Below are positions 1 to 64,000 of a DNA stretch of 64,000 nt, piece after piece (the first letter of the stretch is position 1; each line of letters starts with the position of its first letter). Below the pieces are notes generated by a model. The model had not been told where the DNA came from and made no database searches. It worked only from the letters and a program-made list of their open reading frames with translations. Where the stretch lies: NCBI RefSeq assembly GCF_000702665.1, contig NZ_JNJA01000007.1:186001-250000 (forward strand), in the 5' to 3' direction. Made by a program: the position numbers and the translations under genes. This DNA comes from Solidesulfovibrio alcoholivorans DSM 5433 (lineage in GTDB: Bacteria > Desulfobacterota > Desulfovibrionia > Desulfovibrionales > Desulfovibrionaceae).

Positions 1-1381
1 AGGGCTCCCGTTGCGCCTGCTCCTCGAGCGCCTGGGCGGCGTTGAGGACCACGTTGAGCAAAACCTGGGACACCTCGTGGGGTTGACCATAGACCAAAGG
101 CAATTCCGGGGCGAGGTTTAATTCCACTTCCGCGGCCTGCTTCCAGGCGTTGCGGGTGATGGTCACGATGTCGCGCACCTGGGCGTTTATATCGAAAAAA
201 AGCGCCTCGCCCGTGCCGGGATGGGACATCTGGCGCATGGCCGCCACGATCTCGGACACCTGCCGGATGCCCTTGCGGGTGTTGGCGATGGCCAGGGGCA
301 CCTCCTGGCGCAGGTAGTCCATGTCCAGCTCTCCTTCCAGTTTCCGCACCCGGTCCAGGGCCTCGGCCAGTGCCCGCCTGTCCGGGCCGGGGTCCGACGC
401 GCTGCCGGCGACGCGCGCGGCCGCGTCGGCGAGCGCCGCCTGGGCGGTCAGGAAGACAAGCAGTTCGCCGAACGCCTCGTCGAGAAACCCCGCATTGTAG
501 CCTACGTACTGGATGGGGGTGTTGATCTCGTGGGCGATGCCCGTGGCGAGCTGGCCGATGGCCTGCATGCGCCGCTCGTGCAGGGCCTTGAGTTCCCGGG
601 CCTTGATCTCCGAGAGGTTCTGGCCGAGCAGGAGCACCCCGGCCTCGCCCCGGGGCTCGGGAACGGGATTGACCGTGAGGCCGAGCAGCCGCTCGTCGCC
701 GCCGGGAAGGCGGCAGCGCACCTCGTCCACGCGCACGGGCTGGAGGGTGCGGCGGCTTTGCGCCACGGCTTCGCGCACGCAATCCCCTTCGAAATCGAGG
801 CCGACGTCGAAGAAATCCCGACCGGCCACCTGCGCGGAAACCAGGCCGAACACGGCCTCGGCGCTGGCGTTGAAGCGCCGGATGCGGTTGTCGCCGTCAA
901 GGCTCACCAGGATGGACCGGATGGAGGAGAGCAGCATCTCGATGTCCTGGGTGACCATGGCCATCTCGCGCTCGAAAGCCTGCCGCCGGGTCATGTCGCG
1001 CACGATCTCGGCCAGGCCGATCAGGACGCCCGCCGCGTCGCGCAACGGATGGCAGACGATCTCCAGGCTCCCTTTGCCGCCGCCCAGGCCCGGCACGACG
1101 GCCACGCGGGAGGTCTTTTCGCCCGTGGCCAGGGCCTCGGCGGCGGGACAATCCGCGCAGATGCCTTCCGGGGCGTCCGGGCTTGCCTCGCACGGCTCCC
1201 CGACCGCGAAGGCCCTTGACGGGAAAAGCCCGCGCATGGCCGCATTGACCGCCAGGACGCGGCCCTTGGCATCCAGGAAACATACGCCGACGTCCACGGC
1301 TTCGAAGAAAACGCGGAAAAAAGGCGCCAGGGGATCGGGCGCGCAGGCGGGGGCCTTTTTTCGCGACCGTGCGCGGCTCAT
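1..1381 (-). CDS. PAS sensor histidine kinase, C-terminus cut by window edge
   Basis: Cytoplasmic sensor kinase of a two-component system; no membrane segment is visible in the part present. After a basic start (MSRARSRKK) come two PAS-like stretches; the first contains a CxDCPAAE-type segment seen in many Desulfovibrio PAS domains. The phospho-acceptor box reads GIAHEINTPIQYVGYN and an N-box reads QVLLNVVLNAAQALE just before the left edge, so the rest of the ATPase domain lies outside the window. The start overlaps the stop of the upstream gene as ATGA, indicating translational coupling within the operon that begins with the response regulator at 4344. That regulator is the obvious candidate partner, but the pairing is inferred from position only. 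Confidence 0.85.
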   Translation of the reverse strand, partial: MSRARSRKKAPACAPDPLAPFFRVFFEAVDVGVCFLDAKGRVLAVNAAMRGLFPSRAFAVGEPCEASPDAPEGICADCPAAEALATGEKTSRVAVVPGLGGGKGSLEIVCHPLRDAAGVLIGLAEIVRDMTRRQAFEREMAMVTQDIEMLLSSIRSILVSLDGDNRIRRFNASAEAVFGLVSAQVAGRDFFDVGLDFEGDCVREAVAQSRRTLQPVRVDEVRCRLPGGDERLLGLTVNPVPEPRGEAGVLLLGQNLSEIKARELKALHERRMQAIGQLATGIAHEINTPIQYVGYNAGFLDEAFGELLVFLTAQAALADAAARVAGSASDPGPDRRALAEALDRVRKLEGELDMDYLRQEVPLAIANTRKGIRQVSEIVAAMRQMSHPGTGEALFFDINAQVRDIVTITRNAWKQAAEVELNLAPELPLVYGQPHEVSQVLLNVVLNAAQALEEQAQREP

Positions 1382-2208
1382 CCGGCCCTCTCTTCGAGCC
1401 AGACGGCCAGGGCGGCATCGCCCGCAGGGGTGACGCCCCGCACGAAAAGGCAATCTCCGGCGGGGCGGTCAAACGCCCGTTTCCTGTCCACCCTGCCTTC
1501 GGCCAGGCACAGGGAGGCGTCGCGCAACATGTCGCCGCATTCCCGCAGCACCGTGTCGAAAACGCCGTCCATGCCGCGAGCCCCGGGGGCATCCCCCAGG
1601 CCTGCGGCAACCGCAACCGCAAGGGTGGACGAAAACCCGAGCGCCGCTTCCAGGGCGCGGCCGTCCGGAACCCGCCCCACGAGAAGCGCGCGTTGCGGAA
1701 ACCCGTCCCAGTCGAGGGGCGCGCCTATGCCCTGCGCCTCCAGGGGCTGGCCGGCAAAGCGCCGCACGGCTCCGGCCAGGGCGGCGAAAAGGGTCTCGGC
1801 CACCTTGTTGTCGGCGAAAAAGTCCTGGAGATAGCGCAGGGGGAGTGGGCCCTGCGCGCCCCGAGCGACATGGCGGCCCATGAGCTCCTGGTAGCGCTCC
1901 CGGCTGATGTGCCCGCGCAGGAGCAACGCCTCGCCGAGATAGGTGTGCTGGACCTTTTGCAGGAAAAGCAACGCGTCCAGGTCGCGCCGGGACAGGCAGC
2001 GCTCACGCACGGCGATGTCGCCGAAAAGTCTCGGGTCGTCCCGTTGCCGCTCGCGAATGGCCATGACCTGCTCGGGAGTGAGCGCCCCCCGGTCCATGGC
2101 CACCTCGCCGATGCGGCGGTTGTTTTCGCGCTGGAAGCGCAGGCCGTCCTCGAGCTGCGCTTCGGTCACGGCTCCCTGCTCCACGAGGAAGCGCCCCAGA
2201 AAACTCAT
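1378..2208 (-). CDS. MshEN-like repeats with CheX-like C-terminal domain
   Basis: 276 residues, no signal peptide or membrane segment. The N-terminal ~100 residues contain three repeats of the pattern (L/I)GE.L..RG.(I/L)(S/T)...(L/Q), for example FLGRFLVEQGAVTEAQLEDG and RRIGEVAMDRGALTPEQV, like the N-terminal domain of type II secretion/MshE ATPases (MshEN), some of which bind cyclic-di-GMP. No ATPase follows. The C-terminal ~130 residues resemble CheX/CheC-type phosphatase folds (segment TVLRECGDMLRDASLCLAEG), but the key E..N catalytic pair is not evident. It sits between a TPR protein and a histidine kinase in one operon and may modulate their phosphorelay; the function is inferred. RBS AAGGGGC precedes the ATG. 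Confidence 0.6.
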   Translation of the reverse strand: MSFLGRFLVEQGAVTEAQLEDGLRFQRENNRRIGEVAMDRGALTPEQVMAIRERQRDDPRLFGDIAVRERCLSRRDLDALLFLQKVQHTYLGEALLLRGHISRERYQELMGRHVARGAQGPLPLRYLQDFFADNKVAETLFAALAGAVRRFAGQPLEAQGIGAPLDWDGFPQRALLVGRVPDGRALEAALGFSSTLAVAVAAGLGDAPGARGMDGVFDTVLRECGDMLRDASLCLAEGRVDRKRAFDRPAGDCLFVRGVTPAGDAALAVWLEERAG

Positions 2209-2244
2209 GCCACGCCCCTTTTCACGGCCCCTCCGGCCGGCTTG

Positions 2245-3060
2245 TCACCGCCCCAGGCGGCTCGCCAGGGAAAAATCGGGATACGGCTCCGCCTCTTCCT
2301 GCTTCTTTTCGACGGCGCGCCGGAGGTTTTGCGCCTCGGCGAAACCGGGATCGAGCGCCAGGGCCATATCCAGGAATTTCCCGGCCAGCCGGGGCTTTTC
2401 CTTTTCGTAGTAGGTCCTGGCAATGTTGTAGAGCAGGTGCTCGTCGCGCTTGGTCAGGCGGTACGCCTTGAAATAATAGCGCAAGGCCTGGGCATACATG
2501 CCATGCTTGCGCATTTTGATGCCGAACTCGTTGAAAAGATGCTTGTGTTCCTCGCCGAAGGCCGCTTCCAGGGTGATGATGCGGCGGCAAACGAGGTTGG
2601 CGTTGTCGAGTTCGCCCCGGTCGAGATAGGTGAGCCCCAGGCCGAAGGTGGCGCGGATATGCTCCTCGTCCACGCGCAGGGCGTTTTTGTACTCGAACTC
2701 CGCGGACATGTGCTCGCCCTGGCTGCGATGCGCGTCGGCCGCGTCCACGGTTTCGCGGACCTGGCGCATCATGGGCGCGACCTTGTTGAGGTAGAGATCC
2801 GGCTCCGGCAGATAGTTCGCGAGCAGTTCCTCCCTGCTCACAAGCCGCGCCTTGCCCGAAGGGATGAAGTGTTTGTTGAGGTTGCGCACGACGAACGATC
2901 CGTCCGCTTGCTCCTCGGCGAAAACGAAGATGTTCTGCTTGACCTTGCGCTTGGTCGTGCCGAACCCGATGACGGATTGGGACTGCGTGGAAAAGACCCC
3001 TTTGAACTGCTCGCCGGGCTTCCCGACAGCTTCGTTCCCGGAGCCAGGAGATGCATCCAT
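2245..3060 (-). CDS. TPR-repeat cytoplasmic protein
   Basis: 271 residues without signal peptide. The first ~100 residues (FSTQSQSVIGFGTTKRKVKQ, then a segment with HFIPSGKARLVSREEL) are typical of a deltaproteobacterial tetratricopeptide family; from about residue 120 there are several TPR helix pairs (for example ALRYYFKAYRLTKRDEHLLY and LDMALALDPGFAEAQNLRRA). Such proteins act as interaction scaffolds. It lies 84 bp downstream of the response regulator and 36 bp upstream of the MshEN-like gene, all on one strand, so it probably belongs to the same signalling operon. The ribosome-binding site before the chosen ATG is poor, so the start is uncertain. No enzymatic motif is seen. Confidence 0.8.
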   Translation of the reverse strand: MDASPGSGNEAVGKPGEQFKGVFSTQSQSVIGFGTTKRKVKQNIFVFAEEQADGSFVVRNLNKHFIPSGKARLVSREELLANYLPEPDLYLNKVAPMMRQVRETVDAADAHRSQGEHMSAEFEYKNALRVDEEHIRATFGLGLTYLDRGELDNANLVCRRIITLEAAFGEEHKHLFNEFGIKMRKHGMYAQALRYYFKAYRLTKRDEHLLYNIARTYYEKEKPRLAGKFLDMALALDPGFAEAQNLRRAVEKKQEEAEPYPDFSLASRLGR

Positions 3061-3144
3061 GCTGCGCGCCTGGTTGGAGGTTTCCGACGAGGCCGGCGGC
3101 GGCCCGCAAGCGCCCTGCTCTGGACGCCGCCCGGAGCGGTCTTG

Positions 3145-4344
3145 CTATCCGTCCAGAATCTTGGCGAACGCCAGCTTTTCAGCCGGCGGCACGAGCACGC
3201 GCCAGCGGGCCTTTTTCCCTGAGACGGCCCCGAGGTCGAGCAGGCGGCGAATGGAAAGGGTATTGAGTTCGAGCCCCCGTCCGAACACCAGTTCGCCCTT
3301 GAGGTCCGCCACATCCTGATCGAGAAGCATGCCCGCCGCAAGCCCGTCGCCGGAAACCAGCCTGGGCTCGTAGCCGTCGGGCATGGTCGCTAAGGACTCG
3401 AGCGCATCAAGCACCTCGGGGTCGTACCAGCCCTCCCGGCCGTACATGCGTTCGAGGCTCTCGGTCACGGCATTTTCCGACTGGCGCTTGAACCGGTACA
3501 GGGCCTCCAGGGTGTCGAAATCGAGGGCGACCTTGAGGATGCGCGCGCCAAGGGGGATGCGCTCCCCCTTGACGCCGTCCGGAGGCAATCCGCCGCCGTC
3601 GTAGCGTTTTTCCTGGTAGGCGATGATTTCCGCCACTTCGCGTAGGCGGGGGATGTTCGCGACGAGGTCCGCGGCGACCTTGGGATGCATGGCGAACTGG
3701 TAGGCCTTGTCCCCGGGCAGAGGTTCACCCCGGTAGGCCTTGCGCAGGATGTCGGCAGGCAGGCCGGCGCAGCCGATCTGGGAAAGCATGGCTGCCAGTT
3801 CCAGCCGCCAGGCGTCCTCGAAGCCCAGATACGCGCCCAGTTCCATGGTCAAGCGCTTGACCCGGGAGGACTTGCCGAACGCCTCCGGGCTCACCATCTC
3901 GAGCAGGTTGGTCAGGAGCTTGATGGTGCCGCGCACCGTGCCGCGCAACAGCTCCTTTTCCGCGGCCTGCAACTGGTACTGGCGCAAGCCGGCGGTCAGC
4001 GCCTCGGCCAGGTCCTCTTCGGGACAGGGCTTGGTCAGGAAGCTGAACACCTTGCTCTTGTTGACCGCGGCCATGGCCACGGCGATGTCGGCAAACCCCG
4101 TCAGGATGATGCGCACGGCATCGGGGCGCAACTCCCTGACCCGGCCCAGAAACTCCACCCCGTCCATGCCCGGCATGCGCAGGTCCGAAACGACCACGGC
4201 CACGTCCAGGCCTGCCGCCAGCATATCCAGGCCGACCTGCGGCCCGGCCGCGACCTCGACGTCGTAGCTTTTACGAAAGGCGCGCGCATACGCCGCCAGG
4301 ATTTCCTGGTCGTCGTCCACGAACATGATGCGCGGTTTTTCCAT
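3145..4344 (-). CDS. Response regulator with degenerate HD-GYP output domain
   Basis: 399 residues. Residues 1-120 form a receiver with phospho-acceptor Asp54 (VVSDLRMPGMDG), conserved Thr82 (ILTGF) and Lys105 (FLTKPC). Residues ~150-300 align by motif to HD-GYP cyclic-di-GMP phosphodiesterases (RpfG type), but the HD pair is Ser188-Gln189 (AAMLSQIG), the downstream His-His pair is lost (AYQEKRYDGGG) and GYP reads GLP. Only the HP motif at His220 and the KGERIPLGARI segment remain. It is therefore probably a signalling or binding domain without phosphodiesterase activity. About 90 further residues of unknown fold follow. The ATG at 4344 (MEKPRIMFVDDD) is preferred to an upstream extension of about 23 residues because it opens the receiver fold. 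Confidence 0.85.
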   Translation of the reverse strand: MEKPRIMFVDDDQEILAAYARAFRKSYDVEVAAGPQVGLDMLAAGLDVAVVVSDLRMPGMDGVEFLGRVRELRPDAVRIILTGFADIAVAMAAVNKSKVFSFLTKPCPEEDLAEALTAGLRQYQLQAAEKELLRGTVRGTIKLLTNLLEMVSPEAFGKSSRVKRLTMELGAYLGFEDAWRLELAAMLSQIGCAGLPADILRKAYRGEPLPGDKAYQFAMHPKVAADLVANIPRLREVAEIIAYQEKRYDGGGLPPDGVKGERIPLGARILKVALDFDTLEALYRFKRQSENAVTESLERMYGREGWYDPEVLDALESLATMPDGYEPRLVSGDGLAAGMLLDQDVADLKGELVFGRGLELNTLSIRRLLDLGAVSGKKARWRVLVPPAEKLAFAKILDG

Positions 4345-4394
4345 GGGGCTCCGGGGCCGGCCGGGTGTCCAGGAGCCGGCGGCCCTACCCGCGT

Positions 4395-4423
4395 TTCCTA
4401 GGCCATGCGCCACGCTTTTTCAA
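4395..4423 (-). promoter_or_regulatory. Candidate sigma-70 promoter for the response-regulator operon
   Basis: On the minus strand TTGAAA (-35) is followed after 17 bp by TAGGAA (-10), about 50 bp upstream of the ATG at 4344. The -10 is weak. If real, it would uncouple the signalling operon from the phage block that ends at 4440. Confidence 0.35.
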
Positions 4424-4439
4424 GACGGGCGGGCAGCCC

Positions 4440-4949
4440 TCAGGCAAGGGGCCAAGCCACGCCGTCGCGGGCCGCGATAATGCCCGCAGCATCCGCAGCC
4501 TCCTGGACGGCCTTTTTCCCGGCCAGTCGCGCACGCTCCACCAGCCGGCCGTAATCGCGCCACTTCTCCGCTGCGGCCAGCACCGCCGCCGCCACTTCCG
4601 CCGCGCTGTCCGCGGTCACGCCGATCTCGTTGAAAATGTCCGGATACTCGGCCTCGGTGGGCGTGGGGTCCTGAAGCAGAGCCGTAGCCTGCGCCTCCTT
4701 GGCCTGGTAGGCGGCCATCTGGCCGGCACCGGGCGTCAGCACCGTCTGGCGCAGTCCCTCGGCTTGGGCATCGATGGCCGCGCAGGCGGAAGTCCTGGCC
4801 GCATCAAGGTCGATCGCCCAGGGCTGCCCGATCTCTATGGGTGTGCCGTCGGGGACGGAGAGAACTAAACAACCAGGATAGAGGCCGGAAATATTCTGGG
4901 TGTCGCCATGATATGCCACAATGTCATTGTCAAAGATGATGAGTTGCAT
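4440..4949 (-). CDS. Phage tail-fibre assembly-like protein
   Basis: 169 residues, soluble. The N-terminus (MQLIIFDNDIVAYHGDTQNI) resembles the start of small fibre-associated proteins, and the middle carries an AAYQAKEAQATALLQ segment typical of the DUF4376/tail-fibre assembly class, with an Ala-rich helical C-terminus. Its position as the last gene of the phage block, 8 bp after the beta-helix fibre gene, agrees with a fibre chaperone or fibre-tip role. RBS GGTGGGAAT precedes the ATG. There is no terminator between this gene and the host response regulator. The function is inferred from position and composition. Confidence 0.6.
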   Translation of the reverse strand: MQLIIFDNDIVAYHGDTQNISGLYPGCLVLSVPDGTPIEIGQPWAIDLDAARTSACAAIDAQAEGLRQTVLTPGAGQMAAYQAKEAQATALLQDPTPTEAEYPDIFNEIGVTADSAAEVAAAVLAAAEKWRDYGRLVERARLAGKKAVQEAADAAGIIAARDGVAWPLA

Positions 4950-4957
4950 ATTCCCAC

Positions 4958-6496
4958 CTAGAAAGATGACGATATATAGGAGTTGCTGTTTCCGACCGTA
5001 TTCAAGGCAGGAGAATAATCCGTGCCATTCCCTCGCGTAATCATGTACGCCGTAACGGCCAGGATATTGGACCAGCTGGCCGCCCGGACGCCTATCGTGG
5101 TGCAGTTATCGACAATCGTCAGGACGTTTACCGATATGATGCCGCCGATATACGCGTAAAGTCCATATTGAGTGCCCTTGATCACGCCGCCTTGCACGCC
5201 GACGCTTGCCGCTTCTTGTGCGAAAATCCCGTTTTGTCCTCCGTAGACGATGAGACTACCGACAAACGTTTTGCCCTGGCTCCGGGCTTTCACGGCCGTC
5301 GCTGTCCCGGACTGATCGATGCGTATCCCCGCCAGCAGTTTGAGCCCCTTTAGGATGTCGATCATCACCAGTCCGCTTGCGCCGGACAGCACACACCGAT
5401 TGCACGGCTTGATGACGATGCTGCCGCCGCCGACCGTGGCCGAAGCAATCGTTTCCGCCGCGCACGTGATGACGGTGTTTGTGCCGTCGAAAGCCACCCC
5501 GGAGGCCAGATAGCCACCCTTGAGGCCACTCGTACTGCTGCCAGTCAGGCCGAAAATGTCGCCATCCTGCAGGACGCCCGTTCGGTCGCCGGCCACAGTG
5601 ATCGTCTTGGCCGTGGTGTCGATGCTTGCAATGGGCACAGTCATTTCGGTCGATGTGTTGCCAAGAATCTGGATCTTGTCCGCGTCGGGATGGTCGATGG
5701 TGATCGTGCTCGACACCAAATACGTCCCGTCCGCCACCTGGATCGTCACCGTCACGCCCGAGGCGATCAGTTTGTTGCGGATGCTTGCCAGCGCCCGGGA
5801 GATGGAGGCGAAAGGGGCGTTCGACGAACCGTCACCCGTGGAATCGCTCCCTGTCGTGGCCACATGGAGTGTCGTGTCCGCGGCGATGAGCCCCTTGGCA
5901 GATCCGGCAAGCCCGGCCGGGGTGACGGCTTTATCGACGCAGGCACCTGCCTGCGTCTCGGCCACCGTGGCCAGCTGCACCTTGCCCTTGCCGCCTGTCG
6001 CGGCGTCGGAAACCCAGGCGTCGACCGTTCCCGACGCGTCGGACATGACGATTTTCGTCCCGCCGGGTGTTGCCGTGGCGTTTGCCTGGTCCTGCACGAC
6101 GCGGGAAGCGGCATCAAGGGAAGCCAGACCGGATGCGGCGGCCTTGGAGGCGAGAAACGCATCGATGACGGCATGGCTGTTGGCCCCGACGCCGGAAAGC
6201 GCGCCGTGGGCCACCACGCCGCCATCGGCCGTACCCGTGTGCCCATGGTTGGCCAGCGACGCCGGGATGTCGTTGCCGTGGAGCACGGCCGCAAGATTTG
6301 CCGTAAGCCCGTCGGCATCCAGGGTCAGGGTCACGGTGGTCCGGTCCGCATCGGCGACGTAGAGCGCCGCAGCCACGGTGCCGTAGCGCGCGCCGTCCGC
6401 GCCGCAGTCGGCAAAAATCCGCACGCCGGGCGAAAATTCGGCCGTCCGATCGCCCGTGACGGCAAAAGCGTTCGATTCCAGGAAACTGGCGGTCAT
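4958..6496 (-). CDS. Phage tail fibre with right-handed beta-helix domain
   Basis: 512 residues from an ATG with a strong RBS (GGAGGGAG). The N-terminal ~80 residues probably anchor the fibre. Residues ~85-200 contain segments typical of tail fibres (HGNDIPASLANHGHTGTADG; QLATVAETQAGACVDKAVTP). From about residue 215 a DUF1565/pectate-lyase-like region starts with HVATTGSDSTGDGSSNAPFA and continues with NDGT-type repeats rich in Val, Ile and Gly, as in parallel beta-helices. No glycosidase catalytic motif is identified. It is likely the receptor-binding fibre of the particle. The upstream open frame that extends to 6943 reads through the neighbouring gene in another frame and is not used. Confidence 0.8.
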   Translation of the reverse strand: MTASFLESNAFAVTGDRTAEFSPGVRIFADCGADGARYGTVAAALYVADADRTTVTLTLDADGLTANLAAVLHGNDIPASLANHGHTGTADGGVVAHGALSGVGANSHAVIDAFLASKAAASGLASLDAASRVVQDQANATATPGGTKIVMSDASGTVDAWVSDAATGGKGKVQLATVAETQAGACVDKAVTPAGLAGSAKGLIAADTTLHVATTGSDSTGDGSSNAPFASISRALASIRNKLIASGVTVTIQVADGTYLVSSTITIDHPDADKIQILGNTSTEMTVPIASIDTTAKTITVAGDRTGVLQDGDIFGLTGSSTSGLKGGYLASGVAFDGTNTVITCAAETIASATVGGGSIVIKPCNRCVLSGASGLVMIDILKGLKLLAGIRIDQSGTATAVKARSQGKTFVGSLIVYGGQNGIFAQEAASVGVQGGVIKGTQYGLYAYIGGIISVNVLTIVDNCTTIGVRAASWSNILAVTAYMITRGNGTDYSPALNTVGNSNSYISSSF

Positions 6497-6558
6497 AAGG
6501 CTCCCTCCGCAAATCCGGTCCGAGCAGGATGTTGGGGTGTGGCTGGCTCCGACGAAGA

Positions 6559-6852
6559 TCAGGAGAACCGCGCGCGCACGGCAAGGCACGCCGTGCGGCC
6601 GACGCCGGCCCAGCCGCCGAGCGTCAGCGAGGCCTGGATCCGGTAGACGCCGGCCTCGGCCAGGTCGCCGGCCTTCGTGACGTAGCGGATATGGCGCGTG
6701 ACGCCGTCTTTTTCCACGAGGCTGCCGGCAAAGGCACGCACCGCGCCCGAGGGCGCGCGCACGAGCAGGGCCGGCGCGCCCGCGCCGGCGATGTCCCGGC
6801 CGCAGTCCACCAGCAGTTCGACGCCCGTATCGCCTTGGTAAATGCTGTCCAT
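6559..6852 (-). CDS. Small phage structural protein upstream of fibre gene
   Basis: 97 residues, MDSIYQGDTGVELLVDCGRD at the start, beta-rich with alternating hydrophobic residues (ALLVRAPSGAVRAFAGSLV; VYRIQASLTLGGWAGVG) suggesting an immunoglobulin-like or jelly-roll fold. A GGAG ribosome-binding site lies before the ATG, 11 bp after the stop of the preceding gene. Proteins of this size next to a fibre gene are often fibre-neck or head-decoration proteins, but no specific family is recognised. It is placed here because its start, RBS and spacing fit the operon better than the long overlapping frame. Confidence 0.6.
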   Translation of the reverse strand: MDSIYQGDTGVELLVDCGRDIAGAGAPALLVRAPSGAVRAFAGSLVEKDGVTRHIRYVTKAGDLAEAGVYRIQASLTLGGWAGVGRTACLAVRARFS

Positions 6853-6863
6853 TGCGACTCCGC

Positions 6864-7367
6864 TCAGGTTTGTTCGATTGCGACCAGGGAGGAAAGGACG
6901 ACGGACGGGGCCACGGCGCTCCCGAGCGCGATGCGGGTCGCAAAGGGCGAAACCAACCGCGCCACCGCGCGCAGCCCGGTTCCGGGCAGGGATTGCGGTG
7001 CCGTCAGGGCAAGCACGGCCGCGCCCGGTCTCGCGACGGTTCGGCCGCGCCAGCCGGCAGTCCCGGTATGCCCTTGTGCCTGCGCAGGCGAAGCGTTCGC
7101 CGCCGCGAGGGAGTCTCCCCTTCCCGGACCGGCTGCCGCCCTGGTCCAGGCACGGGAAGCGGCCGCGCGCGCCGCGCCTGCCGTGGTCACAGAACCGCAA
7201 ACCGCCTTGCAGGCCGCCGCCGCGCAGCCGGCGCGGCCCGCGACCGTCACGCCCGCGGCGACCAATGCCGCGCGGCAGGCGGCGATGTCCGTGGCCACGG
7301 CTCCCCCGCCGAAACCGGCCGCCTGATCGGTCCAGGCCGCGATCCCGTCCAGCCATGGCGTCGCCAC
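6864..7367 (-). CDS. Ala-rich phage-cassette protein, unknown function
   Basis: 167 residues starting at a GTG (MATPWLDGIAAWTDQAAGFG) with RBS GGAG five bases upstream; the stop of the preceding gene lies within that RBS, so the two are coupled. The protein is very rich in Ala, Gly and Arg and has several Cys residues (AGCAAAACKAVCGSV), unlike a typical soluble enzyme; no motif is recognised. Codon bias in GC-rich DNA makes such a frame less certain than its neighbours, but the tight packing between genes on both sides supports it. It may be a virion-associated protein. Confidence 0.5.
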   Translation of the reverse strand: MATPWLDGIAAWTDQAAGFGGGAVATDIAACRAALVAAGVTVAGRAGCAAAACKAVCGSVTTAGAARAAASRAWTRAAAGPGRGDSLAAANASPAQAQGHTGTAGWRGRTVARPGAAVLALTAPQSLPGTGLRAVARLVSPFATRIALGSAVAPSVVLSSLVAIEQT

Positions 7368-7369
7368 GG

Positions 7370-7789
7370 CTACTCCAGAACCAGGACGCCGGCCGCGTCA
7401 AAGGTCACGGAGAAGGTGCCGCCGGTCACGCCCACGTCCTGGCCGAAATCGAGCAGGCACAGCAGCGGATTGGTCAGGCCGCCGGCCGTCTTGGCGGCGT
7501 AGACCACGGCGTAGCGCGCCGTGACCGTGGCCTCGGTCCAGGATGGATCGGCGGCGTCGAGCACGGCGGCGTCGCCGGAAACGCCCCAGGTCACGCCGGA
7601 GAGGACCGCGCCGCCTGTGGCGTAGCCCGCGCCCGAGACCTCGGCCGCGACCACGTCGGCGAACGTGGCATGGCCGGAATCCGGCACGTAGGCGTGCGTC
7701 AGGAGCGCGCATTTGAGCGTGTCGGAACCCAGGGCGAACATCCCTTCGCCAAACCCCCGCTTGCAGGACGCATAGATGCGATTGGCCAT
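7370..7789 (-). CDS. Conserved phage structural protein
   Basis: 139 residues. It begins MANRIYASCKRGFGEGMFAL and continues with DTLKCALLTHAYVPDSGHAT, a pattern common to a family of small phage virion proteins in which a short helix precedes (D)TIKVAL.D..Y.P. The rest is beta-rich and ends AAGVLVLE. A perfect ribosome-binding site, CAGGAGGG, lies before the ATG. It follows the long coiled-coil gene by 26 bp and overlaps the next gene's ribosome-binding site. The role (head-tail or fibre-neck component) is inferred from family memory and context. Confidence 0.65.
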   Translation of the reverse strand: MANRIYASCKRGFGEGMFALGSDTLKCALLTHAYVPDSGHATFADVVAAEVSGAGYATGGAVLSGVTWGVSGDAAVLDAADPSWTEATVTARYAVVYAAKTAGGLTNPLLCLLDFGQDVGVTGGTFSVTFDAAGVLVLE

Positions 7790-7815
7790 AAACCCTCCTG
7801 TCGTGCGTTGTTGCG

Positions 7816-9735
7816 TTAGACCTTGTAATTGTAGTTGTGGTTGTAGCTCTCGCGGTAACCGCTGGATTTTGACGTTGCTTCGCTGACCGAGCGCTGGGTG
7901 GACTCCGTCGTGCTCGTATTTGTGCGTTGTCCGATGGACTCGCTGTAGCCGATCTGCGCCGAGGCGTTGACGGAACTGAGCGCGCTGGCCGCCATCTGCG
8001 CCGAGACCTGCGCGCCGGAGCGGATCTTTTCCGCCTCCAGGCGCAGTTCGCCGAGCGAGTTCTGGAGAAGCATGTCCGCTTCCTTGATCGAAACCTCGGC
8101 GGACTTGAGGTAGGCGTCCACCTGGGCGGCATGGTCCTTGGAGCGCAGGTCGGCCGCGTCGCGGCGGGCGGCGAGCCCGGCCTCGTAGGCGCGCAGCGAG
8201 AGTTCCTTGTCCTTGAGCAGGACTTCGGCCGCGGCCCGGGCCTTGGCCAGGTCGGCCTCGTAACGGCTCACGTCGGCCTTGTAGGCGTCGAGCTTGACCT
8301 TGTTCTCCTCGGCGGACACGGCAAGCCGTGTTTCGGCCGCAGCCTTGGCCGCGGCGACGCGCTCGCCGTAGGCGCGCACCTGCTCGGCATAGACCCGCGC
8401 CTTGGCCTCCTGGCCGGCCATGGCCGCGGCCTGGGCGTTGTAGCGGGCGGTATTGGCATTGACCGTGGCCACGTAGGCCTGCACCTGCGCCTCGTAGGCG
8501 CTGATGCGGTCCCGGCTCACGGCCGCCTTGGCCGCCGCGCCCTCCATGCGTGCCTTGTAGAGCGCAACGAGCGTGGACGCGCCGGAAAGCTCGGCCAGGT
8601 AAAGGTCGGCGGCGCGTTTTTGCGCCTCGCCAGTCAGCCGCGCCCCTTCCAGCCGGGCCTTGTAGGTCTCCAGCTCGGACAGGGCGGCGCGGATGCGCGC
8701 CTCGAACACGGCGGCGTCGGCCTGGTAGCGGGCGAGCTGGGCGTTGTGCACGGCCACCTCGGCGTGCAGAGCCTCGTAGCCGTATTGCGCCAGGGCCTTG
8801 GCCCCGTCGAAGGCGCGGGCGGCCGACTGGTTGAAGAGCTCGATGCCCTGCGCCTCCAGAGCCAGGGAGTCGCTCACGGCGGCCCTGCCTTCTTGCGCGG
8901 CCATGTCCGCCTGTTTGGCCAGGATGTCCAGGTTGCCGGCGGCGACCTTGTCGGCGTGCGCGGCGTAGGCCTGGCGCAGGGCGTCGGCCAGGGGGCCGGA
9001 CAGAGCGGCCGTGCCCCGGGCGGCGAAGCCGTCGGCAAGCTCGGTGAGCCGCGTCGCCAGTTCGTCTTCCAGGCGACTTTTCGCCCGCTCCCACAACCGC
9101 GTTTCGAGTTCCGGGCCGTACCCGGCCCCGCCCGCGCGCACCTCCCCTTCCAGGCGCGCGGCGAGCGCCTGGCGCAGGGAAGAATCGTAGGCCGCCTCGC
9201 GGGGCATGACGAAGAGATTGCCCGGGGCGAGGAGCTCGGGCATGGGTGGCCGCTCGCCCTCGAAGGTCGGGGTAATGGGGCCGGGCAGTTCGGGAATGGC
9301 CACGGGATCGAAAACCGGCGGATCCGGCAGCACGATGGCGGGATCGGCGGGCGTTTCGATCTCAGCCAGGGCCGGCGCGCCGCTCGGGGCCTCGGGCCAG
9401 GCGAGGTCCGGCTCCTCGGGCAGGATCACTTCCGGCGGGACCACGGCGAAGTCCGGCACGGAAAACCCGTCGAGACGCGACGTGGAAAACTCCGGCGCCT
9501 CCGGCGCGGCCACGTCGTCGACGACGACGGCGGCAAGCCCCGGGACGTCGGGCACGCCGGGGTATTCCGGCGTGCGCGGCAGTTCGGGCAGGTCCACGGA
9601 CGGATACGTCAGCTTGGCCACACCGCCCAGACGCTCCAGGAACGTCAGCGCGGAATACCAGGCGTCGCTGGCGTAGTTCTGTGCCGTATCGAACTTGTTG
9701 CGGACAATGCCGGCCGCGCCGGTGGAATCGCTCAT
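7816..9735 (-). CDS. Large coiled-coil phage virion protein
   Basis: 639 residues in two parts. Residues ~45-175 are Pro-rich and acidic with repeats such as PDVPGLAAVVVDDVAAPEAP and PPVFDPVAIPELPGPITP. Residues ~190-600 are an almost unbroken Ala/Glu/Lys/Arg helix with regular Tyr spacing (YKARMEGAAAKAAV; YKADVSRYEADLAKARA), consistent with a long coiled coil. The C-terminus is Ser/Thr/Asn/Tyr-rich and ends SYNHNYNYKV. No enzymatic motif. Its size and shape could fit a tail needle, an ejection protein or a short tape-measure substitute. Its start overlaps the stop of the LamG-like gene as ATGA, so the two are translated together. Confidence 0.65.
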   Translation of the reverse strand: MSDSTGAAGIVRNKFDTAQNYASDAWYSALTFLERLGGVAKLTYPSVDLPELPRTPEYPGVPDVPGLAAVVVDDVAAPEAPEFSTSRLDGFSVPDFAVVPPEVILPEEPDLAWPEAPSGAPALAEIETPADPAIVLPDPPVFDPVAIPELPGPITPTFEGERPPMPELLAPGNLFVMPREAAYDSSLRQALAARLEGEVRAGGAGYGPELETRLWERAKSRLEDELATRLTELADGFAARGTAALSGPLADALRQAYAAHADKVAAGNLDILAKQADMAAQEGRAAVSDSLALEAQGIELFNQSAARAFDGAKALAQYGYEALHAEVAVHNAQLARYQADAAVFEARIRAALSELETYKARLEGARLTGEAQKRAADLYLAELSGASTLVALYKARMEGAAAKAAVSRDRISAYEAQVQAYVATVNANTARYNAQAAAMAGQEAKARVYAEQVRAYGERVAAAKAAAETRLAVSAEENKVKLDAYKADVSRYEADLAKARAAAEVLLKDKELSLRAYEAGLAARRDAADLRSKDHAAQVDAYLKSAEVSIKEADMLLQNSLGELRLEAEKIRSGAQVSAQMAASALSSVNASAQIGYSESIGQRTNTSTTESTQRSVSEATSKSSGYRESYNHNYNYKV

Positions 9736-11291
9736 GACGCCTCCTTGGGGATGGTGATGGCGGTCAGGCCCAACGCGGCGGCCTGGGACGCCTCATGGTC
9801 GTCGGCCACGAACAGGCCGGTCAGCGCCTCGAGTTGCAGCAAATAGGCCTGGGCCGGAGACAGGGCGTAGTGGAAAAAGCGCGGCAGGCAGACGTCCATG
9901 ACCGGATTCATGCGGTATGCGCCGATGGCCGCGTCGGTCGCGCCGTTGTGCAGGGTCCAGGCGTTGACGCCGCTGGCCTGGTAGGCGCAGGCCGCGTCCA
10001 TGGCGCAAAGGGGCTGGCGTCCGGCGTAGACGACGGCGTCGGCCGCGTCTGCGGCGGCGACGTAGAGCCGCACGGCTCCGTCCGCCGCATGGGTCATGAC
10101 CACATGGTGCCACACGCCGCGCGCGATCGGATCGCTGACCGCCGGGGCGTAGCCGAACTGGCTTTCGAAGCGGGACAGGCGCGCGCCGAGGAGCCGATCG
10201 CCGTTGTAGAGGAAAAGCCCCGCCGCCTGCAGGCCGATCACGAAGCCCCAGGGATGGGGATAGGCCGCGCCGCGCGCGTCGGCATAGGCCTCGCCGGCAA
10301 GAAGCGGCGCGCCGTCGCAGGCGGTTTCCACACGCTTCGCGCCGAGGAGGGTTTCCGTATAGGCGGCGTAGTCGGCATTCCAGGGCGCCCAGGGATAGGT
10401 GACTGTGGCCGACCAGTCCGGATGCAGGTGCGGCGAACAAAACCCCAGCAGCGGCGAGATGGAGCCCGGGCACTCCCAGGTGTAGTCCGCGCCGTCGGCG
10501 CTTTGCAACAAATAGACGCGAAAGGGGTTGTACACGCCGCGCGCGTCGTAGGTGTAGTCGTAGTCCAGGGCTTCGCGCAGCCGCACCAGGCAACTCACGG
10601 AAAAGGGCGCGTCGTCCGGGATGTGGTCGCGCCCGAAAAGCAGGCCCGAGGCCGCGCCGCCCGGCAGCACGAACACGCCGCGCCGACGCGCGATGCCGGC
10701 TTCGGGCAGGCCCTCGGGTTCGGCCAGGCCGACCTCGCCCGGGGCAACGACCGTCACGGCGTCGCCAAGGCCCAGGCTCCAGCCGGCGAGCGTTCCGTCC
10801 GTCACGGCGTTTTCCAGGCCGTCTCCGCCTTCGTATCGCGCCAGGCAGTCCGGGATGGCGAAAAAAGAGCCCGCCTCGCGCACTTGTGTCCCGGGCAAGG
10901 CTCTGCGACGCGGCGCGGCCTCCCACCCGGCCGGAGCGAGGATGTCCACGCTGTCGAGGCTCCCGTTGCGGCGGCAGACGAGGGTTTCGCCGCCGGGCAG
11001 GCGCACCGTGCGGGAAAAGACCGGCAGCTCGAAGACGTTTTCCCGGTGCATGACGCCCAGTTCCCGCAACGCCCGCGCGCGCAGCCGGGCCAGGTACGTT
11101 TCGCCGTCCTCGAGGCCCGCGCCGGCGAGCCCGCCGGGGACACGCAGCCGCGCCGTCGGCCGGAAATCCGCTAGCTCCCGGGCCGTCGGAATCCGAAGTT
11201 CCGAAAGCTCCAAAGCATCGAAACCGCCTTCCGCCCCAGAGAGCCCCTCCACGGAGCGCGCGCCTGCCATCGACCGCCCATCCGCGTTCAC
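9732..11291 (-). CDS. LamG-like phage protein (concanavalin fold)
   Basis: 519 residues from a GTG with RBS GGAGG; the start overlaps the previous stop as GTGA. The C-terminal half has the hallmark of LamG/jellyroll domains, IARGVWHHVVMTHAADGAVR followed by LYVAAADAADAVVYAG, which form a carbohydrate- or protein-binding beta-sandwich. The middle contains aromatic-rich stretches (YTWECPGSISPLLGF; SATVTYPWAPWNADY). The N-terminal ~150 residues are structural with no known motif. A surface-binding role on the particle, for adsorption or decoration, is inferred. It overlaps the downstream coiled-coil gene by 4 bp. Confidence 0.65.
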   Translation of the reverse strand: MNADGRSMAGARSVEGLSGAEGGFDALELSELRIPTARELADFRPTARLRVPGGLAGAGLEDGETYLARLRARALRELGVMHRENVFELPVFSRTVRLPGGETLVCRRNGSLDSVDILAPAGWEAAPRRRALPGTQVREAGSFFAIPDCLARYEGGDGLENAVTDGTLAGWSLGLGDAVTVVAPGEVGLAEPEGLPEAGIARRRGVFVLPGGAASGLLFGRDHIPDDAPFSVSCLVRLREALDYDYTYDARGVYNPFRVYLLQSADGADYTWECPGSISPLLGFCSPHLHPDWSATVTYPWAPWNADYAAYTETLLGAKRVETACDGAPLLAGEAYADARGAAYPHPWGFVIGLQAAGLFLYNGDRLLGARLSRFESQFGYAPAVSDPIARGVWHHVVMTHAADGAVRLYVAAADAADAVVYAGRQPLCAMDAACAYQASGVNAWTLHNGATDAAIGAYRMNPVMDVCLPRFFHYALSPAQAYLLQLEALTGLFVADDHEASQAAALGLTAITIPKEAS

Positions 11292-11758
11292 GGCCGCCTC
11301 CGGTCAAGGGGCACGACCGCAAGGGCAATGGCCCCGATGTCCAGGGCCGCACCGTCCACGTTTTCAAGCGCCACCCGCCAGGCCGTGCCATAGCCGCGCG
11401 CGAGCCGCGCCGTGGCCCGGCCGGGGAAATTGCCTTCCCCCGACGGGCCGAGCCGGCCGCAAAGCGACGCGTCGGCCCCGCTTTGCGCCGAGACGGCCAG
11501 TTCGCCCGCAACGACGCCTTCCACGGCCACGCCCACAAGGCGCTTGGCCCCGGGCAGGCCGCAATCCGTGGCCGGCAGGGCCGCGCGGGCGGCAATGGCG
11601 ACGCCTGCGTCGTCGTCGCCGCCCACGCGGTAAAGCCCGTCGGCATCGGCCAGCAGGACCGCGCCGTCATGGACGCAGGCGGCCCCGGACGGCAGGCCGA
11701 CATGGGTCGTAAGCGCGCCGCTTGAAAGTTCCAGGGAAAATCCCAAGGTGGTCGTCAT
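11288..11758 (-). CDS. Phage-cassette beta-rich protein, unknown function
   Basis: 156 residues beginning MTTTLGFSLELSSGALTTHV. The ATG at 11758 is chosen because it overlaps the preceding stop (ATGA) and lies 7 bp after GGAGG; an ATG two codons earlier is too close to that site. The sequence alternates small and hydrophobic residues (GLYRVGGDDDAGVAIAARAA; AWRVALENVDGAALDIGAIA), suggesting a beta-sandwich or short propeller-like repeat. No domain is recognised. It is sandwiched by 4-bp overlaps with the transglutaminase-like gene upstream and the LamG-like gene downstream, so it is probably made in a fixed ratio with them as a virion component. Confidence 0.55.
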   Translation of the reverse strand: MTTTLGFSLELSSGALTTHVGLPSGAACVHDGAVLLADADGLYRVGGDDDAGVAIAARAALPATDCGLPGAKRLVGVAVEGVVAGELAVSAQSGADASLCGRLGPSGEGNFPGRATARLARGYGTAWRVALENVDGAALDIGAIALAVVPLDRRRP

Positions 11759-13404
11759 ACCCATTCCTCCCCGGCGGCGGGATCGAAAACATAGGCTTCC
11801 AAATCCTCTCCCGGCGCGACCGCCTCGCCCCGGACCGCCAGCGCCTGGGCAAAGGCCGCGGCCACGGCAAAACGAAGCGGCGCGGCAAGGCCCAGGCAGT
11901 CCGGCAGCGGCGACCCAACGGCGGCTGCGGCCAGGAGACCGTCCAGGCCGTGCAGGCGCGCGACAGACGACGGCAAGGCGCAGCCGCCGCGGCCCAGCAT
12001 GCCGGCAAGCCCCCACGCCTGCGCCCGGGCGCGGGGCAGGCGCGCACCGGCAGCTGCGGCCGTGCGCTGCCGAGCATCCGCCGCCGCGCGCTGGCGCGGC
12101 AAGCGGCACGTGCCCCGGCCGGCGCAACCGGCAAGGCCAGAAAGCGTCGCCAGGGGTGTCGCCACAGCGCCCCTTGCGCCGACAAGGCCGACCACGCCCG
12201 GCCGCTGCAGCGCGGCCTGCCCCCAGGCCGATCCGGCCGAAGCCAGCGCAACCGGCGCAGGCAATTGGCAAGCCCCGGCAGCCGCGCTCGCCGCCTGGCA
12301 CGCCAGAAATCCCGAGGCGACCTCGACCGCGCCCCGCGCGCCAAGCGAAGCCTCGCCGACCAAGTCCAGGGTGGGCAACAGCACGGCATCGGCCGCCGCC
12401 CGGGCGAAAAACGCCGCCGCGGTGGCGCGCACGGTGAAAAAAGCGGAAGCAGTCAGGGCGTAATCGACCAGACCGTAGTAGGCCGCCTCACCCAGGACCG
12501 GCCGCGCGGCGACCGCGCCCTGGTCCGGGCCGAGTGTCCAGTCGAGCGCCGTCCACAGGCCATCGCTTTCGCGCTTGTAGGCGACCCAGGCATGGCCGAT
12601 CTTGTCGATGCCCACCCGGCCGAAGGCCGTGACCACGCGGTCGGCGGGAATCCCTGCGGCGAGCAGCAGGCCGTGGAGCAGGATCGCCCCGTCCTCGCAG
12701 TCGCCGCTGCCCAGAGAATAGGTGCCCAGGGCGCAGTTCCAGACGTCCGCGCCGTCCTCCTCCGCCACGTAGGAGACCGCCCGGGCCACGGCGTCGCACA
12801 GCGCCACGGCCACGGCGTCGCGCCCCGTCGCACCAGCGGCAAGGGTCGCGGCCAGGGCCGCAAGTTCGGAGTCGCCTTGGCCGAGCAAGGCCACCACCGC
12901 CGCGGAACCCGATGCGTTGACCACGGGATTGTCCAGGCCGCAGGCAAAAGCCCTGCTCCCGAGAGCGGGAAGCGCCAGGGCAGTATCGCCGTTGCGGTTG
13001 GCGTCGCTTTGCGCCGCCGCGGCCGTGCCCGGCAGGGTCACGGCCGCCGTGCCGCCCGTTGCGGCCACGGCGAAAAGGGGTGTTGCGACAAGGGAAACCA
13101 GGATGGCCGGGGAGGCCGCGCCAACGGTTCCGGGCATGGGCATGGCGCACGTCGCCCCGTTATGGACCCAGCCCGCGACAGCCCCGGTCAGGCCGCACGC
13201 CGGCAGCGCGCACGCGCCAAGCGGCCGCCAATCCCCGACGGCGGCGACCTGCGGCAGGGGCAGGGGCAGGCCACCCTCGGCCGTGGTCACGCCGCACGTG
13301 CCGCTGGCCGCGACGACGCAGCCCACGGGGACGAGTCCCGTGCCGGAGAGAGCTTCCTCGGCCAGTGGCTCGACGGAATAGAGGTAGTCTTCAAGGGCGG
13401 GCAT
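11755..13404 (-). CDS. Transglutaminase-like phage-cassette protein
   Basis: 549 residues, ATG with RBS GGGAGG. Residues ~195-295 contain a transglutaminase-like (papain-fold) active site: Cys236 in YSLGSGDCEDGAILLHGLL, His271 in DKIGHAWVAYKRES and Asp288 in LWTALDWTLG, in the right order and spacing. The flanks are Ala/Gly-rich and of low complexity, with repeated short Cys-containing motifs (GAC.LP; CRLPRQR), and are not assigned. Family members act as cysteine peptidases, cross-linkers or amidases. In a virion cassette it could process capsid proteins or act on the peptidoglycan of the recipient; neither is shown by sequence. There is no signal peptide. Confidence 0.7.
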   Translation of the reverse strand: MPALEDYLYSVEPLAEEALSGTGLVPVGCVVAASGTCGVTTAEGGLPLPLPQVAAVGDWRPLGACALPACGLTGAVAGWVHNGATCAMPMPGTVGAASPAILVSLVATPLFAVAATGGTAAVTLPGTAAAAQSDANRNGDTALALPALGSRAFACGLDNPVVNASGSAAVVALLGQGDSELAALAATLAAGATGRDAVAVALCDAVARAVSYVAEEDGADVWNCALGTYSLGSGDCEDGAILLHGLLLAAGIPADRVVTAFGRVGIDKIGHAWVAYKRESDGLWTALDWTLGPDQGAVAARPVLGEAAYYGLVDYALTASAFFTVRATAAAFFARAAADAVLLPTLDLVGEASLGARGAVEVASGFLACQAASAAAGACQLPAPVALASAGSAWGQAALQRPGVVGLVGARGAVATPLATLSGLAGCAGRGTCRLPRQRAAADARQRTAAAAGARLPRARAQAWGLAGMLGRGGCALPSSVARLHGLDGLLAAAAVGSPLPDCLGLAAPLRFAVAAAFAQALAVRGEAVAPGEDLEAYVFDPAAGEEWV

Positions 13405-13594
13405 GGGGCCTCCCGATGCCGACGCCGCGCCCGCCGCCGTGGCGCACGCACACGAAACGCGTTTGGGCGAAGGGATCGGTGCGGTCGGGGACGGGCGCAC
13501 CCGTCCCGCTTTCCGACGCGGCAAGCGCCGCCAGCGTCTCCGGCGTCGCCAGAGGCGGCACGTGGCGCGCCGCCGTGTCCGTTTGCTGTGGCAT
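13391..13594 (-). CDS. Small phage-cassette ORF, unknown function
   Basis: 67 residues starting MPQQTDTAARHVPPLATPET with a modest GGTGA ribosome-binding site; a GTG three codons earlier is also possible. It runs into the next gene with a 14 bp overlap and follows the discoidin-like gene by 43 bp. Its C-terminus is basic and Gly-rich (VRHGGGRGVGIGRPHARP). No motif is recognised. It is kept because it fills a gap in a tightly packed operon, but being short in GC-rich DNA it may be fortuitous. Confidence 0.4.
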   Translation of the reverse strand: MPQQTDTAARHVPPLATPETLAALAASESGTGAPVPDRTDPFAQTRFVCVRHGGGRGVGIGRPHARP

Positions 13595-13637
13595 CGAGGT
13601 CACCTGTGCCTTTGTTCCGAGCGTTGCGGCCACGGCC

Positions 13638-14303
13638 TTAAAAATCCCCGTACAAGACGAGTTCCGCCACGTTGTAGATGCCCTTGATGTTGGGCTTGAA
13701 CGCCCGCACGACCATGCGATAGGCCAGGAAGTGGCGCGGATCGGCAATGTCCATGCGATCCGAAAGAAAGACGCCGTCGTCCCACCAGTCGCAATCCTCG
13801 TCATAGTACGGGCTCGAGAACGTGACGCGCATGCCGGCAAACTGCGTCATGGAGAGCAGCGTCGCCCACTCCGTCTCGTCGTTGGAGCCTTCCAGGGAAA
13901 AATCCGTGGGATAGCCGCAGGGCGCGGCGCTCATGGGACAGTTGTAGGAAATGGAGGCCACGGAAGAGAACTGGAAGCTGGTGACGAGTACGGGTTCCTC
14001 GAAGCGCAAGCCCACGTATTCAGGCACGGCGTTACGAGGACTAGGCATCCAGCTGCCGTTGTAGAGGTCGCCGTTGCCGATCAGGAAGTTGTGTACCTCG
14101 TTGGGATTCTCCACCTCCATGGAGGAATAGAAGACTTCGCCGCGCGTGCGGCAGATCCTGTCGGCGTCGGCATGGACGCAGCCGGGGACGTCGTCAAAGC
14201 GCCGGGCGAGCAGCAGGTCGCGATAATACTGGGGATCGTAGGGATCGGGCGTGACCGTGACGAGGCCGTCCGCCGTTTCCCGGTAGAGGGCAAGGGTCTG
14301 CAT
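13638..14303 (-). CDS. Discoidin-like phage structural protein
   Basis: 221 residues with strong RBS AAGGAGAGG. The segment VGLRFEEPVLVTSFQFSSVA, then FSLEGSNDETEWATLLSM, and the terminal IKGIYNVAELVLYGDF follow the pattern of F5/8 type C (discoidin, galactose-binding-like) beta-sandwich domains: V..I.F..P..V......, F.L.GS.D...W..L, ..I.E..L.G. Such domains bind glycans. In this operon the protein may be a particle surface adhesin. Several Asp/Tyr-rich loops (SPYYDEDCDWWDDG) could bind calcium. The function is inferred from fold similarity only. Confidence 0.6.
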   Translation of the reverse strand: MQTLALYRETADGLVTVTPDPYDPQYYRDLLLARRFDDVPGCVHADADRICRTRGEVFYSSMEVENPNEVHNFLIGNGDLYNGSWMPSPRNAVPEYVGLRFEEPVLVTSFQFSSVASISYNCPMSAAPCGYPTDFSLEGSNDETEWATLLSMTQFAGMRVTFSSPYYDEDCDWWDDGVFLSDRMDIADPRHFLAYRMVVRAFKPNIKGIYNVAELVLYGDF

Positions 14304-14312
14304 GGCCTCTCC

Positions 14313-14870
14313 TTAGAACAGCAGTGCGGTGTCGCCGCCGAGTTGCAGGCGTCCCGTGACCACAAGGCCCCCGGCCGGCATGTCGCCGACGAACCAGGTG
14401 ACGGCGACGCCGCTCGAGGCGTCGGCGTCCTGGACGGTCGCACCCTGGGACGCGACGTCGTCGAGATCGGTGTCGGCCGCCAGGAGCGTGTCCCAGACGT
14501 CCACGGTCTCGAACGCGCGCCGGATGCCGAGCGCCTCGACGCGTACGCCCTTGATCACGGCCAAGGCGTAACGCGTGGAATCCGCGTCCGGCAGGTAGAA
14601 GCGGCCGTAGCCGTAGTGAGAGACTTTGAGGTCGAACACGTCGTCGTCGCCGGTGTCGGAATAAATGATTTCCAGGCTGGGCAGGGCCTGGCCGGAGACG
14701 CAGGCACCCTGCAGGACGCCGCTTTTGGGCGTCTGCGCCAGGTTCACCCGGCTGCCGAAGGAATAGGGCGTGGCCCGGGCCTCGGAAAACGCCCGGCCGC
14801 ACGCGACCCGCACGCGGGCCGGAAAGCCTTCGAAGCGGCAATGCATGGACTGTGGGTAGATCTCGGACAT
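14313..14870 (-). CDS. Conserved phage-cassette structural protein
   Basis: 185 residues beginning MSEIYPQSMHCRFEGFPARV. The ATG at 14870 has RBS GGAGAAGG; a GTG four codons upstream lacks such spacing. The sequence is mixed alpha/beta and acidic in the middle (DTGDDDVFDLKVSHYGYGRF; DTDLDDVASQGATVQDADAS) without a recognised motif. It precedes the discoidin-like gene by 9 bp and follows the small family protein at 14965 with a 94 bp gap. A virion role is inferred from its place among structural genes. Confidence 0.55.
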   Translation of the reverse strand: MSEIYPQSMHCRFEGFPARVRVACGRAFSEARATPYSFGSRVNLAQTPKSGVLQGACVSGQALPSLEIIYSDTGDDDVFDLKVSHYGYGRFYLPDADSTRYALAVIKGVRVEALGIRRAFETVDVWDTLLAADTDLDDVASQGATVQDADASSGVAVTWFVGDMPAGGLVVTGRLQLGGDTALLF

Positions 14871-14964
14871 GGCCTTCTCCACCGCATGCGCGCGGTTCCC
14901 GCGTTTTCCCTGCGGAGCCGGGAAACACCTTCCCCGGCTCCGCGCCGCAACCGGTCGCCTCCGC

Positions 14965-15423
14965 CTAGGAAGCGGGCATGGTCACGGTGAAGCTGTCGAT
15001 AGTGGTGGTCGCGCCGGCGGTAATGGCGGTGCTGCTCATGTTGAGCTGCGCGCCGGAGGTGGAGACCGAACCGTCGAAACGGGCATGGGTCGTGTCCGCG
15101 CCGGTGGTGCGGTCGGTGGCGTAGAAGCGGAACCAGCCCGCCGTGCCCGTGGCCGAGGCCACGCCGGACCAGACTTCGGCAGCGGCCTTGGCGCACGCGC
15201 CGTCGACCGGGTCGTCGAAGTTAAGGCCGTTTTCCCCGGTGCCGGGGCTGAAGGTCCCCGAGGAGACGGTGATTTCCAGAAGCGGCGTCGCACCCTCGGC
15301 GTCGTCGGCGCTGGAGGGCTGCACGCCCGGGAAGAGACGGATCACGCCGTACTGCATGATGCTTTTGAATCCCGAGGTGCCAAGCAGCTTGTTGCGAAGA
15401 CCGGTGGAGAGACGAAGGGCCAT
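14965..15423 (-). CDS. Conserved phage structural protein (LSTGLRN family)
   Basis: 152 residues from MALRLSTGLRNKLLGTSGFK with RBS AAGGAG. The sequence follows a widespread phage structural family whose members begin L.TGLRN.LLGT....I...G.IR...G.QP.SADDAE and end GAQLNMSS..I..GATTTIDSFTVT.P, both of which are visible here. Those proteins are beta-rich virion components, often near fibre or head-decoration genes; their exact role is not established. The upstream extension to 15456 is rejected because the RBS fits this ATG. Confidence 0.7.
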   Translation of the reverse strand: MALRLSTGLRNKLLGTSGFKSIMQYGVIRLFPGVQPSSADDAEGATPLLEITVSSGTFSPGTGENGLNFDDPVDGACAKAAAEVWSGVASATGTAGWFRFYATDRTTGADTTHARFDGSVSTSGAQLNMSSTAITAGATTTIDSFTVTMPAS

Positions 15424-15462
15424 GCTGGCGCTCCTTGCGGCAAGAGGTTGCGGCAAAAATGC

Positions 15463-16371
15463 CTAGGATTTGAGGAACAACAGGTATCGGCCACTCCCGG
15501 CCACGGCGCGGGCCCGGGCGGCGGGGATGCGGGCGGCGGCCAGGCGCGTGACCCGGCCCGAGGGCAGGCCCAGGTACACGCCGTCGCGGCCGGCCCAGAC
15601 GGCGGCGTCGCCCGTGAGCTCCCGACCGGCCACGGCATCATGGCGGCCGGCGGCCAGGGCGGCGTCGCTGCCGGCAAGGGGTGGCACGGGGCTTGCCCGG
15701 ACAAAGGTCATGGTTTTCGGGTCGGTGCCGGCGGCGAAGATCACGCCGGCGGCGTCGCCGACGAAAAGCCCTCCGGCCACGGGCCGCAGCATGCGCACCC
15801 GGCCCGTGGCCGGCGGCAGGTAGCCGGCCAGGGCATCGACCCAGTCGTTGAGCCCGGCCCCGGCGGTGAAGCGCACGAGCGCGCCGTCGGCGATCCATAT
15901 CCGGCCGGCGAACGCGGCCAGCAGATGCCCGGCGGGCGGCGCGACGTAGCGCCCGTGGCGGTCCGGACCGGGATAGCGCCCGCCGCCCCAGGGCTCGGCC
16001 GCGCCGTCGCGGATGCGGCCATTTTCGAAGCCGTTGGCAAAGTAGACGTCCGCGCCGACGCCGAGGAAGGCGACGTCCGCGCCGGGGGTCAGGCCCTCGC
16101 GCAGCACGCGCGGCTGCCCCCCGGCCGGGACACGCAGGATCGCGCCGTCGCGCGCGGCATAGAGGTCGCCGTCGTGGGCAAAAAGGGCCTCGTAACCGCC
16201 CTCCCCCAGCCGGACGTACCCCGGCCGGCTCCTCAGCCTCCCATCGACCACATCGACGTTGACGGCCTCGGCCAGGGCATAGGTTCCCTTGTCCGGGTCG
16301 CAGGCGAGCCCCAGGGGCGACGCCGACGCGCCAAGCCCGAGGCAGCGGGTCAGGCGACACTCCCGGCTCAC
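15463..16371 (-). CDS. Propeller-like phage hub protein, P22 gp10-like
   Basis: 302 residues, GTG start overlapping the previous stop (GTGA) with RBS GGAGG. It opens with a statement of parameters typical of podoviral hub/stabilisation proteins (NVDVVDGRLRSRPGYVRL) and then shows repeated short blades such as ALFAHDGDLYAARDGAI, DVYFANGFENGRIRDG and IWIADGALVRFTAG, as expected for a beta-propeller. In P22-like phages such a protein plugs the portal and carries tail fibres. The homology to gp10 is a suggestion from layout and the RSRPG segment, not a computed match. Its place after the adaptor-like gene fits this role. Confidence 0.55.
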   Translation of the reverse strand: MSRECRLTRCLGLGASASPLGLACDPDKGTYALAEAVNVDVVDGRLRSRPGYVRLGEGGYEALFAHDGDLYAARDGAILRVPAGGQPRVLREGLTPGADVAFLGVGADVYFANGFENGRIRDGAAEPWGGGRYPGPDRHGRYVAPPAGHLLAAFAGRIWIADGALVRFTAGAGLNDWVDALAGYLPPATGRVRMLRPVAGGLFVGDAAGVIFAAGTDPKTMTFVRASPVPPLAGSDAALAAGRHDAVAGRELTGDAAVWAGRDGVYLGLPSGRVTRLAAARIPAARARAVAGSGRYLLFLKS

Positions 16372-17081
16372 AGCCAGCCCTCCCCGAAGGCGCCGGGCAC
16401 GTCCACGGGCTCGGCCTGGACCGTCGCCGGGCCGTAAAGCCCGACCAGCTCGGCCAGGGCGGCTTCGTAGCGCGCGGCATAAGCCTGGGTCTGCGGTTTC
16501 CTGCCTTCGGCCCCCTCCTCCAGGCGCTCGAAAAGCTCCCGGCAGGCAAAGGAGACGAGGAGCCTCCCGGCCAGGTGCGGCGGCAGGCAGGATGGCTTGT
16601 CGGCATACCCGGCCAGGGGGTCGGGCAGGCGGTAGTAGCCGACGGCGATCTCCACGGACGTTTGCGGCACGGGCAGCACATGGAGCCTTCCCGCGCCGGG
16701 GGCGGCGAAGCGCACGGGACCGTTGGCGGCAAGGCGCGAGGTCCGCCGCAACGCGGCCGGATCGGACAGGATGCGGATCCGGCCGCGCCCGGGGAGGAGG
16801 AAGGCATCGGTCGGGCCGTGCTGCAAGTCCGCCGGCAGCGCGGCATGTTCCTGCCCCGGTCCGAAGGGGAGCCGGGATTCGGTAGCGAGGGCCGGCAGGC
16901 GCGTGGCCGCGGCGGCACCCAGAAGCCCGCGCAGCAAGGCGCGCGCGACCTCTTCTTCGCCGACCGCGGGGTCGTCCACAATTGCCGTCACCTCGGCCAC
17001 CAGCGCGCCCAGGGCGTCGGGGCAGGCGCTGCGCATCCCCTCGGCCGCCGTCCGGGGCAGAAAGAGTCGAGCCTCGGCCAT
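16368..17081 (-). CDS. Phage head-tail adaptor-like protein
   Basis: 237 residues with RBS GCGGAGGAA. The sequence is largely helical at the N-terminus (AEVTAIVDDPAVGEEEVARAL) and C-terminus (YAARYEAALAELVGLYGPA), with a beta-rich centre (GPVRFAAPGAGRLHVLPVPQ), similar in architecture to proteins that connect the portal to tail components. The gene lies between the capsid-associated gene and the hub gene, the position of adaptor/tail-accessory genes in podoviruses. It overlaps the hub gene by 4 bp. No enzymatic motif. Assignment is by position and architecture. Confidence 0.5.
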   Translation of the reverse strand: MAEARLFLPRTAAEGMRSACPDALGALVAEVTAIVDDPAVGEEEVARALLRGLLGAAAATRLPALATESRLPFGPGQEHAALPADLQHGPTDAFLLPGRGRIRILSDPAALRRTSRLAANGPVRFAAPGAGRLHVLPVPQTSVEIAVGYYRLPDPLAGYADKPSCLPPHLAGRLLVSFACRELFERLEEGAEGRKPQTQAYAARYEAALAELVGLYGPATVQAEPVDVPGAFGEGWL

Positions 17082-17133
17082 GTCTGGCTTCCTCCGCTAT
17101 CGTTGGCAGTTGCGTGTTCGGGGGCGACAGGGA

Positions 17134-17853
17134 CTAATCGAGGGTCAGGAAGCAGGGCTGACAGCGGCCGTCGGTGAAGGCGGCGGCAAAGGCCACACCG
17201 GTCACGGGCTGGTCGGTGTCCAGGGTCGCGTTCATGGCGGACAGACTGCCGGGTGCGGCCCCGGGCACGAGCATGCTGCCGACCGGAGCCGCGCCGGCGG
17301 CCAGGCAGCAGGCCACGCCCCCGGTCTGGGCGAAGTAGTAGTGCCCGGCGGGCACGTCGCAGGGCGCAACGCCCACGGGCAGATTCTCCTCCGTGGCCGA
17401 GGCCGTGACCCCGCCCCAGGGCGAGGGCACGAGGGAGATCTTGGAATCGACCGTGAGCGCGGCGCGAAGCGGCTCGGCCAGCGTCAACACCACCGTCCCG
17501 CCCGCGGCGCAGGCCGTGTTGGAGAGGATGCGGCACTGCATGCCCTTGCCGGCGGCGTCGGCCACCTGGAGAAAACCGTCCTCGTAGGCGTTTTCGGCCA
17601 CGGCCGATGCGCCCACGGTGAGCGACAGCACCCGGTCGCCGACGGCGGCCGGCGTGGCGGCCAGGTTCTGGTGCGCGGCCACGGCCGCCGGGGCCAGACC
17701 CAGGGTGCCGGCGGCGAGCGAGGCCGCGCCGGCCTTGGCGTAACGGAACTTGCGGCCGTCGGCGGTGATGCGCAGCGCGCCTACGGCTTCGCGCTTGGCC
17801 GGCGAGGTTTCGGCCACGTCCTGGGTGAAGCTCAGTTTCATGGGCTGGGCCAT
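17134..17853 (-). CDS. Capsid-associated (decoration-like) phage protein
   Basis: 239 residues with RBS GGAGGAAAAC. It begins MAQPMKLSFTQDVAETSPAK, then GRKFRYAKAGAASLAAGTLG and a beta-rich body with AYEDGFLQVADAAGKGMQCR and SPWGGVTASATEENLPVGVA. This pattern (sample parameters, Y.DG.L.V.D..G.G..Y.I, then P..GV) is familiar from proteins encoded right after HK97-fold capsid genes in phages of environmental bacteria. A decoration or capsid-stabilising role is likely but unproven. It follows the capsid gene by 35 bp. Confidence 0.65.
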   Translation of the reverse strand: MAQPMKLSFTQDVAETSPAKREAVGALRITADGRKFRYAKAGAASLAAGTLGLAPAAVAAHQNLAATPAAVGDRVLSLTVGASAVAENAYEDGFLQVADAAGKGMQCRILSNTACAAGGTVVLTLAEPLRAALTVDSKISLVPSPWGGVTASATEENLPVGVAPCDVPAGHYYFAQTGGVACCLAAGAAPVGSMLVPGAAPGSLSAMNATLDTDQPVTGVAFAAAFTDGRCQPCFLTLD

Positions 17854-17888
17854 GTTTTCCTCCGTTTGTCGACGTTTTTGGGGGAAGG

Positions 17889-18860
17889 CTAGGACAGGTT
17901 GGAATGGCAGGCGTGGGCGCGGCGGTTGGAGCAGATGAGGTTGCCGTGCCAGAGGATCTTCATGGAGCGGCCGGCCGGTCCGGCGAGATCCACCCAGGGC
18001 TGGCGGGCGAAGAAGCCGTTCTGGTGCACGGCGAATCCCAGGTAGTTGGTATTGAGCGCGAACAGGTGGCCGGCAGGGCAGTAGTCGTCGGCGGCCACGA
18101 CCATGCCCTCGTAGACGAGGTGGGTGAAGCCGGCGCTGGCCACCCCGTCGTCGGTGACGAAGCGCTGCTGTACCTGGAGGATGCGCGAGACCTTGTTGTA
18201 GAGGGACTCGGTGGTGACGGCGATGTTGGGCTTGCCGTCGCGGCCGTCGGAGACCTTGGCCGCGCTGCGCAGCTCCTGGAGCACCTCAAGGCTCACGGTC
18301 GCGGCGTCGGAGACGGTCACGCCCTTCCAGGGCTTGGTGCCGTCGGCGGCCAGCAGGTCGTTTTCGGCGATGCCGCCGTAGGCTTTGTCGGCGTCCGCGC
18401 TGGTCAGGGCGCGCAGGCCCGTGAGCGTCGGGGCCTCGTCGCCGGCGGCGGAATAGAGCGTGGCCGCGAGCCAGCTCGAGCAGGTGCGCTGGGCGGTCTC
18501 GATCTTCTGGGTCACGAACTGCACGGCGGCATAGTCCCCGGCGGCGGCCACCTCGTCGGTCAGGTAGACGGTGGCGTTGCCGTAGGCGTGCTTCCAGTTA
18601 TAGGCGGCGGCGTTGACCGTGACCCGGTCGTCGCTGGACAAGGTGTCCGAGCGGGTGAAAAAGCCGCCCTCGGCGTCGGAGTAGTTGAGCGGCACGCGGA
18701 TCCTCTCACCGCCGCCGGGCCGCTCGAACAGGCCCGCCTGGCGGTTCATGAGCAGGTCCAGGAGGAAGGAGTTGCGGAAGTAGATGTCCACGGCCTTACC
18801 GCCGGCGGCGGCGAAATAGTCGCTGGTGATGGACTCGATTTCGGTCATCGAAAGGGACAT
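17889..18860 (-). CDS. Phage major capsid protein (HK97 fold)
   Basis: 323 residues, RBS AAGGAGGAGA. The N-terminus (SITSDYFAAAGGKAVDIYFR, then LLDLLMNRQAGLFERPGGGE) and the run of RIRVPLNYSDAEGGFFTRSD match the arms of a common phage capsid family. Later segments, NIAVTTESLYNKVSRILQVQ, GFTHLVYEGMVVAADDYCPA, LFALNTNYLGFAVHQ and ILWHGNLICSNRR, are hallmarks of that family's C-terminal half. It forms the icosahedral shell. It lies between the scaffold-like gene (18 bp upstream) and the decoration-like gene. Full length with no frameshift, so capsid assembly may still be possible. Confidence 0.88.
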   Translation of the reverse strand: MSLSMTEIESITSDYFAAAGGKAVDIYFRNSFLLDLLMNRQAGLFERPGGGERIRVPLNYSDAEGGFFTRSDTLSSDDRVTVNAAAYNWKHAYGNATVYLTDEVAAAGDYAAVQFVTQKIETAQRTCSSWLAATLYSAAGDEAPTLTGLRALTSADADKAYGGIAENDLLAADGTKPWKGVTVSDAATVSLEVLQELRSAAKVSDGRDGKPNIAVTTESLYNKVSRILQVQQRFVTDDGVASAGFTHLVYEGMVVAADDYCPAGHLFALNTNYLGFAVHQNGFFARQPWVDLAGPAGRSMKILWHGNLICSNRRAHACHSNLS

Positions 18861-18878
18861 GCGGTCTCCTCCTTGGGG

Positions 18879-19418
18879 TTAGACGCCGGCGGACTGGCGG
18901 CGGGCGGCAAGACGGGCGGCGAGGACGGCATTTACGCCGCCGAACTTCTCGGGCGCGGCCAGGTCGGGATCGACGCCGCGTCCCCGCCCGGCGTCGGCCG
19001 GGGCGACGCTCAAGGTGCGCGCCAGCCCCTTGGCGCGGAAGCGTTCCATGGCCCGGGCCTCGGCCGCGGCGGCAGCTTCCTGGCGCGCCGTTTCCAGGGC
19101 GGCGGCGTGTTCCTGGCGCTCGGCCTGGAGATGGTGGGCGAAATACGCGCCCACGTCGTCGAGGAGCCCGTTGGCGCGCTGCTGTGCCTCCAGGGAGCCG
19201 TCCGCGGCCAGGCTGCGGAAATCCGGGTGTTCGGCCACGAAACGGTCCATGAGGGACTGGCGCTCGACTTCGCGACGCCGTGCGTCCAGGGCGTCGAGGC
19301 GGTTTTCGAGCAGCGCGTCCAGGCGTTTTTCCAGTTCGGCGAAAAACGGTTCCACGGCGGACAGGCCGGGATCGACGGACACGGCCGGTTCGGGCGGCGC
19401 GACGAAAGTGGCTTCCAT
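18879..19418 (-). CDS. Phage scaffold-like protein
   Basis: 179 residues, acidic at the N-terminus and strongly helical between residues ~25 and 130 (AELEKRLDALLENRLDALDA; RQEHAAALETARQEAAAAAE), with a basic Arg-rich C-terminus (LAARLAARRQSAGV). This size, charge pattern and position between portal and capsid genes are typical of assembly scaffolds, whose basic C-terminus binds capsid subunits. No protease domain is seen. RBS GGGGAGG. The call depends on context and composition. Confidence 0.65.
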   Translation of the reverse strand: MEATFVAPPEPAVSVDPGLSAVEPFFAELEKRLDALLENRLDALDARRREVERQSLMDRFVAEHPDFRSLAADGSLEAQQRANGLLDDVGAYFAHHLQAERQEHAAALETARQEAAAAAEARAMERFRAKGLARTLSVAPADAGRGRGVDPDLAAPEKFGGVNAVLAARLAARRQSAGV

Positions 19419-19494
19419 GAACCTCCCCTTTTCTCGGGTTGACGGTTGGTATGCTCAAGGCCCCTGGCGGAGGCCGGCGGCCGAGAGGGCGCGA

Positions 19495-19860
19495 TCAGGA
19501 CGCGGCGCGGCGCGCGGCGAAGCGGTCCAGGACTTCCCGGGCGATCTCCGGCCGGGGCGCGGGGGCGCGGCGGCCTTCCCCGGCTTCCTGGGGACGCAGG
19601 CCTTCGCCGGCCATCCAGCGGCGGTAGTTGGCGCGGCTCGGGTCGGCAAGAAAGGCGCGTACGTGGGGTTTGGGCGAGTCCTTCTCGACCACGGCGGTCA
19701 CGGACCCAAGCCAGTCGGCGTCGGCGCGGTAGCCCCGTCCCACCGAGACGAGGCGTTTCGCCGTTCCGCCGCAGGCGCATACGGCCTCGACCTCCTCCAT
19801 GCCCGCCATGGCCTCGAACACCCGCCCGCAAACCCGGCACTCGAAGTCATAAAGCGGCAT
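19495..19860 (-). CDS. FmdB-type zinc-ribbon protein in phage cassette
   Basis: 121 residues starting MPLYDFECRVCGRVFEAMAG. The CxxC (CRVC) and later CAC pair form a FmdB/putative regulatory zinc ribbon, followed by a basic, helical C-terminus (RYRRWM-like region, then EIAREVLDRFAARRAAS). FmdB-family proteins are small metal-binding proteins of unknown function that often appear in phage and host genomes. It overlaps the portal gene by 14 bp, and its upstream region is occupied by a host-type palindromic repeat. A second FmdB gene lies at 52519 and is not phage-linked. Confidence 0.75.
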   Translation of the reverse strand: MPLYDFECRVCGRVFEAMAGMEEVEAVCACGGTAKRLVSVGRGYRADADWLGSVTAVVEKDSPKPHVRAFLADPSRANYRRWMAGEGLRPQEAGEGRRAPAPRPEIAREVLDRFAARRAAS

Positions 19861-21640
19861 GCTTCCCCTCCCCCTCCTTCTCGGGGGTCCGGGGGGGATA
19901 ATCCCCCCCGGCCGCCGGAGGCATCTTTCCTCTTTTCTCTCCTCCTCCCCCATCTCCCCCCTCGCCCATGCGCCCGAGCACGGCGGCGCGGCCGGACCAG
20001 TCGAGCTTTTCGAGGAGATCGCGGCGGTCGATGGCCCCCATTTGATAGAGACTCAGGGCCTCTTCGCGCTGCTGCACCTTGGACACGGGCATGGTGGAAC
20101 CGGAAACGACGGTCAGGCGGGCGGGCACGCGGCAGCGCGCGCCGTGAAGCGGAGCCACGGCGGCGCGGCCCTCCTCGGTGAAGCTGATCCAGCGTTCCTC
20201 GGTGTACCAGTTCTGCATGTGGCTCAGAAACATCCGGCCACGTTCGCGAATGAGGCGCGAGTAGTTGCGGATCTTGCCGCGCAGCAGCGTCGCGGCCTGT
20301 TCGATGAGCGCGGCGATGGCCCGGTAGGCGATGACCGGCCGGTCGGGCGCGGCGGCGCGCTCCAGGTCGGACAAGCCCGAGATCTGGCTGAACAGCTCGC
20401 GGTAGAGGGCGAGAACACTTTCGATGTCCTTGGTGTTGTTGACGAATTCCAGGTAGCGGATGCCCTGGGCCGCGGCCATGGACGTGGGGTTGACTATCCC
20501 TAAGCGGTTGGTGAAGGCGGCGTTGGCCACGCCCGAGTCCCGGGGGTTGATGATTTTCGGCCGGGCGCAGCGGTCCTTGTGGGAGGTGAGCTGGGCGAGG
20601 CACTTGTCGATTTCGTATTGCAACTCGGCGAGTTGCTCGAAATCCGACGCCCCCCAGAGACTGACCGGATCGGTCAGGGAATTGGCCAGGGCAAAGGGAA
20701 AGCGGTCGTAGAGGTAGGTGGCCATGGCCTCGTCCGGGGCCAGGGCGGGATTGACCGAGGGATTGGGCCGGTCGTCGAGCACGAGCCGCCCGGCGCTGGC
20801 CACGGTGACGCAGCGGATGGAGCCCGGATAGCGCGGGCCGTCCCCGGTCATGGTGTAGTCGCGCACCCAGCATTCGCAGACAAGGGCCGTGTCCTCGCTT
20901 GGAGCCGCCGCGCCGCTTGCGCCGGCAAGGCTTCTGAGCACCTCGCCGAAGCGCGAGAAGAGCCCGCGCCGGGACCCGTCACCCGTGGCCATTTCCTGGC
21001 GGTTGTCGCCGAGGCTCGCCAGGAGCGCGGCGTCGCTTTGGATCTTGCCGGAGGCCTGGGGCCAGCGGCGTGCGACCTCGCGCAGGGGCATGGGCGTGAA
21101 ATGCAGCACCGCGGCGGCGTCGCGCAGGTCCAGGCAGTCGGTCGGGAACACGCCGAAAGCGAAGGGATCGACGACCACGGTGCGCACCTCGCCGAGGCCG
21201 TACTCGAGGTCCGGGTCGAAGACGACCTTTTCCACGGCCACGCCGTAGGTCTCGCCGTTTAGGACCGAGCGCTCGAACACGGCCTGCTGCTCCTGTTCGG
21301 TCCACCAGCAGGCGGCGGCGCGCTCCAGGGTGCGAAAGAGCGTATCATCGCCGTTGGGGCCCACCCGCGTGACGTTGAAGGTGGGGTTGTTGTCCGTGAG
21401 CATGTTGACGGTGCGCTGGCGGTGCAGGTGCAGCAGGTTGGCCGAGGCCGCGCCGGTCGGGGCTGTTCCGCGCCAGGCGCGGTTTCGGCCCAGGCGGTAA
21501 TGACTGGTCCATTTTTCGGCCAGGCCCAGGCGGGCCTTGTCGGCGACCACGGCCTCGAGAAGCTCGAAAACGCGCGGTCCGACCAGATCCGGGCGCTCGG
21601 CCGGGGGCAGCAGTTCGCCGGAGCAGGCGGCAACGGCCAT
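19847..21640 (-). CDS. Phage portal protein with repeat-derived C-terminus
   Basis: 597 residues. Portal-like features: LHLHRQRTVNMLTDNNPTFN and WTEQEQQAVFERSVLNGETY near the N-terminus, a long central domain with YPGSIRCVTVASAGRLVLDD, and FALANSLTDPVSLWGASDFE then EIDKCLAQLTSHKDRCARPK in the stem/clip region, as in P22-type portals of environmental phages. The dodecameric portal is the DNA entry pore. The start overlaps the previous stop by one base. The last ~30 residues (from about 565) are low complexity and are encoded largely by the repeat at 19870-19940, so the true core probably ends near RMGEGGDGG. Confidence 0.85.
   Translation of the reverse strand: MAVAACSGELLPPAERPDLVGPRVFELLEAVVADKARLGLAEKWTSHYRLGRNRAWRGTAPTGAASANLLHLHRQRTVNMLTDNNPTFNVTRVGPNGDDTLFRTLERAAACWWTEQEQQAVFERSVLNGETYGVAVEKVVFDPDLEYGLGEVRTVVVDPFAFGVFPTDCLDLRDAAAVLHFTPMPLREVARRWPQASGKIQSDAALLASLGDNRQEMATGDGSRRGLFSRFGEVLRSLAGASGAAAPSEDTALVCECWVRDYTMTGDGPRYPGSIRCVTVASAGRLVLDDRPNPSVNPALAPDEAMATYLYDRFPFALANSLTDPVSLWGASDFEQLAELQYEIDKCLAQLTSHKDRCARPKIINPRDSGVANAAFTNRLGIVNPTSMAAAQGIRYLEFVNNTKDIESVLALYRELFSQISGLSDLERAAAPDRPVIAYRAIAALIEQAATLLRGKIRNYSRLIRERGRMFLSHMQNWYTEERWISFTEEGRAAVAPLHGARCRVPARLTVVSGSTMPVSKVQQREEALSLYQMGAIDRRDLLEKLDWSGRAAVLGRMGEGGDGGGGEKRGKMPPAAGGDYPPRTPEKEGEGKHAAL
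19870..19940 (-). repeat. Dispersed palindromic repeat, copy 1 (inside portal frame)
   Basis: Minus strand: AAAGATGCCTCCGGCGGCC then the palindrome GGGGGGGATTATCCCCCCC and GGACCCCC. It shares this layout with copies at 22665, 38508 and 44683. In this copy it encodes portal residues about 571-586 and ends just upstream of the FmdB start. The palindrome differs from the 44683 copy by paired changes (C/G for A/T), which keeps the stem. Confidence 0.75.
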
Positions 21641-21924
21641 TATTTTCCCTCCTTGCGGCGACGGGTAGCCGGGGTTGCGGGGGCGGCGGGAAGCACGAAC
21701 GCGCCCGCGTCGGTTTCGAGGCTGTCCGCGCCGGCCGGCTCGTAGCCCTGCGGGTGGTGTCCGCAGTAGGGGCAGCGGGCGTGGGCGAAGGCGGCCTCGG
21801 GATCAAAGGGCGGGGGGAAGCCGGGCTCGAGGGGACCGAACATGGCGCCGAGAAGCGGCAGGCGGAGGTCGGCGGGATCGAAGGCGGCGATGGAGGCATG
21901 GCAGAGGCGGCAGCGCAGGATCAT
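21640..21924 (-). CDS. Small CxxC zinc-ribbon protein preceding portal
   Basis: 94 residues from MILRCRLCHASIAAFDPADL with RBS GGGGAGA; an upstream TTG would add 31 residues but lacks support. Two CxxC pairs (CRLC near the start, CPYC at about residue 54 in HARCPYCGHHPQGYEPAG) suggest a zinc ribbon. Its stop overlaps the portal ATG by one base (TAATG). In complete phages the terminase usually occupies this position; here it is absent and this short gene is the first in the cassette. It may be a regulator or a packaging-associated remnant; the function is unknown. Confidence 0.65.
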   Translation of the reverse strand: MILRCRLCHASIAAFDPADLRLPLLGAMFGPLEPGFPPPFDPEAAFAHARCPYCGHHPQGYEPAGADSLETDAGAFVLPAAPATPATRRRKEGK

Positions 21925-22206
21925 GTCGGTTCTCCCCTTTTCGCGGTGGCGTTCCCCGCCGCCCGCAAAGCCCATCAGTCCATGCAAAGCGGACAGGAAC
22001 CAGCCAGTTCGCGTCAATTTCTTCGTTTCAGGGGGAAAAACCCGCCGGCATCCTGCGGCACCGGCTGAGCGTTCACTCGGTTTTCACCTATAGCTGATGA
22101 AAAAAGTCACGCGGAATCGGGATGTTGCTTTCTTTTTCATTGTAGCGAACAGCACTTTGGGGTATGTAGAATCGCATTCCAATTTATCCCACGGAGGAAC
22201 CGCCTT
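21925..22206. other. Divergent intergenic region at the cassette head
   Basis: 282 bp between the first phage gene (minus) and the coiled-coil membrane protein gene (plus). It contains no gene-like frame with an RBS. A weak plus-strand promoter-like pair TTGTAG-17 bp-TATGTA sits at 22140-22168. No att core, tRNA or integrase remnant is visible. Confidence 0.5.
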
Positions 22207-22623
22207 ATGCTTGGCATGGAGAAAAAAGTCCGGGCCCTGTACGGCGACGATGTGGAAAGCAAAGTGGACAATCCCGTTGTGGAAGCGAAAGAAACGGCCA
22301 ATTCGGCGCGGGCCGGCCTGGCGCTGGCCATTTTGGCCATCGTCCTGGCTTTCGGCGTCTACGTGGCCCTTGACGCGAAACTGTCGAGCGTGGCCCAGTC
22401 CGTCGCCGACGTGCCGGCCAAGGTCGCGGCGCTCGACGCCAAGATCGCCCAGTTCGAGGGCCTGCCGGCCAAGATCCGCAAACAGATGCAAGCGGACAAG
22501 GTGGCGGAGTTCGCCGCCGCGGCCGATCGCCTGGCCGCAGGCCTCGATGCGGCCGAGCACAAGGCCGCCATGGCCAAGATCTCGGAAATGGCCAAGCAGC
22601 TGCAAGCCGACGTGGCCAAGTAG
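22207..22623 (+). CDS. Membrane-anchored coiled-coil protein, unknown function
   Basis: 138 residues, RBS GGAGGAA with 7 bp spacing. After ~35 polar residues a single membrane segment (AGLALAILAIVLAFGVYVAL, residues ~37-56) is followed by a helical, charged C-terminus with coiled-coil character (VPAKVAALDAKIAQFEGLPA; DRLAAGLDAAEHKAAMAKI). The topology is probably N-in with the coil outside, but this is not certain. It is the first gene to the right of the phage cassette, on the opposite strand, and is not clearly phage-derived. No family is recognised. Confidence 0.75.
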   Translation: MLGMEKKVRALYGDDVESKVDNPVVEAKETANSARAGLALAILAIVLAFGVYVALDAKLSSVAQSVADVPAKVAALDAKIAQFEGLPAKIRKQMQADKVAEFAAAADRLAAGLDAAEHKAAMAKISEMAKQLQADVAK

Positions 22624-22664
22624 CGTCCTGGCAAAACGGGAGCGTATCGCCTCTCTCTCATGAG

Positions 22665-22730
22665 ATGAGCCTCCGACGGCCAACAGGCTGCCACCCGCCG
22701 GAGTCCCCACGGGACTCCGGCGCACGGCGA
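22665..22730 (+). repeat. Dispersed palindromic repeat, copy 2
   Basis: Plus strand: GAGCCTCCGACGGCCAACAG, a degenerate version of the GCCTCCGGCGGCC core, followed at 22697-22721 by an 11 bp perfect inverted repeat (GCCGGAGTCCC-cac-GGGACTCCGGC). It lies between two plus-strand genes. The hairpin could end the upstream transcript but has no T-run. Confidence 0.6.
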
Positions 22731-22771
22731 AGCCGCTTCAAGGGCAGGATGCGGGGGCAAGGAGGGGAGTC

Positions 22772-22966
22772 ATGGGACAGTATGTGGTCGGCGTCACCGA
22801 CGGCTACCATTCCATCGCCTTCGCCGACGGGCTGGAGCCCGCTACGCGGCGTCCCTTTTCCATCACCTCCCCTTCGGACCTGACCCGGGCCGAGGCGGAG
22901 ATGCCCGCAGCCATGCCCGCCTTGGCGGAAATCCGGCGCGGGGCGCTCACCGATCTGTCCGCCTGA
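22772..22966 (+). CDS. Small protein, unknown function
   Basis: 64 residues (MGQYVVGVTDGYHSIAFADG...LAEIRRGALTDLSA) with a good ribosome-binding site (AAGGAGGGGAGTC) and a strong terminator 28 bp downstream. No membrane segment or motif. The spacing, RBS and terminator support a real small gene; the function cannot be stated. It may be co-transcribed with the coiled-coil membrane protein gene 148 bp upstream. Confidence 0.6.
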   Translation: MGQYVVGVTDGYHSIAFADGLEPATRRPFSITSPSDLTRAEAEMPAAMPALAEIRRGALTDLSA

Positions 22967-22993
22967 GCCTCACGCGCAGGCCGCAACGACGAC

Positions 22994-23031
22994 AAAGGCC
23001 GTCGCCCATGAGGGGCGGCGGCCTTTTTTTT
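22994..23031 (+). terminator. Rho-independent terminator
   Basis: Stem AAAGGCCGTCGCCC paired with GGGGCGGCGGCCTTT around a short loop, then a run of T. It ends the small-gene transcript on the plus strand. Confidence 0.9.
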
Positions 23032-23074
23032 GCGCGATGCGAACGAAGCGGAATCGGGAAGGCGACGAAAAGCC

Positions 23075-23572
23075 TCAGCTCTTGGGCACAAAACGGCCGT
23101 CGCTGCGCAGGCCGGCGACGTCGCTGTCGCGGCCTTCCATCCAGCCGCAGCGCACGGCCGCGCCCGGGGCGTCGAAGCCCGGGGCGTAGGGTTTGATGTC
23201 CAGAAGCGGCGTGCCGTCGAGCACGTCCACGCCGCGCACCTGGACCACGGCGCCCGCGACGGAGACGACCTCGACCACGGACAGGCCGATGGGGTTGGGA
23301 CGCCTGGGCGCGCGCGTGGCGAAAAGCCCGCGCGGCGTGCGGTCGAGAAAGGGAGTGACGGTCAGGTCGTAGCCCGACGAGGCGTGGAACAGATAGAGGA
23401 GATAGATGTGGGAAAAGCCGTCCAGGTCGGCCAAGGCCGGAGCCAGGGCCGGATCGAGTTCGAGCCGCCCCAGGACGTCGCGCGCCCCGCCCGGCTGGAT
23501 GGGCATGCCCGACAGGCTCGTAAAGGGCGAACGGATGGTGCCGATAGGCGTCAGGGTGACAGGTTCCTGCAT
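23075..23572 (-). CDS. trmO: TrmO-family tRNA N6-methyladenosine methyltransferase
   Basis: 165 residues with RBS GGGAGG. The N-terminal PIGTIRSPFTSLSGMPIQPG, the LDGFSHIYLLYLFHASSGYD core and the RAPRRPNPIGLSVVEVVSVA motif define the TsaA/TrmO (YaeB) family, which in enterobacteria methylates t6A37 of tRNA-Thr(GGU) with S-adenosylmethionine. This is the compact single-domain form without the C-terminal extension of E. coli TrmO, so its substrate may differ. It lies 38 bp downstream of a membrane-protein gene on the same strand and may be co-transcribed. The terminator at 22994 faces the other direction. Confidence 0.8.
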   Translation of the reverse strand: MQEPVTLTPIGTIRSPFTSLSGMPIQPGGARDVLGRLELDPALAPALADLDGFSHIYLLYLFHASSGYDLTVTPFLDRTPRGLFATRAPRRPNPIGLSVVEVVSVAGAVVQVRGVDVLDGTPLLDIKPYAPGFDAPGAAVRCGWMEGRDSDVAGLRSDGRFVPKS

Positions 23573-23610
23573 GTATCGCCTCCCGGGAAAGCGGCGCGAT
23601 CGCGCCGTGG

Positions 23611-24456
23611 TCAGTTGCGCTTGTCGAAGCTCTCGCTGGCCGCGGCCACGCCGTAGGCGAAAACCATGCCGGCCACGCCGAGCAAGGGAGCGTAATAGGC
23701 CGGGGCGGCCAGTGCGAAACGAATGAAAAGCGTGGCCAGGGCGAAGCCGGAGTTGCGAAACACCGAGTAAAAAGCCGGCTGGTAGGTGTGGGACAGCAGC
23801 ACGATGAAAATGTCGCTGAAGATGAGCACGGTGTAAAAGACCGTGAAGAAGTCGTGCGCCTCCCCGGTGAGGGCGCTTTGCCAGGCGACCCACAACCCGA
23901 AGGTCAGGAAGAAGACGAGCAGGCAAAACGCGAGGAATTTCTTGTTGGCCACAAAGGGATACAGCCACGGCCCCTTGGGCGCTTGCGGTTTTTTGCTGTA
24001 GCGGCGGTAATACATGCCAAGGCCGATGAAGCACAGCAGCGCACCCGCGCCGTCGGCGAGCATGGGCAAAAGCACGTGGACGGATTCGATGAGGATGATG
24101 GGCTCGTGGAGGTGAACCAGTTCCTTGAAGGCGTCGCGCAGCAGGATCAGGCACAGAATTTCGAACTGCTTGCCCAGGGACTTGGTCACCGAACAAGGCA
24201 GCACGAAGATGAGGTCCACGACCTCCTGGATGAGCACCAGCGTGAAGGCCAGGTTGATGGCGTAGAAATGGGACGTGGGCGTAAGTCTGGCCAGCACCGG
24301 CGGCACCAGTCCCCGGCGGTTCAATTCTATGCCGATCAGGCCGATGCAAAACGCCGCGACCTGGCTCATGGCCACCGCGCGCCGCGTCTTGGGGTTTTCC
24401 CAAAAGGAATGCAACGGATCGAACAGATTCGTGGAGAATTCGTAGAAGGTCATCAT
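23611..24456 (-). CDS. Conserved multi-pass membrane protein
   Basis: 281 residues with about seven hydrophobic segments (for example AAFCIGLIGIELNRRG, FAINLAFTLVLIQEVVDLIF, GAGALLCFIGLGMYY, FLAFCLLVFFLTFGLWVAW, FTVFYTVLIFSDIFIVLLSH and GVAGMVFAYGVAA). The first ~30 residues are cytoplasmic-like (MMTFYEFSTNLFDPLHSFWE). No transporter signature, heme-binding pair or catalytic motif is recognised. It belongs to a family seen in sulfate reducers, from memory rather than a search. Two adjacent ATGs give a one-residue start ambiguity. It is co-directional with trmO. Confidence 0.75.
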   Translation of the reverse strand: MMTFYEFSTNLFDPLHSFWENPKTRRAVAMSQVAAFCIGLIGIELNRRGLVPPVLARLTPTSHFYAINLAFTLVLIQEVVDLIFVLPCSVTKSLGKQFEILCLILLRDAFKELVHLHEPIILIESVHVLLPMLADGAGALLCFIGLGMYYRRYSKKPQAPKGPWLYPFVANKKFLAFCLLVFFLTFGLWVAWQSALTGEAHDFFTVFYTVLIFSDIFIVLLSHTYQPAFYSVFRNSGFALATLFIRFALAAPAYYAPLLGVAGMVFAYGVAAASESFDKRN

Positions 24457-24610
24457 GCTCTCTGCTTCCGGCCGCCTTATGCCAAAGGCCCGGGAGAAAG
24501 GAAAGCCCGCAGGTACCGCCTGAAAGACATTTCACGCGCCGCAGTGCAATCGCACTGCTTAGAATCCGCGGAACCGGAAGAGATGCGCGCGAACCGGCAA
24601 TCGGCCTCGT
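24457..24610. other. Intergenic spacer with a perfect hairpin
   Basis: 154 bp. It holds GCAGTGC-aatc-GCACTGC at 24541-24558 with no T-run, so it may be an operator or weak processing site rather than a terminator. No gene is seen. Confidence 0.4.
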
Positions 24611-25381
24611 TCAGGGCTTGCCGGTGGCCAGGGCCTTGCGGGCCGCAGCATAAACGGTGTCGCGCCAGACCGCGGCGGCTTTTGCGCCCAGATGCACGCC
24701 GTCCACGGTAAAGCCGTCCGGCTGGCCCTTGCGCCAAGTCTCGAGCACGGCGTCGACGTCGGCCACGGTCACGCCCAGGCGCTGTCCGATCTCCCGGATG
24801 CGGTCGTTGTAGGCCGGAATGCTGGCGTGATCGAACTTGTCCGCAGCGAACTTTCCGGTTTCCATAGGCGGCAGGGTGACGAGCACGAGCACCCGGCCGC
24901 TGTCGAGAACGGAGCGGGCGAGGGCTTCGTAGCCGGCGGCGAAGCGCTCGGGCGTGGCCACATTGTTCCCGAAGGCATCGTTGGCGCCCATGGACACGAT
25001 CACCAGCGGCCCCTTCGAATCCGCCAGGATCTGACGCAGAAACGGCAGGGACTCCAGGGCCTTTGAACCAGATATGCCCGTATTGATGACATTGAGACCG
25101 TCCAAGGTGGGGAAATACATCTGCTCGACGATGCTGTCGCCGAACACGACGACAAAGGGGGCATCAAGGGACAGCAGCTGTTTCAATATAATGCCGGATC
25201 GCGTCCGGTTGTACAATCCGCCAAGGTCGTTCATAACCTCGTTGACCGTATTGACGTTGGTCGCTATTTCCCGCAACTGCCCGTCTACGGTATCCCATCC
25301 TCTCTTGTAATAGAATGCCGCAAAGGTCAAAAGGGCGACGCTGCTGCAAAGCAGCCAGACGATGGCTTTGTTGTATCGCAA
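24611..25381 (-). CDS. Membrane-anchored SGNH hydrolase
   Basis: About 256 residues if the TTG at 25381 is the start; the true start is unclear because no good RBS is seen and the open frame extends to 25588. An N-terminal membrane anchor (AIVWLLCSSVALLTFAAFYY) precedes a coil and the SGNH blocks: block I VVVFGDSIVEQM (nucleophile Ser), a Gly block GISGSKAL, block III VSMGANDAFG (Asn), and block V DGVHLG (Asp/His). Members are esterases or O-acyltransferases acting on glycans or lipids outside the membrane. It is divergent from the secreted-protein gene at 25600. The substrate cannot be inferred. Confidence 0.75.
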   Translation of the reverse strand: MRYNKAIVWLLCSSVALLTFAAFYYKRGWDTVDGQLREIATNVNTVNEVMNDLGGLYNRTRSGIILKQLLSLDAPFVVVFGDSIVEQMYFPTLDGLNVINTGISGSKALESLPFLRQILADSKGPLVIVSMGANDAFGNNVATPERFAAGYEALARSVLDSGRVLVLVTLPPMETGKFAADKFDHASIPAYNDRIREIGQRLGVTVADVDAVLETWRKGQPDGFTVDGVHLGAKAAAVWRDTVYAAARKALATGKP

Positions 25382-25599
25382 GGGGGACCGTGCCGGTGGG
25401 AAGAGGTTGAGCCAATCAGGCCGTAAGCGGCAGTCAGTAACAGATTCCCGTCCCGGCGTAAACCACGCGCCACATCCCCACACCGAAAAACACGGGCCGG
25501 CCTTGACGCGACCGCGCTCCCGGGGGAAAAAAGCACACTCCGGCCAAGCGCCCTCCCGCAAGACCACCGGGCCGGCAACCCGTGACAAGGAGACCCGCC

Positions 25600-26019
25600 A
25601 TGCGCAGACTCGCCGTCCTTTTCGCCCTGTCCCTGCTCTGTTGCGCCACTGCCGCCCGCGCCGCCGACGTTCCCGACCTGCGCGGCGTATGGCGCACCGT
25701 CGACCACGAAGGCATCACCACCGGCAGCCGCCACTTTCCCCAGGCGGACCAGGAGCCGCGCTTCGTGAAGAGCGCCTTCGTCATGGAGATCACCCGCCAG
25801 GAAGGCCGACGTTTTCTCGGCGTCAAGAAAAGCGACAAGCACCAGGAACGCATCATGGGACTTGTGGCCTACGACAACGTGACCGTGCACATCCTGGAGG
25901 AGGAAGGCGCTTTCCACGGCCGCCTGCTGCCTGACGGCTCCCTGGAGCTCATCTACAGCCACGATGCCGGCGGCAGGCAGGCCATCGGCATCGCCCGCTA
26001 CGTCAAGGAGAAGCCGTGA
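25600..26019 (+). CDS. Secreted small beta-rich protein
   Basis: 139 residues with RBS AAGGAGACC. The signal peptide MRRLAVLFALSLLCCATAARA is cleaved probably after ARA-A. The mature part (DLRGVWRTVDHEGITTGSRH, then VMEITRQEGRRFLGVKKSDK, LEEEGAFHGRLLPDGSLELI) has the short beta-strand spacing of lipocalin- or avidin-like small periplasmic proteins that begin with a G.W motif. It overlaps the next gene by the stop/GTG (GTGA) and is thus coupled to the LprI/DUF1176 protein. The role is unknown. Confidence 0.75.
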   Translation: MRRLAVLFALSLLCCATAARAADVPDLRGVWRTVDHEGITTGSRHFPQADQEPRFVKSAFVMEITRQEGRRFLGVKKSDKHQERIMGLVAYDNVTVHILEEEGAFHGRLLPDGSLELIYSHDAGGRQAIGIARYVKEKP

Positions 26020-26897
26020 GCCGCCCGCGGCATCGCCATGCCCTGCACGGGCTCGCGCCGCTCCTCCTGAGGGCCGTATTGCTCTCCTTTTGCTTTTGTC
26101 CGTCGCCCGGCGCGGTCCTGGCCGCAGGCATGGACTGCGCCAAGGCCGCCACCGCGGTGGAGAAAACCATCTGCGCCGATCCTGCCCTGCGCGAGGCCGA
26201 CAGCGCCATGGCCGACGCCTTTTCAGATCTGCTGGCGACGACCCCGGACCAGGACAAGGCAGCGCTACGCGCCGCCCAGCGCCAGTGGCTGTCGGTCCGA
26301 AACGCCTGCCCGGACGCCGCCTGTTTGCAAAAGCATCTTGCCGCCCGGCTCGACGCCCTTCGCAAGGCGCAGGCGGCGGCGCGACAACGCTTTCTGGAGG
26401 ATCGTGCCAAGCTGCGGGCCGTGCTCCACTGGCCCGCGACCTGCGAGGCGTCCTATCAGGAGATGCTCTCCCCCGAGGGCATGCAGGTTCCCGTAACCGG
26501 CCCGGGCGTCGAGACCTTCCCTTTGCAGGAAGGCCGGACGCTGTACCTGGTGCAATGCGACCGGGCGGCCTACCAATCCATGTTCACGGCTGTGCTTCAG
26601 GAGAAACCGGGCAGTCCGGGCAAGACGCTGCGCTTCCCCACGGTTGCCGACAGTGCTGCGCATGCGCCGCCCACCCTCGAGGAAGAACTCGTCGGAGAGC
26701 CGGATTTCGATGCCGCGAAAGGCGAGCTGACCCTGCTGACCAAGGCGCGCGGTGCGGGCGATTGCGGTTCGCGGGCCGTGTACGCCTTCCCGCCGGGCGG
26801 GGACGCGACACTTGTGGAACTGCGCATAAAGGAGTGCCCCCGCACGTCAAAGGCCTATGTGCCGCCGCAGCGCTGGCCGCTGGTGCAAATCCGGTAG
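26016..26897 (+). CDS. Secreted LprI/DUF1311 plus DUF1176 protein
   Basis: 293 residues, GTG start overlapping the upstream stop (GTGA). After a signal peptide (LLLRAVLLSFCFCPSPGAVL...) residues ~38-110 follow the LprI/DUF1311 pattern: GMDCAKAATAVEKTICADPA, ALREADSAMADAFSDLL, RAAQRQWLSVRNACPDAACL. The C-terminal half, with CEASYQEML and GAGDCGSRAVYAF and a further Cys pair, resembles DUF1176. DUF1311 proteins inhibit lysozyme or respond to envelope stress in some bacteria; the function here is not shown. Co-transcribed with the small secreted protein upstream and ended by the terminator at 26988. Confidence 0.75.
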   Translation: MSRPRHRHALHGLAPLLLRAVLLSFCFCPSPGAVLAAGMDCAKAATAVEKTICADPALREADSAMADAFSDLLATTPDQDKAALRAAQRQWLSVRNACPDAACLQKHLAARLDALRKAQAAARQRFLEDRAKLRAVLHWPATCEASYQEMLSPEGMQVPVTGPGVETFPLQEGRTLYLVQCDRAAYQSMFTAVLQEKPGSPGKTLRFPTVADSAAHAPPTLEEELVGEPDFDAAKGELTLLTKARGAGDCGSRAVYAFPPGGDATLVELRIKECPRTSKAYVPPQRWPLVQIR

Positions 26898-26987
26898 CCC
26901 CCGCCGGCAGTGCGCCGTATGGCGCAGCGATCGCTTGAGTTTCGACCCGTTTCACAAACGCGGCGCAACACAGCGTCGCGACAATGC

Positions 26988-27026
26988 AAAAGGCCCTTCC
27001 CGCCGGCGGGAAGGGCCTTTGTTTTT
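26988..27026. terminator. Bidirectional terminator
   Basis: Perfect stem AAAGGCCCTTCCCGCC with its complement, followed by GTTTTT on the plus strand and by TTTTGC on the minus strand. It ends both the plus-strand secreted-protein transcript and the minus-strand amtB-PII transcript. Confidence 0.9.
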
Positions 27027-27050
27027 CGGGTTACGACCGAATCCTGACGT

Positions 27051-27392
27051 CTAGCCGAGGATACCGGTGCCGGATTCGCCGGTGCGGATGCGGCGGGCGT
27101 CCACGATGTCCTGGACGAAGATCATACCGTCGCCTTCCTTGCCGGTCTGCGCGCCTGTGGTGATGGCGTCCATGACCTCGGCGACCTTGGAGTCGGCAAC
27201 GGCCACTTCGAGACGGACTTTCTTGAGCAGGTTCACTTCGACGATAACGCCGCGGTACTGTTCCGTATAGCCCTTCTGGCGGCCGGAGCCGGCGATGTTG
27301 GTGACGGACATGCCGTGGACGCCCTTGGCATAGAGGGCCTGCTTGACGGCATTGAGCTGTTCGGGCCGAAAGTAGGCAATAACGAGTTTCAT
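27051..27392 (-). CDS. glnK: PII signal-transduction protein (GlnK-like) lacking Tyr51
   Basis: 113 residues, close to the usual 112. Typical PII features: MKLVIAYFRPEQLNAVKQAL, the T-loop start GSGRQKGYTEQYRGVIVEVN, GDGMIFVQDIVDARRIRTGE at the C-terminus. The site uridylylated in enterobacteria (Tyr51 in RGAEY) is Val51 here (RGVIV), so this protein cannot be modified in that way, while Tyr46 is kept. It follows amtB by 25 bp in the same operon, the standard arrangement for a PII that gates the ammonium channel. Named glnK on this basis. Confidence 0.9.
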   Translation of the reverse strand: MKLVIAYFRPEQLNAVKQALYAKGVHGMSVTNIAGSGRQKGYTEQYRGVIVEVNLLKKVRLEVAVADSKVAEVMDAITTGAQTGKEGDGMIFVQDIVDARRIRTGESGTGILG

Positions 27393-27417
27393 ATGCGTAT
27401 CTCCCGCGTTCCGCTGA

Positions 27418-28776
27418 TTACTCGGTGATGAAGATCTGGAAGCCGCTGTAGGCCTCGGAGCCGTGCTCGGTGATGTCGAGGCCCTTGAGCTCCTCTTCCT
27501 CGGAAACGCGGATGCCGGTGGTGGCCTTGAGCAGCGAGAAGACGATGAAGCCGGTGCCGAAAGCCCAGATGAAGACCGAGCCCACGCCGATGACCTGGGT
27601 GATGAGCTGGGTCAGGCCGCCGCCGTAGAACAGGCCGGCGACGCCGCCGAAATCGGGGTTGGCGAGCAGGCCGACCATGAGGGTGCCGAAGGCGCCGCAC
27701 ACGCCGTGCACGGAAATGGCTCCGACGGGATCGTCGATCTTGAGGACCTTGTCGATGAATTCGACGGAGATGACGACGAGGATGCCGGCGCACAGGCCGA
27801 TGATGATCGCGCCCATGGGCGAGACGTTGGCACAACCGGCGGTGATGGCCACGAGGCCGGCCAGGACGCCGTTTAAGGACATGGACACGTCGGGCTTCCC
27901 GTAGCGGATCCAGGTGGTCATCATGGCCGTGAGCGCGGCGGCACAGCCGGCCAGGTTGGTGGTGACGGCGATGAGGCCGATGTTGCCCGTGGCGGTGGTG
28001 GTGGAGCCGGGGTTGAATCCGAACCAGCCGAACCAGAGGATGAAGACGCCAAGGGCCACGAGGGGCAGGTTATGCCCGAGGATGGCGCGGGAAACGCCGT
28101 CAGGAGTGTACTTGCCGAGACGCGGGCCGATCAGCATGGCTCCGGCCAGGGAGATCCAGCCACCCACGGAGTGGACGACGGTGGAGCCGGCGAAGTCGAT
28201 CATGGGAGCGTCGAGCTTGGACAGCCAGCCGCCGCCCCAGATCCAGTGGCCGGAGACGGGGTAGATGAGGGCGGTGACCACGAAGCTCAGGATCAGGTAG
28301 GACACGAACTTGGTGCGCTCGGCGATGGCGCCGGAGACGATGGTCACGGCCGTGGCGGCGAAGACGCACTGGAAGAACCAGTAGGTGTAGGTCCACAGGC
28401 CGTCGGGCGTATCGGTGACCGCCTCGGACAGACCGAAGTTGGAAAAGCCGATGAAGCCGCCGATGTCCGTGCCGAACATGAGCGCGTAGCCGAACAGAAA
28501 GAAGGCGATGGAGCCGGCGGCGAAATCGAACATATTTTTCATGAGGATGTTGCCGGCGTTTTTCGCGCGGGTGAGCCCGGTTTCGACCATGGCGAAGCCG
28601 GCCTGCATGAACATGACGAGGACGCCGGCAATGAGCGTCCAGACGGTGTTGCCGTTCATGATGCTGAGGAACTCGGGCTTGGCGGCCTCTTCCTCGGCCA
28701 GGGCCAGGGCGGGCAACGCCAGGAGCACCAGCGCCGCGAACAAAACCATTTTGTAAAAATTCTTCCTGCTTGCCAT
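27418..28776 (-). CDS. amtB: Ammonium transporter AmtB
   Basis: 452 residues. Signal-like N-terminus (NFYKMVLFAALVLLALPALA) then eleven membrane segments. Key motifs: NTVWTLIAGVLVMFMQAGFA, FALFETGLTRAKNAGN-type (here MVETGLTRAKNAGNILMKNM), VHSVGGWISLAGAM, FILWFGWFGFNPGSTTT, ISVHGVCGAFGTLMVGLLA with the pore histidine, and the C-terminal tail EEEELKGLDITEHGSEAYSG that contacts PII. It carries ammonium/ammonia into the cell and its pore is closed by PII under nitrogen excess. The ATG at 28776 (MASRKNFYKM) is chosen over an earlier in-frame ATG by the signal peptide. Confidence 0.93.
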   Translation of the reverse strand: MASRKNFYKMVLFAALVLLALPALALAEEEAAKPEFLSIMNGNTVWTLIAGVLVMFMQAGFAMVETGLTRAKNAGNILMKNMFDFAAGSIAFFLFGYALMFGTDIGGFIGFSNFGLSEAVTDTPDGLWTYTYWFFQCVFAATAVTIVSGAIAERTKFVSYLILSFVVTALIYPVSGHWIWGGGWLSKLDAPMIDFAGSTVVHSVGGWISLAGAMLIGPRLGKYTPDGVSRAILGHNLPLVALGVFILWFGWFGFNPGSTTTATGNIGLIAVTTNLAGCAAALTAMMTTWIRYGKPDVSMSLNGVLAGLVAITAGCANVSPMGAIIIGLCAGILVVISVEFIDKVLKIDDPVGAISVHGVCGAFGTLMVGLLANPDFGGVAGLFYGGGLTQLITQVIGVGSVFIWAFGTGFIVFSLLKATTGIRVSEEEELKGLDITEHGSEAYSGFQIFITE

Positions 28777-29391
28777 AAACCCCCCTTCTTTTAAGAAGAT
28801 CGTTGAATTTTTTCGGCTTGTCAGCCGCCGAAAACCCACCTCATGCGTTCAGGACCGCTCTCCTCGGCCCCGTCCACTTTCTGCAAACCTGGGACCAATC
28901 AGGCATCACTTTGATTTATTACGATATTTTGCAAAAGGCCCATCTGGCTTCCTACAGAATTGAGGGACCGGGTACATTCTTCATACAAATTTGAAACTCA
29001 TTGCGCAGATGCAATCAATGCCCTGATAACGCCAAAAACAGGGCATACCTTGCACAACGCGTCTTTCCTGGCAAGAAAAAAATGACATTTTTGGCAGTCA
29101 TCATTACGCCATGGACAGACTGCGGAAAGGATCGTGTCACCTGAGGCGGGAACGCGAAGTTGTCGCACGGCGCAAGGTCGCGGTGCGACCCGACGGAAGC
29201 GAGGGCGACGGGGGCGTGTGCGCGGCGGGAACCGGTGCGCACGACTTGGAGGCTTCAGGGACAAGGCCGGCAGGACGCCGGCGGACGGGGAAACGCCCCG
29301 GCCTCCGGGAGCGGGTGCGAGGGAGGCGCACCTGGGGCGGGAGCCGACAGCAGGAAGGGGCGCGGCCGGGGGACGTGACGCCCCGACCGCG
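28777..29391. other. amtB upstream region, no gene
   Basis: 615 bp, AT-richer between about 28860 and 29100. It holds the candidate sigma-54 site at 28882. Plus-strand open frames here (28803, 29111) lack ribosome-binding sites or run antisense into upp and are not accepted. The strand change between amtB and upp suggests promoters for amtB only. Confidence 0.6.
28882..28897 (-). promoter_or_regulatory. Candidate sigma-54 promoter for amtB-glnK
   Basis: Minus strand TGGTCCCAGGTTTGCA matches the sigma-54 consensus TGGCAC-N5-TTGCA in the -24 GG, the -12 GC and the full TTGCA, with two changes in the -24 box. It is 106 bp upstream of the amtB ATG, a usual distance. Nitrogen control of amtB by sigma-54 is established in other proteobacteria. 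Confidence 0.55.
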
Positions 29392-29392
29392 C
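29360..29392 (-). terminator. GC-rich hairpin at the end of upp
   Basis: GCGCGG.CGGGG paired with CCCCCGGCCGCGC around an 8-base loop directly at the upp stop, without a T-run. It is possibly a transcript-end stabiliser rather than an intrinsic terminator. Confidence 0.35.
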
Positions 29393-30018
29393 TATTTCGT
29401 GCCGAAAATCTTGTCGCCGGCGTCGCCGAGGCCGGGCAGGATGTAGCCCTGCTCGTTGAGGCGCTCGTCGATGGCCGCGGTATAGACGGCCACGTCCGGA
29501 TGCTCGCGTTCCAGGCGTGCAAGGCCCTCCGGGGCGCAGACCAGGAACAGTCCCATGATGTCGCGGCAGCCCGCTTCCTTGAGCAGGTTGATGGTGGCGA
29601 TGAGCGTGCCGCCCGTGGCCAGCATGGGGTCGAGGATCATGGCGCGGCGCTTGTGGATCTTCTTGGCCAGCTTGACGTAGTAGCGCACCGGCTCGAGGGT
29701 TTCCTCGTTGCGGTACATGCCGACCACGCTGACCTTGGCCCCGGGGATCATGTCCAGCACGCCGTCCATCATGCCGAGCCCTGCCCGCAGGATGGGCACG
29801 ACCGTGATCTTCTTGCCCACGATGCGGTCCACTTCCACGGTGCCGGCCCAGCCGTTGATGGTCACTTTTTCGGTGGGCAGGGATTTGGTGGCCTCGTAGG
29901 TGAGCAGGCGGGCGATTTCTCCGGCCAGTTCGCGGAATTCCTTGGTGGTGCGGCCGTTTTCGCGCAGATGGCCGAGTTTGTGGCGCACCAGGGGATGATC
30001 GACGACAGTGACGGGCAT
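29392..30018 (-). CDS. upp: Uracil phosphoribosyltransferase
   Basis: 208 residues, the standard length. [20 protein letters not shown] at the start is the family signature; the PRPP loop is [20 protein letters not shown], and the uracil-binding C-terminal region contains [20 protein letters not shown]. It converts uracil and PRPP to UMP in pyrimidine salvage. RBS CAGGAG. It follows the large hybrid kinase by 133 bp on the same strand but is probably separately expressed. Confidence 0.95.
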
Positions 30019-30151
30019 GGGCTGCTCCTGGCGTTTGAAGTTTGTGGGCGATGGCGACCGGCGCCGCATGCGGCAGCCCGGGCGTGGACAAGCAGATAAC
30101 GGAATTCGGCCCGGGAGGCCAATGCCGCGCCGCTGCCCGGTGCCGGCCCGT

Positions 30152-33100
30152 TTACGGCTCCAGTGCGGCGGCCACCCGTGCCAGTTCCCGCACGAGCGCA
30201 TCCACGGCCCGCCGCAGCCCTTCCCCGTTCCCGGATGCGGCCAGGGAGAAGACCTCCTCGGCCAGCAGGCGGCAGCCGTCCGCGCCGATGGCCCCGCAGC
30301 TGTTCTTGATGGAGTGCGCCGTCTGGCCGAGACTTTGGCGATCGTCCCCGGCCAGGGCCGCTTCCAGGCGGCTGCCGTATTGCGGCACTTCCTGCAGGAA
30401 AATCCGGCACAACTCGTCGTAGAGTGCCCTGTCGTCGTCGAGGCGGGCCATGGCCTCGACCCGGCGCACCGGATCGGGAGCGGCCGCCTCCCCCACTTCC
30501 CGGCGCGAGGCGATGGCCCGCAGTACGTCGGCCAGCTCCCCGAAATCCACGGGCTTGGCCACGAACGCGTCCACCCCGGCCTGGCGGCAGCGCTCGCGAA
30601 ACGCGGACAGGGCATGGGCGGTCATGGCCACGACGGGCACGGTGCGGCGCGCCTCCCCGGCTTCGCCGGCGCGGATGCGGCGCGTGGCTTCCAGACCGTC
30701 CATCTCGGGCATCTCCACGTCCATGAGCACCGCGTCGAAGGGTTCGGCGGCCAGGCGCGCCAGCGCCTCGCGCCCGGAACCGGCCACGGTCAGCTTGTGC
30801 CCGAGCCGCGCGAGCAGGACGCGAGCCAGCCGGACGTTCATAGGGTTGTCCTCGGCAAGGAGCAATTGCATGGGGCGCTGCTCCCGGCGCAGCGCGTCGA
30901 GACTGCGCGCGCCCTGGCGCGCGGGTTTGGCCAGGGCCTTGTCCCCGGGCGGCAGGGGCGCGCGAAACGTGAAAACGCTGCCCTGGCCCGGCGTGCTTTC
31001 CACACTGACGCCGCCGCCCATGAGTTCCGCCATCTGCCGGCAGATCGCCAGCCCCAGTCCCGAGCCGCCGAAGCGGGCCGTGATCTCGCCGCTGCCCTGG
31101 CGGTAGGGCTCGAAGATGGAGGACAGGGCCTCGGGCGCGATGCCGGGGCCCGTATCGGTAACGCGAAATTCCAGCCACTCGGCTTCGCCGGCATGGCCCG
31201 GCGGCGGCGCGACAGGTCGCACGCGCAGGGTCACGCCGCCTTTTTCCGTGAACTTGACGGCATTGCCCACGAGGTTGGCCAGCACCTGGCGCAGCCGGGC
31301 CGGGTCGCCGCGGACCACGGCGGGGCAGGAGCGGTCGGGCAGCAAACGCAGGCGCAGGCCCTTGTCCCGCGCCTGGGGCGCGAAGGAACGCACCACGGCC
31401 GCAAGCAGCCCGGCCAGGGAGAAATGTTCGTCGCGTAGGGTGAGGCTCTTGGCCTCGGCGCGGGAGAAATCCAGCAGGTCGCCGACGAGGTCTAGCAGGC
31501 CCCTGGCCGCTTCCAGCACGTTTTCCAGGTGGTCGCGGATCTCCGGCGACAGCCGCGATTGCAGGCTGATGTCGGTCAGCCCGATGATGGAATTAAGCGG
31601 CGTGCGGATGTCGTGGCTCATCTTGGCCAGAAAGTCCGACTTGGCGCGATTGGCCTCTTCGGCCGCCTCCTTGGCCGCCTCGAGCTGGCGCTCCACCTCC
31701 CTTTGCTGGCTCACGTCCATGAGGCACTCGATATGCCCCCAGACCGCGCCCCGCGCGTCGAGGATCGGCGCGCTGTAGGCCAGGAAGGGCATGCCGAGCA
31801 GAGCCTCTTCGCCCGGCGTGGACGCGCGCACGCGCACCCCCGTCCCTGCGCGCGGCTCGCCCAGCGGACAGTCGGGACAGGCCGTTTGCAGGCCGTGAAA
31901 GACCTCGTGGCAGTGGCGGCCGAGCACGTCCTCGCGCGGCAGGCGCATGGCGCGCAGCAGGTTGTCCCCAACGTCCACCACGCGCAGTTCGCGATCCACC
32001 ACGTGGACGTAGCCGGGAATGGCGTCGAAGATGGCGCGCAACCGGTTGTGCATGTGGGTCAGTTCGGACGTGCGCTCGCCCACGCGCGCCTCCAGGGTCT
32101 TGTTGGAGGCGGCGATGAGGGCGTGCTGGCGCTTGAGCCCCTCGATGGCCTGGCGGAGCTGGCCGGCCATGCGCTCGAAGGCCCTGGCCAGAAGCAGCAT
32201 CTCCCGGCCCCGGGGCGCGGGCAGGGCCAGCTCCCACTGCCCGCGCGACAGGGCGTCGGCGGCGCCGGCCAGCCGCTCGGCGGGCAAGGCGATGCGCCGG
32301 GCCATGAAAACGCCGACCCCGGCCGCGGCCGCCAGAGCCAGGACGCCCACGGCCACGCTTTGTCGCATGCCCGCCTCGATACGCCCCATGAAATCCGAGG
32401 CCGGGGCCGCAACCACGAGCAGCCAGTCGATGCCATGGCCGTCGGCAAACGGTTCGGCCAGCACGTAGATGTCGCCGGCGGCGCTTGGAGCCTGGGTCAG
32501 CCGCGGGCCGTCGATGCCGGCCAAGCCGCCCGGCACATCGCGCAGATGGGCGACGGCGGCGGCGAGCAAGGCGTCGCCGGCTTCCCCGGCTTGCAGGAGC
32601 GCGTACGAACCGTCCGGCCTGGGCTCGAGGATGCGTTTGCTTTCCAGGGTGGAGGCGGCCACGAGCGCACCCGTGCGTTCGAGCAGATAAACCGCGCCGC
32701 GCCGTCCCACCGTGATGGTGCGCAAGAACTCGTGGATGCGCGTCAGTGGATAATCCGCGCCGAACACGCCGCGAAGCGTCCCGTCCGGGGCATAGGCCGG
32801 CAGGCAGGCGGTGAGGGTGGGCACGCCCAGGGCGAAGTGGCGGTAGACCGGGGTCCAGACGGGCCCTGCGGCCGCGACTGCGGCCTTGTACCAAGGGCGG
32901 GTGCGGGGATCGAAGTTCTTGTAGACCTGTTTGAGTTCGCCGGCGTCGCCAGCGGCCGTGACCGCGTAGTTGTGGGAATCCCCGCCGGTTTCGACACCGG
33001 CGCGCACGACCTGCACGTCGTTTGGGGCGAGACGGCGCGCGCCGTAGAACTCGCCCTGCGGGGTGCCGAAAAAGCTGTAGGCCACGGACGGATTGGCTTC

Positions 33101-33418
33101 GATGACGGCCGTGAAATAGCGTTGGACGTTGCGGGGGTCGCCGGGATCGAGCAGGCCGCGGCGGAGTGCTTCTGCGTTGAGGTCGTTGAGGGCGACGGGC
33201 ACGCTCAGGTAGGCGCCCAGGGTCTGGCGCACGCGGGCGAGCACCTCGCCGCGCAACTGTCCGGCGGCGTTGCCCACGGCCTCCCGGCCGCCCCGAAGCT
33301 CCAGCCAGCCGATCAACGCGCCGGTCACGAGCACGAGCAGCAGCACGGGGAAGGTGAGCCAGACCCGAAGGGACGGCTCACGCACCGGATCGGACGCCAT
33401 GGGGAAACGCTTGGGCAT
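30152..33418 (-). CDS. Hybrid sensor histidine kinase (dCache-HAMP-PAS-HisKA-ATPase-REC-Hpt)
   Basis: 1088 residues. Membrane segments at ~21-38 and ~352-372 bracket a periplasmic dCache sensor ([40 protein letters not shown]). Then HAMP (~373-425), a coil, PAS (~460-575), HisKA with His602 ([15 protein letters not shown]), HATPase ([34 protein letters not shown]), a receiver with Asp900 ([18 protein letters not shown]) and an Hpt domain with His1035 ([13 protein letters not shown]). All phosphotransfer residues are present, so a complete multistep relay is possible. The output regulator is not adjacent. It follows the uppS gene, where many relatives carry cdsA. Confidence 0.93.
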
Positions 33419-33584
33419 GGCTGCTCGACGCGTGGCTGAGGGTTGCGACCGGCAACACGGAGGCTGCGAAGCGTTACTCTAACGTCAGGGCCGGGGTCGG
33501 TGTCAATTGGAAGCGCGATGCGCCGGAAAATGCGTCCCGGCAAGGCGGGCGCGGCGATCCGGGTTTCGAACCGCCGCACACCGG

Positions 33585-34325
33585 TTACGAAGCGTCTTTT
33601 TCGCCCCGGGTGGCGGCAACCTGCTCGCCGGTGAGGCCGAAGCGGCGGGTGCGGCCCTTGAATTCGGCCAGGACCGCGTCGAGTGCGGCCGGAGTGAAAT
33701 CCGGCCAGAGGGTGTCTGGAAAGGCGAACTCGCTGTAGGCGGACTGCCACAGCAGGTAGCCGGACAGGCGCATTTCGCCGCTGGTGCGGATGATGAGGTC
33801 GGGATCGGGTTGGCCGGCGGTGTAGAGTTCGGCGGCGAGCCTCTCCTCGGTCACGGCCTCGGGCGGCACGCCTTGGGCGATGAGCCGCCGGCAGGCGCGC
33901 AACACCTCTTCGCGGCCGGAATAATTGAGCGCCAGATTGAGCGTCATCTCCGTGCAGTGGGCCGTTTTGCCGATGACGTGGGAGAGTACCTTGCGCGTGG
34001 CCAGGGGCAGGTCGGCCATTTCGCCGAGCACCAGGAAGCGGATGGACTGTTGCAGCAGGGTGTCCAGTTCCCGGTTGAGGAAGCGCACGAGCAGGTCGAA
34101 GAGGAACTTGACCTCGTCGGCCGGGCGTCCCCAGTTCTCCTTGGAAAAGGTGTAGAGCGTCAGGTGGCGGATGCCCAGCTCGCGGCAACGGGTGACCACC
34201 CCGCGGGCGGCTTCGGTGCCGGCCCGGTGGCCTTCGCTGCGGGGCAGACCCCGCGAGGTGGCCCAACGGCCGTTGCCGTCCATGATGATGGCCACGTGCC
34301 TGGGAAGAGACGTGGAATCTGCCAC
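33585..34325 (-). CDS. uppS: Undecaprenyl diphosphate synthase
   Basis: 246 residues. Cis-prenyltransferase motifs: HVAIIMDGNGRWATSRGLPR at residues ~9-28 with the catalytic Asp and the pyrophosphate-binding loop, HRAGTEAARGVVTRCRELGI, LTLYTFSKENWGRP, and DLIIRTSGEMRLSGYLLWQ near the C-terminus. It makes C55 undecaprenyl diphosphate, the lipid carrier for peptidoglycan and O-antigen. GTG start; its first bases overlap the frr stop (TAGTG). It belongs to the rpsB-tsf-pyrH-frr-uppS operon. Confidence 0.95.
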   Translation of the reverse strand: MADSTSLPRHVAIIMDGNGRWATSRGLPRSEGHRAGTEAARGVVTRCRELGIRHLTLYTFSKENWGRPADEVKFLFDLLVRFLNRELDTLLQQSIRFLVLGEMADLPLATRKVLSHVIGKTAHCTEMTLNLALNYSGREEVLRACRRLIAQGVPPEAVTEERLAAELYTAGQPDPDLIIRTSGEMRLSGYLLWQSAYSEFAFPDTLWPDFTPAALDAVLAEFKGRTRRFGLTGEQVAATRGEKDAS

Positions 34326-34879
34326 TAGATCTCCATGATTTCCTTTTCTTTCTTGGCCAGGGCCTCATCGGTCTTGGCGATGTAGGCGTCGGTGAGCTTC
34401 TGGACGTCTTCCTGGCCCTTGTGCTGGTCGTCCTCGCTGATGGCCTTGTCGTTCTTCTTTTTTTTGAGGCCTTCGTTGGCGTCGCGGCGGACGTTGCGCA
34501 CGGCGACCTTGGCCTCTTCGGCGTATTTCTTGGCGACCTTGGCCAGGTCCTTGCGGCGGTCCTCGGTCAGCGGCGGGATCGAGATGCGGATGATCTTGCC
34601 GTCGTTGACCGGGGTGAGCCCGAGGTCGGACTTGAGGATGGCCTTTTCCACGTCGTTGAAGGCCTTGCGGTCCCAGGGCTGGATGGTGATGGTGCGGCTG
34701 TCCGGCGTGGAAACGGACGCGATCTGGTCAAGCGGCGTGGCCGTGCCGTAATAGTCCACGCGCACGCCGTCGAGCAGGCTCGTGGTGGCCCTGCCGGTGC
34801 GCAACCGCGAAAACTCCTTGTCCAGCGACGCAAGCGCCTTTTTCATGCGCTCTTCGGCGTCCTTGAGCACTTCCTGCAT
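34325..34879 (-). CDS. frr: Ribosome recycling factor
   Basis: 184 residues, the usual length. Motifs [80 protein letters not shown] and [20 protein letters not shown] are characteristic. RRF with EF-G splits post-termination ribosomes. It lies two bases after pyrH and overlaps uppS by one base in this operon. Confidence 0.97.
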
Positions 34880-34880
34880 G

Positions 34881-35603
34881 TCACTCGTCTCCTTTGACCA
34901 CGGTGCCCACCGGCTCCCCGGTCAGCACGCGGGCCAGATTGCCGGACGTGAACATGTTGAAGACCACGATGGGCAGATTGTTGTCCATGGCGAGGCTTAT
35001 GGCCGTGGTATCCATGACGCGAAGCCTTTTTCCCAGCACGTCCATGTAGGTTAGCGTGTCGAATTTGACGGCGTCGGCATGCTTGGCCGGGTCCTTGTCG
35101 TAGACGCCGTCGACCTTGGTCCCCTTGAGGATGGCGTCGGCCTTGAGTTCCATGGCCCGAAGCGCCGCGGCGGTATCCGTGGTGAAGTACGGATTGCCGG
35201 TTCCGGCGGCGCAGATGACCACCCTGCCCTTTTCCAGGTGCCGCAGGGCCCGGCGGCGGATATAGGGCTCGCAGACCTCGCGCATGGTGATGGCCGACAT
35301 GACGCGGGTGGAAAGTCCCTGCTTCTCCAGGCCTTCCTGCACGGCCAGGGCGTTGAGGACCGTGGCCAGCATGCCCATATAGTCGGCCGAGGCCCTGTCC
35401 ATGCCGGCGGCCTGGTCCGAGACGCCGCGAAAAATGTTGCCGCCGCCGATGACCAGGGAGATCCTGGCGCCGGCCGCCGCGGCATCGACGATGTCCCGGC
35501 AGAAATTGGTGATGGTCAGGTTGTCGATCCCGAAGGGTCGTCCCCCGGCCAACGCCTCGCCACTGATCTTAAGCAAAACCTGGGAAAACCGCAATTTCGA
35601 CAT
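34881..35603 (-). CDS. pyrH: UMP kinase
   Basis: 240 residues from [20 protein letters not shown]. Motifs: the LKISGEAL phosphate-binding loop, [80 protein letters not shown]. It phosphorylates UMP to UDP and is usually allosterically regulated. It follows tsf across a terminator-like hairpin and precedes frr by one base. Confidence 0.96.
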
Positions 35604-35663
35604 GGAACCCCCCTGGGTTGCGGGCGGAAGGGGGACGGCCGACGGGCCGCCCCCGACAAGCAT

Positions 35664-35694
35664 GCAAAAAAAACGGGCCTTGCGGCCCGTTTCA
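35664..35694 (-). terminator. Terminator or attenuator between tsf and pyrH
   Basis: Minus strand GAAACGGGCC-gcaa-GGCCCGTTT followed by a run of T. It would lower expression of pyrH-frr-uppS relative to rpsB-tsf, as is common in this operon. Confidence 0.85.
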
Positions 35695-35712
35695 AAGTCG
35701 GTGCGCGACGGC

Positions 35713-36318
35713 CTAGGCGGCGTCCTCGCCAAGGGCCATGCGCGTGAAGCGCCCGATCTGCACGTTCTCGCCGAGCACGCCGACGAGCTCGTTGAGCAGG
35801 TCCTTGATCGAGACCTTGTCGTCCTTGATGAAGGGCTGCTCAAGCAGGCAGATTTCCTTGTAGAACTTTTTCACGCGGCCCTCGACGATCTTCTCGGCAA
35901 TGGCTTCGGGCTTGCCCTCTTCCATGGCCTGGTGCTTGAAGATCTCCTTCTCCTTGGCGAGCAGGTCGGCGGGCACCTCCTCGGAGGACAGGCACACCGG
36001 GTTGGCGGCGGCGATCTGCATGGCCACGTTTTTGGCGAACTCCAGGAAGCGCTCGGAGCGGGCGACGAAGTCCGTCTCGCACTTGATCTCGACCATGACG
36101 CCGAGCTTGCCGTTGGAGTGGATATAGGAACCGATCACGCCTTCGGAGGTGGCGCGGCCGGCGCGCTTCTGGGCCTTGGACAGGCCTTTCTCGCGCAGCC
36201 AGGCAACGGCCTTTTCCTCGTCGCCGGAGCATTCGGTCAGGGCTTTCTTGCAGTCCATCATGCCCGCGCCGGTCTTGTCGCGCAGGGCTTTTACGGAGCT
36301 TGCGGTAATATCGGCCAT
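35713..36318 (-). CDS. tsf: Elongation factor Ts, short form
   Basis: 201 residues, the shorter type found in many deltaproteobacteria. The N-terminal UBA-like domain has [20 protein letters not shown] and the nucleotide-exchange core [20 protein letters not shown] and [20 protein letters not shown]; the end is [22 protein letters not shown]-Ts exchanges GDP for GTP on EF-Tu. It follows rpsB by 12 bp and is followed by an intrinsic hairpin. Confidence 0.96.
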
Positions 36319-36330
36319 GGGGAGGTCCTC

Positions 36331-37119
<789 letters not shown>

Positions 37120-37217
37120 GGGATCTCCTTGGGTTTTTCCTCCGCTTCGCAGGCGAGCCACCGGACCGCCCGGCACCCAGGAAAAAAGGCGAAGCGTGTG
37201 TTTTCGGGAAACGACGG

Positions 37218-37246
37218 TTTGTAGGCCGCTTCAAAAAAAAAAGCAA
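37218..37246 (-). promoter_or_regulatory. Candidate promoter for the rpsB operon
   Basis: Minus strand TTGCTT (-35), 17 bp, TACAAA (-10), about 100 bp upstream of the rpsB ATG. A T-run lies between the boxes. Score is moderate. Confidence 0.4.
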
Positions 37247-37322
37247 GGGGGCAGCGCCCGGCCGCGTTGACACGCCCGCCCCGCGCCGGCTACCCAGCCG
37301 CAACCCTCCGAAGGAGCAAAGA

Positions 37323-38486
37323 GTGCGCATCGAGCTGCACGCGGGACTGAAAAAAACAGGCTCAACGGCCATCCAGGTCGCCCTGGCCCGCAACGCCCAA
37401 GCGCTACGCCGCCAGGGCGCGTTCGTGCCGGAAACGGAATTTTCCCAGGCAGGCGCGGCCACGCGCACCTCGGGCAACGCCTACGCCTACGCCCTGACTG
37501 CGGCGGAGGCCGCCATCGACCCTGCGGGCGCTGCGGCGCGCGTGGCGCAGCTTGCCGCGGCGCACGCCGCCGCAGCCACGGCTGCCGGCTGCGACCGGCT
37601 GCTCCTTTCCTCGGAAGCCCTGTGCGCCCTGCCCCGGGCCGGCTGGCAGGCCCTGGCAGAGGGGTGCGGCAGCGTCGGGGCGCGCGTGCGCTGCATCGTT
37701 TTCGAGCGCGACCCGTACGCCTGGTTTTTTTCCGTGTGGCTGCAGGCGCTCAAGCGCGATGGCTGCCCGCACTGGCTGGACGCGGCGCTCGCCGGCAACG
37801 AGGAAGGCTACCTGCGGCCGCTGCTGACGCGCCGTGTCCTGGAGGGACTCGGCACGGACGCGTTCGAGACCCTCTTTCTCGATTACGACGCCTGCCGTGG
37901 CGACGCCGCCGGGGCCTTCGCCGCCGCCCTGGGGCTCGCCCTGCCCGAGGCAGGGCCACCGGCCCGGTACAACCGGTCGCTGACGGCCGACGAGGTCTTC
38001 GCCTTCCTCGCGTGCAACCGGGCAAGCGGCGGCAACATGAAGCTGTGTCAGGAGCTGTGCGACAAGTACGTCCGCGGCGACGCCGACCGGGAGCCGTTTT
38101 TTTTCTTCGATCCCGCAGTGCAGGCGCGCATTCACGCCTTTCTCGCGGCCCACGGCGCGGACCGGCCCAAGGCGGCCTACGCCGGCGCGCCCAACCTGAC
38201 CGAGGCGGCCCTTGCGGCGGGCGTGGCGCCCCTGGCGCGGCTCGTTGCCGCCATGCTCGGCGACGCCGTGGCCCATTTCCGGGATTTTTCCGGCTCGGTC
38301 GCGGCCCTGGCCCTGCACAAGGCCCGCCATTTCGCCGCCTCGCCGGCCCGGACACTGGTCCCGGACGACTTCGACGTCCTGTGCTACCTGATCGCCAATC
38401 CCGACGTGCTGGCCGCGGACTGCGACCCCTACCGGCATTTCGTGGAATGCGGCCAGCGCGAAGGCCGCACGTACCGGCGCTTTTAA
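37323..38486 (+). CDS. Sulfotransferase-like protein with C-terminal glycan-type repeat
   Basis: 387 residues, GTG start with RBS AAGGAGC. The N-terminal P-loop-like element RIELHAGLKKTGSTAIQVAL matches the PAPS-binding start of sulfotransferases (LHAGLPKTGTTSIQ), and LLSSEALCALP and VRCIVFERDPYAWFFSVWLQ fit the core. The last ~45 residues (DDFDVLCYLIANPDVLAADC, then DPYRHFVECGQREGRTYRRF) look like the NPDV.....DP..H....G..EGR repeat attached to glycosyltransferases. The substrate is likely a surface polysaccharide, by inference. It is divergent from rpsB and may be horizontally acquired, judged from its isolated position. Confidence 0.7.
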   Translation: MRIELHAGLKKTGSTAIQVALARNAQALRRQGAFVPETEFSQAGAATRTSGNAYAYALTAAEAAIDPAGAAARVAQLAAAHAAAATAAGCDRLLLSSEALCALPRAGWQALAEGCGSVGARVRCIVFERDPYAWFFSVWLQALKRDGCPHWLDAALAGNEEGYLRPLLTRRVLEGLGTDAFETLFLDYDACRGDAAGAFAAALGLALPEAGPPARYNRSLTADEVFAFLACNRASGGNMKLCQELCDKYVRGDADREPFFFFDPAVQARIHAFLAAHGADRPKAAYAGAPNLTEAALAAGVAPLARLVAAMLGDAVAHFRDFSGSVAALALHKARHFAASPARTLVPDDFDVLCYLIANPDVLAADCDPYRHFVECGQREGRTYRRF

Positions 38487-38507
38487 GGGAAGAGAGAGGA
38501 CGGGGGA

Positions 38508-38557
38508 AACGCCTCCGGCGGCCAAAGGGCTACCGCCCTCTGGACTCCCTTAAGGGT
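38508..38557 (+). repeat. Dispersed palindromic repeat, copy 3
   Basis: Plus strand: AACGCCTCCGGCGGCCAAAG, then GGGC-taccg-GCCC-type arms and TGGACTCCC, matching the core and spacing of the copies at 19870 and 44683. It lies after the sulfotransferase-like gene, before the FAH gene on the other strand. Confidence 0.7.
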
Positions 38558-38646
38558 TCCACGGCATTGCCATTCCAGCCCTTGCCGAAGTTGGGAAACC
38601 GAGCTGTTGTGAAAACCTGGAGACTCTCGCAGCCGGGGACCGGGCG

Positions 38647-39417
38647 TTACTGGAGCGGCCCGCTCTCGGCCTCGCCCCGGGCGGCATTTATCAGCACACC
38701 CACGGCGTCGATCTCCACCCGCACCTCGTCACCCGGGGCGAGCACCCCGCCGCCGGCCGGCGAACCGGTGAGGATCACGTCCCCGGGCAGCAGGGTCATG
38801 ATGGTGGAGACGAAGCTGACCAGGGCAAACGGCGAAAGCACCATGTCCGCGGTGGTCGCGTCCTGGACCACGGCGTCGTTGATGCAGGTGCGCAGGCGCA
38901 GCCCCGTGGGATCGGCCACGGACGTCTCGATCCAGGGACCGATGGGGGCAAAGGTGTCGTAGCCCTTGGCCCGGCCCACGGGGCCGTCGGCGAGCAGGTC
39001 TCCCGCCGTGACGTCGTTGGCGCAGGAAAAGCCGAACAGGCAGCGCGGCACGGCCTCGGGGGCGATGTCGCGACAGGCCCGGCCGAGCACCAGCGCCAGT
39101 CCGCCCCAGGCCTCCACCCGGTTCACGGCCCGGGGCAGGCGGATGGCCTCGCCGCTGCCGATGATGGCCGAGGGGGGCTTTAAAAACAGCATCGGCGCGT
39201 CGCCGTCGTCGCGGCCGAGTTCGCGCAGCCGGCCGCGGAAATTGCCCTGCGCGCAGACCACCTTGGACGGAGCCACGGGCGGCAGCACCGAGACCTCGGA
39301 CAGGGGCGTCGTTTCCGGCAGCCCGAGAGTGGGGTCCAGGCAACGCACGGCCCGTTCCTCGAAGAGCAACTGGCCGTAGAAGGTGGTATCCCCCCGGCGC
39401 ACGCGCAGCACTTTCAT
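38647..39417 (-). CDS. Fumarylacetoacetate hydrolase (FAH) family protein
   Basis: 256 residues; ATG at 39417 (MKVLRVRRGDTTFYGQLLFE) is preferred over a TTG two codons upstream. Family features: SKVVCAQGNFRGRLRELGRD, MLFLKPPSAIIGSGEAIRLP, VEAWGGLALVLGRACRDIAP, FGFSCANDVTAGDLLADGPV, KGYDTFAPIGPWIETSV, and GDVILTGSPAGGGVLAPGDE. In FAH enzymes an E-x-E triad and Asp bind divalent metal; here the first acidic ligand region reads VEAWGGLALVLG, where the usual HYEAEL/E motif is altered to WGGLAL, so activity may differ. It is alone on its strand, 114 bp downstream of rnj. Confidence 0.8.
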   Translation of the reverse strand: MKVLRVRRGDTTFYGQLLFEERAVRCLDPTLGLPETTPLSEVSVLPPVAPSKVVCAQGNFRGRLRELGRDDGDAPMLFLKPPSAIIGSGEAIRLPRAVNRVEAWGGLALVLGRACRDIAPEAVPRCLFGFSCANDVTAGDLLADGPVGRAKGYDTFAPIGPWIETSVADPTGLRLRTCINDAVVQDATTADMVLSPFALVSFVSTIMTLLPGDVILTGSPAGGGVLAPGDEVRVEIDAVGVLINAARGEAESGPLQ

Positions 39418-39438
39418 GGCCAAGCCCCCTTCGGCGTA

Positions 39439-39533
39439 TTGCGACCCTCAAAAAACACGTCAGTATTTTTTGAGAAAAAACAGCTAGATAATAACCCCAT
39501 AAATACTGCCGGCTTCTTCGAGGACGCGGCCCT
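39439..39533 (-). repeat. Element E1: AT-rich hairpin with conserved GTATTTTTT and CTTCTTCGAGG
   Basis: 39447-39474 forms CTCAAAAAACAC-gtca-GTATTTTTTGAG (12 bp stem with one mismatch). About 66 bp further lies CTTCTTCGAGGACGCG. A diverged counterpart with both parts is at 52756-52853. Here it sits 3' of rnj and could act as its terminator. Confidence 0.5.
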
Positions 39534-41187
39534 AGAGCGTGATGACCAGCGGCACCACGACGGGATCGCGTTCCAGGACCTTGCGGAAGAAGCGACGCAA
39601 CGCCGAGCGGATGCGCTCCGTCAGGAGGTCCGACTGGCCCGGCCGCACGTTTTCGAAGATATCGAGCACGATGCATTTGGCGTCTTCGAGCACGTGGCTG
39701 TAGTGCTGCTCGAAGACGAAGCCCTTGGACAGAATGTTGGGCCCAAACGTCAGCTCGCCGGATTTTTCGTCCACCACGAGCACGACGATGACAAGGCCCT
39801 CGCCGGCGAGCAACTGGCGTTCCTTGAGCACCGTGACGCCCACGTCGCCCACGCCCTTGCCGTCCACGTAGATGTGTTCGACCGGGATGGCGTCTTCCAG
39901 GCGCACGAGCCCGTCGCAAAAGGTCACGGGCTGCCCGTCCTCGATGACCAGGGCCCGCTCCGGGGCCACGCCACAGCTGACGCCGATGCGGGCGTGCTTG
40001 ACCAGATGGCGGTACTCGCCGTGCACGGGGATGAAATACTTCGGGGACACGGTCTCAAGCATCAGGCGCAGTTCGTCGCCGTGGGCGTGGCCCGAGGCGT
40101 GGATGGCCTGCACGCTCTCGTAGAGCACCTCGGCCCCGAGCTTGTAGAGGCGGTTGATAAGCCGCGTGATGGCGCGGATGTTGCCCGGGATGAAGCGCGA
40201 GGACAAAATGACGGTGTCGCCTTTTTGCGCCTTGATCTGGCGGTGCTCGCCATACGCCAGCCGGGACAGGGCCGAAAGCGGCTCACCCTGGGAGCCGGTC
40301 ACGAGCAGCACCACCTTTTCGTCGGGAAGGCTCGGCAGTTCGTCGAGGCTGGCCTCGGTTCCCGGCGGCACGCGCAGATGCCCCAGTTCCCGGGCGATCT
40401 CGATATTGGAGAAAAGCGACTTGCCCGAGACCGCCACCTTGCGGCCGCAGGCGTGGGCGAGGTCGTAGATCTCCTGCATGCGCTGGATGTGGCTCGAAAA
40501 AAGCGTCACCACGATGCGCCCGGCCGCGTCCCGGAAGATGTTGCCGAGCGCGGACTTGATCTCCCGCTCGGCCAGGGCGAAGCCCTCGCGCTCGGCGTTG
40601 GTGGAATCGGACAGCAAAAGCATCACGCCCGGCTCGCTGAAGGCCTTGATGGCCGGCAGGTCCGTGGCGTGGCCGTCGAGCGGCGTGCGGTCGATCTTGA
40701 AGTCGCCCGTGTGCACGATGCGTCCGGCCGGCGTCTCGATGCCCAGCGCAAAGCCCTCGACGATGGAATGGCACACCGGGAAAAATGTGATCCTGAAATC
40801 GCCGAGCGCAATGGTCTGGCCGCCCTTCACGGGCTCGAACCGCGTGAACTCCTTGAGGTTGTGCTCCTCGAGCTTCTTGGCGGCCAAGGCCAGGGTGAAA
40901 GCCGAGCCGTAAAGCGGCGCGTCGCAGGAACGCATAAGCCACGGCAAGGCCCCGATATGGTCCTCGTGGCCGTGGGTGAGCAAAATCCCCTTGAGCTTGT
41001 CCTTGTTGGCCAAGAGGAAATCGAAACGCGGAATGACCACGTCGATGCCGAACAGGGAGTCGTCGGGGAACATCAGGCCGCAGTCCACGACGATCATCGA
41101 ATCGCCGCTGACCATGGCCATACAGTTGAGCCCGATTTCGCCAAGGCCCCCCAAGGGGTAGAGGGTCACGGCGGATTTGGCGTTCAT
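39532..41187 (-). CDS. rnj: Ribonuclease J
   Basis: 551 residues from MNAKSAVTLYPLGGLGEIGL; the ATG overlaps the plsC stop (ATGA). The metallo-beta-lactamase core has HGHEDHIG (residues ~72-79), HTGDFKIDRTPLDG and SDSTNAEREGFALAEREI; the beta-CASP part has IRAITRLINRLYKLGAEVLY, then SGHAHGDELRLMLETVSPKY and FIPVHGEYRHLVKHARIG. This is a dual exo-/endo-RNase involved in mRNA decay and rRNA processing, with RNase E absent in many deltaproteobacteria. Its C-terminus ends VVVPLVITL, of normal length. Confidence 0.95.
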   Translation of the reverse strand: MNAKSAVTLYPLGGLGEIGLNCMAMVSGDSMIVVDCGLMFPDDSLFGIDVVIPRFDFLLANKDKLKGILLTHGHEDHIGALPWLMRSCDAPLYGSAFTLALAAKKLEEHNLKEFTRFEPVKGGQTIALGDFRITFFPVCHSIVEGFALGIETPAGRIVHTGDFKIDRTPLDGHATDLPAIKAFSEPGVMLLLSDSTNAEREGFALAEREIKSALGNIFRDAAGRIVVTLFSSHIQRMQEIYDLAHACGRKVAVSGKSLFSNIEIARELGHLRVPPGTEASLDELPSLPDEKVVLLVTGSQGEPLSALSRLAYGEHRQIKAQKGDTVILSSRFIPGNIRAITRLINRLYKLGAEVLYESVQAIHASGHAHGDELRLMLETVSPKYFIPVHGEYRHLVKHARIGVSCGVAPERALVIEDGQPVTFCDGLVRLEDAIPVEHIYVDGKGVGDVGVTVLKERQLLAGEGLVIVVLVVDEKSGELTFGPNILSKGFVFEQHYSHVLEDAKCIVLDIFENVRPGQSDLLTERIRSALRRFFRKVLERDPVVVPLVITL

Positions 41188-41900
41188 TGTCGCATCTCCT
41201 GGTAGGCCGCGTCCATACGGGCCCAAAGGTCGTTTTTAAAGGCCTCACGCTCCTTGAGCGTGTACGTGTCGTGGGGATTGAACGGCGGCAAGGCGCGCAC
41301 GGTCACATGCGCTGCGCGCACCCATTTGCCGTGCTTGGGCAGGATGCGGGCCGAGCCCGTGACGATCAGCGGCGCGACCCTGGCCCGGCACTTGAGGGCC
41401 ACGATCATGCCGCCGGTCTTGAACGGACCCAGGCAGCACGGGTCCATGCCGCGGGTGCCTTCGGGAAAGACGAGCAGGCCCACACCCCGGTCGACGAGGT
41501 CCGTGGCCTCCTTGATGGATTCCATGGCCTTGCGGCGGTTCTGCCGGTCGATGGCCACATGCCCCACCCGGCGCATGGCCGGGCCGAACACGGGGATGGA
41601 GAAAAGGCTTTCCTTGGCCAGAAAACGGAAGTTGAACCCCGAAAGCACGGAAAAAAGAATCGGGATGTCCATGTGGCTCTGGTGGTTGGCCATGAACACG
41701 TAGGTTTCGCCCGGGGTCAGGGCCGAGAGGTCGACCGTGACGCGCACGCCGGCACACCAGACAAGCGTCCTGGCCCAAACGCCTTCCAGGCGATGGGAAA
41801 GCGCCCCGTTGCGGCCGACGCGGGCGAAGAGCCAGCACAGGGAGCTGAAAAACAGGGTCACGGGGACCAGGCACAGGGCAAAAAAAAGGGATCGGATCAT
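41184..41900 (-). CDS. plsC: 1-acylglycerol-3-phosphate O-acyltransferase
   Basis: 238 residues. An N-terminal membrane anchor (LFFALCLVPVTLFFSSLCWL) precedes the acyltransferase core with NHQSHMDIPI (the HX4D catalytic motif), FRFLAKESLFSIPVFG, and LLVFPEGTRGMDPCCLGPFK (substrate-binding FPEGTR). It makes phosphatidate from lysophosphatidate in phospholipid synthesis. Start ATG at 41900; a small upstream extension is possible. Coupled to rnj by a 4 bp overlap. Confidence 0.9.
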   Translation of the reverse strand: MIRSLFFALCLVPVTLFFSSLCWLFARVGRNGALSHRLEGVWARTLVWCAGVRVTVDLSALTPGETYVFMANHQSHMDIPILFSVLSGFNFRFLAKESLFSIPVFGPAMRRVGHVAIDRQNRRKAMESIKEATDLVDRGVGLLVFPEGTRGMDPCCLGPFKTGGMIVALKCRARVAPLIVTGSARILPKHGKWVRAAHVTVRALPPFNPHDTYTLKEREAFKNDLWARMDAAYQEMRQ

Positions 41901-42093
41901 GCCGGGCAATTCCAGGGTTGACGGTGACCCGGCAAAACGTCGCTGGCCGGGCGGCTCGCATACTAGGTGCGGCGGCGGAAAAAATCCAGCCTCGACAGCG
42001 GGAACCACAGGATCTCGCGTCGCTTGCATCGGTTATCCTTTTTTGGCAACACCGCTTGACACGGTCCCGGCCGCGCGGGCCAAGGGAGAAATC

Positions 42094-42489
42094 ATGAAGA
42101 TTCTCATCGTCGATGACGATCATGTGTCGCAAATAGCGCTTTCCGCCACATTATCCCGCTTTGGCGAATGCAGCTGTGAGAGCAACGGCCGCGACGGGGT
42201 GTCCCGGTTTACGGAAGCCCTGGACGCCGGAGCCCCTTTCGACCTCGTCTTCATGGACATCCAGATGCCGGTCATGGACGGCCAGTCCGCGCTTTGCGCC
42301 ATCCGCGACCTGGAACGGGAACGCCAGGTCGCCCCGGGCAAGGAAGCCAAGGCGGTGATGATCACCTGCCACGACGACATCAAAAACATCAGTACCTCCT
42401 TTTTTCGCGGCCAGGTGACCTGCTACTTCACCAAGCCCATCGACCTGCGGGCCATGGTGGAGGAATTGCAACGGGAAGGGTTACTCTAG
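42094..42489 (+). CDS. Single-domain response regulator
   Basis: 131 residues with RBS AAGGGAG. MKILIVDDDHVSQIALSATL gives the acidic pocket, LVFMDIQMPVMDGQSAL the phospho-acceptor Asp, MITCHDD the Thr position, and CYFTKPIDLRAM the Lys. No DNA-binding or enzyme output domain follows, as in CheY/Spo0F. It probably relays phosphate between kinases or binds a target. The partner kinase is not adjacent; the hybrid kinase at 30152 is a possible but unsupported candidate. Confidence 0.9.
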   Translation: MKILIVDDDHVSQIALSATLSRFGECSCESNGRDGVSRFTEALDAGAPFDLVFMDIQMPVMDGQSALCAIRDLERERQVAPGKEAKAVMITCHDDIKNISTSFFRGQVTCYFTKPIDLRAMVEELQREGLL

Positions 42490-42625
42490 ACGAGCGTGTT
42501 CCCCAATTTATTGAAAAAAGATTTTACATCGACACAAAGACCAGCTAGGCCAGGGGCATGGTCCCATCATCCCTTGCGCCCCATGCCGCAGCTACGGGCG
42601 CGAGTCCTTTTCGAGGAGATCGTCC

Positions 42626-42934
42626 ATGTCGCTGAAAAAAAAGCCCCTGAAAAGCAAACCCGTCTGCAAAGTAACCTTCACCCTGGCCAAGGAACAGGCC
42701 AAGGGCGCGGCCAACGTGCATCTGGTCGGGGAATTCAATGACTGGGAAATCGGCTCCACGGCCATGCGCAAACAAAAGGATGGTTCGTTCACGGTCACCG
42801 TCGACCTGCCCACGGGCCGCGAATACCAGTTCCGTTATCTCATCGACGGCGACGCCTGGATCAGCGATCCCGAAGCGGACAAATACGCCTTTTCGCCCTT
42901 TGGCGATTGCGAAAATTCCGTGGTCACGGTCTGA
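42626..42934 (+). CDS. Stand-alone CBM48/AMPK-glycogen-binding-type domain
   Basis: 102 residues, RBS GAGGAGA. After a Lys-rich start the sequence shows a CBM48 pattern: CKVTFTLAKEQAKGAANVHL, VGEFNDWEIGSTAMRKQKDG, SFTVTVDLPTGREYQFRYLI, DGDAWISDPEADKYAFSPFG. The conserved FNDW binding-site segment and R(Y)L(I)DG are present. In amylases and AMPK this module binds glycogen or maltodextrin; here it is a free protein. Followed by a glycosyltransferase gene. The function is inferred from fold only. Confidence 0.8.
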   Translation: MSLKKKPLKSKPVCKVTFTLAKEQAKGAANVHLVGEFNDWEIGSTAMRKQKDGSFTVTVDLPTGREYQFRYLIDGDAWISDPEADKYAFSPFGDCENSVVTV

Positions 42935-43019
42935 TCCGTCCGACTGACGGCGATCTTTCACGTCGGAGGGGGCATGGCGACAAGCCTGCTCCCCCCGCCC
43001 CATCCCCCACGGCCGCCGG

Positions 43020-44642
43020 ATGCGCACCGTCTGCCTGATCCATTCCCATCTCGGGCCGGCGTTTTCGCGCCTGGGCTGCCGGGTCGTATCCCTGACGCCG
43101 CCCGACGGCGTGGTCAGCCTGCCTCGACTGCTGGCCACCCTGCCCGAGCCCCCGGACTGCATCATCCACCAGGAAAACCTCGGTCGCCTGGTCGTGCTCG
43201 ACGACTGCGGCAACGCGCCCTGTCCGGTGCTCTACTGGTCCCTGGACACCCACCTCAACCACTTCTGGCAGCGCCACTACGTGCGCGCGCTCTCCGCGGC
43301 GGCGACCACCCAACCGCATCTGGCCGCGACATTGTCCCGCGACGGCGGCCCGCATTGCGCCTGGGTGCCCTGGCACGGACAGCCCCGCCCCCTGGCCCCC
43401 CAGGCGCAACGCACGATCCCCCTGGCCTTCGTCGGCCGCATAAGCGCCGAACGCCAACGCCGGCAATGGTTCGCCGAACACCTTTCGCGCTTCGGCCTGC
43501 TGCTGCGCCAGGACGCTTCCGGGGCGGAACTGGCCGCGTTCTACGACACGGTGCGCGCCGCCCCCAACGAATGCATCGCCGGCGAAATCAACCTGCGCCT
43601 CTTCGAAGCCGCCTCAAGCGGCTGCCTGCCCGTTTCCGAGCGCACCCCGGCAGGCGTGGAAACACTCTTCGCCCCGGACCGCGAAGCCCTCTATTACGAC
43701 GACGTGGCCGAACTCGACGACAGGCTCCGCTTCCTCCAGGCCCACCCCGACCTGGCCGCAACCATGGGACGCGCCGCCCACGCGGCCGTGGCCGCCCGAC
43801 ACCTGCCCGACCACCGGGCCAAGGCCCTGCTCGACCTCACCCGCGCCGCACCCCCGCCCCCCAAAGGGCCGGCCGCCGACGCCGCCCTGGCGCTTGCGCT
43901 CTACCACCTGAACCGCTCCGGCCAGCTGGCCACGCAACGCATCGAACTCTGGCGCAGGCTCGCCGCCGCGCCCGGCACGCCCGAAATCATGGCCGCGCGC
44001 GTCCAACTCGCCCTGGCCGACAACAACCGCGACATGGCGCAGGCGCTTTTCGCCGCCTGCCTGTCCCATCCCGAACTCGCCGGCGACGCCCGCAGCGCCG
44101 CGGCCTGCGCCCTGGCCGCCCTGCGCCTGGGACAGGGAGAAGCCGCCAAACGCGCCTACGTGGCGTTCGTCGCCGCCGCGGGCCGGCGCGAAGCGCCGCG
44201 CCTGCACACCCCCCGGGACTACCTGCTCTTTTTCGCCAACGCCCTGGAAGCCATCGGCTGCACCAGCGCGCCGGGCATGCTCTTCCATCACGCCGTGCAT
44301 CTGCCGGAGACCGCCGTCCAATGCCTCGTCGCCGCCAAGGCCCTGGACCAACACGACCTGGAAATCGAACGCCGCCTCGAATCGCTGCTGCGCCGTCAGC
44401 CCGGCTCCGAAGCCGAACGCATTGGCCTTTTGTCCGACCTCTCCCTGCACCGGCCCGACGACTGGTCGCTCAGCCTGGAACTGGGACTCGCCAACCTCAA
44501 AGGCTTCCGCCTGGAAGCCGGCCTCGAAGAACTGCGCCTCGCCGCCGCCACCGCCGCACGCACCGGCCAGGATGCCCGCTTCACCCGACGCCTACGTCTG
44601 GCCGATCCCTCGGGGCGGCTGCGGCGATTGTTGGGGATGTGA
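43020..44642 (+). CDS. CgeB-like glycosyltransferase with helical repeat C-terminus
   Basis: 540 residues. The first half resembles CgeB-type glycosyltransferases: MRTVCLIHSHLGPAFSRLGC, PVLYWSLDTHLNHFWQRHYV and the nucleotide-binding NLRLFEAASSGCLPVSERTP with a following VETLFAPDREALYYDDVAEL. The second half (~270-540) is helix-rich with Ala/Leu repeats (ALALYHLNRSGQLATQRIEL; AACALAALRLGQGEAAKRAY) like TPR/Sel1 solenoids. Such fusions occur in polysaccharide loci. No signal peptide, so probably cytoplasmic. Substrate unknown. Confidence 0.75.
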   Translation: MRTVCLIHSHLGPAFSRLGCRVVSLTPPDGVVSLPRLLATLPEPPDCIIHQENLGRLVVLDDCGNAPCPVLYWSLDTHLNHFWQRHYVRALSAAATTQPHLAATLSRDGGPHCAWVPWHGQPRPLAPQAQRTIPLAFVGRISAERQRRQWFAEHLSRFGLLLRQDASGAELAAFYDTVRAAPNECIAGEINLRLFEAASSGCLPVSERTPAGVETLFAPDREALYYDDVAELDDRLRFLQAHPDLAATMGRAAHAAVAARHLPDHRAKALLDLTRAAPPPPKGPAADAALALALYHLNRSGQLATQRIELWRRLAAAPGTPEIMAARVQLALADNNRDMAQALFAACLSHPELAGDARSAAACALAALRLGQGEAAKRAYVAFVAAAGRREAPRLHTPRDYLLFFANALEAIGCTSAPGMLFHHAVHLPETAVQCLVAAKALDQHDLEIERRLESLLRRQPGSEAERIGLLSDLSLHRPDDWSLSLELGLANLKGFRLEAGLEELRLAAATAARTGQDARFTRRLRLADPSGRLRRLLGM

Positions 44643-44682
44643 CGGGACGGGAGGGGAAGGAGATGGAGGGAAAAGGGGAAAA

Positions 44683-44815
44683 AAAGATGCCTCCGGCGGC
44701 CAGGAGGGGATGATCCCCTCCTGGACCTCCCCGCGCCACGACGCAGAACGGGGGACCGGGGGGAGTGACTCCCCCCGGCGGGGCCTGGGGCAGCGCCCCA
44801 GATCCCCAGCGCCCC
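44683..44815 (+). repeat. Dispersed palindromic repeat, copy 4 (compound)
   Basis: Plus strand: AAAGATGCCTCCGGCGGCC then the palindrome AGGAGGGGATGATCCCCTCC and GGACCTCCCC, the same layout as copy 1. It is followed at 44760-44815 by two more palindromes, GGGGGGAGTGACTCCCCCC and TGGGGCAGCGCCCCA. The region lies between convergent genes (43020 plus, 44821 minus), where it could end both transcripts. Confidence 0.75.
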
Positions 44816-44820
44816 AGCAC

Positions 44821-45945
44821 TCAAGGCCGGTAGGCGGGCAGGGTGTTTTCGCCGCCGGGGGCGGTGATGATGAAGACGTCCATACGCAGGCCGACGGGCA
44901 ATTCGGCGGGTTCGTCCACGTCGACGAGGGTTTCGAGGATTCGGGTGTCGTTTTTTTCGGAGGGATCGTCGGTACGGATGTTTTTCTTGCCGAGGATGCC
45001 CGCGACGCGGGAGACATGGCCGAGGAAGCGTTTGTCGCCGTAGGCTTCGGCCATGAGGATGGCTTTCTGGCCCACGGCCACCTTGGCGATATCGCGCTCG
45101 TCCACATCGGCGCGCACGCGCAGGCGGCTGACGTCGCCCACGGTGACGACGGGCGTGTCGAAGGAGACGGAGACCATTTCCCCGGCCCGGCGGTGTTTGC
45201 GCAGCACCACGCCGTCGATGGGCGAGCGGATGACGCCTTTTTCGGCCAGGGCGCGGGCTTCCTCGAGCCTGGCCCGGGCTTCGCCGACCTGCGCCAGGGC
45301 GCGTTTGACATCTTCCTCGCGCGTGGGGTCGTCCACGAGGCGGAAGCGTTGGCGCGCGGCGTCCAGGCGTTCGCTGGCCACCTTGTATTCCCGCTCGGCG
45401 CGGTCGGCTTCTTCCTTGGAGAGCACTTCACGCGAAAGCAGTTGCCGCCGGCGCTCGTTTTCCGTGCGCGCGACCTCCAGCACGGCGCGGGCCTCGTCCA
45501 CGGCGGCGCGGGCTTCCTTGCGTTCCATGTCGCGCGCGCCGGCCACGGTCTTGGCGAAGGCGGCTTCGCTCGCGGCCAGGGCCTGTTCGGCAGCATCCAC
45601 ACGGGCGGGAAGCTCGTCGGCGGCGAGGCGCGCGAGCACCTGGCCCTGGCGCACGCGGTCGCCCTCCTCCACCAGCACCTCGCGGATCTTGCCGGCCATG
45701 TCGAAGCCCAGGCGCATTTCCTCGGAGAGGGGCTCCACGCGTCCCGGCGCGGCGACCCAGGGCACGGTCTGCGTCGCGCCTCCGGTTTCGGTGGCGGCAT
45801 GCGGGACGGCGGCGGGCGCGGGTTGCGCCGGGGCCGTGGCGTGCACGGCGGGCCGGCTTTTGCCCGGTGGGGTCCGGGACATCCACCAGGCCCCGCCAAG
45901 GACCATGGCGGCGGCAAGCGCCAGCAGGATGACGCGCTGCATCAT
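44821..45945 (-). CDS. HlyD-family membrane fusion protein (DevB-type)
   Basis: 374 residues. N-terminal membrane anchor (VILLALAAAMVLGGAWWM), then a lipoyl-like half (PGRVEPLSEEMRLGFDMAGK and VLVEEGDRVRQGQVLARLA), long coiled-coil hairpin (~115-215, for example LAASEAAFAKTVAGARDMER), second lipoyl half (RSPIDGVVLRKHRRAGEMVS) and beta-barrel. It links an inner-membrane ABC transporter to the outer membrane. The start overlaps the ATPase stop (ATGA). Together with the two genes upstream it forms a DevBCA-type exporter. No outer-membrane TolC gene is adjacent. Confidence 0.88.
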   Translation of the reverse strand: MMQRVILLALAAAMVLGGAWWMSRTPPGKSRPAVHATAPAQPAPAAVPHAATETGGATQTVPWVAAPGRVEPLSEEMRLGFDMAGKIREVLVEEGDRVRQGQVLARLAADELPARVDAAEQALAASEAAFAKTVAGARDMERKEARAAVDEARAVLEVARTENERRRQLLSREVLSKEEADRAEREYKVASERLDAARQRFRLVDDPTREEDVKRALAQVGEARARLEEARALAEKGVIRSPIDGVVLRKHRRAGEMVSVSFDTPVVTVGDVSRLRVRADVDERDIAKVAVGQKAILMAEAYGDKRFLGHVSRVAGILGKKNIRTDDPSEKNDTRILETLVDVDEPAELPVGLRMDVFIITAPGGENTLPAYRP

Positions 45946-46643
45946 GGCGTAAGTTCTCCATCGGACGCGATGCGGCCGTCCTCGATGCGGATGACCCGGT
46001 CGGCGAAGGCGGCGATGCGCGGGTCGTGGGTGACGATGACCACGGAACTGCCGCGGCCGACGGCCAGTTCGCGCAGCGAGGCGATGACGCCGCGCCCGGT
46101 TTCGGAATCGAGCGCCGCCGTGGGCTCGTCGGCCAGGATGATCGCGGGTTCGGCGACCAGGGCGCGGGCGATGGCCACGCGCTGTTTCTGGCCGCCGCTT
46201 AAGTCCCGGGGCAGGACGTGGGCCTTGTCCGCAAGGCCCACGGCGACAAGGGCGGCATGTGCGCGGGACTTGGCTTCGCCCCCGGCCACGCCGCGCAGGT
46301 CCAGGGCGACCTGGACGTTTTCCACGGCGTAGAGGGTGGGAAAGAGGTTGTAGCTCTGGAAGACGAAGCCGATGTGGGCCTGACGCACCCGGGTCAGCTC
46401 GCGCTCGGGCAGGCCGGCGGTTTCGCGGCCCATGACCACGACGCTGCCCGCGCTCGGGGACAGGATGCAGCCGAGGATGGAAAGGAGCGTGGTCTTGCCC
46501 GAGCCCGAAGGGCCCATGAGCAGGCAGACCTCCCCCGCGCGCACGGACACGTCCACGCCGCGAAGCGCCGGCACTTCCACCTTGCCCAGGGTGAAGGTCT
46601 TGGCCACGCCTTGGGCGCGAAGCAGCGTTTCCGGGGCGGCCAT
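45942..46643 (-). CDS. ABC exporter ATP-binding protein (DevA/MacB-like)
   Basis: 233 residues. Walker A LLMGPSGSGKTTLLSILGCI, signature LSGGQKQRVAIARALV, Walker B AIILADEPTAALDSETG and H-loop VVIVTHDPRIA are all intact. ATP hydrolysis powers the permease encoded just upstream. The ATG at 46643 (MAAPETLLRAQGVAKTFTLG) is preferred; five bases separate it from the permease stop. A LolD/MacB-type ATPase by its length and GKVEVPALRGVDVSV start. Confidence 0.92.
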   Translation of the reverse strand: MAAPETLLRAQGVAKTFTLGKVEVPALRGVDVSVRAGEVCLLMGPSGSGKTTLLSILGCILSPSAGSVVVMGRETAGLPERELTRVRQAHIGFVFQSYNLFPTLYAVENVQVALDLRGVAGGEAKSRAHAALVAVGLADKAHVLPRDLSGGQKQRVAIARALVAEPAIILADEPTAALDSETGRGVIASLRELAVGRGSSVVIVTHDPRIAAFADRVIRIEDGRIASDGELTP

Positions 46644-46648
46644 GGGCG

Positions 46649-47779
46649 TCAGGCTCCCCGGAAGACCATGGCCGGGTCGATGGTCGTGACCTTGCGGATG
46701 GAGACCAGGCCGGCGGCCACGCACATGGCCACGGTGAGGAAGAAAAGGCCCACGGCCAGGGACGGCGGCAGCACGATGGACGCCCCGCCCTTGGCGGCGA
46801 GGTCCACCAGGAACAGACTGATCAGGATGCCGCAGCCGTAGCCGACCAGGGCGGCGGCCACGGCCTGGATGACGATGATGCGGTGGATGTAGCCGCCGGG
46901 CGCGCCCATGGCCCGCAGCGTGCCGAATTCCGCCAGGTGGTCCATGGTCGTGGCGTAGAGCGTTTGCGCCACGACCACGCCGCCGACCACGAGTCCAAGG
47001 CTCGCGGCGATCAAAAGCGCCATGCCGGCTCCGGTGGTGAACATCCAGTAGTGCCGGGTCTTGCCGGCGAATTCCTCACGGGTGAACACGTCCACGTCGC
47101 GCACCGCGCGGGCGATGGCGTCGCGCAGGGCCTCGGCCGCTACTCCCGGGGCCGGGCGCACGAGCACGTAGGTGCACTGGCCGTCTTCCATGTTGGTGTA
47201 GCGCAGTGCGTTTTCGTAGGAGGCGAAGACATAGGGCGAGGTGGTGAACGAGCGGATGCCGGAGGTGAGCGCCACGACCCTGGCGCGGCGGTCGCCGATC
47301 TCCACGGCCTGTCCGACGCCCGCAATGCCGAGCTTGTCGAGGTAGAGCGCATCCACGGCCACGGTGTCGGGGAGCCGCAGCGCCGCCATGGTCCCGGGCG
47401 GCACGTTCCAGGGCCTGGCCAGGCCCGAGCCCGGGTCGAAGCCGACGACTTCCACGGATTCGCGGCCGCCGGCGGGCTTTTTCCAGTTGGCGAAGCGCAC
47501 GATGACGCGCTCGGCCCGGCCCACGCCGGGCACGCCCAGGATCTGGTGGAATTTGCGTGGCGGCAGCGGGTGGGTGACGTCAAAGTTGCGCACCCCGCGC
47601 GAAGCCACCCAGATTTCGGCCTCGGTGTTGTCGATGACGCAGGTGGTGGCCCGGGTGAAGCCGACGAACAGTCCGCCCTGGACGGCGATGAGGACCACGG
47701 CGAAGACCACGCCGGTGAGCGTGACCGCCAGGCGCACACGGTCGTGCAGCAGGTTTCGCAATGCAATGCGGATGGTCAT
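46649..47779 (-). CDS. ABC exporter permease, FtsX-type (DevC-like)
   Basis: 376 residues. N-terminal membrane segment (VRLAVTLTGVVFAVVLIAVQ), a periplasmic region (~45-245: EIWVASRGVRNFDVTHPLPP and VEVVGFDPGSGLARPWNVP), then three C-terminal membrane segments (ASLGLVVGGVVVAQTLYATT; VIQAVAAALVGYGCGILISL; FLTVAMCVAAGLVSIRKV). The MDHLAEFGTLRAMGAPGGYI segment is a hallmark of the family. With the ATPase and fusion protein it forms a DevBCA/MacAB-type exporter, possibly for glycolipids or small envelope molecules; the substrate is not inferable. Confidence 0.88.
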   Translation of the reverse strand: MTIRIALRNLLHDRVRLAVTLTGVVFAVVLIAVQGGLFVGFTRATTCVIDNTEAEIWVASRGVRNFDVTHPLPPRKFHQILGVPGVGRAERVIVRFANWKKPAGGRESVEVVGFDPGSGLARPWNVPPGTMAALRLPDTVAVDALYLDKLGIAGVGQAVEIGDRRARVVALTSGIRSFTTSPYVFASYENALRYTNMEDGQCTYVLVRPAPGVAAEALRDAIARAVRDVDVFTREEFAGKTRHYWMFTTGAGMALLIAASLGLVVGGVVVAQTLYATTMDHLAEFGTLRAMGAPGGYIHRIIVIQAVAAALVGYGCGILISLFLVDLAAKGGASIVLPPSLAVGLFFLTVAMCVAAGLVSIRKVTTIDPAMVFRGA

Positions 47780-48044
47780 GGGGCAGCCGCCGGCAACCGG
47801 CGCGGGCCGGCCCTACGGCGCTACCCCATCCCGCAGCCTCCGTAAAGGGGACGGGTCAGTTGCCGCTGCCACCCTTGCCGGAAATTGCGCTCTTACGCAT
47901 CCGATGAAACCTCAAAAAGCCTTATTTTCTTCGGATTGTTACCGGCTGACCCGGAAGGAGCGCGCGCATTCTCCGCCCCTTCCGAGACCAGCCCCCCTGC
48001 AAGAAGCTGCACAAGACAAAGCACAGCCCGTACCACAGGAGAAA

Positions 48045-48073
48045 ATAGCAAGATATACAAGGGCGATAGTCAA
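48045..48073 (-). promoter_or_regulatory. Candidate promoter for the ABC exporter operon
   Basis: Minus strand TTGACT (-35), 17 bp, TGCTAT (-10), within the AT-rich stretch. It lies about 265 bp upstream of the permease ATG, so a long leader would result. Confidence 0.45.
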
Positions 48074-48208
48074 GCAGAGACAACAGAAACAACACAAGTT
48101 CAAGCACAAAAATGTCTTGCTTTACAGACAGTTCTACAATTTCGAACAGACACCTTTCCTTCTAAAAAGGTGTTCCATAAACGCAAATGGGGAGATACAT
48201 AAAAAACA

Positions 48209-48238
48209 AAAACGACGTTGCCCGATGCAACGTCGTTT
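48209..48238 (-). terminator. Terminator for the SGNH-gene transcript
   Basis: AAACGACGTTGC paired with GCAACGTCGTTT; on the minus strand it is followed by TTGTTTTTT. It lies 375 bp downstream of the SGNH/AlgX-like gene, so any minus-strand transcript from there ends here. Confidence 0.75.
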
Positions 48239-48280
48239 CTGCTGCCAAACACGGAAACCAAAAGCCGGTCACTCAAGAAG

Positions 48281-48381
48281 CGCTGGGTTGTCGGCCGGCC
48301 AGGAGGAGGTTGCCCCAACCGGCCGCAATCCCTGGGCACTGGGGTTGCAGAGGTTCTTACAAATGCCATGCCAACCCTGCG
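48281..48381 (+). ncRNA. Candidate structured RNA, family unknown
   Basis: A closing stem CGC.GGGTTG / CAACCC.GCG encloses a GGTTG-ccc-CAACC hairpin and an 8 bp hairpin GCAATCCC / GGGGTTGC. The latter pairs fully on the plus strand only by a U-G wobble, while the minus strand has a C-A mismatch, hinting at a plus-strand RNA. No known family is recognised and no clear promoter is seen. Confidence 0.3.
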
Positions 48382-48612
48382 ATGCAGGCACTACGGCCAC
48401 CCGCGCCAAGAGTACACGGCGACGACAACGCAAAAACGCACGTTTTCGTCGGAGCGCCTACAAAATGGTAGGTGAAACCCGCCATACGGTGGCAAGACTT
48501 GCCGTCCGGAAAGTGACTTGCCCGTCAACAGCCTGTCACCGCTTCCCCACAGCCGCGCAAAGCGACAGCGCAGGGCACGCCGGAAAAGTGTGCGCAAGGC
48601 GCGGAGGCGTGG

Positions 48613-49905
48613 TCAGCGCCCGGTCGGACAGCCGGACACGATGGCGGCGGCTTCGGCGGCGACCTCGGGTAGCGGGGCGAGCAACTTTTGCGGGATGGGC
48701 TCGAACGCCGGCGCGGGCTGCGGACAGCCGGCCGCTTGGTCCGCGCGGCCGAACCAGCGCGCGGCCAGGGCGCTCGCCACGAGGCTCCCGGCCCAGGCGT
48801 TGCCCTCGGGGCTCCAGTGGGTGTCGCGGCCGGAATAGGTGCCGTGGCCGTCCGGGGTGGTCCCGGCAAGGCACGGCGTCAGGTCCAGGACATCGTCCTG
48901 GGGCAGGCCGACGAGCCTGGCCAATTCCCGGGTGACGCGGCCGGGCAGGGCGAAATCGGCGTCCCTGGCGTCCTTGCCCAGGGCCTTGGCCGCTGCCGCC
49001 CCCACCTGCGGCGAGACCGCCCCTTCGGGCGGGGAGAGCATGACCAGCACCGGCTTGCCCGAGGCGCGCAGTCTGGCCGCCGTGGCCAGCAGCAGCTCGT
49101 ACCAGGGCATGTCGTTTTCATAGGCAAACAGGGTGTCCTTGAAAAACGGCTTCATGGTCGAGCGGCGCTCCGAGGCCATCTGGTCCGGGGACAGGGGCAA
49201 AAGCGACCGGTAGCGCTTGTCCGCCCCGTCGGGCAGCACGCCCAGGGCGTCGAGGTCGGGCAGAAAGAGCAGGCGTCGCAGTTCCTTGTCGCTTTGCAGC
49301 TTGAAAAGCACCTGCGCCTTGATGAAATCCATGAAGCGGAACGGATACTGGTGCGGCACGAGGGTGTACGCGCCGTACGCCATGCCCAGGCGGCAGAGGT
49401 CCGCGAGTTTCCGGTTGAACGCGGCCGGGTCGTACGGCGTCTTGCGCACGTCGTTGAAATCGTTGCCGAGGTAGACGTTGAAAACCACGGCGTCGTATTC
49501 CAGGGCCTGGCTCCAGAAGTAGAAGCGCTCCAGGTAGTCGGGGAAGGAGATGGAGGGAAAGCCCAGGTTGACCACGCGCACGCGGCGGTCGAGCCCCATG
49601 GCGTTGAGATCTTTCTCGATGGCGGCGCACAGGCCGTATTGCGGCTGGGTCACGGAAAAAGTGAAGGAATCGCCGATGGCCAGGATGCGGAACTCGTCCC
49701 GGGGCTTTTTCTTGGGCACGATGTCGTGGTGATCGTTAAGAAGCATCGCCTCCAGGGAATAGTCCGGGGCATCCCTCCTGGCGTGGGAAAAGACATGTTC
49801 CTTTTCGTAGCGGCGGAAAAAGTAGTCCACGACAAAGCACACGGCCACGACCTGGACGACGATGAGCAGCGCGATGCCGAGGGCGCGAAGGATACGGCGT
49901 TTCAT
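48613..49905 (-). CDS. Membrane-anchored SGNH/AlgX-like protein
   Basis: 430 residues. N-terminal anchor (ALGIALLIVVQVVAVCFVVD), then SGNH features: FRILAIGDSFTFSVTQPQYG (Ser nucleophile), VVNLGFPSISFPDY, VVFNVYLGNDFNDVRKTP, and the Asp-His end GRDTHWSPEGNAWAGSLVA. The DTHWSPEG ending is typical of AlgX/AlgJ-like and DHHW-family O-acetyltransferases that modify exopolysaccharides, though no partner MBOAT gene is in the window. A structural or acyl-transfer role at the periplasmic face is inferred. Confidence 0.8.
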   Translation of the reverse strand: MKRRILRALGIALLIVVQVVAVCFVVDYFFRRYEKEHVFSHARRDAPDYSLEAMLLNDHHDIVPKKKPRDEFRILAIGDSFTFSVTQPQYGLCAAIEKDLNAMGLDRRVRVVNLGFPSISFPDYLERFYFWSQALEYDAVVFNVYLGNDFNDVRKTPYDPAAFNRKLADLCRLGMAYGAYTLVPHQYPFRFMDFIKAQVLFKLQSDKELRRLLFLPDLDALGVLPDGADKRYRSLLPLSPDQMASERRSTMKPFFKDTLFAYENDMPWYELLLATAARLRASGKPVLVMLSPPEGAVSPQVGAAAAKALGKDARDADFALPGRVTRELARLVGLPQDDVLDLTPCLAGTTPDGHGTYSGRDTHWSPEGNAWAGSLVASALAARWFGRADQAAGCPQPAPAFEPIPQKLLAPLPEVAAEAAAIVSGCPTGR

Positions 49906-50018
49906 GGGTGCTGGCGGAATGAGGTTGGCCGGATGCGGCCGGTTTCGCCCGGTCGGGCCGGGAAGGGCCGCACCCTACGTCGCGCGGCCCCGGCTGGCAA
50001 GACGCGGGGAGCCACCCC

Positions 50019-50558
50019 CTATTGCTTGAGCACCGCGCCCTCGCCCACGAAAACGACCGAACCCGCCGGCGGCGGCCCCGATTTCGCGCCCAGGGCGCTA
50101 CGCGCCTTGGCCGAGCCGAAGAGCGTGCGGTAGCCGAAGGAAATGGCGTAGTCCCCGGCGGCGCTTCCGGCCGGGGCCAGGACGAATTCGAAGGGCACGG
50201 CCGCGTCCGGGGAAAGGGGCAGGCCCGGATAGGTCTTCTCGGCCTTGGCCAGGACGTTGCCCGCCGGGTCGCGCAGATAGGCGGCGAAGGTGATCTCCTC
50301 GGCGCGGTCGACCCAGGGCGGCAGGTCGCCGGTCACGGGCGTGGCGCGGCCGCGGATGACGAAAGACTGGCCGGAGAGCGCGCCCGTGAACTCGAACCGC
50401 CAGTACTTCATGGCGATGACCGTAGGCGGCCCGGCGACGATGGGCTTCGACTCCAGATGGGACACGGAAAGCGTGGCGCAGCCGGCAAGAAGCGCCAGGA
50501 GGCACCCTGCGGCAACGAAAGCCGGAAACCGGCGCGTCAGGCGTCGCGAAATACGCAT
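50019..50558 (-). CDS. Lipoprotein, unknown function
   Basis: 179 residues. The signal peptide FVAAGCLLALLAGCATLSVS has a lipobox (LAGC), so the protein is anchored at a membrane after cleavage. The mature part begins LSVSHLESKPIVAGPPTVIA and is beta-rich (FEFTGALSGQSFVIRGRATP; FVLAPAGSAAGDYAISFGYR). No domain recognised. RBS GGGGGAGG. It follows the YkgJ-like gene by 23 bp and may be co-transcribed. Confidence 0.75.
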   Translation of the reverse strand: MRISRRLTRRFPAFVAAGCLLALLAGCATLSVSHLESKPIVAGPPTVIAMKYWRFEFTGALSGQSFVIRGRATPVTGDLPPWVDRAEEITFAAYLRDPAGNVLAKAEKTYPGLPLSPDAAVPFEFVLAPAGSAAGDYAISFGYRTLFGSAKARSALGAKSGPPPAGSVVFVGEGAVLKQ

Positions 50559-50581
50559 CTCCCCTCCCCCATGGCCGCCGG

Positions 50582-51181
50582 CTACTTCCCGGGCGGGCCG
50601 GCCAGGATCATTTCCGCAAGGGTCATATCCACCTTGGGCGGCCGGCCCGGCCGGCTGCCCCACAGTTCCATTTCCAGCGTCGCAAGGCGCTTCAGCAGCG
50701 GCGTGCGGTCCATGGCCTTGCCGCCCTTGCCCTCGGCGGCAAGGCGCTGGCACGGGCCGCAGCCCGGAAACTCGCGCACGCCCATGGAGCCGATCAGCAC
50801 GTTGGGCACGCCGTGCAGGCGGCAGATCATGAGCCGGTGGTCGTAGAGCCCGCACAGGCCGTCGTCGTTGAGCGGGCACATGGCGCGCGGCGTCTCCCCG
50901 CGCGAAAGCGCCTCGCGGCAGGCGGCGACGTACTCCCGGGCCCGGGCGACGTAAGCCTCGCGCTTCTCGGCGGGCAGGGCGTCGAGGCCCGCATGCAGGT
51001 AGAGCCACTCGGCGTGGGTGTGGTGCTGAAAAAAACTCACGCAGCAGTTTTCGGCGCAGCCCGCGCAATCGAGTCCGGCGGCGGCGGCGGCGGCCATGTA
51101 GGCCGCGTCCATGTCGGCGTAGAGTTTCGCGAGCTTGGCCAGGACGACCCGGCGGCGCGAGGCGGGAAACGGTGCGGTCAC
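50582..51181 (-). CDS. YkgJ-type Cys-rich metal-binding protein
   Basis: 199 residues from a GTG that overlaps the shikimate kinase stop (GTGA) with RBS GAAGGA. The Cys motif [16 protein letters not shown] and later [20 protein letters not shown] follow the CxxCxxxCC...C.ll...C..Y..RP..CR pattern of the YkgJ/UPF0153 family, which binds zinc or iron-sulfur clusters. The function is not established. Between aroK and a lipoprotein gene on the same strand. Confidence 0.75.
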
Positions 51182-51756
51182 GAAACGATTCCTTCCAGGA
51201 TTTGCGCGGCGCACGCCTCGGGCGAAACGCCGCAGCTCGTTACGGTCAGGTCGGCGGCCGCGGCGTAGAGCGGCTGCCGTTCGGCGAAAACCTCGGGCAG
51301 CGTCATCCCCGCCGGCACGACGAAGGCGCGCTGGCCGGGATCGCCGAGGCGCGCCAGAAACGTGTCCAGGTCGATGGACAGAAAGACCAGCGGGCCGCAG
51401 GCCTTGAGCCTGGCCACGGCGCGCGGGGCGTAGATGACCGAGCCGCCGGTGGCCACCACGCAGCGCTTGACGCCAAGCCCGGCCACGACGTCCTCCTCCA
51501 GGCGCAAAAAACCCTCGAGCCCGAGCCGGTCGAGAAGCGCCGGCAGGCTGGCCCCGGCCGTGGCCTCGATGAGGCGGTCCGTGTCCAGGCTGGCCCAGCC
51601 CAGGCGGCGGGCGAGCAGCGAGGCCAGGGTGGTCTTGCCCGCCCCGGCCATGCCGATGAGGCTCACGCAGCCCTCGTCGGAAATCCGTCCCAAAAGTGCT
51701 GGTTGCATGTGCGTACGCCCGGCCCGAGCGGCCTTGGCGACCCTAGCCTTTTTCAT
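51178..51756 (-). CDS. aroK: Shikimate kinase
   Basis: 192 residues. P-loop [35 protein letters not shown] (substrate Asp), the [11 protein letters not shown] region, [15 protein letters not shown] (GG loop), and [14 protein letters not shown] (the RQPLY motif) mark the family. It phosphorylates shikimate in aromatic amino-acid synthesis. The Gly-rich third motif reads GGS rather than GGG, which is tolerated in some members. A start at a later ATG ([13 protein letters not shown]) would remove a 16-residue basic extension. Confidence 0.82.
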
Positions 51757-51855
51757 CGTGAATGCCTAGCCGGCCTTACGCGTTGTCAGCGGGCCGGCCT
51801 TTGGCTACAAAGGCTGTGCGCGACGCCGGCTTCGGCCTCGCGCCAAGGGGAGGTC
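51757..51855. other. aroK-gmhA divergent spacer
   Basis: 99 bp containing an imperfect inverted repeat, TAGCCGGCC / GGGCCGGCC..GGCTA. No clear promoter is assigned for either gene. Confidence 0.35.
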
Positions 51856-52470
51856 ATGTCCGACACCACCATGCGGCTCATTGCCGCCTATACCGAGGAC
51901 GCGCTCGCCCTGCGCGCCCGTTTTTTCAGTGAAAACGCGGCGCTCGTGGACGACGCGGCCCGGACCATGGCCGTTTCCCTGGCCCGGGGCGGCAAGATTC
52001 TTTTTTGCGGCAACGGCGGTTCGGCCGCCGACGCCCAGCATCTGGCCGCGGAGTTCGTCAACCGCTTCGAGCTGGAACGCCCGCCCCTGCCCGCCCTGGC
52101 CTTGACCACCGACTCGTCGATACTTACCGCTATCGGCAACGACTACGGATTCGATCAGGTCTTCGCCAAACAGGTGCAGGCGCTGGCCCGACCCGGCGAC
52201 GTGGTGGTCGGCATCTCCACCTCCGGCAACAGCCCCAATGTCCTGGCCGCCCTGCGCGCCGCACGGGAAAAGGGCTGCGTGACCATGGGGCTGGCCGGGA
52301 AAAACGGGGCCATCGTGACCGCATGCGACCTGGCCCTGCTCGTGCCCCACGAGCGCACCGCGCTCATCCAGGAGGTGCACATCGCCATCGGGCACCTGCT
52401 GTGCAAGCTCACCGACCATTACCTCTTCGAGGCGGTCATGGAGCTCGAGCCCTACCTCGAAGGCCGGTAG
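51856..52470 (+). CDS. gmhA: Phosphoheptose isomerase
   Basis: 204 residues. SIS-fold sequence with [100 protein letters not shown], matching the GmhA pattern in which a conserved Glu and His bind zinc. It converts sedoheptulose 7-phosphate to glycero-manno-heptose 7-phosphate for LPS core. RBS GGGGAGG. Followed by fmdB-like and hemC genes on the same strand. Confidence 0.93.
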
Positions 52471-52518
52471 GGCGTCCGTCGCCGTCCATGATCCTTTTTG
52501 CGTAAGGAGTCTCAGCCC

Positions 52519-52755
52519 ATGCCCATTTATGAGTACATCTGCGAAAAATGCGGCGCGCAATTCGAGGATATCGTGTCCGCTTCGGCCACGACCTGCCCGC
52601 CCTGCCCCAAATGCGCCTCGGGCGACACGAAAAAACTGATGTCCACCTGCCGTACGCGCACCGGCGCCGGCCAGACCGGCGCGCGTACGGCCGCGCCGTC
52701 CTCGGGCGGCGGCTGCGCCGGATGCTCCGGCGGCAACTGCGCCAGCTGCCACTAG
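52519..52755 (+). CDS. FmdB-family zinc-ribbon protein
   Basis: 78 residues with RBS AAGGAG. MPIYEYICEKCGAQFEDIVS and CPPCPKCASGDTKKLMSTCR form the zinc ribbon (two CxxC), and the Gly/Ser/Cys-rich C-terminus ends SGGGCAGCSGGNCASCH. This is the usual form of the family in sulfate reducers. Function unknown; often proposed as regulatory. It is 48 bp after gmhA. A paralogue lacking the Cys-rich tail lies in the phage block at 19495. Confidence 0.85.
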   Translation: MPIYEYICEKCGAQFEDIVSASATTCPPCPKCASGDTKKLMSTCRTRTGAGQTGARTAAPSSGGGCAGCSGGNCASCH

Positions 52756-52970
52756 TGTTGCGGCCCTTAGGAATACGTCGGTATTTTTTAGGGAAAAGAT
52801 AACGATTCCGGGATGTCGCCCTCGAAAAGACACCACACTTCTTCGAGGGCGCGCCACAAGGCCGGCCCCACGTAAACCATGACCGGCCGGATCGCCGGCG
52901 ACGCCAAGCGCGCCCGCCGACGGTCGTCGGCCGTTTGCAACCCACGCTCCCAGGCGTCCGGACACCGTAC
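52756..52970 (+). repeat. Element E2: counterpart of E1, between fmdB and hemC
   Basis: 52764-52793 resembles the E1 hairpin (CCCTTAGGAATACGTCGG then TATTTTTTAGGG), followed at 52838 by CTTCTTCGAGGGCGCG. Here the second part forms its own 10 bp hairpin, CGCCCTCGAA...TTCGAGGGCG. It sits immediately after the fmdB stop and could act as a terminator before hemC. Confidence 0.5.
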
Positions 52971-53903
52971 ATGCGCGACAAACTCGTCATCGCCACCCGT
53001 GGCAGCAAACTGGCCCTGTGGCAGGCCAACCACGTGGCGGCCAGGCTGCGCGAAACCCATCCCGGGCTCGTCGTGGACCTGCTGCCCATCAAGACCAAGG
53101 GCGACAAGATCCTGGACGTGCCGCTGGCCAAGGTCGGCGGCAAGGGGCTTTTCGTCAAGGAAATCGAGGAAGCCCTTCTCGACGGCCGGGCCGACCTGGC
53201 CGTGCATTCCATGAAGGACGTGCCCGCCGAGCAGCCCGAGGGCCTCGTGGTCGGCATCGTGCCCGAGCGCGAAGACCCCTGCGACATGTTCCTGTCCGTG
53301 CGCCACGACTCCCTGGAGGCCCTGCCCGCCGGCGCGCGCGTCGGCACAAGCAGCCTGCGCCGCAAGGCCCAGCTCACGGCCATCCGCCGGGACCTCGACA
53401 TCACCGACCTGCGCGGCAACCTGGACACCCGGGTGGGCAAGCTCCTTGACGGCCAGTTCGACGCCATCGTCGTCGCGGCCGCGGGACTCAACCGCCTGGA
53501 CTTAAGCGCGCCGAAGGCCGTGCGCCTGACGCCGCCCCGCTTCCTGCCCGCCGCGGCCCAGGGGGCGCTCGGCATCGAATACCGCCTGGACGACCCGGAA
53601 ACCGCCGCCATGCTGGCCTTTTTCGACCACCCCGAAAGCCGCGACGCCGTGGCCGCCGAACGCGCCTTCCTGGCCCGCCTGGAAGGCGGCTGCCAGGTGC
53701 CCATCGCCGCCCACGCCGTGCTCGACGGGGACGCGCTCATCCTTTCCGGCCTCGTCGCCCACCCCGACTCCGGCGAGACCTACCGCGACACGGTAAACGG
53801 CCGCCGCGCCGACGCGGCCGCGCTCGGGCGCGCCCTGGCCGACACCCTGCTCGCCCGGGGAGCCAAAGCCATCCTCGAAGCCGTCTGCAAGGAAGGCTTC
53901 TGA
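52971..53903 (+). CDS. hemC: Porphobilinogen deaminase
   Basis: 310 residues from [20 protein letters not shown]. Motifs: [95 protein letters not shown] and the dipyrromethane Cys in [20 protein letters not shown]. It polymerises four porphobilinogens to hydroxymethylbilane for heme/siroheme/cobalamin. A short upstream extension to 52935 is rejected because its ATG lacks an RBS. Confidence 0.96.
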
Positions 53904-53906
53904 GCC

Positions 53907-55214
53907 ATGACCAAAACCGTGCTGAAAAACCTGGCCTTCGGCCTGCTCGGCGCCGGCATCCTGGCGCTGATGGTCGCCATGGCCACGGGCAGCCGCTTAA
54001 ACGTCCACCCCGACGAGCTCGACCACATCAACGCCGCCCGCTACTTCATCACGTACTGGGATTTTCCGGCCCTGGACGACCCGCGGCTGGCCCACTCCTT
54101 CAGCAACTACGGCATCAGCTACCTGCAGCAGCTCGACATCGTCTATTTCTTCGCCGGCAAGTTCGCGCACCTGATCCTGCCTCTGGCAGGGAAAGACTAT
54201 ATCGCCCTGCGCTTTTTCGACATCTTCCTCTATGCCATCCTGATGGTCCTCTTCCTGCGCCTGCCCGATGACCGCAAGATCGCATTCGTGCCGCTTTTCA
54301 TCACGCCGCAACTCTGGTACGTCTTCAGCTATTTCAACGGCGACGCCTTTCCGACCTTTCTCACCTTCTGCATCGTCTACCTGGCGGCCCGGCTCGATCC
54401 GCCCGTCGCGCCCCTGCCGCTGACGCTGCGCGACAAGGATGCCAGGCGATTGCTGTACATGGGCCTTCTGCTCGGCCTCGTGGTCGTTTCCAAACAGAAT
54501 TTCTATGTCTTCGCGGCCTTCACGCTGGCGTTCTTCGGAGTGTGCGGCCTGCACGCCCGCAACATGGGTGCGGCCGCGAAAAACGCAGCCGTGGTCTTTT
54601 TGCTGGCTGCCGCGATCTTCGGCGCGCGCTGGGGGCACAACGTCTTCATCAACCGCACCGTGCGGCCGGAAGTGCCGACGCAAAACGCGGAGAAATACGC
54701 CCGCGAGGACTACAAGCCCTCGGCCCAGGAGGCCGGCACCCAGTTCTGGGGCCTGCGCATGCGCGACCAGGGCCTGGCCTACCCGCAGCTTTTCACGGTC
54801 TGGACCTGGCACATCTGGTCGTTTCGCACCTCGTTCGGCGTCTACGACTACATGAAAATCTACGCGCCCTACGTCTACTACCGTTACATGGGCTACCTGC
54901 TCTGGACGCTCATGGGCGCGCTCGCCCTGGCGCTCATCATGCACGGCGGCCGCGGCGGCACGGCCGGCGTGCTCGTCTTTTTGCTCTTCGCCGCGCTCAC
55001 CGTATTCCAGTCCACCTGGCACTCCTGGACCTCCGATTTCCAGGCCCAGGGCCGCTACCTTTTCCCCATCGGGGCCATGGCCGGCATGGTGCTCGCCCGC
55101 TTCGCCCCGGCCGCCAATCGCACGCTGCCCGTCACCTTGCCCCTGGCCCTGGCCATGTGCGCCATGTCCGTCTACTCCTTCGTCTGGGTCGGGCTGGCGC
55201 ACATTCCGCACTGA
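53907..55214 (+). CDS. GT-C type multi-pass membrane glycosyltransferase
   Basis: 435 residues with ten or more membrane segments. The first loop has RLNVHPDELDHINAARYFI, the acidic motif (HPDE/D) used by GT-C mannosyltransferases and DUF2142-type proteins, and the last extracytoplasmic loop has TSDFQAQGRYLFPIGAMAG. It probably transfers sugars from a polyprenyl-phosphate donor to a surface glycan; the donor and acceptor are unknown. It starts 3 bp after the hemC stop, so expressed with it. Confidence 0.78.
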   Translation: MTKTVLKNLAFGLLGAGILALMVAMATGSRLNVHPDELDHINAARYFITYWDFPALDDPRLAHSFSNYGISYLQQLDIVYFFAGKFAHLILPLAGKDYIALRFFDIFLYAILMVLFLRLPDDRKIAFVPLFITPQLWYVFSYFNGDAFPTFLTFCIVYLAARLDPPVAPLPLTLRDKDARRLLYMGLLLGLVVVSKQNFYVFAAFTLAFFGVCGLHARNMGAAAKNAAVVFLLAAAIFGARWGHNVFINRTVRPEVPTQNAEKYAREDYKPSAQEAGTQFWGLRMRDQGLAYPQLFTVWTWHIWSFRTSFGVYDYMKIYAPYVYYRYMGYLLWTLMGALALALIMHGGRGGTAGVLVFLLFAALTVFQSTWHSWTSDFQAQGRYLFPIGAMAGMVLARFAPAANRTLPVTLPLALAMCAMSVYSFVWVGLAHIPH

Positions 55215-55246
55215 CGCCGTCTCGCCCGCTTCGACGCCGCGAAAAA

Positions 55247-55272
55247 CGAAAGGCCCCTTCCGGGGCCTTTCG
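55247..55272. terminator. Terminator between convergent genes
   Basis: CGAAAGGCCCC-ttc-CGGGGCCTTTCG. On the minus strand it is followed by TTTTT, so it mainly ends the TPR-protein transcript; on the plus strand the T-run is absent. Confidence 0.8.
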
Positions 55273-55293
55273 ACATCGTTGCATGCTGTACGC

Positions 55294-55857
55294 TTACTGC
55301 TGCATCATCGGCTTGTAGTGCATGGGGATCTTGATCTTGGGATCGAGTTCCTTGGCCTTCTTGAAATCGGCCTTGGCCTCGTCGAGCTTGGTCATGGCCC
55401 CGTAGCTGAGGGCGCGGTTCTTGTAATACACGGCCTGCTGCACGCCGGCCTTGCTGTGTTCGATGGCCTTGGTCAGGTCGGCCACGGCCTCGGCATGCTT
55501 GTTTTGCATGGCCAGGATGCGCGCCCGGTCATAGTAGGCGGCGGTATAGTCGGGCTTGAGTTCGATGGCCTTGGACAGGTCGGTCAGGGCCTCGGCGGTC
55601 ATCTTCTTGTTGGCGTAGGCCGTGCCCCGATTGGTCAGGGCCAGCGGCAGGATGTCCTTGGGCGTGGCCGGGTTGTCGATGACCTTGGTCAGGGCTTCGA
55701 TGCCGGCATTCCAATGGCGTTCGTTCACGGCCTGAACACCCTTGGCGTATTCGGTGCTGATGGGATCGGACGCGGCCGACTTTTTCTTGGCTTCGGCCTG
55801 TCCGGCGCAAAGCATCAACACGGCTGCAAGCATGACGATGAATAAGCGACGATACAT
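55294..55857 (-). CDS. Secreted TPR protein
   Basis: 187 residues. Signal peptide MYRRLFIVMLAAVLMLCAGQ (probably cleaved after AEA), then TPR units: STEYAKGVQAVNERHWNAGI, ALTNRGTAYANKKMTAEALT, DLSKAIELKPDYTAAYYDRA, AVYYKNRALSYGAMTKLDEA. Three to four repeats form a periplasmic scaffold. No enzymatic motif. Neighbours are unrelated, so the partner is unknown. Confidence 0.85.
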   Translation of the reverse strand: MYRRLFIVMLAAVLMLCAGQAEAKKKSAASDPISTEYAKGVQAVNERHWNAGIEALTKVIDNPATPKDILPLALTNRGTAYANKKMTAEALTDLSKAIELKPDYTAAYYDRARILAMQNKHAEAVADLTKAIEHSKAGVQQAVYYKNRALSYGAMTKLDEAKADFKKAKELDPKIKIPMHYKPMMQQ

Positions 55858-55898
55858 GGCATTACTCCAGGGTTGATGGTGTCGGTCCCTTATTGCAC

Positions 55899-55927
55899 CT
55901 TATGCTTACTCCGCTGACTTTGCGCAA
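55899..55927 (-). promoter_or_regulatory. Candidate promoter for the secreted TPR gene
   Basis: Minus strand TTGCGC, 17 bp, CATAAG, about 45 bp upstream of the ATG at 55857. Confidence 0.4.
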
Positions 55928-56101
55928 GGGGAAATCCAAACAAAACGGCTCACGTTACTACAATTTCCCCTTCTATCAATTGTCATAAATACACGATTAA
56001 CAATAGCATACGCCCCTTCGCTCACGGCTTCACGCCGGGCGAGCCACACCACACCTCCCAAGCATCATTTGCTTTTCTCAAACCGTCTTCGCCGCAACGA
56101 A

Positions 56102-56142
56102 AAGGCGCGACGCCGCCGGGTCTGACGGGCGGCGTCGCGCCT
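56102..56142 (-). terminator. Terminator downstream of cobT
   Basis: AAGGCGCGACGCCGCC paired with GGCGGCGTCGCGCCTT around a 9-base loop; on the minus strand followed by TTTTCGTT. Confidence 0.65.
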
Positions 56143-56250
56143 TGCGGCAACACCTATCGCATCCCCGAAAAGCGCGCGTGCCTTCTCCGAGGGAAGCCAC
56201 TGTTGCATGATTTCTTTATTAAACAATAGCGTATCGGCAAGGGAACACCA

Positions 56251-57318
56251 TTACGCGCCGCTGTCCACGCCGGCCGAGGCGAACGTGGCCATGTCGTTGT
56301 AGATGTTCGCGCCGGCGCGCATGAGAAAAAGCGCCAGGGCCGCCCCCGTGCCCTCGCCCAGGCGCAACCCCAGGTCGAGCAAGGGCTTTTGTCCCAAGGC
56401 GTACATGATGGGCGCGTAGCCGGGCTCGGCCGAGGCGTGGCTGATGAAGGCGTAGCCGGCCACGGCCGGAGCGATGGCCCGGGCGGCCACGTAGCCGGCG
56501 GTGGAGATGAAGCCGTCCACGGCGATGGGAAGCTTTTGCGCCGCCGCGCCAAGCACGAGCCCGGCCAGGCAGGCGATTTCCAGCCCGCCGAGCGCGGCGA
56601 GGATGGCCACGGGATCGCCCGAGGAGACGATCTCGCAGTGCAGGCGCAGGGCCTTGGCCACGATGGCGGCCTTGCGCGCGACGCCCGAGGCGTCGAGTCC
56701 CGTGCCCGGCCCGGTGACCGTTTCCGGCTCCAACCCCAGGTAGGCGCAAAAAAGCGCGGTGGAAGGCGTGGTGTTGGCGATGCCCATGTCGCCCGTGCCC
56801 AGGGCCTTGATACCCGACGCGGCGGCCTCGGCGGCGAGCGATGCGCCGAGCAGCAGGGCCTTTTCGCAGGTGACGCGGCTCATGGCCGGCCCCTCGGCCA
56901 GGTTGGCGGTCCCAGAGGCCACGCGCGCGCCCGCGAAGCGGGGATGGGAGGGAAAAGGCTCACCCAGGCAGCCGGCGTCCACCACGCGCAGATCGATGCC
57001 CGCGGTGTCGGCCAGCACGTTGATGCCCGCGCCGCCCGCCAGGAAATTGGCTACCATCTGCCGGGTGACCTCCTGGGGAAAGAGGCTCACGCCTGCCGCG
57101 GCCACGCCGTGGTCTCCGGCGCAGACGTAGATGCGGGCCGGATCGACAACCGGGGCCTTGCCGCCGCGAATGACGAACAGGCGCGCGGCCAGTTCCTCGA
57201 GGCGGCCGAGGCTGCCGCGCGGTTTGGTCAGATTGTCCAGGTGGGCCTGCGCCACGGGGAAAAGCGTGGCGTCCACGGGGGTGATGGCGGCGAGCAGTTC
57301 GCGCAGGGTGGCGGGCAT
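56251..57318 (-). CDS. cobT: Nicotinate-nucleotide-dimethylbenzimidazole phosphoribosyltransferase
   Basis: 355 residues, the usual length, RBS AAAGGAG. Motifs: LDNLTKPRGSLGRLEELAAR, YVCAGDHGVAAAGVSLFPQE, TRQMVANFLAGGAGINVLAD, LGTGDMGIANTTPSTALFCA, GGLEIACLAGLVLGAAAQKL, AVDGFISTAGYVAARAIAP, and the catalytic Glu region RLGEGTGAALALFLMRAGAN. It activates lower-ligand bases for cobalamin nucleotide-loop assembly. No other cobalamin gene is adjacent. Confidence 0.95.
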   Translation of the reverse strand: MPATLRELLAAITPVDATLFPVAQAHLDNLTKPRGSLGRLEELAARLFVIRGGKAPVVDPARIYVCAGDHGVAAAGVSLFPQEVTRQMVANFLAGGAGINVLADTAGIDLRVVDAGCLGEPFPSHPRFAGARVASGTANLAEGPAMSRVTCEKALLLGASLAAEAAASGIKALGTGDMGIANTTPSTALFCAYLGLEPETVTGPGTGLDASGVARKAAIVAKALRLHCEIVSSGDPVAILAALGGLEIACLAGLVLGAAAQKLPIAVDGFISTAGYVAARAIAPAVAGYAFISHASAEPGYAPIMYALGQKPLLDLGLRLGEGTGAALALFLMRAGANIYNDMATFASAGVDSGA

Positions 57319-57434
57319 GGAGACTCCTTTGCAATGCGCCGCCCCGTCCGGCCCGTTGGAAGCACGGGCGGACCGGCGGCGGGTTGAGCGATGCGTTCAA
57401 GCGAGAAAACGGGCGTTTCGCGCCACGGGCTCCT

Positions 57435-58766
57435 TCAGGACGTGAAGGCCGTGAACCGGGGCTGTCCGGTGGAATCGAGCACGGCCTGCCAGTAGTCGGA
57501 GCCGGTGTCGATGCGCTTGCGCTCGCGGGTGACCAGGGGCAACGGCACGTGGACGTAGCGGTCGTTGACCGAGCCGATCATGATGCCGGTCTTGCCGGCC
57601 ATGCCGGCGTGCACGGCCAGGCGGCCGAGAAAGCCGCAGTAGACGGCGTCGGAAGTGTTGGCCGCCACGGCGCGCACGATGTAGCTCGGGTCGATGACCT
57701 TGAGCGTGAGGGGAAGGTCCTTGGCCTTGCAGTGGCGTTTGACGGCGGCGGCGAAGAGGCCGCAGAAATCGCCGAGCACCGGGTTGCCCGACGGGTCGCT
57801 GCGCCCGGTTTCCGGCACGAGGTGCTGTCCCGCGCCTTCGGCGGCCACGACCACGGCATGGCCGCGGGAGCGCAGCCGTTTTTCCAGGACGTCGAGCACG
57901 CCGCCCTCGCCTTCCAGGGCGAAGGGCTCCTCGGGCACGAGCACCATGTTGACGTGCTTGAGCCCCATGCTGGCCTCGGCGGCGATGAACCCGGACTGCC
58001 GGCCCATGAGCTTGACAAGGCCCACGCCGTAAGGCGCGCCGAGCGCCTCGACATGGGCGCAGGCAATGGCTTCCGTCGCCTGCTGCACGGCCGTGGAAAA
58101 GCCGAACGTGCGCGAGACGAAATGGATGTCGTTGTCCACGGTCTTGGGGATGCACACGATGCCGATGGCCAGCCCGCGCGAGGCGATCTCCGCCTGGATG
58201 GCCGATGCGGCGCGCAGGGTGCCCACGCCGCCGATGCACACGCAAAAGCCGATGCCCATGCGTTCCATGGCGTCCACGATCTCGTCCACGGGTTGCGGCC
58301 CGCGCGAGGAGCCGAGGATCGTGCCGCCGAATTCGTGGATTTCGGCCACGTTTTTCGGCGAGAATTCCAGCACGTCATGACGGCAGGACGGGATGAAGCC
58401 GCGCAGGCCGTAGCGGATGCCGAGCGTGGCGGCCACGCCGTACTGGTGGTGCGCCTCCATGACGATGGAGCGGATGACGTCGTTGATACCCGGGCAGATG
58501 CCGCCGCAGGTGACGATGGCGACCTTGGTCTTGTGCGAGGTGAAAAAAAGCCTTTCGCGCGGCCCGGCCTCTTCGAAAAAGACGGGCGTGGCCCCGTCGC
58601 AGGTCACGGAGCCGCGCGTGATGCCGACGAGCACGCCGGCGTCGTCCGGCACGAACGCGCCCACGCGTTTGGGGCTTTCGCAGGCCGGCGCGCCGAGTGT
58701 CGGCACGGCCGTCTCCGCGGCGGTCAGGGGCGGCATGTTGGGCAGGGCGTCCTTGTTGTTGCGCAT
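57435..58766 (-). CDS. 6-phosphofructokinase homologue with altered GGDGT loop
   Basis: 443 residues from MRNNKDALPNMPPL (RBS AAGGAG). It follows the TP0108/plant-type PFK group: VAIVTCGGICPGINDVIRSI, YGLRGFIPSCRHDVLEFSPK, FGGTILGSSRGPQPVDEIVD, VCIPKTVDNDIHFVSRTFGF with the catalytic base Asp211, VKLMGRQSGFIAAEASMGLK, LVPEEPFALEGEGG. The loop that normally reads IGGDGT, whose Asp helps bind Mg and phosphate donor, reads IGGVGTLRAA (Val181). Either activity is reduced or the protein has a different role. Single gene on its strand between cobT and a glycosyltransferase. Confidence 0.85.
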   Translation of the reverse strand: MRNNKDALPNMPPLTAAETAVPTLGAPACESPKRVGAFVPDDAGVLVGITRGSVTCDGATPVFFEEAGPRERLFFTSHKTKVAIVTCGGICPGINDVIRSIVMEAHHQYGVAATLGIRYGLRGFIPSCRHDVLEFSPKNVAEIHEFGGTILGSSRGPQPVDEIVDAMERMGIGFCVCIGGVGTLRAASAIQAEIASRGLAIGIVCIPKTVDNDIHFVSRTFGFSTAVQQATEAIACAHVEALGAPYGVGLVKLMGRQSGFIAAEASMGLKHVNMVLVPEEPFALEGEGGVLDVLEKRLRSRGHAVVVAAEGAGQHLVPETGRSDPSGNPVLGDFCGLFAAAVKRHCKAKDLPLTLKVIDPSYIVRAVAANTSDAVYCGFLGRLAVHAGMAGKTGIMIGSVNDRYVHVPLPLVTRERKRIDTGSDYWQAVLDSTGQPRFTAFTS

Positions 58767-58863
58767 GGCGACTCCTTGCGGCATCACGGTTGAAACGGGA
58801 CGGCCGCTCTGGTGTTAGCCTTTTGGCGTTGCGGCGGCAACCGCCGCCCGGCAAGGTGACGAC

Positions 58864-59847
58864 GTGAAACGCATTTTCGTATTCCTGCCCCCGTTGCGCT
58901 CGGTTTCCGGCGGCCTGGCCGTGCTTGCGGACACGGCCGCCGGGCTTGCCGCCCTGGGGCGCGACGTGGTCCTCGTGCTGCGCGAACCCGGGACCACGCC
59001 GCTGTCGCTTCCGGCCGGACTGCCGGTCGTCCCCCTGGCGGCTGCGGGCATGACGCCGGATGACGTCTATCTCGTGCCCGAGGGCTGGCCCAACGCCCTG
59101 GCCCCGGGCTTTGCCGCCGGGGCGCGCTGCGTGGTCTACTGCCAGAACTGGGCGTACCTTTTCAACGGCCTGCCCGAGGGCGTGGGCTGGGACAGGCTGC
59201 CGGTCTCGTTTGTGGCCGTTTCCGACCCCGTCGCGCGCCACATCGAACTGGCCCTGGGCACGCTTCCGCCGGTGCTGCGCCCGGGCATCGATCCGGCGCG
59301 CTTTCATCCTCCCGCGTCCAAGCCCGCGCCGGACCCCGTGCGCGTGGGCTTCATGCCGCGAAAGAACAAGGCCCTGGCAACCATGATCCGAAACGTGGTC
59401 GCCGCGCGCGCGCCGCGCACGGGCCTTGCCCTGGAATGGGTCGCCATCGACGGCCTGCCGCCGGACGGCGTGGCCGAGGCGCTGCGCCCCTGCCACGTGT
59501 TCCTGGCCACGGGCTTTCCCGAGGGCTGCCCCCTGCCGCCGCTCGAGGCCATGGCCTGCGGCTGCGTGGTCGCCGGCTTCGCCGGCTTCGGCGGCTTCGA
59601 CTACATGCGCCAGGCCGGCGACGGCGGCTATGTTCCATCGGTTCCCCTGCGTGGCGTGCCCTGGGGTGGCAACGGATTTTACGCGGCGGACAATGACGTT
59701 TTCGGGGCGACGGCGTGCCTGGAAGCGGCGGCGCGGCTGTGGCTCGAAGGAGGGGAGGCGCTCGAGGGCGTGCTCGCGAACTCGAAAAGGACCGCCGTGG
59801 CCTACGGCCCGGGACAACGCCTGCAATGCCTCAAAGATTTCTTTTGA
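58864..59847 (+). CDS. Glycosyltransferase, GT4-like
   Basis: 327 residues from a GTG (RBS AAGGTGA). N-terminal Gly-rich loop MKRIFVFLPPLRSVSGGLAV, a centre with VYCQNWAYLFNGLPEGVGWD, VAVSDPVARHIELALGTLPP, VLRPGIDPARFHPPA and VRVGFMPRKNKA, and the donor-binding FPEGCPLPPLEAMACGCVVA motif. Probably cytoplasmic, acting in surface glycan assembly. It is divergent from the PFK homologue. Substrate unknown. Confidence 0.8.
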   Translation: MKRIFVFLPPLRSVSGGLAVLADTAAGLAALGRDVVLVLREPGTTPLSLPAGLPVVPLAAAGMTPDDVYLVPEGWPNALAPGFAAGARCVVYCQNWAYLFNGLPEGVGWDRLPVSFVAVSDPVARHIELALGTLPPVLRPGIDPARFHPPASKPAPDPVRVGFMPRKNKALATMIRNVVAARAPRTGLALEWVAIDGLPPDGVAEALRPCHVFLATGFPEGCPLPPLEAMACGCVVAGFAGFGGFDYMRQAGDGGYVPSVPLRGVPWGGNGFYAADNDVFGATACLEAAARLWLEGGEALEGVLANSKRTAVAYGPGQRLQCLKDFF

Positions 59848-59870
59848 TACCGGGATGTTAAAAAATTTCT

Positions 59871-59899
59871 TTCCCAAAACAACCTTTCCGGCCTAGAAT
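59871..59899 (+). promoter_or_regulatory. Candidate promoter for the aminotransferase-mnmE unit
   Basis: TTCCCA (-35), 17 bp, TAGAAT (-10), about 70 bp upstream of the GTG at 59970. Confidence 0.5.
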
Positions 59900-59969
59900 A
59901 TCGCGACCGGCCGCGTCGACGGGCCAGTCGCCCGCCCGATTCACGGCCTCCACAGCAGGAGGTTCCATC

Positions 59970-61172
59970 GTGCCCGCTTTCGCCAAACGCATGTCCCAGG
60001 TGCGCCGCTCGTTCATCCGGGAAATCCTCAAGGTCACCGCCGATCCGTCCATCATTTCCTTCGCCGGCGGCCTGCCCAAGCCCGACCTCTTCCCCACCGG
60101 CCCCATGGCCGACGCCGCCGCACGCGTACTTGCCGAAAACGGCTCCGCCGCCCTGCAATACTCCGTCACCGAGGGCGAGCCCGCCCTTCGCGAATGGATC
60201 GCCGCCCGCTACAAGGCGAAAAAAGGCATGGACGTCGATCCGGCCAACGTCCTCATCACCAACGGCTCCCAGCAAAGCCTCGACCTGCTCGGCAAGGTCT
60301 TCCTCGACCCCGGCGACGTGGTGGCCGTGGAACTACCCGGCTACATCGGGGCCATCCAGGCCTTTTCCGTGTTCGAGCCCGCCTTCACCGGCGTGCCGCT
60401 GACAGCCGCCGGCCCGGACATCGACCGCCTCACCGACGCCCTCGTGAGCCAAAAGGCCAAGATGTTCTACGCCGTGCCCAATTTCCAGAACCCCTCGGGC
60501 CTGACCTATTCCCTGGAGGCCCGTCGCGCCGTGGCCGAAACGCTGCGTGTGGCCGACACGGTCTTCGTCGAGGACGACCCCTACGGCGAACTGCGCTTTT
60601 TCGGTGAGCCCCAGCCGCCGGTTTCGGCGTTCCTGACAGGCGACGCCTACATGCTCGGCACCTTCTCCAAGATCGCCGCCCCGGGCCTGCGCCTGGGCTG
60701 GATCGTCGCCGACAAGGAAAGCCTGCCCAAGCTCGTCACGGCCAAGCAGGCCTCGGACCTGCACTGCTCCACCTTCGTGCAGCGCGTGCTCATCGACTAC
60801 CTCGCCCACAACGACCTCGACGCGCACATCGCGACCATCCGCAAGGTCTACGGCGAGCAGCGCGACCTCATGGTTTCGCGCATCAAGGCCGAATTCCCGC
60901 CCGAGGTGGTCTGCACCGAGCCCGAGGGCGGCATGTTCCTGTGGGTGACGCTGCCCGAAGGTTGCTCGGCGTTCGCGCTCTTTGACCTGTGCATCAAGGA
61001 GAAGGTGGCCTTCGTGCCGGGTGGGCCGTTCTTCGTGGACGGCGGCGGCGCGCGCGAGATGCGGCTCAACTTCTCCAACGCCGAACCCGAGCGCATCGCC
61101 GAGGGCATCGCCCGCATGGGCCGGGCCATCGAAAAGCTCCTGGCGCAGACAAGCTGCGCCGCGGTCGCGTAA
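59970..61172 (+). CDS. PLP-dependent class I aminotransferase (LysN/MocR-like)
   Basis: 400 residues, GTG start with RBS CAGGAGG. ADPSIISFAGGLPKPDLFPT and ALQYSVTEGEPALREWIAAR are typical of 2-aminoadipate/multi-substrate aminotransferases. NGSQQSLDLLGKVFLDPGDV, VPNFQNPSGLTYSLEARRAV, VEDDPYGELRFFGEP and the PLP-Lys loop GTFSKIAAPGLRLGWIVAD are all present, with MRLNFSNAEPERIAEGIARM near the end. It transaminates an alpha-amino acid, perhaps an aromatic or branched one. Six bases upstream of mnmE. Confidence 0.9.
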   Translation: MPAFAKRMSQVRRSFIREILKVTADPSIISFAGGLPKPDLFPTGPMADAAARVLAENGSAALQYSVTEGEPALREWIAARYKAKKGMDVDPANVLITNGSQQSLDLLGKVFLDPGDVVAVELPGYIGAIQAFSVFEPAFTGVPLTAAGPDIDRLTDALVSQKAKMFYAVPNFQNPSGLTYSLEARRAVAETLRVADTVFVEDDPYGELRFFGEPQPPVSAFLTGDAYMLGTFSKIAAPGLRLGWIVADKESLPKLVTAKQASDLHCSTFVQRVLIDYLAHNDLDAHIATIRKVYGEQRDLMVSRIKAEFPPEVVCTEPEGGMFLWVTLPEGCSAFALFDLCIKEKVAFVPGGPFFVDGGGAREMRLNFSNAEPERIAEGIARMGRAIEKLLAQTSCAAVA

Positions 61173-61178
61173 GCGCCC

Positions 61179-62579
61179 ATGCCGGTCCTGCGCGACGCCC
61201 CGACCGACACCATCGCCGCCGTGGCCACGCCGCCGGGCCGCGGCGGCGTCGGCATCGTCCGCCTGAGCGGCCCGAACGCCCTGGCCGTGGCGTCACGGCT
61301 TTTCGCCTCGGCCCGGCCAGGTTTTTCGGGCCTCAAACCCTACCGGCTGCACCACGGGACCATCCGCGACGAAGCCTGCCGCCCCGTCGATTCCGGCATG
61401 GCCGCGTACATGCCCGGTCCCGGCAGCTACACCGGCGAAGACACGGTGGAACTGCACTGCCACGGCGCGCCGGCCGTGCTGCGCCGCGTGCTCGCGGCCT
61501 GCTTTGCGCTGGGCGCGCGACCGGCCGGGCCGGGGGAATTCACCAAGCGCGCATTTTTAAACGGCCGCCTGGACCTGTCCCAGGCCGAGGCCGTGGCCGA
61601 GCTCATCGCCGCGCGCGGCGACACCGACGCGGGCCTGGCATTATCCCGCCTGTCCGGGGCCGTGAGCCGGGCCGTAAAGGAGCTGGCTGCCGCGCTCGAC
61701 GAACTGCGCGCCGGCATCTGCCTGGCCGTGGATTTTCCAGAGGAGGAAGTCGAATGCCTGCCCAAGGCGGCGTTCGCCTCGGGCGTCTCGGCCGTCGTTG
61801 CCCGCATCGAGGCGTTGCTCGCCACCGGAAGGCGTGCCCGCCCCTTCCGCCTGGGCGCGCGCGTGGCACTCTTCGGCCGGGTCAACGCCGGCAAATCGAG
61901 CCTGTTTAACGCCCTGCTCGGCACGGACCGGGCTCTCGTCGCCGATCTGCCGGGCACCACGCGCGACTACCTGGAAGAAGGCCTCGACCTCGACGGGCTG
62001 CCCGTGCGCCTGACGGACACGGCCGGGCTTCGCGAAACGCCCGATGCCGTGGAAGCCGCCGGCAAGGCGCGCGGCCTGGACCTAGCGCAAACGGCCGATC
62101 TGGGACTTTACGTCGTGGACGGCGCGGCACCGTATGTTCCCGATGGCGAGGCAGAAGCGCTCCTGCGACGTCTGGGGCCGGGCAAGACACTGGCCGTGGC
62201 CGCCAAGGCCGATCTCCCGCCGGGTGATCCCGACCCGCGCCTGGCGCTTGCCGCCATGGGCCTCGAGACGGTACCCGTTTCCGCGCGCACGGGATTCGGG
62301 CTCACGGGACTGCTTGCGGCCATGCGCGCGCGCCTCACCCGCGACGGCGGCCCCATCGAGCCGGACGCCGCCGCGCCGAGCGAACGCGAAGCCGCGAGCC
62401 TTGCGGCCGCGCACGCGGAACTGACGGAGTTGCTTGCGGATATCGAGGCGGACGTGCCCTACGATCTGCTGGGCGTGCGCCTTGAGACGGCCTGTGCGAT
62501 GCTTGCCGACGTCACGGGCGAAACCACGCCGGACGACGTGCTGGCCACCGTGTTCGACCGCTTCTGCATCGGGAAATAG
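61179..62579 (+). CDS. mnmE: tRNA uridine-5-carboxymethylaminomethyl GTPase MnmE
   Basis: 466 residues. N-terminal TIAAVATPPGRGGVGIVRLS with the formyl-THF-binding region and GEDTVELHCHGAPAVLRRVL, GEFTKRAFLNGRLDLSQAEA; the G domain has G1 FGRVNAGKSSLFNALLG, G2/G3 DLPGTTRDYLEE and DTAGLRET; the C-terminus has the conserved FCIGK. The G4 motif, usually NKxD, reads AAKADL, with Ala342 for Asn, which may weaken guanine specificity. With MnmG it modifies wobble U34. Follows the aminotransferase by 6 bp. Confidence 0.94.
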   Translation: MPVLRDAPTDTIAAVATPPGRGGVGIVRLSGPNALAVASRLFASARPGFSGLKPYRLHHGTIRDEACRPVDSGMAAYMPGPGSYTGEDTVELHCHGAPAVLRRVLAACFALGARPAGPGEFTKRAFLNGRLDLSQAEAVAELIAARGDTDAGLALSRLSGAVSRAVKELAAALDELRAGICLAVDFPEEEVECLPKAAFASGVSAVVARIEALLATGRRARPFRLGARVALFGRVNAGKSSLFNALLGTDRALVADLPGTTRDYLEEGLDLDGLPVRLTDTAGLRETPDAVEAAGKARGLDLAQTADLGLYVVDGAAPYVPDGEAEALLRRLGPGKTLAVAAKADLPPGDPDPRLALAAMGLETVPVSARTGFGLTGLLAAMRARLTRDGGPIEPDAAAPSEREAASLAAAHAELTELLADIEADVPYDLLGVRLETACAMLADVTGETTPDDVLATVFDRFCIGK

Positions 62580-62590
62580 ACGGCGACGGC

Positions 62591-63436
62591 CTAGCGCTCC
62601 ATCTTGTTGCGGATCTCAATGGCTTCCGCCAGGTCCGGGTCCAGGTCCAGGGCGCGGATGGCGTACTCGTAGGCGTCGTCCTTGCGGTTCCACTTCATGT
62701 AGAACCTGGCGATATTGAGAAAGGTCATGGGGTGGCCGCCGAAGACCTTGACCGCGTCGAGGTAAAGGGCCTCGGCCTTCTTGAATTCGCCCAACCCGTC
62801 GGCCGCGTCGATGGCCAGCCGCCAGGCCTGCTGGTCGTTCGGGAAGCGCTCGATGGCCGCGGCGAACATCTCCGCCGCCTCGGCCAGCAGCCCGGCTTCC
62901 AGAAAGAGCGTGCCCACCTCGCGCAGGACGTCGGGCTCCTCGCCGTACGTCTCGGCCACCCGGCGCAGGTAGACCTTGCCCTTGGGATAGCTCTTCTGGC
63001 GCAGGTGCTCCCGGCCAAGTTGCAGCCACTCTCCCCGCTGCCGGGTGTGACGCGCGTCGGCCAGATCCTTTTCCCGCTGCTCCGACTCTTCCATCTTGAT
63101 GCGAAACGCGGTGAGCTTTTTGATCAGCAAGGTCTCGTCGCCGGGTTTGTAGCGCAGAAACTGCCCGCCCGAGACACCGATGCCCTCCAGGAACGCCACC
63201 ACACGAGGATGGCGGCTGAATTCGTCGCACATTTCGGCGAAAAGCAGATCCACCTCGGAGCGGCCCATGCCGAGCGCCGCGCCGGTGCTCTTGAGCACCA
63301 GGGCGTCGTTGGCCGACTCGATGCAGCGATAGAGCTCATCGCGGCGCAAGTACCCCCGCGCCCTGCTGATGTTTTCGCGGATGGCGCGCGCATCCGCGAC
63401 CATCCGCTGGTGATCCACCTTGCGTTGCGAAATCAT
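62591..63436 (-). CDS. TPR-containing cytoplasmic protein
   Basis: 281 residues from MISQRKVDHQRMVADARAIR. The N-terminal ~110 residues form a conserved helical domain (LYRCIESANDALVLKSTGAA; LLFAEMCDEFSRHPRVVAFL; GVSGGQFLRYKPGDETLLIK) also seen in deltaproteobacterial response-linked TPR proteins; the C-terminal half has TPR units (LGREHLRQKSYPKGKVYLRR; TFLNIARFYMKWNRKDDAYE; AIRALDLDPDLAEAIEIRNK). It is adjacent to mnmE on the other strand. Role unknown. Start at an ATG without a strong RBS. Confidence 0.75.
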   Translation of the reverse strand: MISQRKVDHQRMVADARAIRENISRARGYLRRDELYRCIESANDALVLKSTGAALGMGRSEVDLLFAEMCDEFSRHPRVVAFLEGIGVSGGQFLRYKPGDETLLIKKLTAFRIKMEESEQREKDLADARHTRQRGEWLQLGREHLRQKSYPKGKVYLRRVAETYGEEPDVLREVGTLFLEAGLLAEAAEMFAAAIERFPNDQQAWRLAIDAADGLGEFKKAEALYLDAVKVFGGHPMTFLNIARFYMKWNRKDDAYEYAIRALDLDPDLAEAIEIRNKMER

Positions 63437-63480
63437 GCTGGCCCGCCTTTGCGTTTCGGGGCGGCTTCCGATCCGCCGGC

Positions 63481-64000
63481 CTAGAGCGTGGCCAGCGTTT
63501 TGAGGCTCGCCTCGTGACTGCGGACCCAGGCAAAGAGGTCCGCCAGAATCGTGCGCGCGTCGCGTTTGGGCGACCAGCCGTAATCGGCCGTCACCCGGCG
63601 GTTGTCGCCGATGTATATGGCGAGGTCCGCCGGCCGGTTCTCGGCGTCGCCGCGTATCGCGATGGTGTTGCCGGTCAGTTCCTCGCAAATCCGCGTGGTT
63701 TCCAGCAGCGACAAACTGCACGACACACCGCCGCCTACATTGTAGACTTTTCCCTTGGCTTTCTCAAGGTCGGCCAGCTGCATATCGAGAAGATCGAACA
63801 GGTCGTCCACGTGCAGCAGGTCGCGCACCTGCTTGCCCATGCCGCCGAAGCCGATATAGGACAGGCTGCGCTTGAAATAGTGGGCCTGCACCCACAGCGA
63901 GAACACGCCCTGGTCCACCTTGCCGAACTGCCAGGGGCCGGCGATCACCCCGCAGCGGTTGATGACCGCACGCACGCCGTACATGGCCTCGTACTCGCGC
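63481..64000 (-). CDS. NAD-dependent sugar-nucleotide epimerase, N-terminus cut by window edge
   Basis: Only the C-terminal ~172 residues are present; the reading frame continues past the right edge. VINRCGVIAGPWQFGKVDQG, FSLWVQAHYFKRSLSYIGFG, GMGKQVRDLLHVDDLFDLLD, VYNVGGGVSCSLSLLETTRI and DNRRVTADYGWSPKRDARTI fit the CDP-paratose 2-epimerase/short-chain dehydrogenase-reductase extended family. The Rossmann GxxGxxG and the YxxxK lie outside the window. It likely makes a sugar for surface polysaccharide. On the same strand as the TPR gene. Confidence 0.85.
   Translation of the reverse strand, partial: REYEAMYGVRAVINRCGVIAGPWQFGKVDQGVFSLWVQAHYFKRSLSYIGFGGMGKQVRDLLHVDDLFDLLDMQLADLEKAKGKVYNVGGGVSCSLSLLETTRICEELTGNTIAIRGDAENRPADLAIYIGDNRRVTADYGWSPKRDARTILADLFAWVRSHEASLKTLATL

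Follow-up and report, generated by a model that had tools for sequence, protein, structure and literature searches.

How a bacterial genome comes to keep an intact set of virion genes that lacks its own packaging genes is the question raised by positions 4440 to 21924 of the window, the whole 64,000-nucleotide stretch of Solidesulfovibrio alcoholivorans DSM 5433 that was analysed. The cassette forms a single block on the minus strand, running from 21924 down to 4440, in which the open genes overlap or are tightly spaced and most are preceded by Shine-Dalgarno-like sequences. The earlier note, made from the letters alone, had described 21 intact genes; the integrity held, but the gene caller supported 19 genes. 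Two extra ORFs in cassette gaps (6864-7367 and 13391-13840) had no PHROG match, and similarity to them in relatives was patchy. The features are as follows.

g23, 22207..22623, plus strand: divergent neighbour of the cassette, weak Rz-spanin-like match (E 0.0047)
motif GACGCGAACTGGCTGGTTCCTGTCCGCTTTGCATGGAC, 21978..22015, minus strand: promoter-proximal, in front of the cassette
g22, 21640..21924, minus strand: first cassette gene, zinc-ribbon-like, 94 aa; phrog_2451 (2e-4), Pfam match weak
g21, 19847..21640, minus strand: portal protein, 597 aa; phrog_156 (6e-20)
g20, 19495..19860, minus strand: zinc-ribbon protein; Zn_ribbon_8 (3.7e-10)
g19, 18879..19418, minus strand: putative scaffold by its position between portal and capsid; no family match
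g18, 17889..18860, minus strand: major capsid protein (MCP), podovirus type; NCBIfam NF033394 (207 bits, cut-off 80)
g17, 17134..17853, minus strand: conserved virion-region gene; no PHROG match
g16, 16368..17081, minus strand: SU10-type adaptor (connector); PF24175 (1.1e-13)
g15, 15463..16371, minus strand: head closure, Hc3-like; phrog_8040 (6e-20)
g14, 14965..15423, minus strand: virion structural protein; phrog_3758 (6e-24)
g13, 14313..14870, minus strand: virion-region gene; no family match
g12, 13638..14303, minus strand: virion-region gene; no family match over cut-off
g11, 11755..13404, minus strand: 549 aa, transglutaminase-like domain; PF01841 (3.2e-9)
g10, 11288..11758, minus strand: virion structural protein-like; phrog_26502 (4e-6)
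g9, 9732..11291, minus strand: 519 aa; weak lectin-like Pfam match below cut-off
g8, 7816..9735, minus strand: 639 aa; phrog_10969 (phage family, function unassigned; 4e-84)
g7, 7370..7789, minus strand: phrog_644 (phage family, function unassigned; 1e-27)
g6, 6559..6852, minus strand: small, conserved; also in the G121 prophage
g5, 4958..6496, minus strand: tail-protein-like, phrog_4577; in the variable cassette end
g4, 4440..4949, minus strand: last cassette gene, phrog_32459 (function unassigned); in the variable end

As the earlier note had read it, the cassette gave no terminase, integrase or endolysin match (19 of 19 genes against PHROGs and 15 of 19 against Pfam, the latter scan leaving out g6, g7, g17 and g21). 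An ARAGORN call of tRNA-Arg at 7559-7632 had no Rfam match, was absent from the 18 relative stretches scanned and is probably false; the Rfam scan and the relatives thus lend no support to a tRNA within the cassette as attachment site.

Comparison with relatives showed that the terminase-less cassette occupies an unchanged locus throughout the genus Solidesulfovibrio and is under purifying selection. The MCP gene was found without internal stops in 13 of 14 genus genomes, our own included, and the sole genome without it is a 69%-complete draft in which the cassette start is still present at a contig end. The flank genes g1-g3 were present in all 9 relatives whose contig reaches that far, and the span from g3 to g23 measured 17.7-19.8 kb in the 8 relatives with both flanks on one fetched stretch (19.1 kb in our genome). 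At the other flank g23 adjoins the cassette in 13/13 genus relatives; by eye, its product has a hydrophobic segment and the look of a coiled coil. Rows with less than 60% query coverage were removed before dN/dS, tree and length counts. Lengths of g6-g22 stayed within about 17% (11-13 genus cassettes, on contigs covering them), and dN/dS was below 1 throughout, at 0.02-0.14 for the MCP (8 pairs) and 0.09-0.27 for the portal (6 pairs). Some values are not low: g4 (up to 0.81), t18 (0.71), g11 (0.65) and g22 (0.61). Neither the dN/dS near 1 across the cassette nor the full prophage at this locus that the earlier note had named as signs against its reading were seen among the genus relatives examined; the one complete-looking related prophage, in G121, lies elsewhere. 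Because the same-locus arrangement without terminase is genus-wide and dN/dS is below 1, we reject the idea that a normal prophage recently lost a large segment here.

The suggestion that packaging genes are missing altogether was not borne out. A second locus of the same genome, at 350.7-356.9 kb on contig C1, encodes a phage-type S24 repressor, a Mor-like activator, the small and large terminase subunits (TerS and TerL) and a weakly holin-like protein. TerS, 194 aa long here and 181-248 aa across the genus, matches Terminase_2 (3.1e-31, positions 1-133 of 141), and the genome was without a match to GpA-type terminase (PF05876). TerL occurs in 14/14 genus genomes, split into two overlapping frames in the draft G167, with dN/dS of 0.07-0.25 (9 pairs), and the right flank of the locus (t22/t24) is the same in all 12 relatives whose contig reaches it. 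An active temperate prophage would join an integrase or transposase to replication genes in one excisable unit; the two loci form no such unit, and the proteins scanned at both gave no integrase, transposase or replication match, the repressor HTH having one weak match (8e-4) to the transposition-protein family phrog_296.

The two loci are also tied by sequence in front of their operons. The motif GACGCGAACTGGCTGGTTCCTGTCCGCTTTGCATGGAC has a second copy before the terminase operon (G000:C1:353203-353240), and no third was found in the genome; with up to 3 mismatches allowed, its 36-bp form is matched at just these 2 sites of the 5.13-Mb genome, against 0 for the reversed control. Across the genus, the 38-bp form stands at both loci in 14/14 genomes with 0-2 mismatches, extra places at 3 mismatches being found in G058 (4), G097 (2), G121 (2), G133 (1) and G174 (1). 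Outside the genus and g41 the degenerate 38-bp pattern matches 29 of 182 family genomes with 2-3 mismatches, compared with 44 of 182 for its reversed control, and in G069 the pattern is unmatched at the two loci, which have aligned look-alikes only.

Gene trees were built from 8 of the 19 cassette genes, from 3 terminase genes and, for the host, from aspS alone. The cassette and terminase trees have 12 of 13 splits in common (patristic r 0.989), whereas the cassette shares 9 of 13 splits with aspS (r 0.947) and the terminase 12 of 15 (r 0.895); four splits conflict with the host tree (bootstrap 40-71%, one with SH-aLRT 98), and the g1+g41 clade of the terminase tree has support of just 57/56. 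Judged against aspS as a single host gene, and with these four conflicts, inheritance has been mostly vertical, with co-diversification with the host. Co-occurrence, agreeing trees and the common motif strongly support the partner locus supplying terminase, in a GTA-like arrangement, that the earlier note had raised; its other proposal, a particle that packages no DNA and serves storage or delivery, is unsupported and disfavoured because the terminase co-occurs and co-evolves with the cassette and shares its promoter motif. We think it probable that the cassette makes up the virion half of a podovirus domesticated long ago, with its packaging, lysis-region and control genes at the second locus, the whole resembling a gene transfer agent (GTA).

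The two loci could instead be separately mobile parts of an active phage or satellite, complemented in trans, and one genome, G121, does hold a related, complete-looking prophage (G121:C1, ~0.70-0.74 Mb). It resembles the element in its MCP (72% identical), its TerL (68%) and its gene order (TerS-TerL-g22-portal-g20-MCP), but it is a single contiguous run with a muramidase-like gene (by eye), opposite-strand genes upstream, a portal of 765 rather than 597 aa and a 1973-aa protein unmatched among the genes of the window. The chromosomal neighbours of both loci are constant across the genus, neither locus gave an integrase among the scanned proteins, and the two trees track each other and broadly the host; complementation in trans is disfavoured, and we regard it as very improbable.

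Control of the domesticated element can be proposed from the arrangement of the second locus. The S24 repressor gene (2.2e-17) lies divergently beside the gene of the Mor-like activator (Mor 2.2e-7; phrog_836, 'late transcriptional activator', 1.6e-10), adjoining it in 15 of 16 activator loci, and inverted repeats overlie the activator's TTGACA box; the exact operator pattern is found in 11 of 17 genomes, as a single copy in each, and is absent from the other 6. The repressor would hold off the activator through these repeats. It keeps GDSM and IKRL motifs, which we take to be the catalytic-type Ser and Lys motifs, and since these are kept its removal may proceed by RecA-stimulated self-cleavage, upon which the activator would be made. 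The activator might then switch on two late operons, from g22 to g4 and TerS/TerL; both carry the 38-bp motif, to which, by association, the Mor-like protein would bind. This circuit recalls the Caulobacter crescentus GTA, in which, by the available text of PMC9632790, a LexA/CI-like S24 repressor (RogA) opposes an activator (GafYZ), GGAA...TTCC inverted repeats at the activator promoter mediate repression, and GafYZ activates the main virion cluster (21 genes) together with distant loci. It differs in having an activator from the Mor family and a repressor that keeps GDSM and IKRL, RogA reportedly being without key residues in the same text.

The conserved circuit also bears on whether the genes could be relics of a slowly decaying prophage, integrated in the ancestor of the genus and now functionless. 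The absence of integrase and replication gene matches, the separation of the loci, a candidate lysin that is broken in some genomes and a TerL split between two frames in the draft G167 would all suit such remains; the conserved g6-g22 lengths, the dN/dS values and the retention of the motif and the regulator pair count against them, and we consider this explanation improbable.

By the part of PMC9662315 that sets out the definition, GTAs consist of tailed-phage-derived proteins, are endogenised, often at multiple loci, are mostly vertically inherited, and form particles that do not hold the complete element, carry mostly random host DNA and deliver it to other cells. The MCP, portal, adaptor, TerS and TerL matches identify tailed-phage-derived proteins, and the element is fully endogenised at two loci with constant neighbours and a common motif. 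The distance between TerL and MCP genes is ~264 kb in G025, 427 kb in G121 and 620 kb in G080; since most closed genomes have the parts hundreds of kb apart, a single particle would probably not hold the whole element, so the DNA with which the terminase would fill the heads should be mostly host, which would make the particle gene-transfer-agent-like. Repressor, activator, terminase and cassette all fall within ~30 kb in G069, where the element might therefore be packaged whole.

Dd1, reportedly described by Rapp and Wall in 1987 as a gene transfer agent of Desulfovibrio desulfuricans, is, like the particle predicted here, tailed-phage-derived and from the same wider bacterial group. The available text of PMC6854486 places its TerS (Ddes_0720) just upstream of TerL, as here, and gives it 125 aa, against 181-248 aa in our genus, a comparison by published description. 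Small terminases of GTAs are reported in the available text of PMC11841831 to be without a DNA-binding domain; unlike these, the TerS here has retained the HTH-like N-terminal portion of Terminase_2, which aligns with prophage TerS, so packaging may not be random. The element could be an independently domesticated, podovirus-derived GTA, fixed in the genus and controlled by an S24 repressor of the DNA-damage type and a Mor-like activator, whose retained DNA-binding domain would direct chromosome packaging from preferred start sites and hence a host-owned, directed transfer, a tentative reading that we think unlikely in this full form.

Release of the particles would require lysis, and neither main locus gave an endolysin match. 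Cells might lyse through a lysozyme-superfamily enzyme at a third locus, for which homologues of a candidate endolysin were found in 12 of 14 genus genomes (absent from G109 and G167), in 3 g41 genomes and in G027. The motif precedes the candidate in G025 and G143 only (2 mismatches), and the gene is in two pieces in G143, has 2 stops in G097 and 1 stop in one of two G174 copies. It had no Pfam, PHROG or NCBIfam match, one phage match (annotated peptidoglycan-binding protein), a single PDB match by sequence (E 0.69) and a best Foldseek E of 0.93; superposition on MltE of the lysozyme superfamily (Z up to 7.0, rmsd 4.1, 133 aligned) is suggestive only. With the motif in two genomes, broken or missing copies and weak matches, we do not accept it as a firm third locus.

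The main rival to the GTA-like element is a domesticated killer particle like PBSX, which is loaded with host DNA and serves to kill competitors or siblings, delivering no usable DNA. Such a particle would have the same genes and control and an identical genomic signature, and the variable end of the cassette fits a strain-specific weapon: no whole copy of g4/g5 was found at the locus in G058, G121 and G080, the two genes remained in 7 of 13 genus cassettes after the 60% coverage filter, and they evolve fast (dS 0.39-1.35 versus 0.06-0.33 for the MCP). Fibre variation also fits recipient choice, however, and no computational feature separates the killer from a GTA; we give the killer a small probability.

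Among matches listed in the open-access literature, judged by title and start of abstract, no GTA paper dealt with Solidesulfovibrio. GTAs outside Alphaproteobacteria are described in the available text of PMC11841831 as few and only cursorily characterised. The element is a genus-wide GTA candidate in sulfate reducers, isolates included, and with loci, control pair and operator named, induction, packaging and transfer are directly testable. Pairing an orphan virion cassette with a distant terminase by a genome-unique shared motif and agreeing trees is also a general approach, which helps to separate domesticated elements from prophage ruins.

Relatives of the element are sparse. The MCP was found in just 4 of 44 family genera searched, in one of these weakly, and G016 holds a partial, rearranged relative. 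A structure model of the MCP was poor (pLDDT 56) and was left unused. IMG/VR has related MCPs in 23 loci (48-72% identical), and 7 of 50,697 GenBank phage records match the MCP at all at E 1e-5. By sequence, Methanosarcina virus MetMV, Myxococcus phage Mx9 and Stenotrophomonas phage BUCT555 (MCP 23-32% identical, covering 86-96% of the query) are very distant relatives, the portal matching MetMV alone among these viruses (24%).

The window corresponds to G000:C7:186001-250000 of the own genome (5.13 Mb in 65 contigs, contamination estimate 7.78%). Its virion gene cassette consists of 19 minus-strand genes running from 21924 down to 4440, as called from codon usage. Most of these genes overlap or are separated by gaps of a few bases, with Shine-Dalgarno-like sequences before most of them, and the families represented include podovirus major capsid protein (MCP), portal and head closure, an SU10-type adaptor, and further virion and tail families. 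Searches against PHROGs (all 19 genes) and Pfam (15 genes) returned no terminase, integrase or endolysin match within the cassette. The description in the earlier note of an intact virion cassette devoid of terminase, integrase and lysis genes therefore stands, with the exception of its count of 21 genes, two of which are doubtful. One virion-region gene carries a further annotation:

11755-13404, minus strand, g11, virion-region protein with a transglutaminase-like domain (PF01841)

Homologues of g11 are present in relatives and in a prophage of one of them (G121).

MCP was found in 18 of the 199 family genomes searched: 13 of the 14 genus members including our own, three genomes of a second genus (g41), one of a third (g17, 52%), and one weak match. 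There is one copy per genome, except in G121, where a second copy (72%) lies inside the prophage. The genus member lacking a match is 69% complete, and the cassette start is still visible at a contig end. Six named records hold a close MCP, five from Solidesulfovibrio or Desulfovibrio sp. DV (88-95% identity) and the sixth from an unclassified Desulfovibrionaceae (76% identity); on this basis we take the genus to be Solidesulfovibrio. Cassette neighbours are constant, with g1-g3 retained in 9/9 relatives whose contig reaches them and g23 in 13/13. The span from g3 to g23 is 17.7-19.8 kb in the 8 relatives for which a single stretch takes in both flanks (19.1 kb in our own), which leaves no room at the locus for the missing modules. 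A recent large deletion from a normal prophage, which had been considered because it would look the same, is contradicted by this genus-wide constancy of locus, neighbours and span.

Contigs span genes g6-g22 in 11-13 of the genus cassettes; within that set none of these genes was dropped at the coverage filter, and length differences above 10% occur only in g6, g22 and, where present, g5. Nei-Gojobori dN/dS was 0.02-0.14 for MCP and 0.09-0.27 for the portal, similar to the host neighbours g3 (0.11-0.22) and t24 (0.04-0.29), indicating purifying selection. Genes at the cassette end are under looser constraint (g4 dN/dS up to 0.81, with high dS) and behave as if exchanged. For this fibre end (g4/g5, 4440-6496; same end in L034, L036 and L046-L047), no complete version was found at the corresponding place in G058, G121 and G080. 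Together with the high dS, this suggests that genes for binding a recipient or target have been exchanged.

When the own genome was searched for terminases with Pfam, the large subunit (TerL) was located on contig C1, in support of the proposal of a partner locus supplying terminase. This terminase locus (350.7-356.9 kb) contains:

S24 repressor
Mor-like activator
receiver-domain gene
small lipoprotein-like gene
weakly zinc-ribbon-like gene
weakly holin-like gene
membrane/coiled-coil gene
small terminase subunit (TerS)
TerL

The first genes of the two operons (21640-21924 and G000:C1:353266-353511) both encode small, weakly zinc-ribbon-like proteins. TerL is present in 14/14 genus genomes (split over two overlapping frames in the draft G167), 3/3 g41 genomes and G016, and another five genomes have matches that are more distant; it has the same right-hand neighbours, t22 and t24, in 12/12 genus relatives whose contig extends past it. 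The distance between TerL and MCP is about 264 kb in G025, 427 kb in G121, 620 kb in G080 and 88 kb in G088, but 8.5 kb in G069, where the close spacing may be the older arrangement. A second, distant TerL-like gene in the own genome (L105, G000:C3:60000-79999; 40% identity over part) perhaps belongs to another prophage. In G016 (contig C40; L052, L053, L103), a partial, rearranged relative looking like a decaying prophage has portal and MCP ~15-19 kb beyond TerL, amid unrelated genes.

Aligned upstream regions revealed the same block before both operons, GAC-N4-ACTGGCTGGT-N3-TGTCCGC-N4-CATGG. At up to 3 mismatches it occurs at two places in the own genome, one per operon and each with 0 mismatches, versus 0 matches for the reversed motif. 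A more degenerate, 38-bp form of this motif, searched in 199 genomes, was found at both sites in 14/14 genus genomes with 0-2 mismatches (for G174 and G181 the cassette site was placed in a separate look), at a nearly constant distance from the first gene; five of these genomes have additional 3-mismatch matches. Within g41, G041 and G088 have both sites at 2-3 mismatches and G069 look-alikes only. Elsewhere, matches in 29/182 genomes versus 44/182 for the reversed control indicate chance level. The two loci are also co-inherited: trees of eight cassette genes and three terminase-locus genes have 12/13 splits in common (patristic r 0.989), compared with 9/13 (r 0.947) and 12/15 (r 0.895), respectively, against host aspS. 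The conflicting host splits have bootstrap values of 40-71%, one with SH-aLRT 98.

Of 18 genomes searched, 16 gave a match to the Mor-like activator; in G041 the match comes in two overlapping pieces, and in G167 it is weak and probably another gene. The S24 repressor is divergent from and adjacent to the activator in 15/16 loci, even where the pair sits apart from the terminase locus. Their intervening gap contains GGAATATTATTCTTGACAAATATTCC overlying a TTGACA box; the exact pattern occurs once per genome in 11/17 genomes and is missing from 6, with variants visible in G097 and g41. The repressor retains GDSM and IKRL motifs, which we take to be catalytic. In the Caulobacter gene transfer agent (GTA), the LexA-like S24 protein RogA represses gafYZ at GGAA-N4-TTCC repeats (PMC9632790); the wiring is alike, whereas the activator differs, being Mor-like here.

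Taken together, these results suggest that the cassette forms one half, still intact, of a domesticated particle that packages DNA, is co-regulated and occurs across the genus. The particle is most likely a GTA of independent origin. Three of the six features given as defining a GTA (PMC9662315) are found in the element: proteins derived from tailed phages, endogenisation over more than one locus, and largely vertical inheritance with the host. On a fourth, that one particle does not take up the whole element, the wide spacing of TerL and MCP in most genomes and the short one in G069 point in different directions. TerS keeps the DNA-binding part, whereas GTA TerS is reported to lack it. On the genomic evidence the element would work like a GTA. 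Its parts, their conservation, selection and co-inheritance, and the shared motif are seen in the sequences; binding by its regulators, induction, and packaging and transfer of host DNA are inferred from them.

A conserved gene whose predicted fold is lysozyme-superfamily-like, at weak scores, is a candidate lysin. The motif precedes it in G025 and G143, and a CATGGACT-like part remains in several other genomes. Because the gene is missing or damaged in several genomes, we treat this candidate third locus as a lead only. In G025 a DnaJ-domain gene lies immediately upstream, and in G143 the match is interrupted by ~1.4 kb (L141 4900-6923; L142 5769-6716).

G121 holds, beside the split element, a complete-looking relative (L038, L039, L106, L107; G121:C1 about 675-755 kb), in which a muramidase-like gene, TerS, TerL, g22, a 765-aa portal, MCP and a 1973-aa virion-region protein form one run. 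It falls outside the clade of the genus and g41, with values of 100/100 in the cassette tree and less firmly (57/56) in the terminase tree. Public phages are only distant relatives of the element; one 39.7-kb viral contig, IMGVR_UViG_3300048577_000433 (L217, L218), carries MCP twice, the copies being 70% and 72% identical to the query and facing opposite ways.
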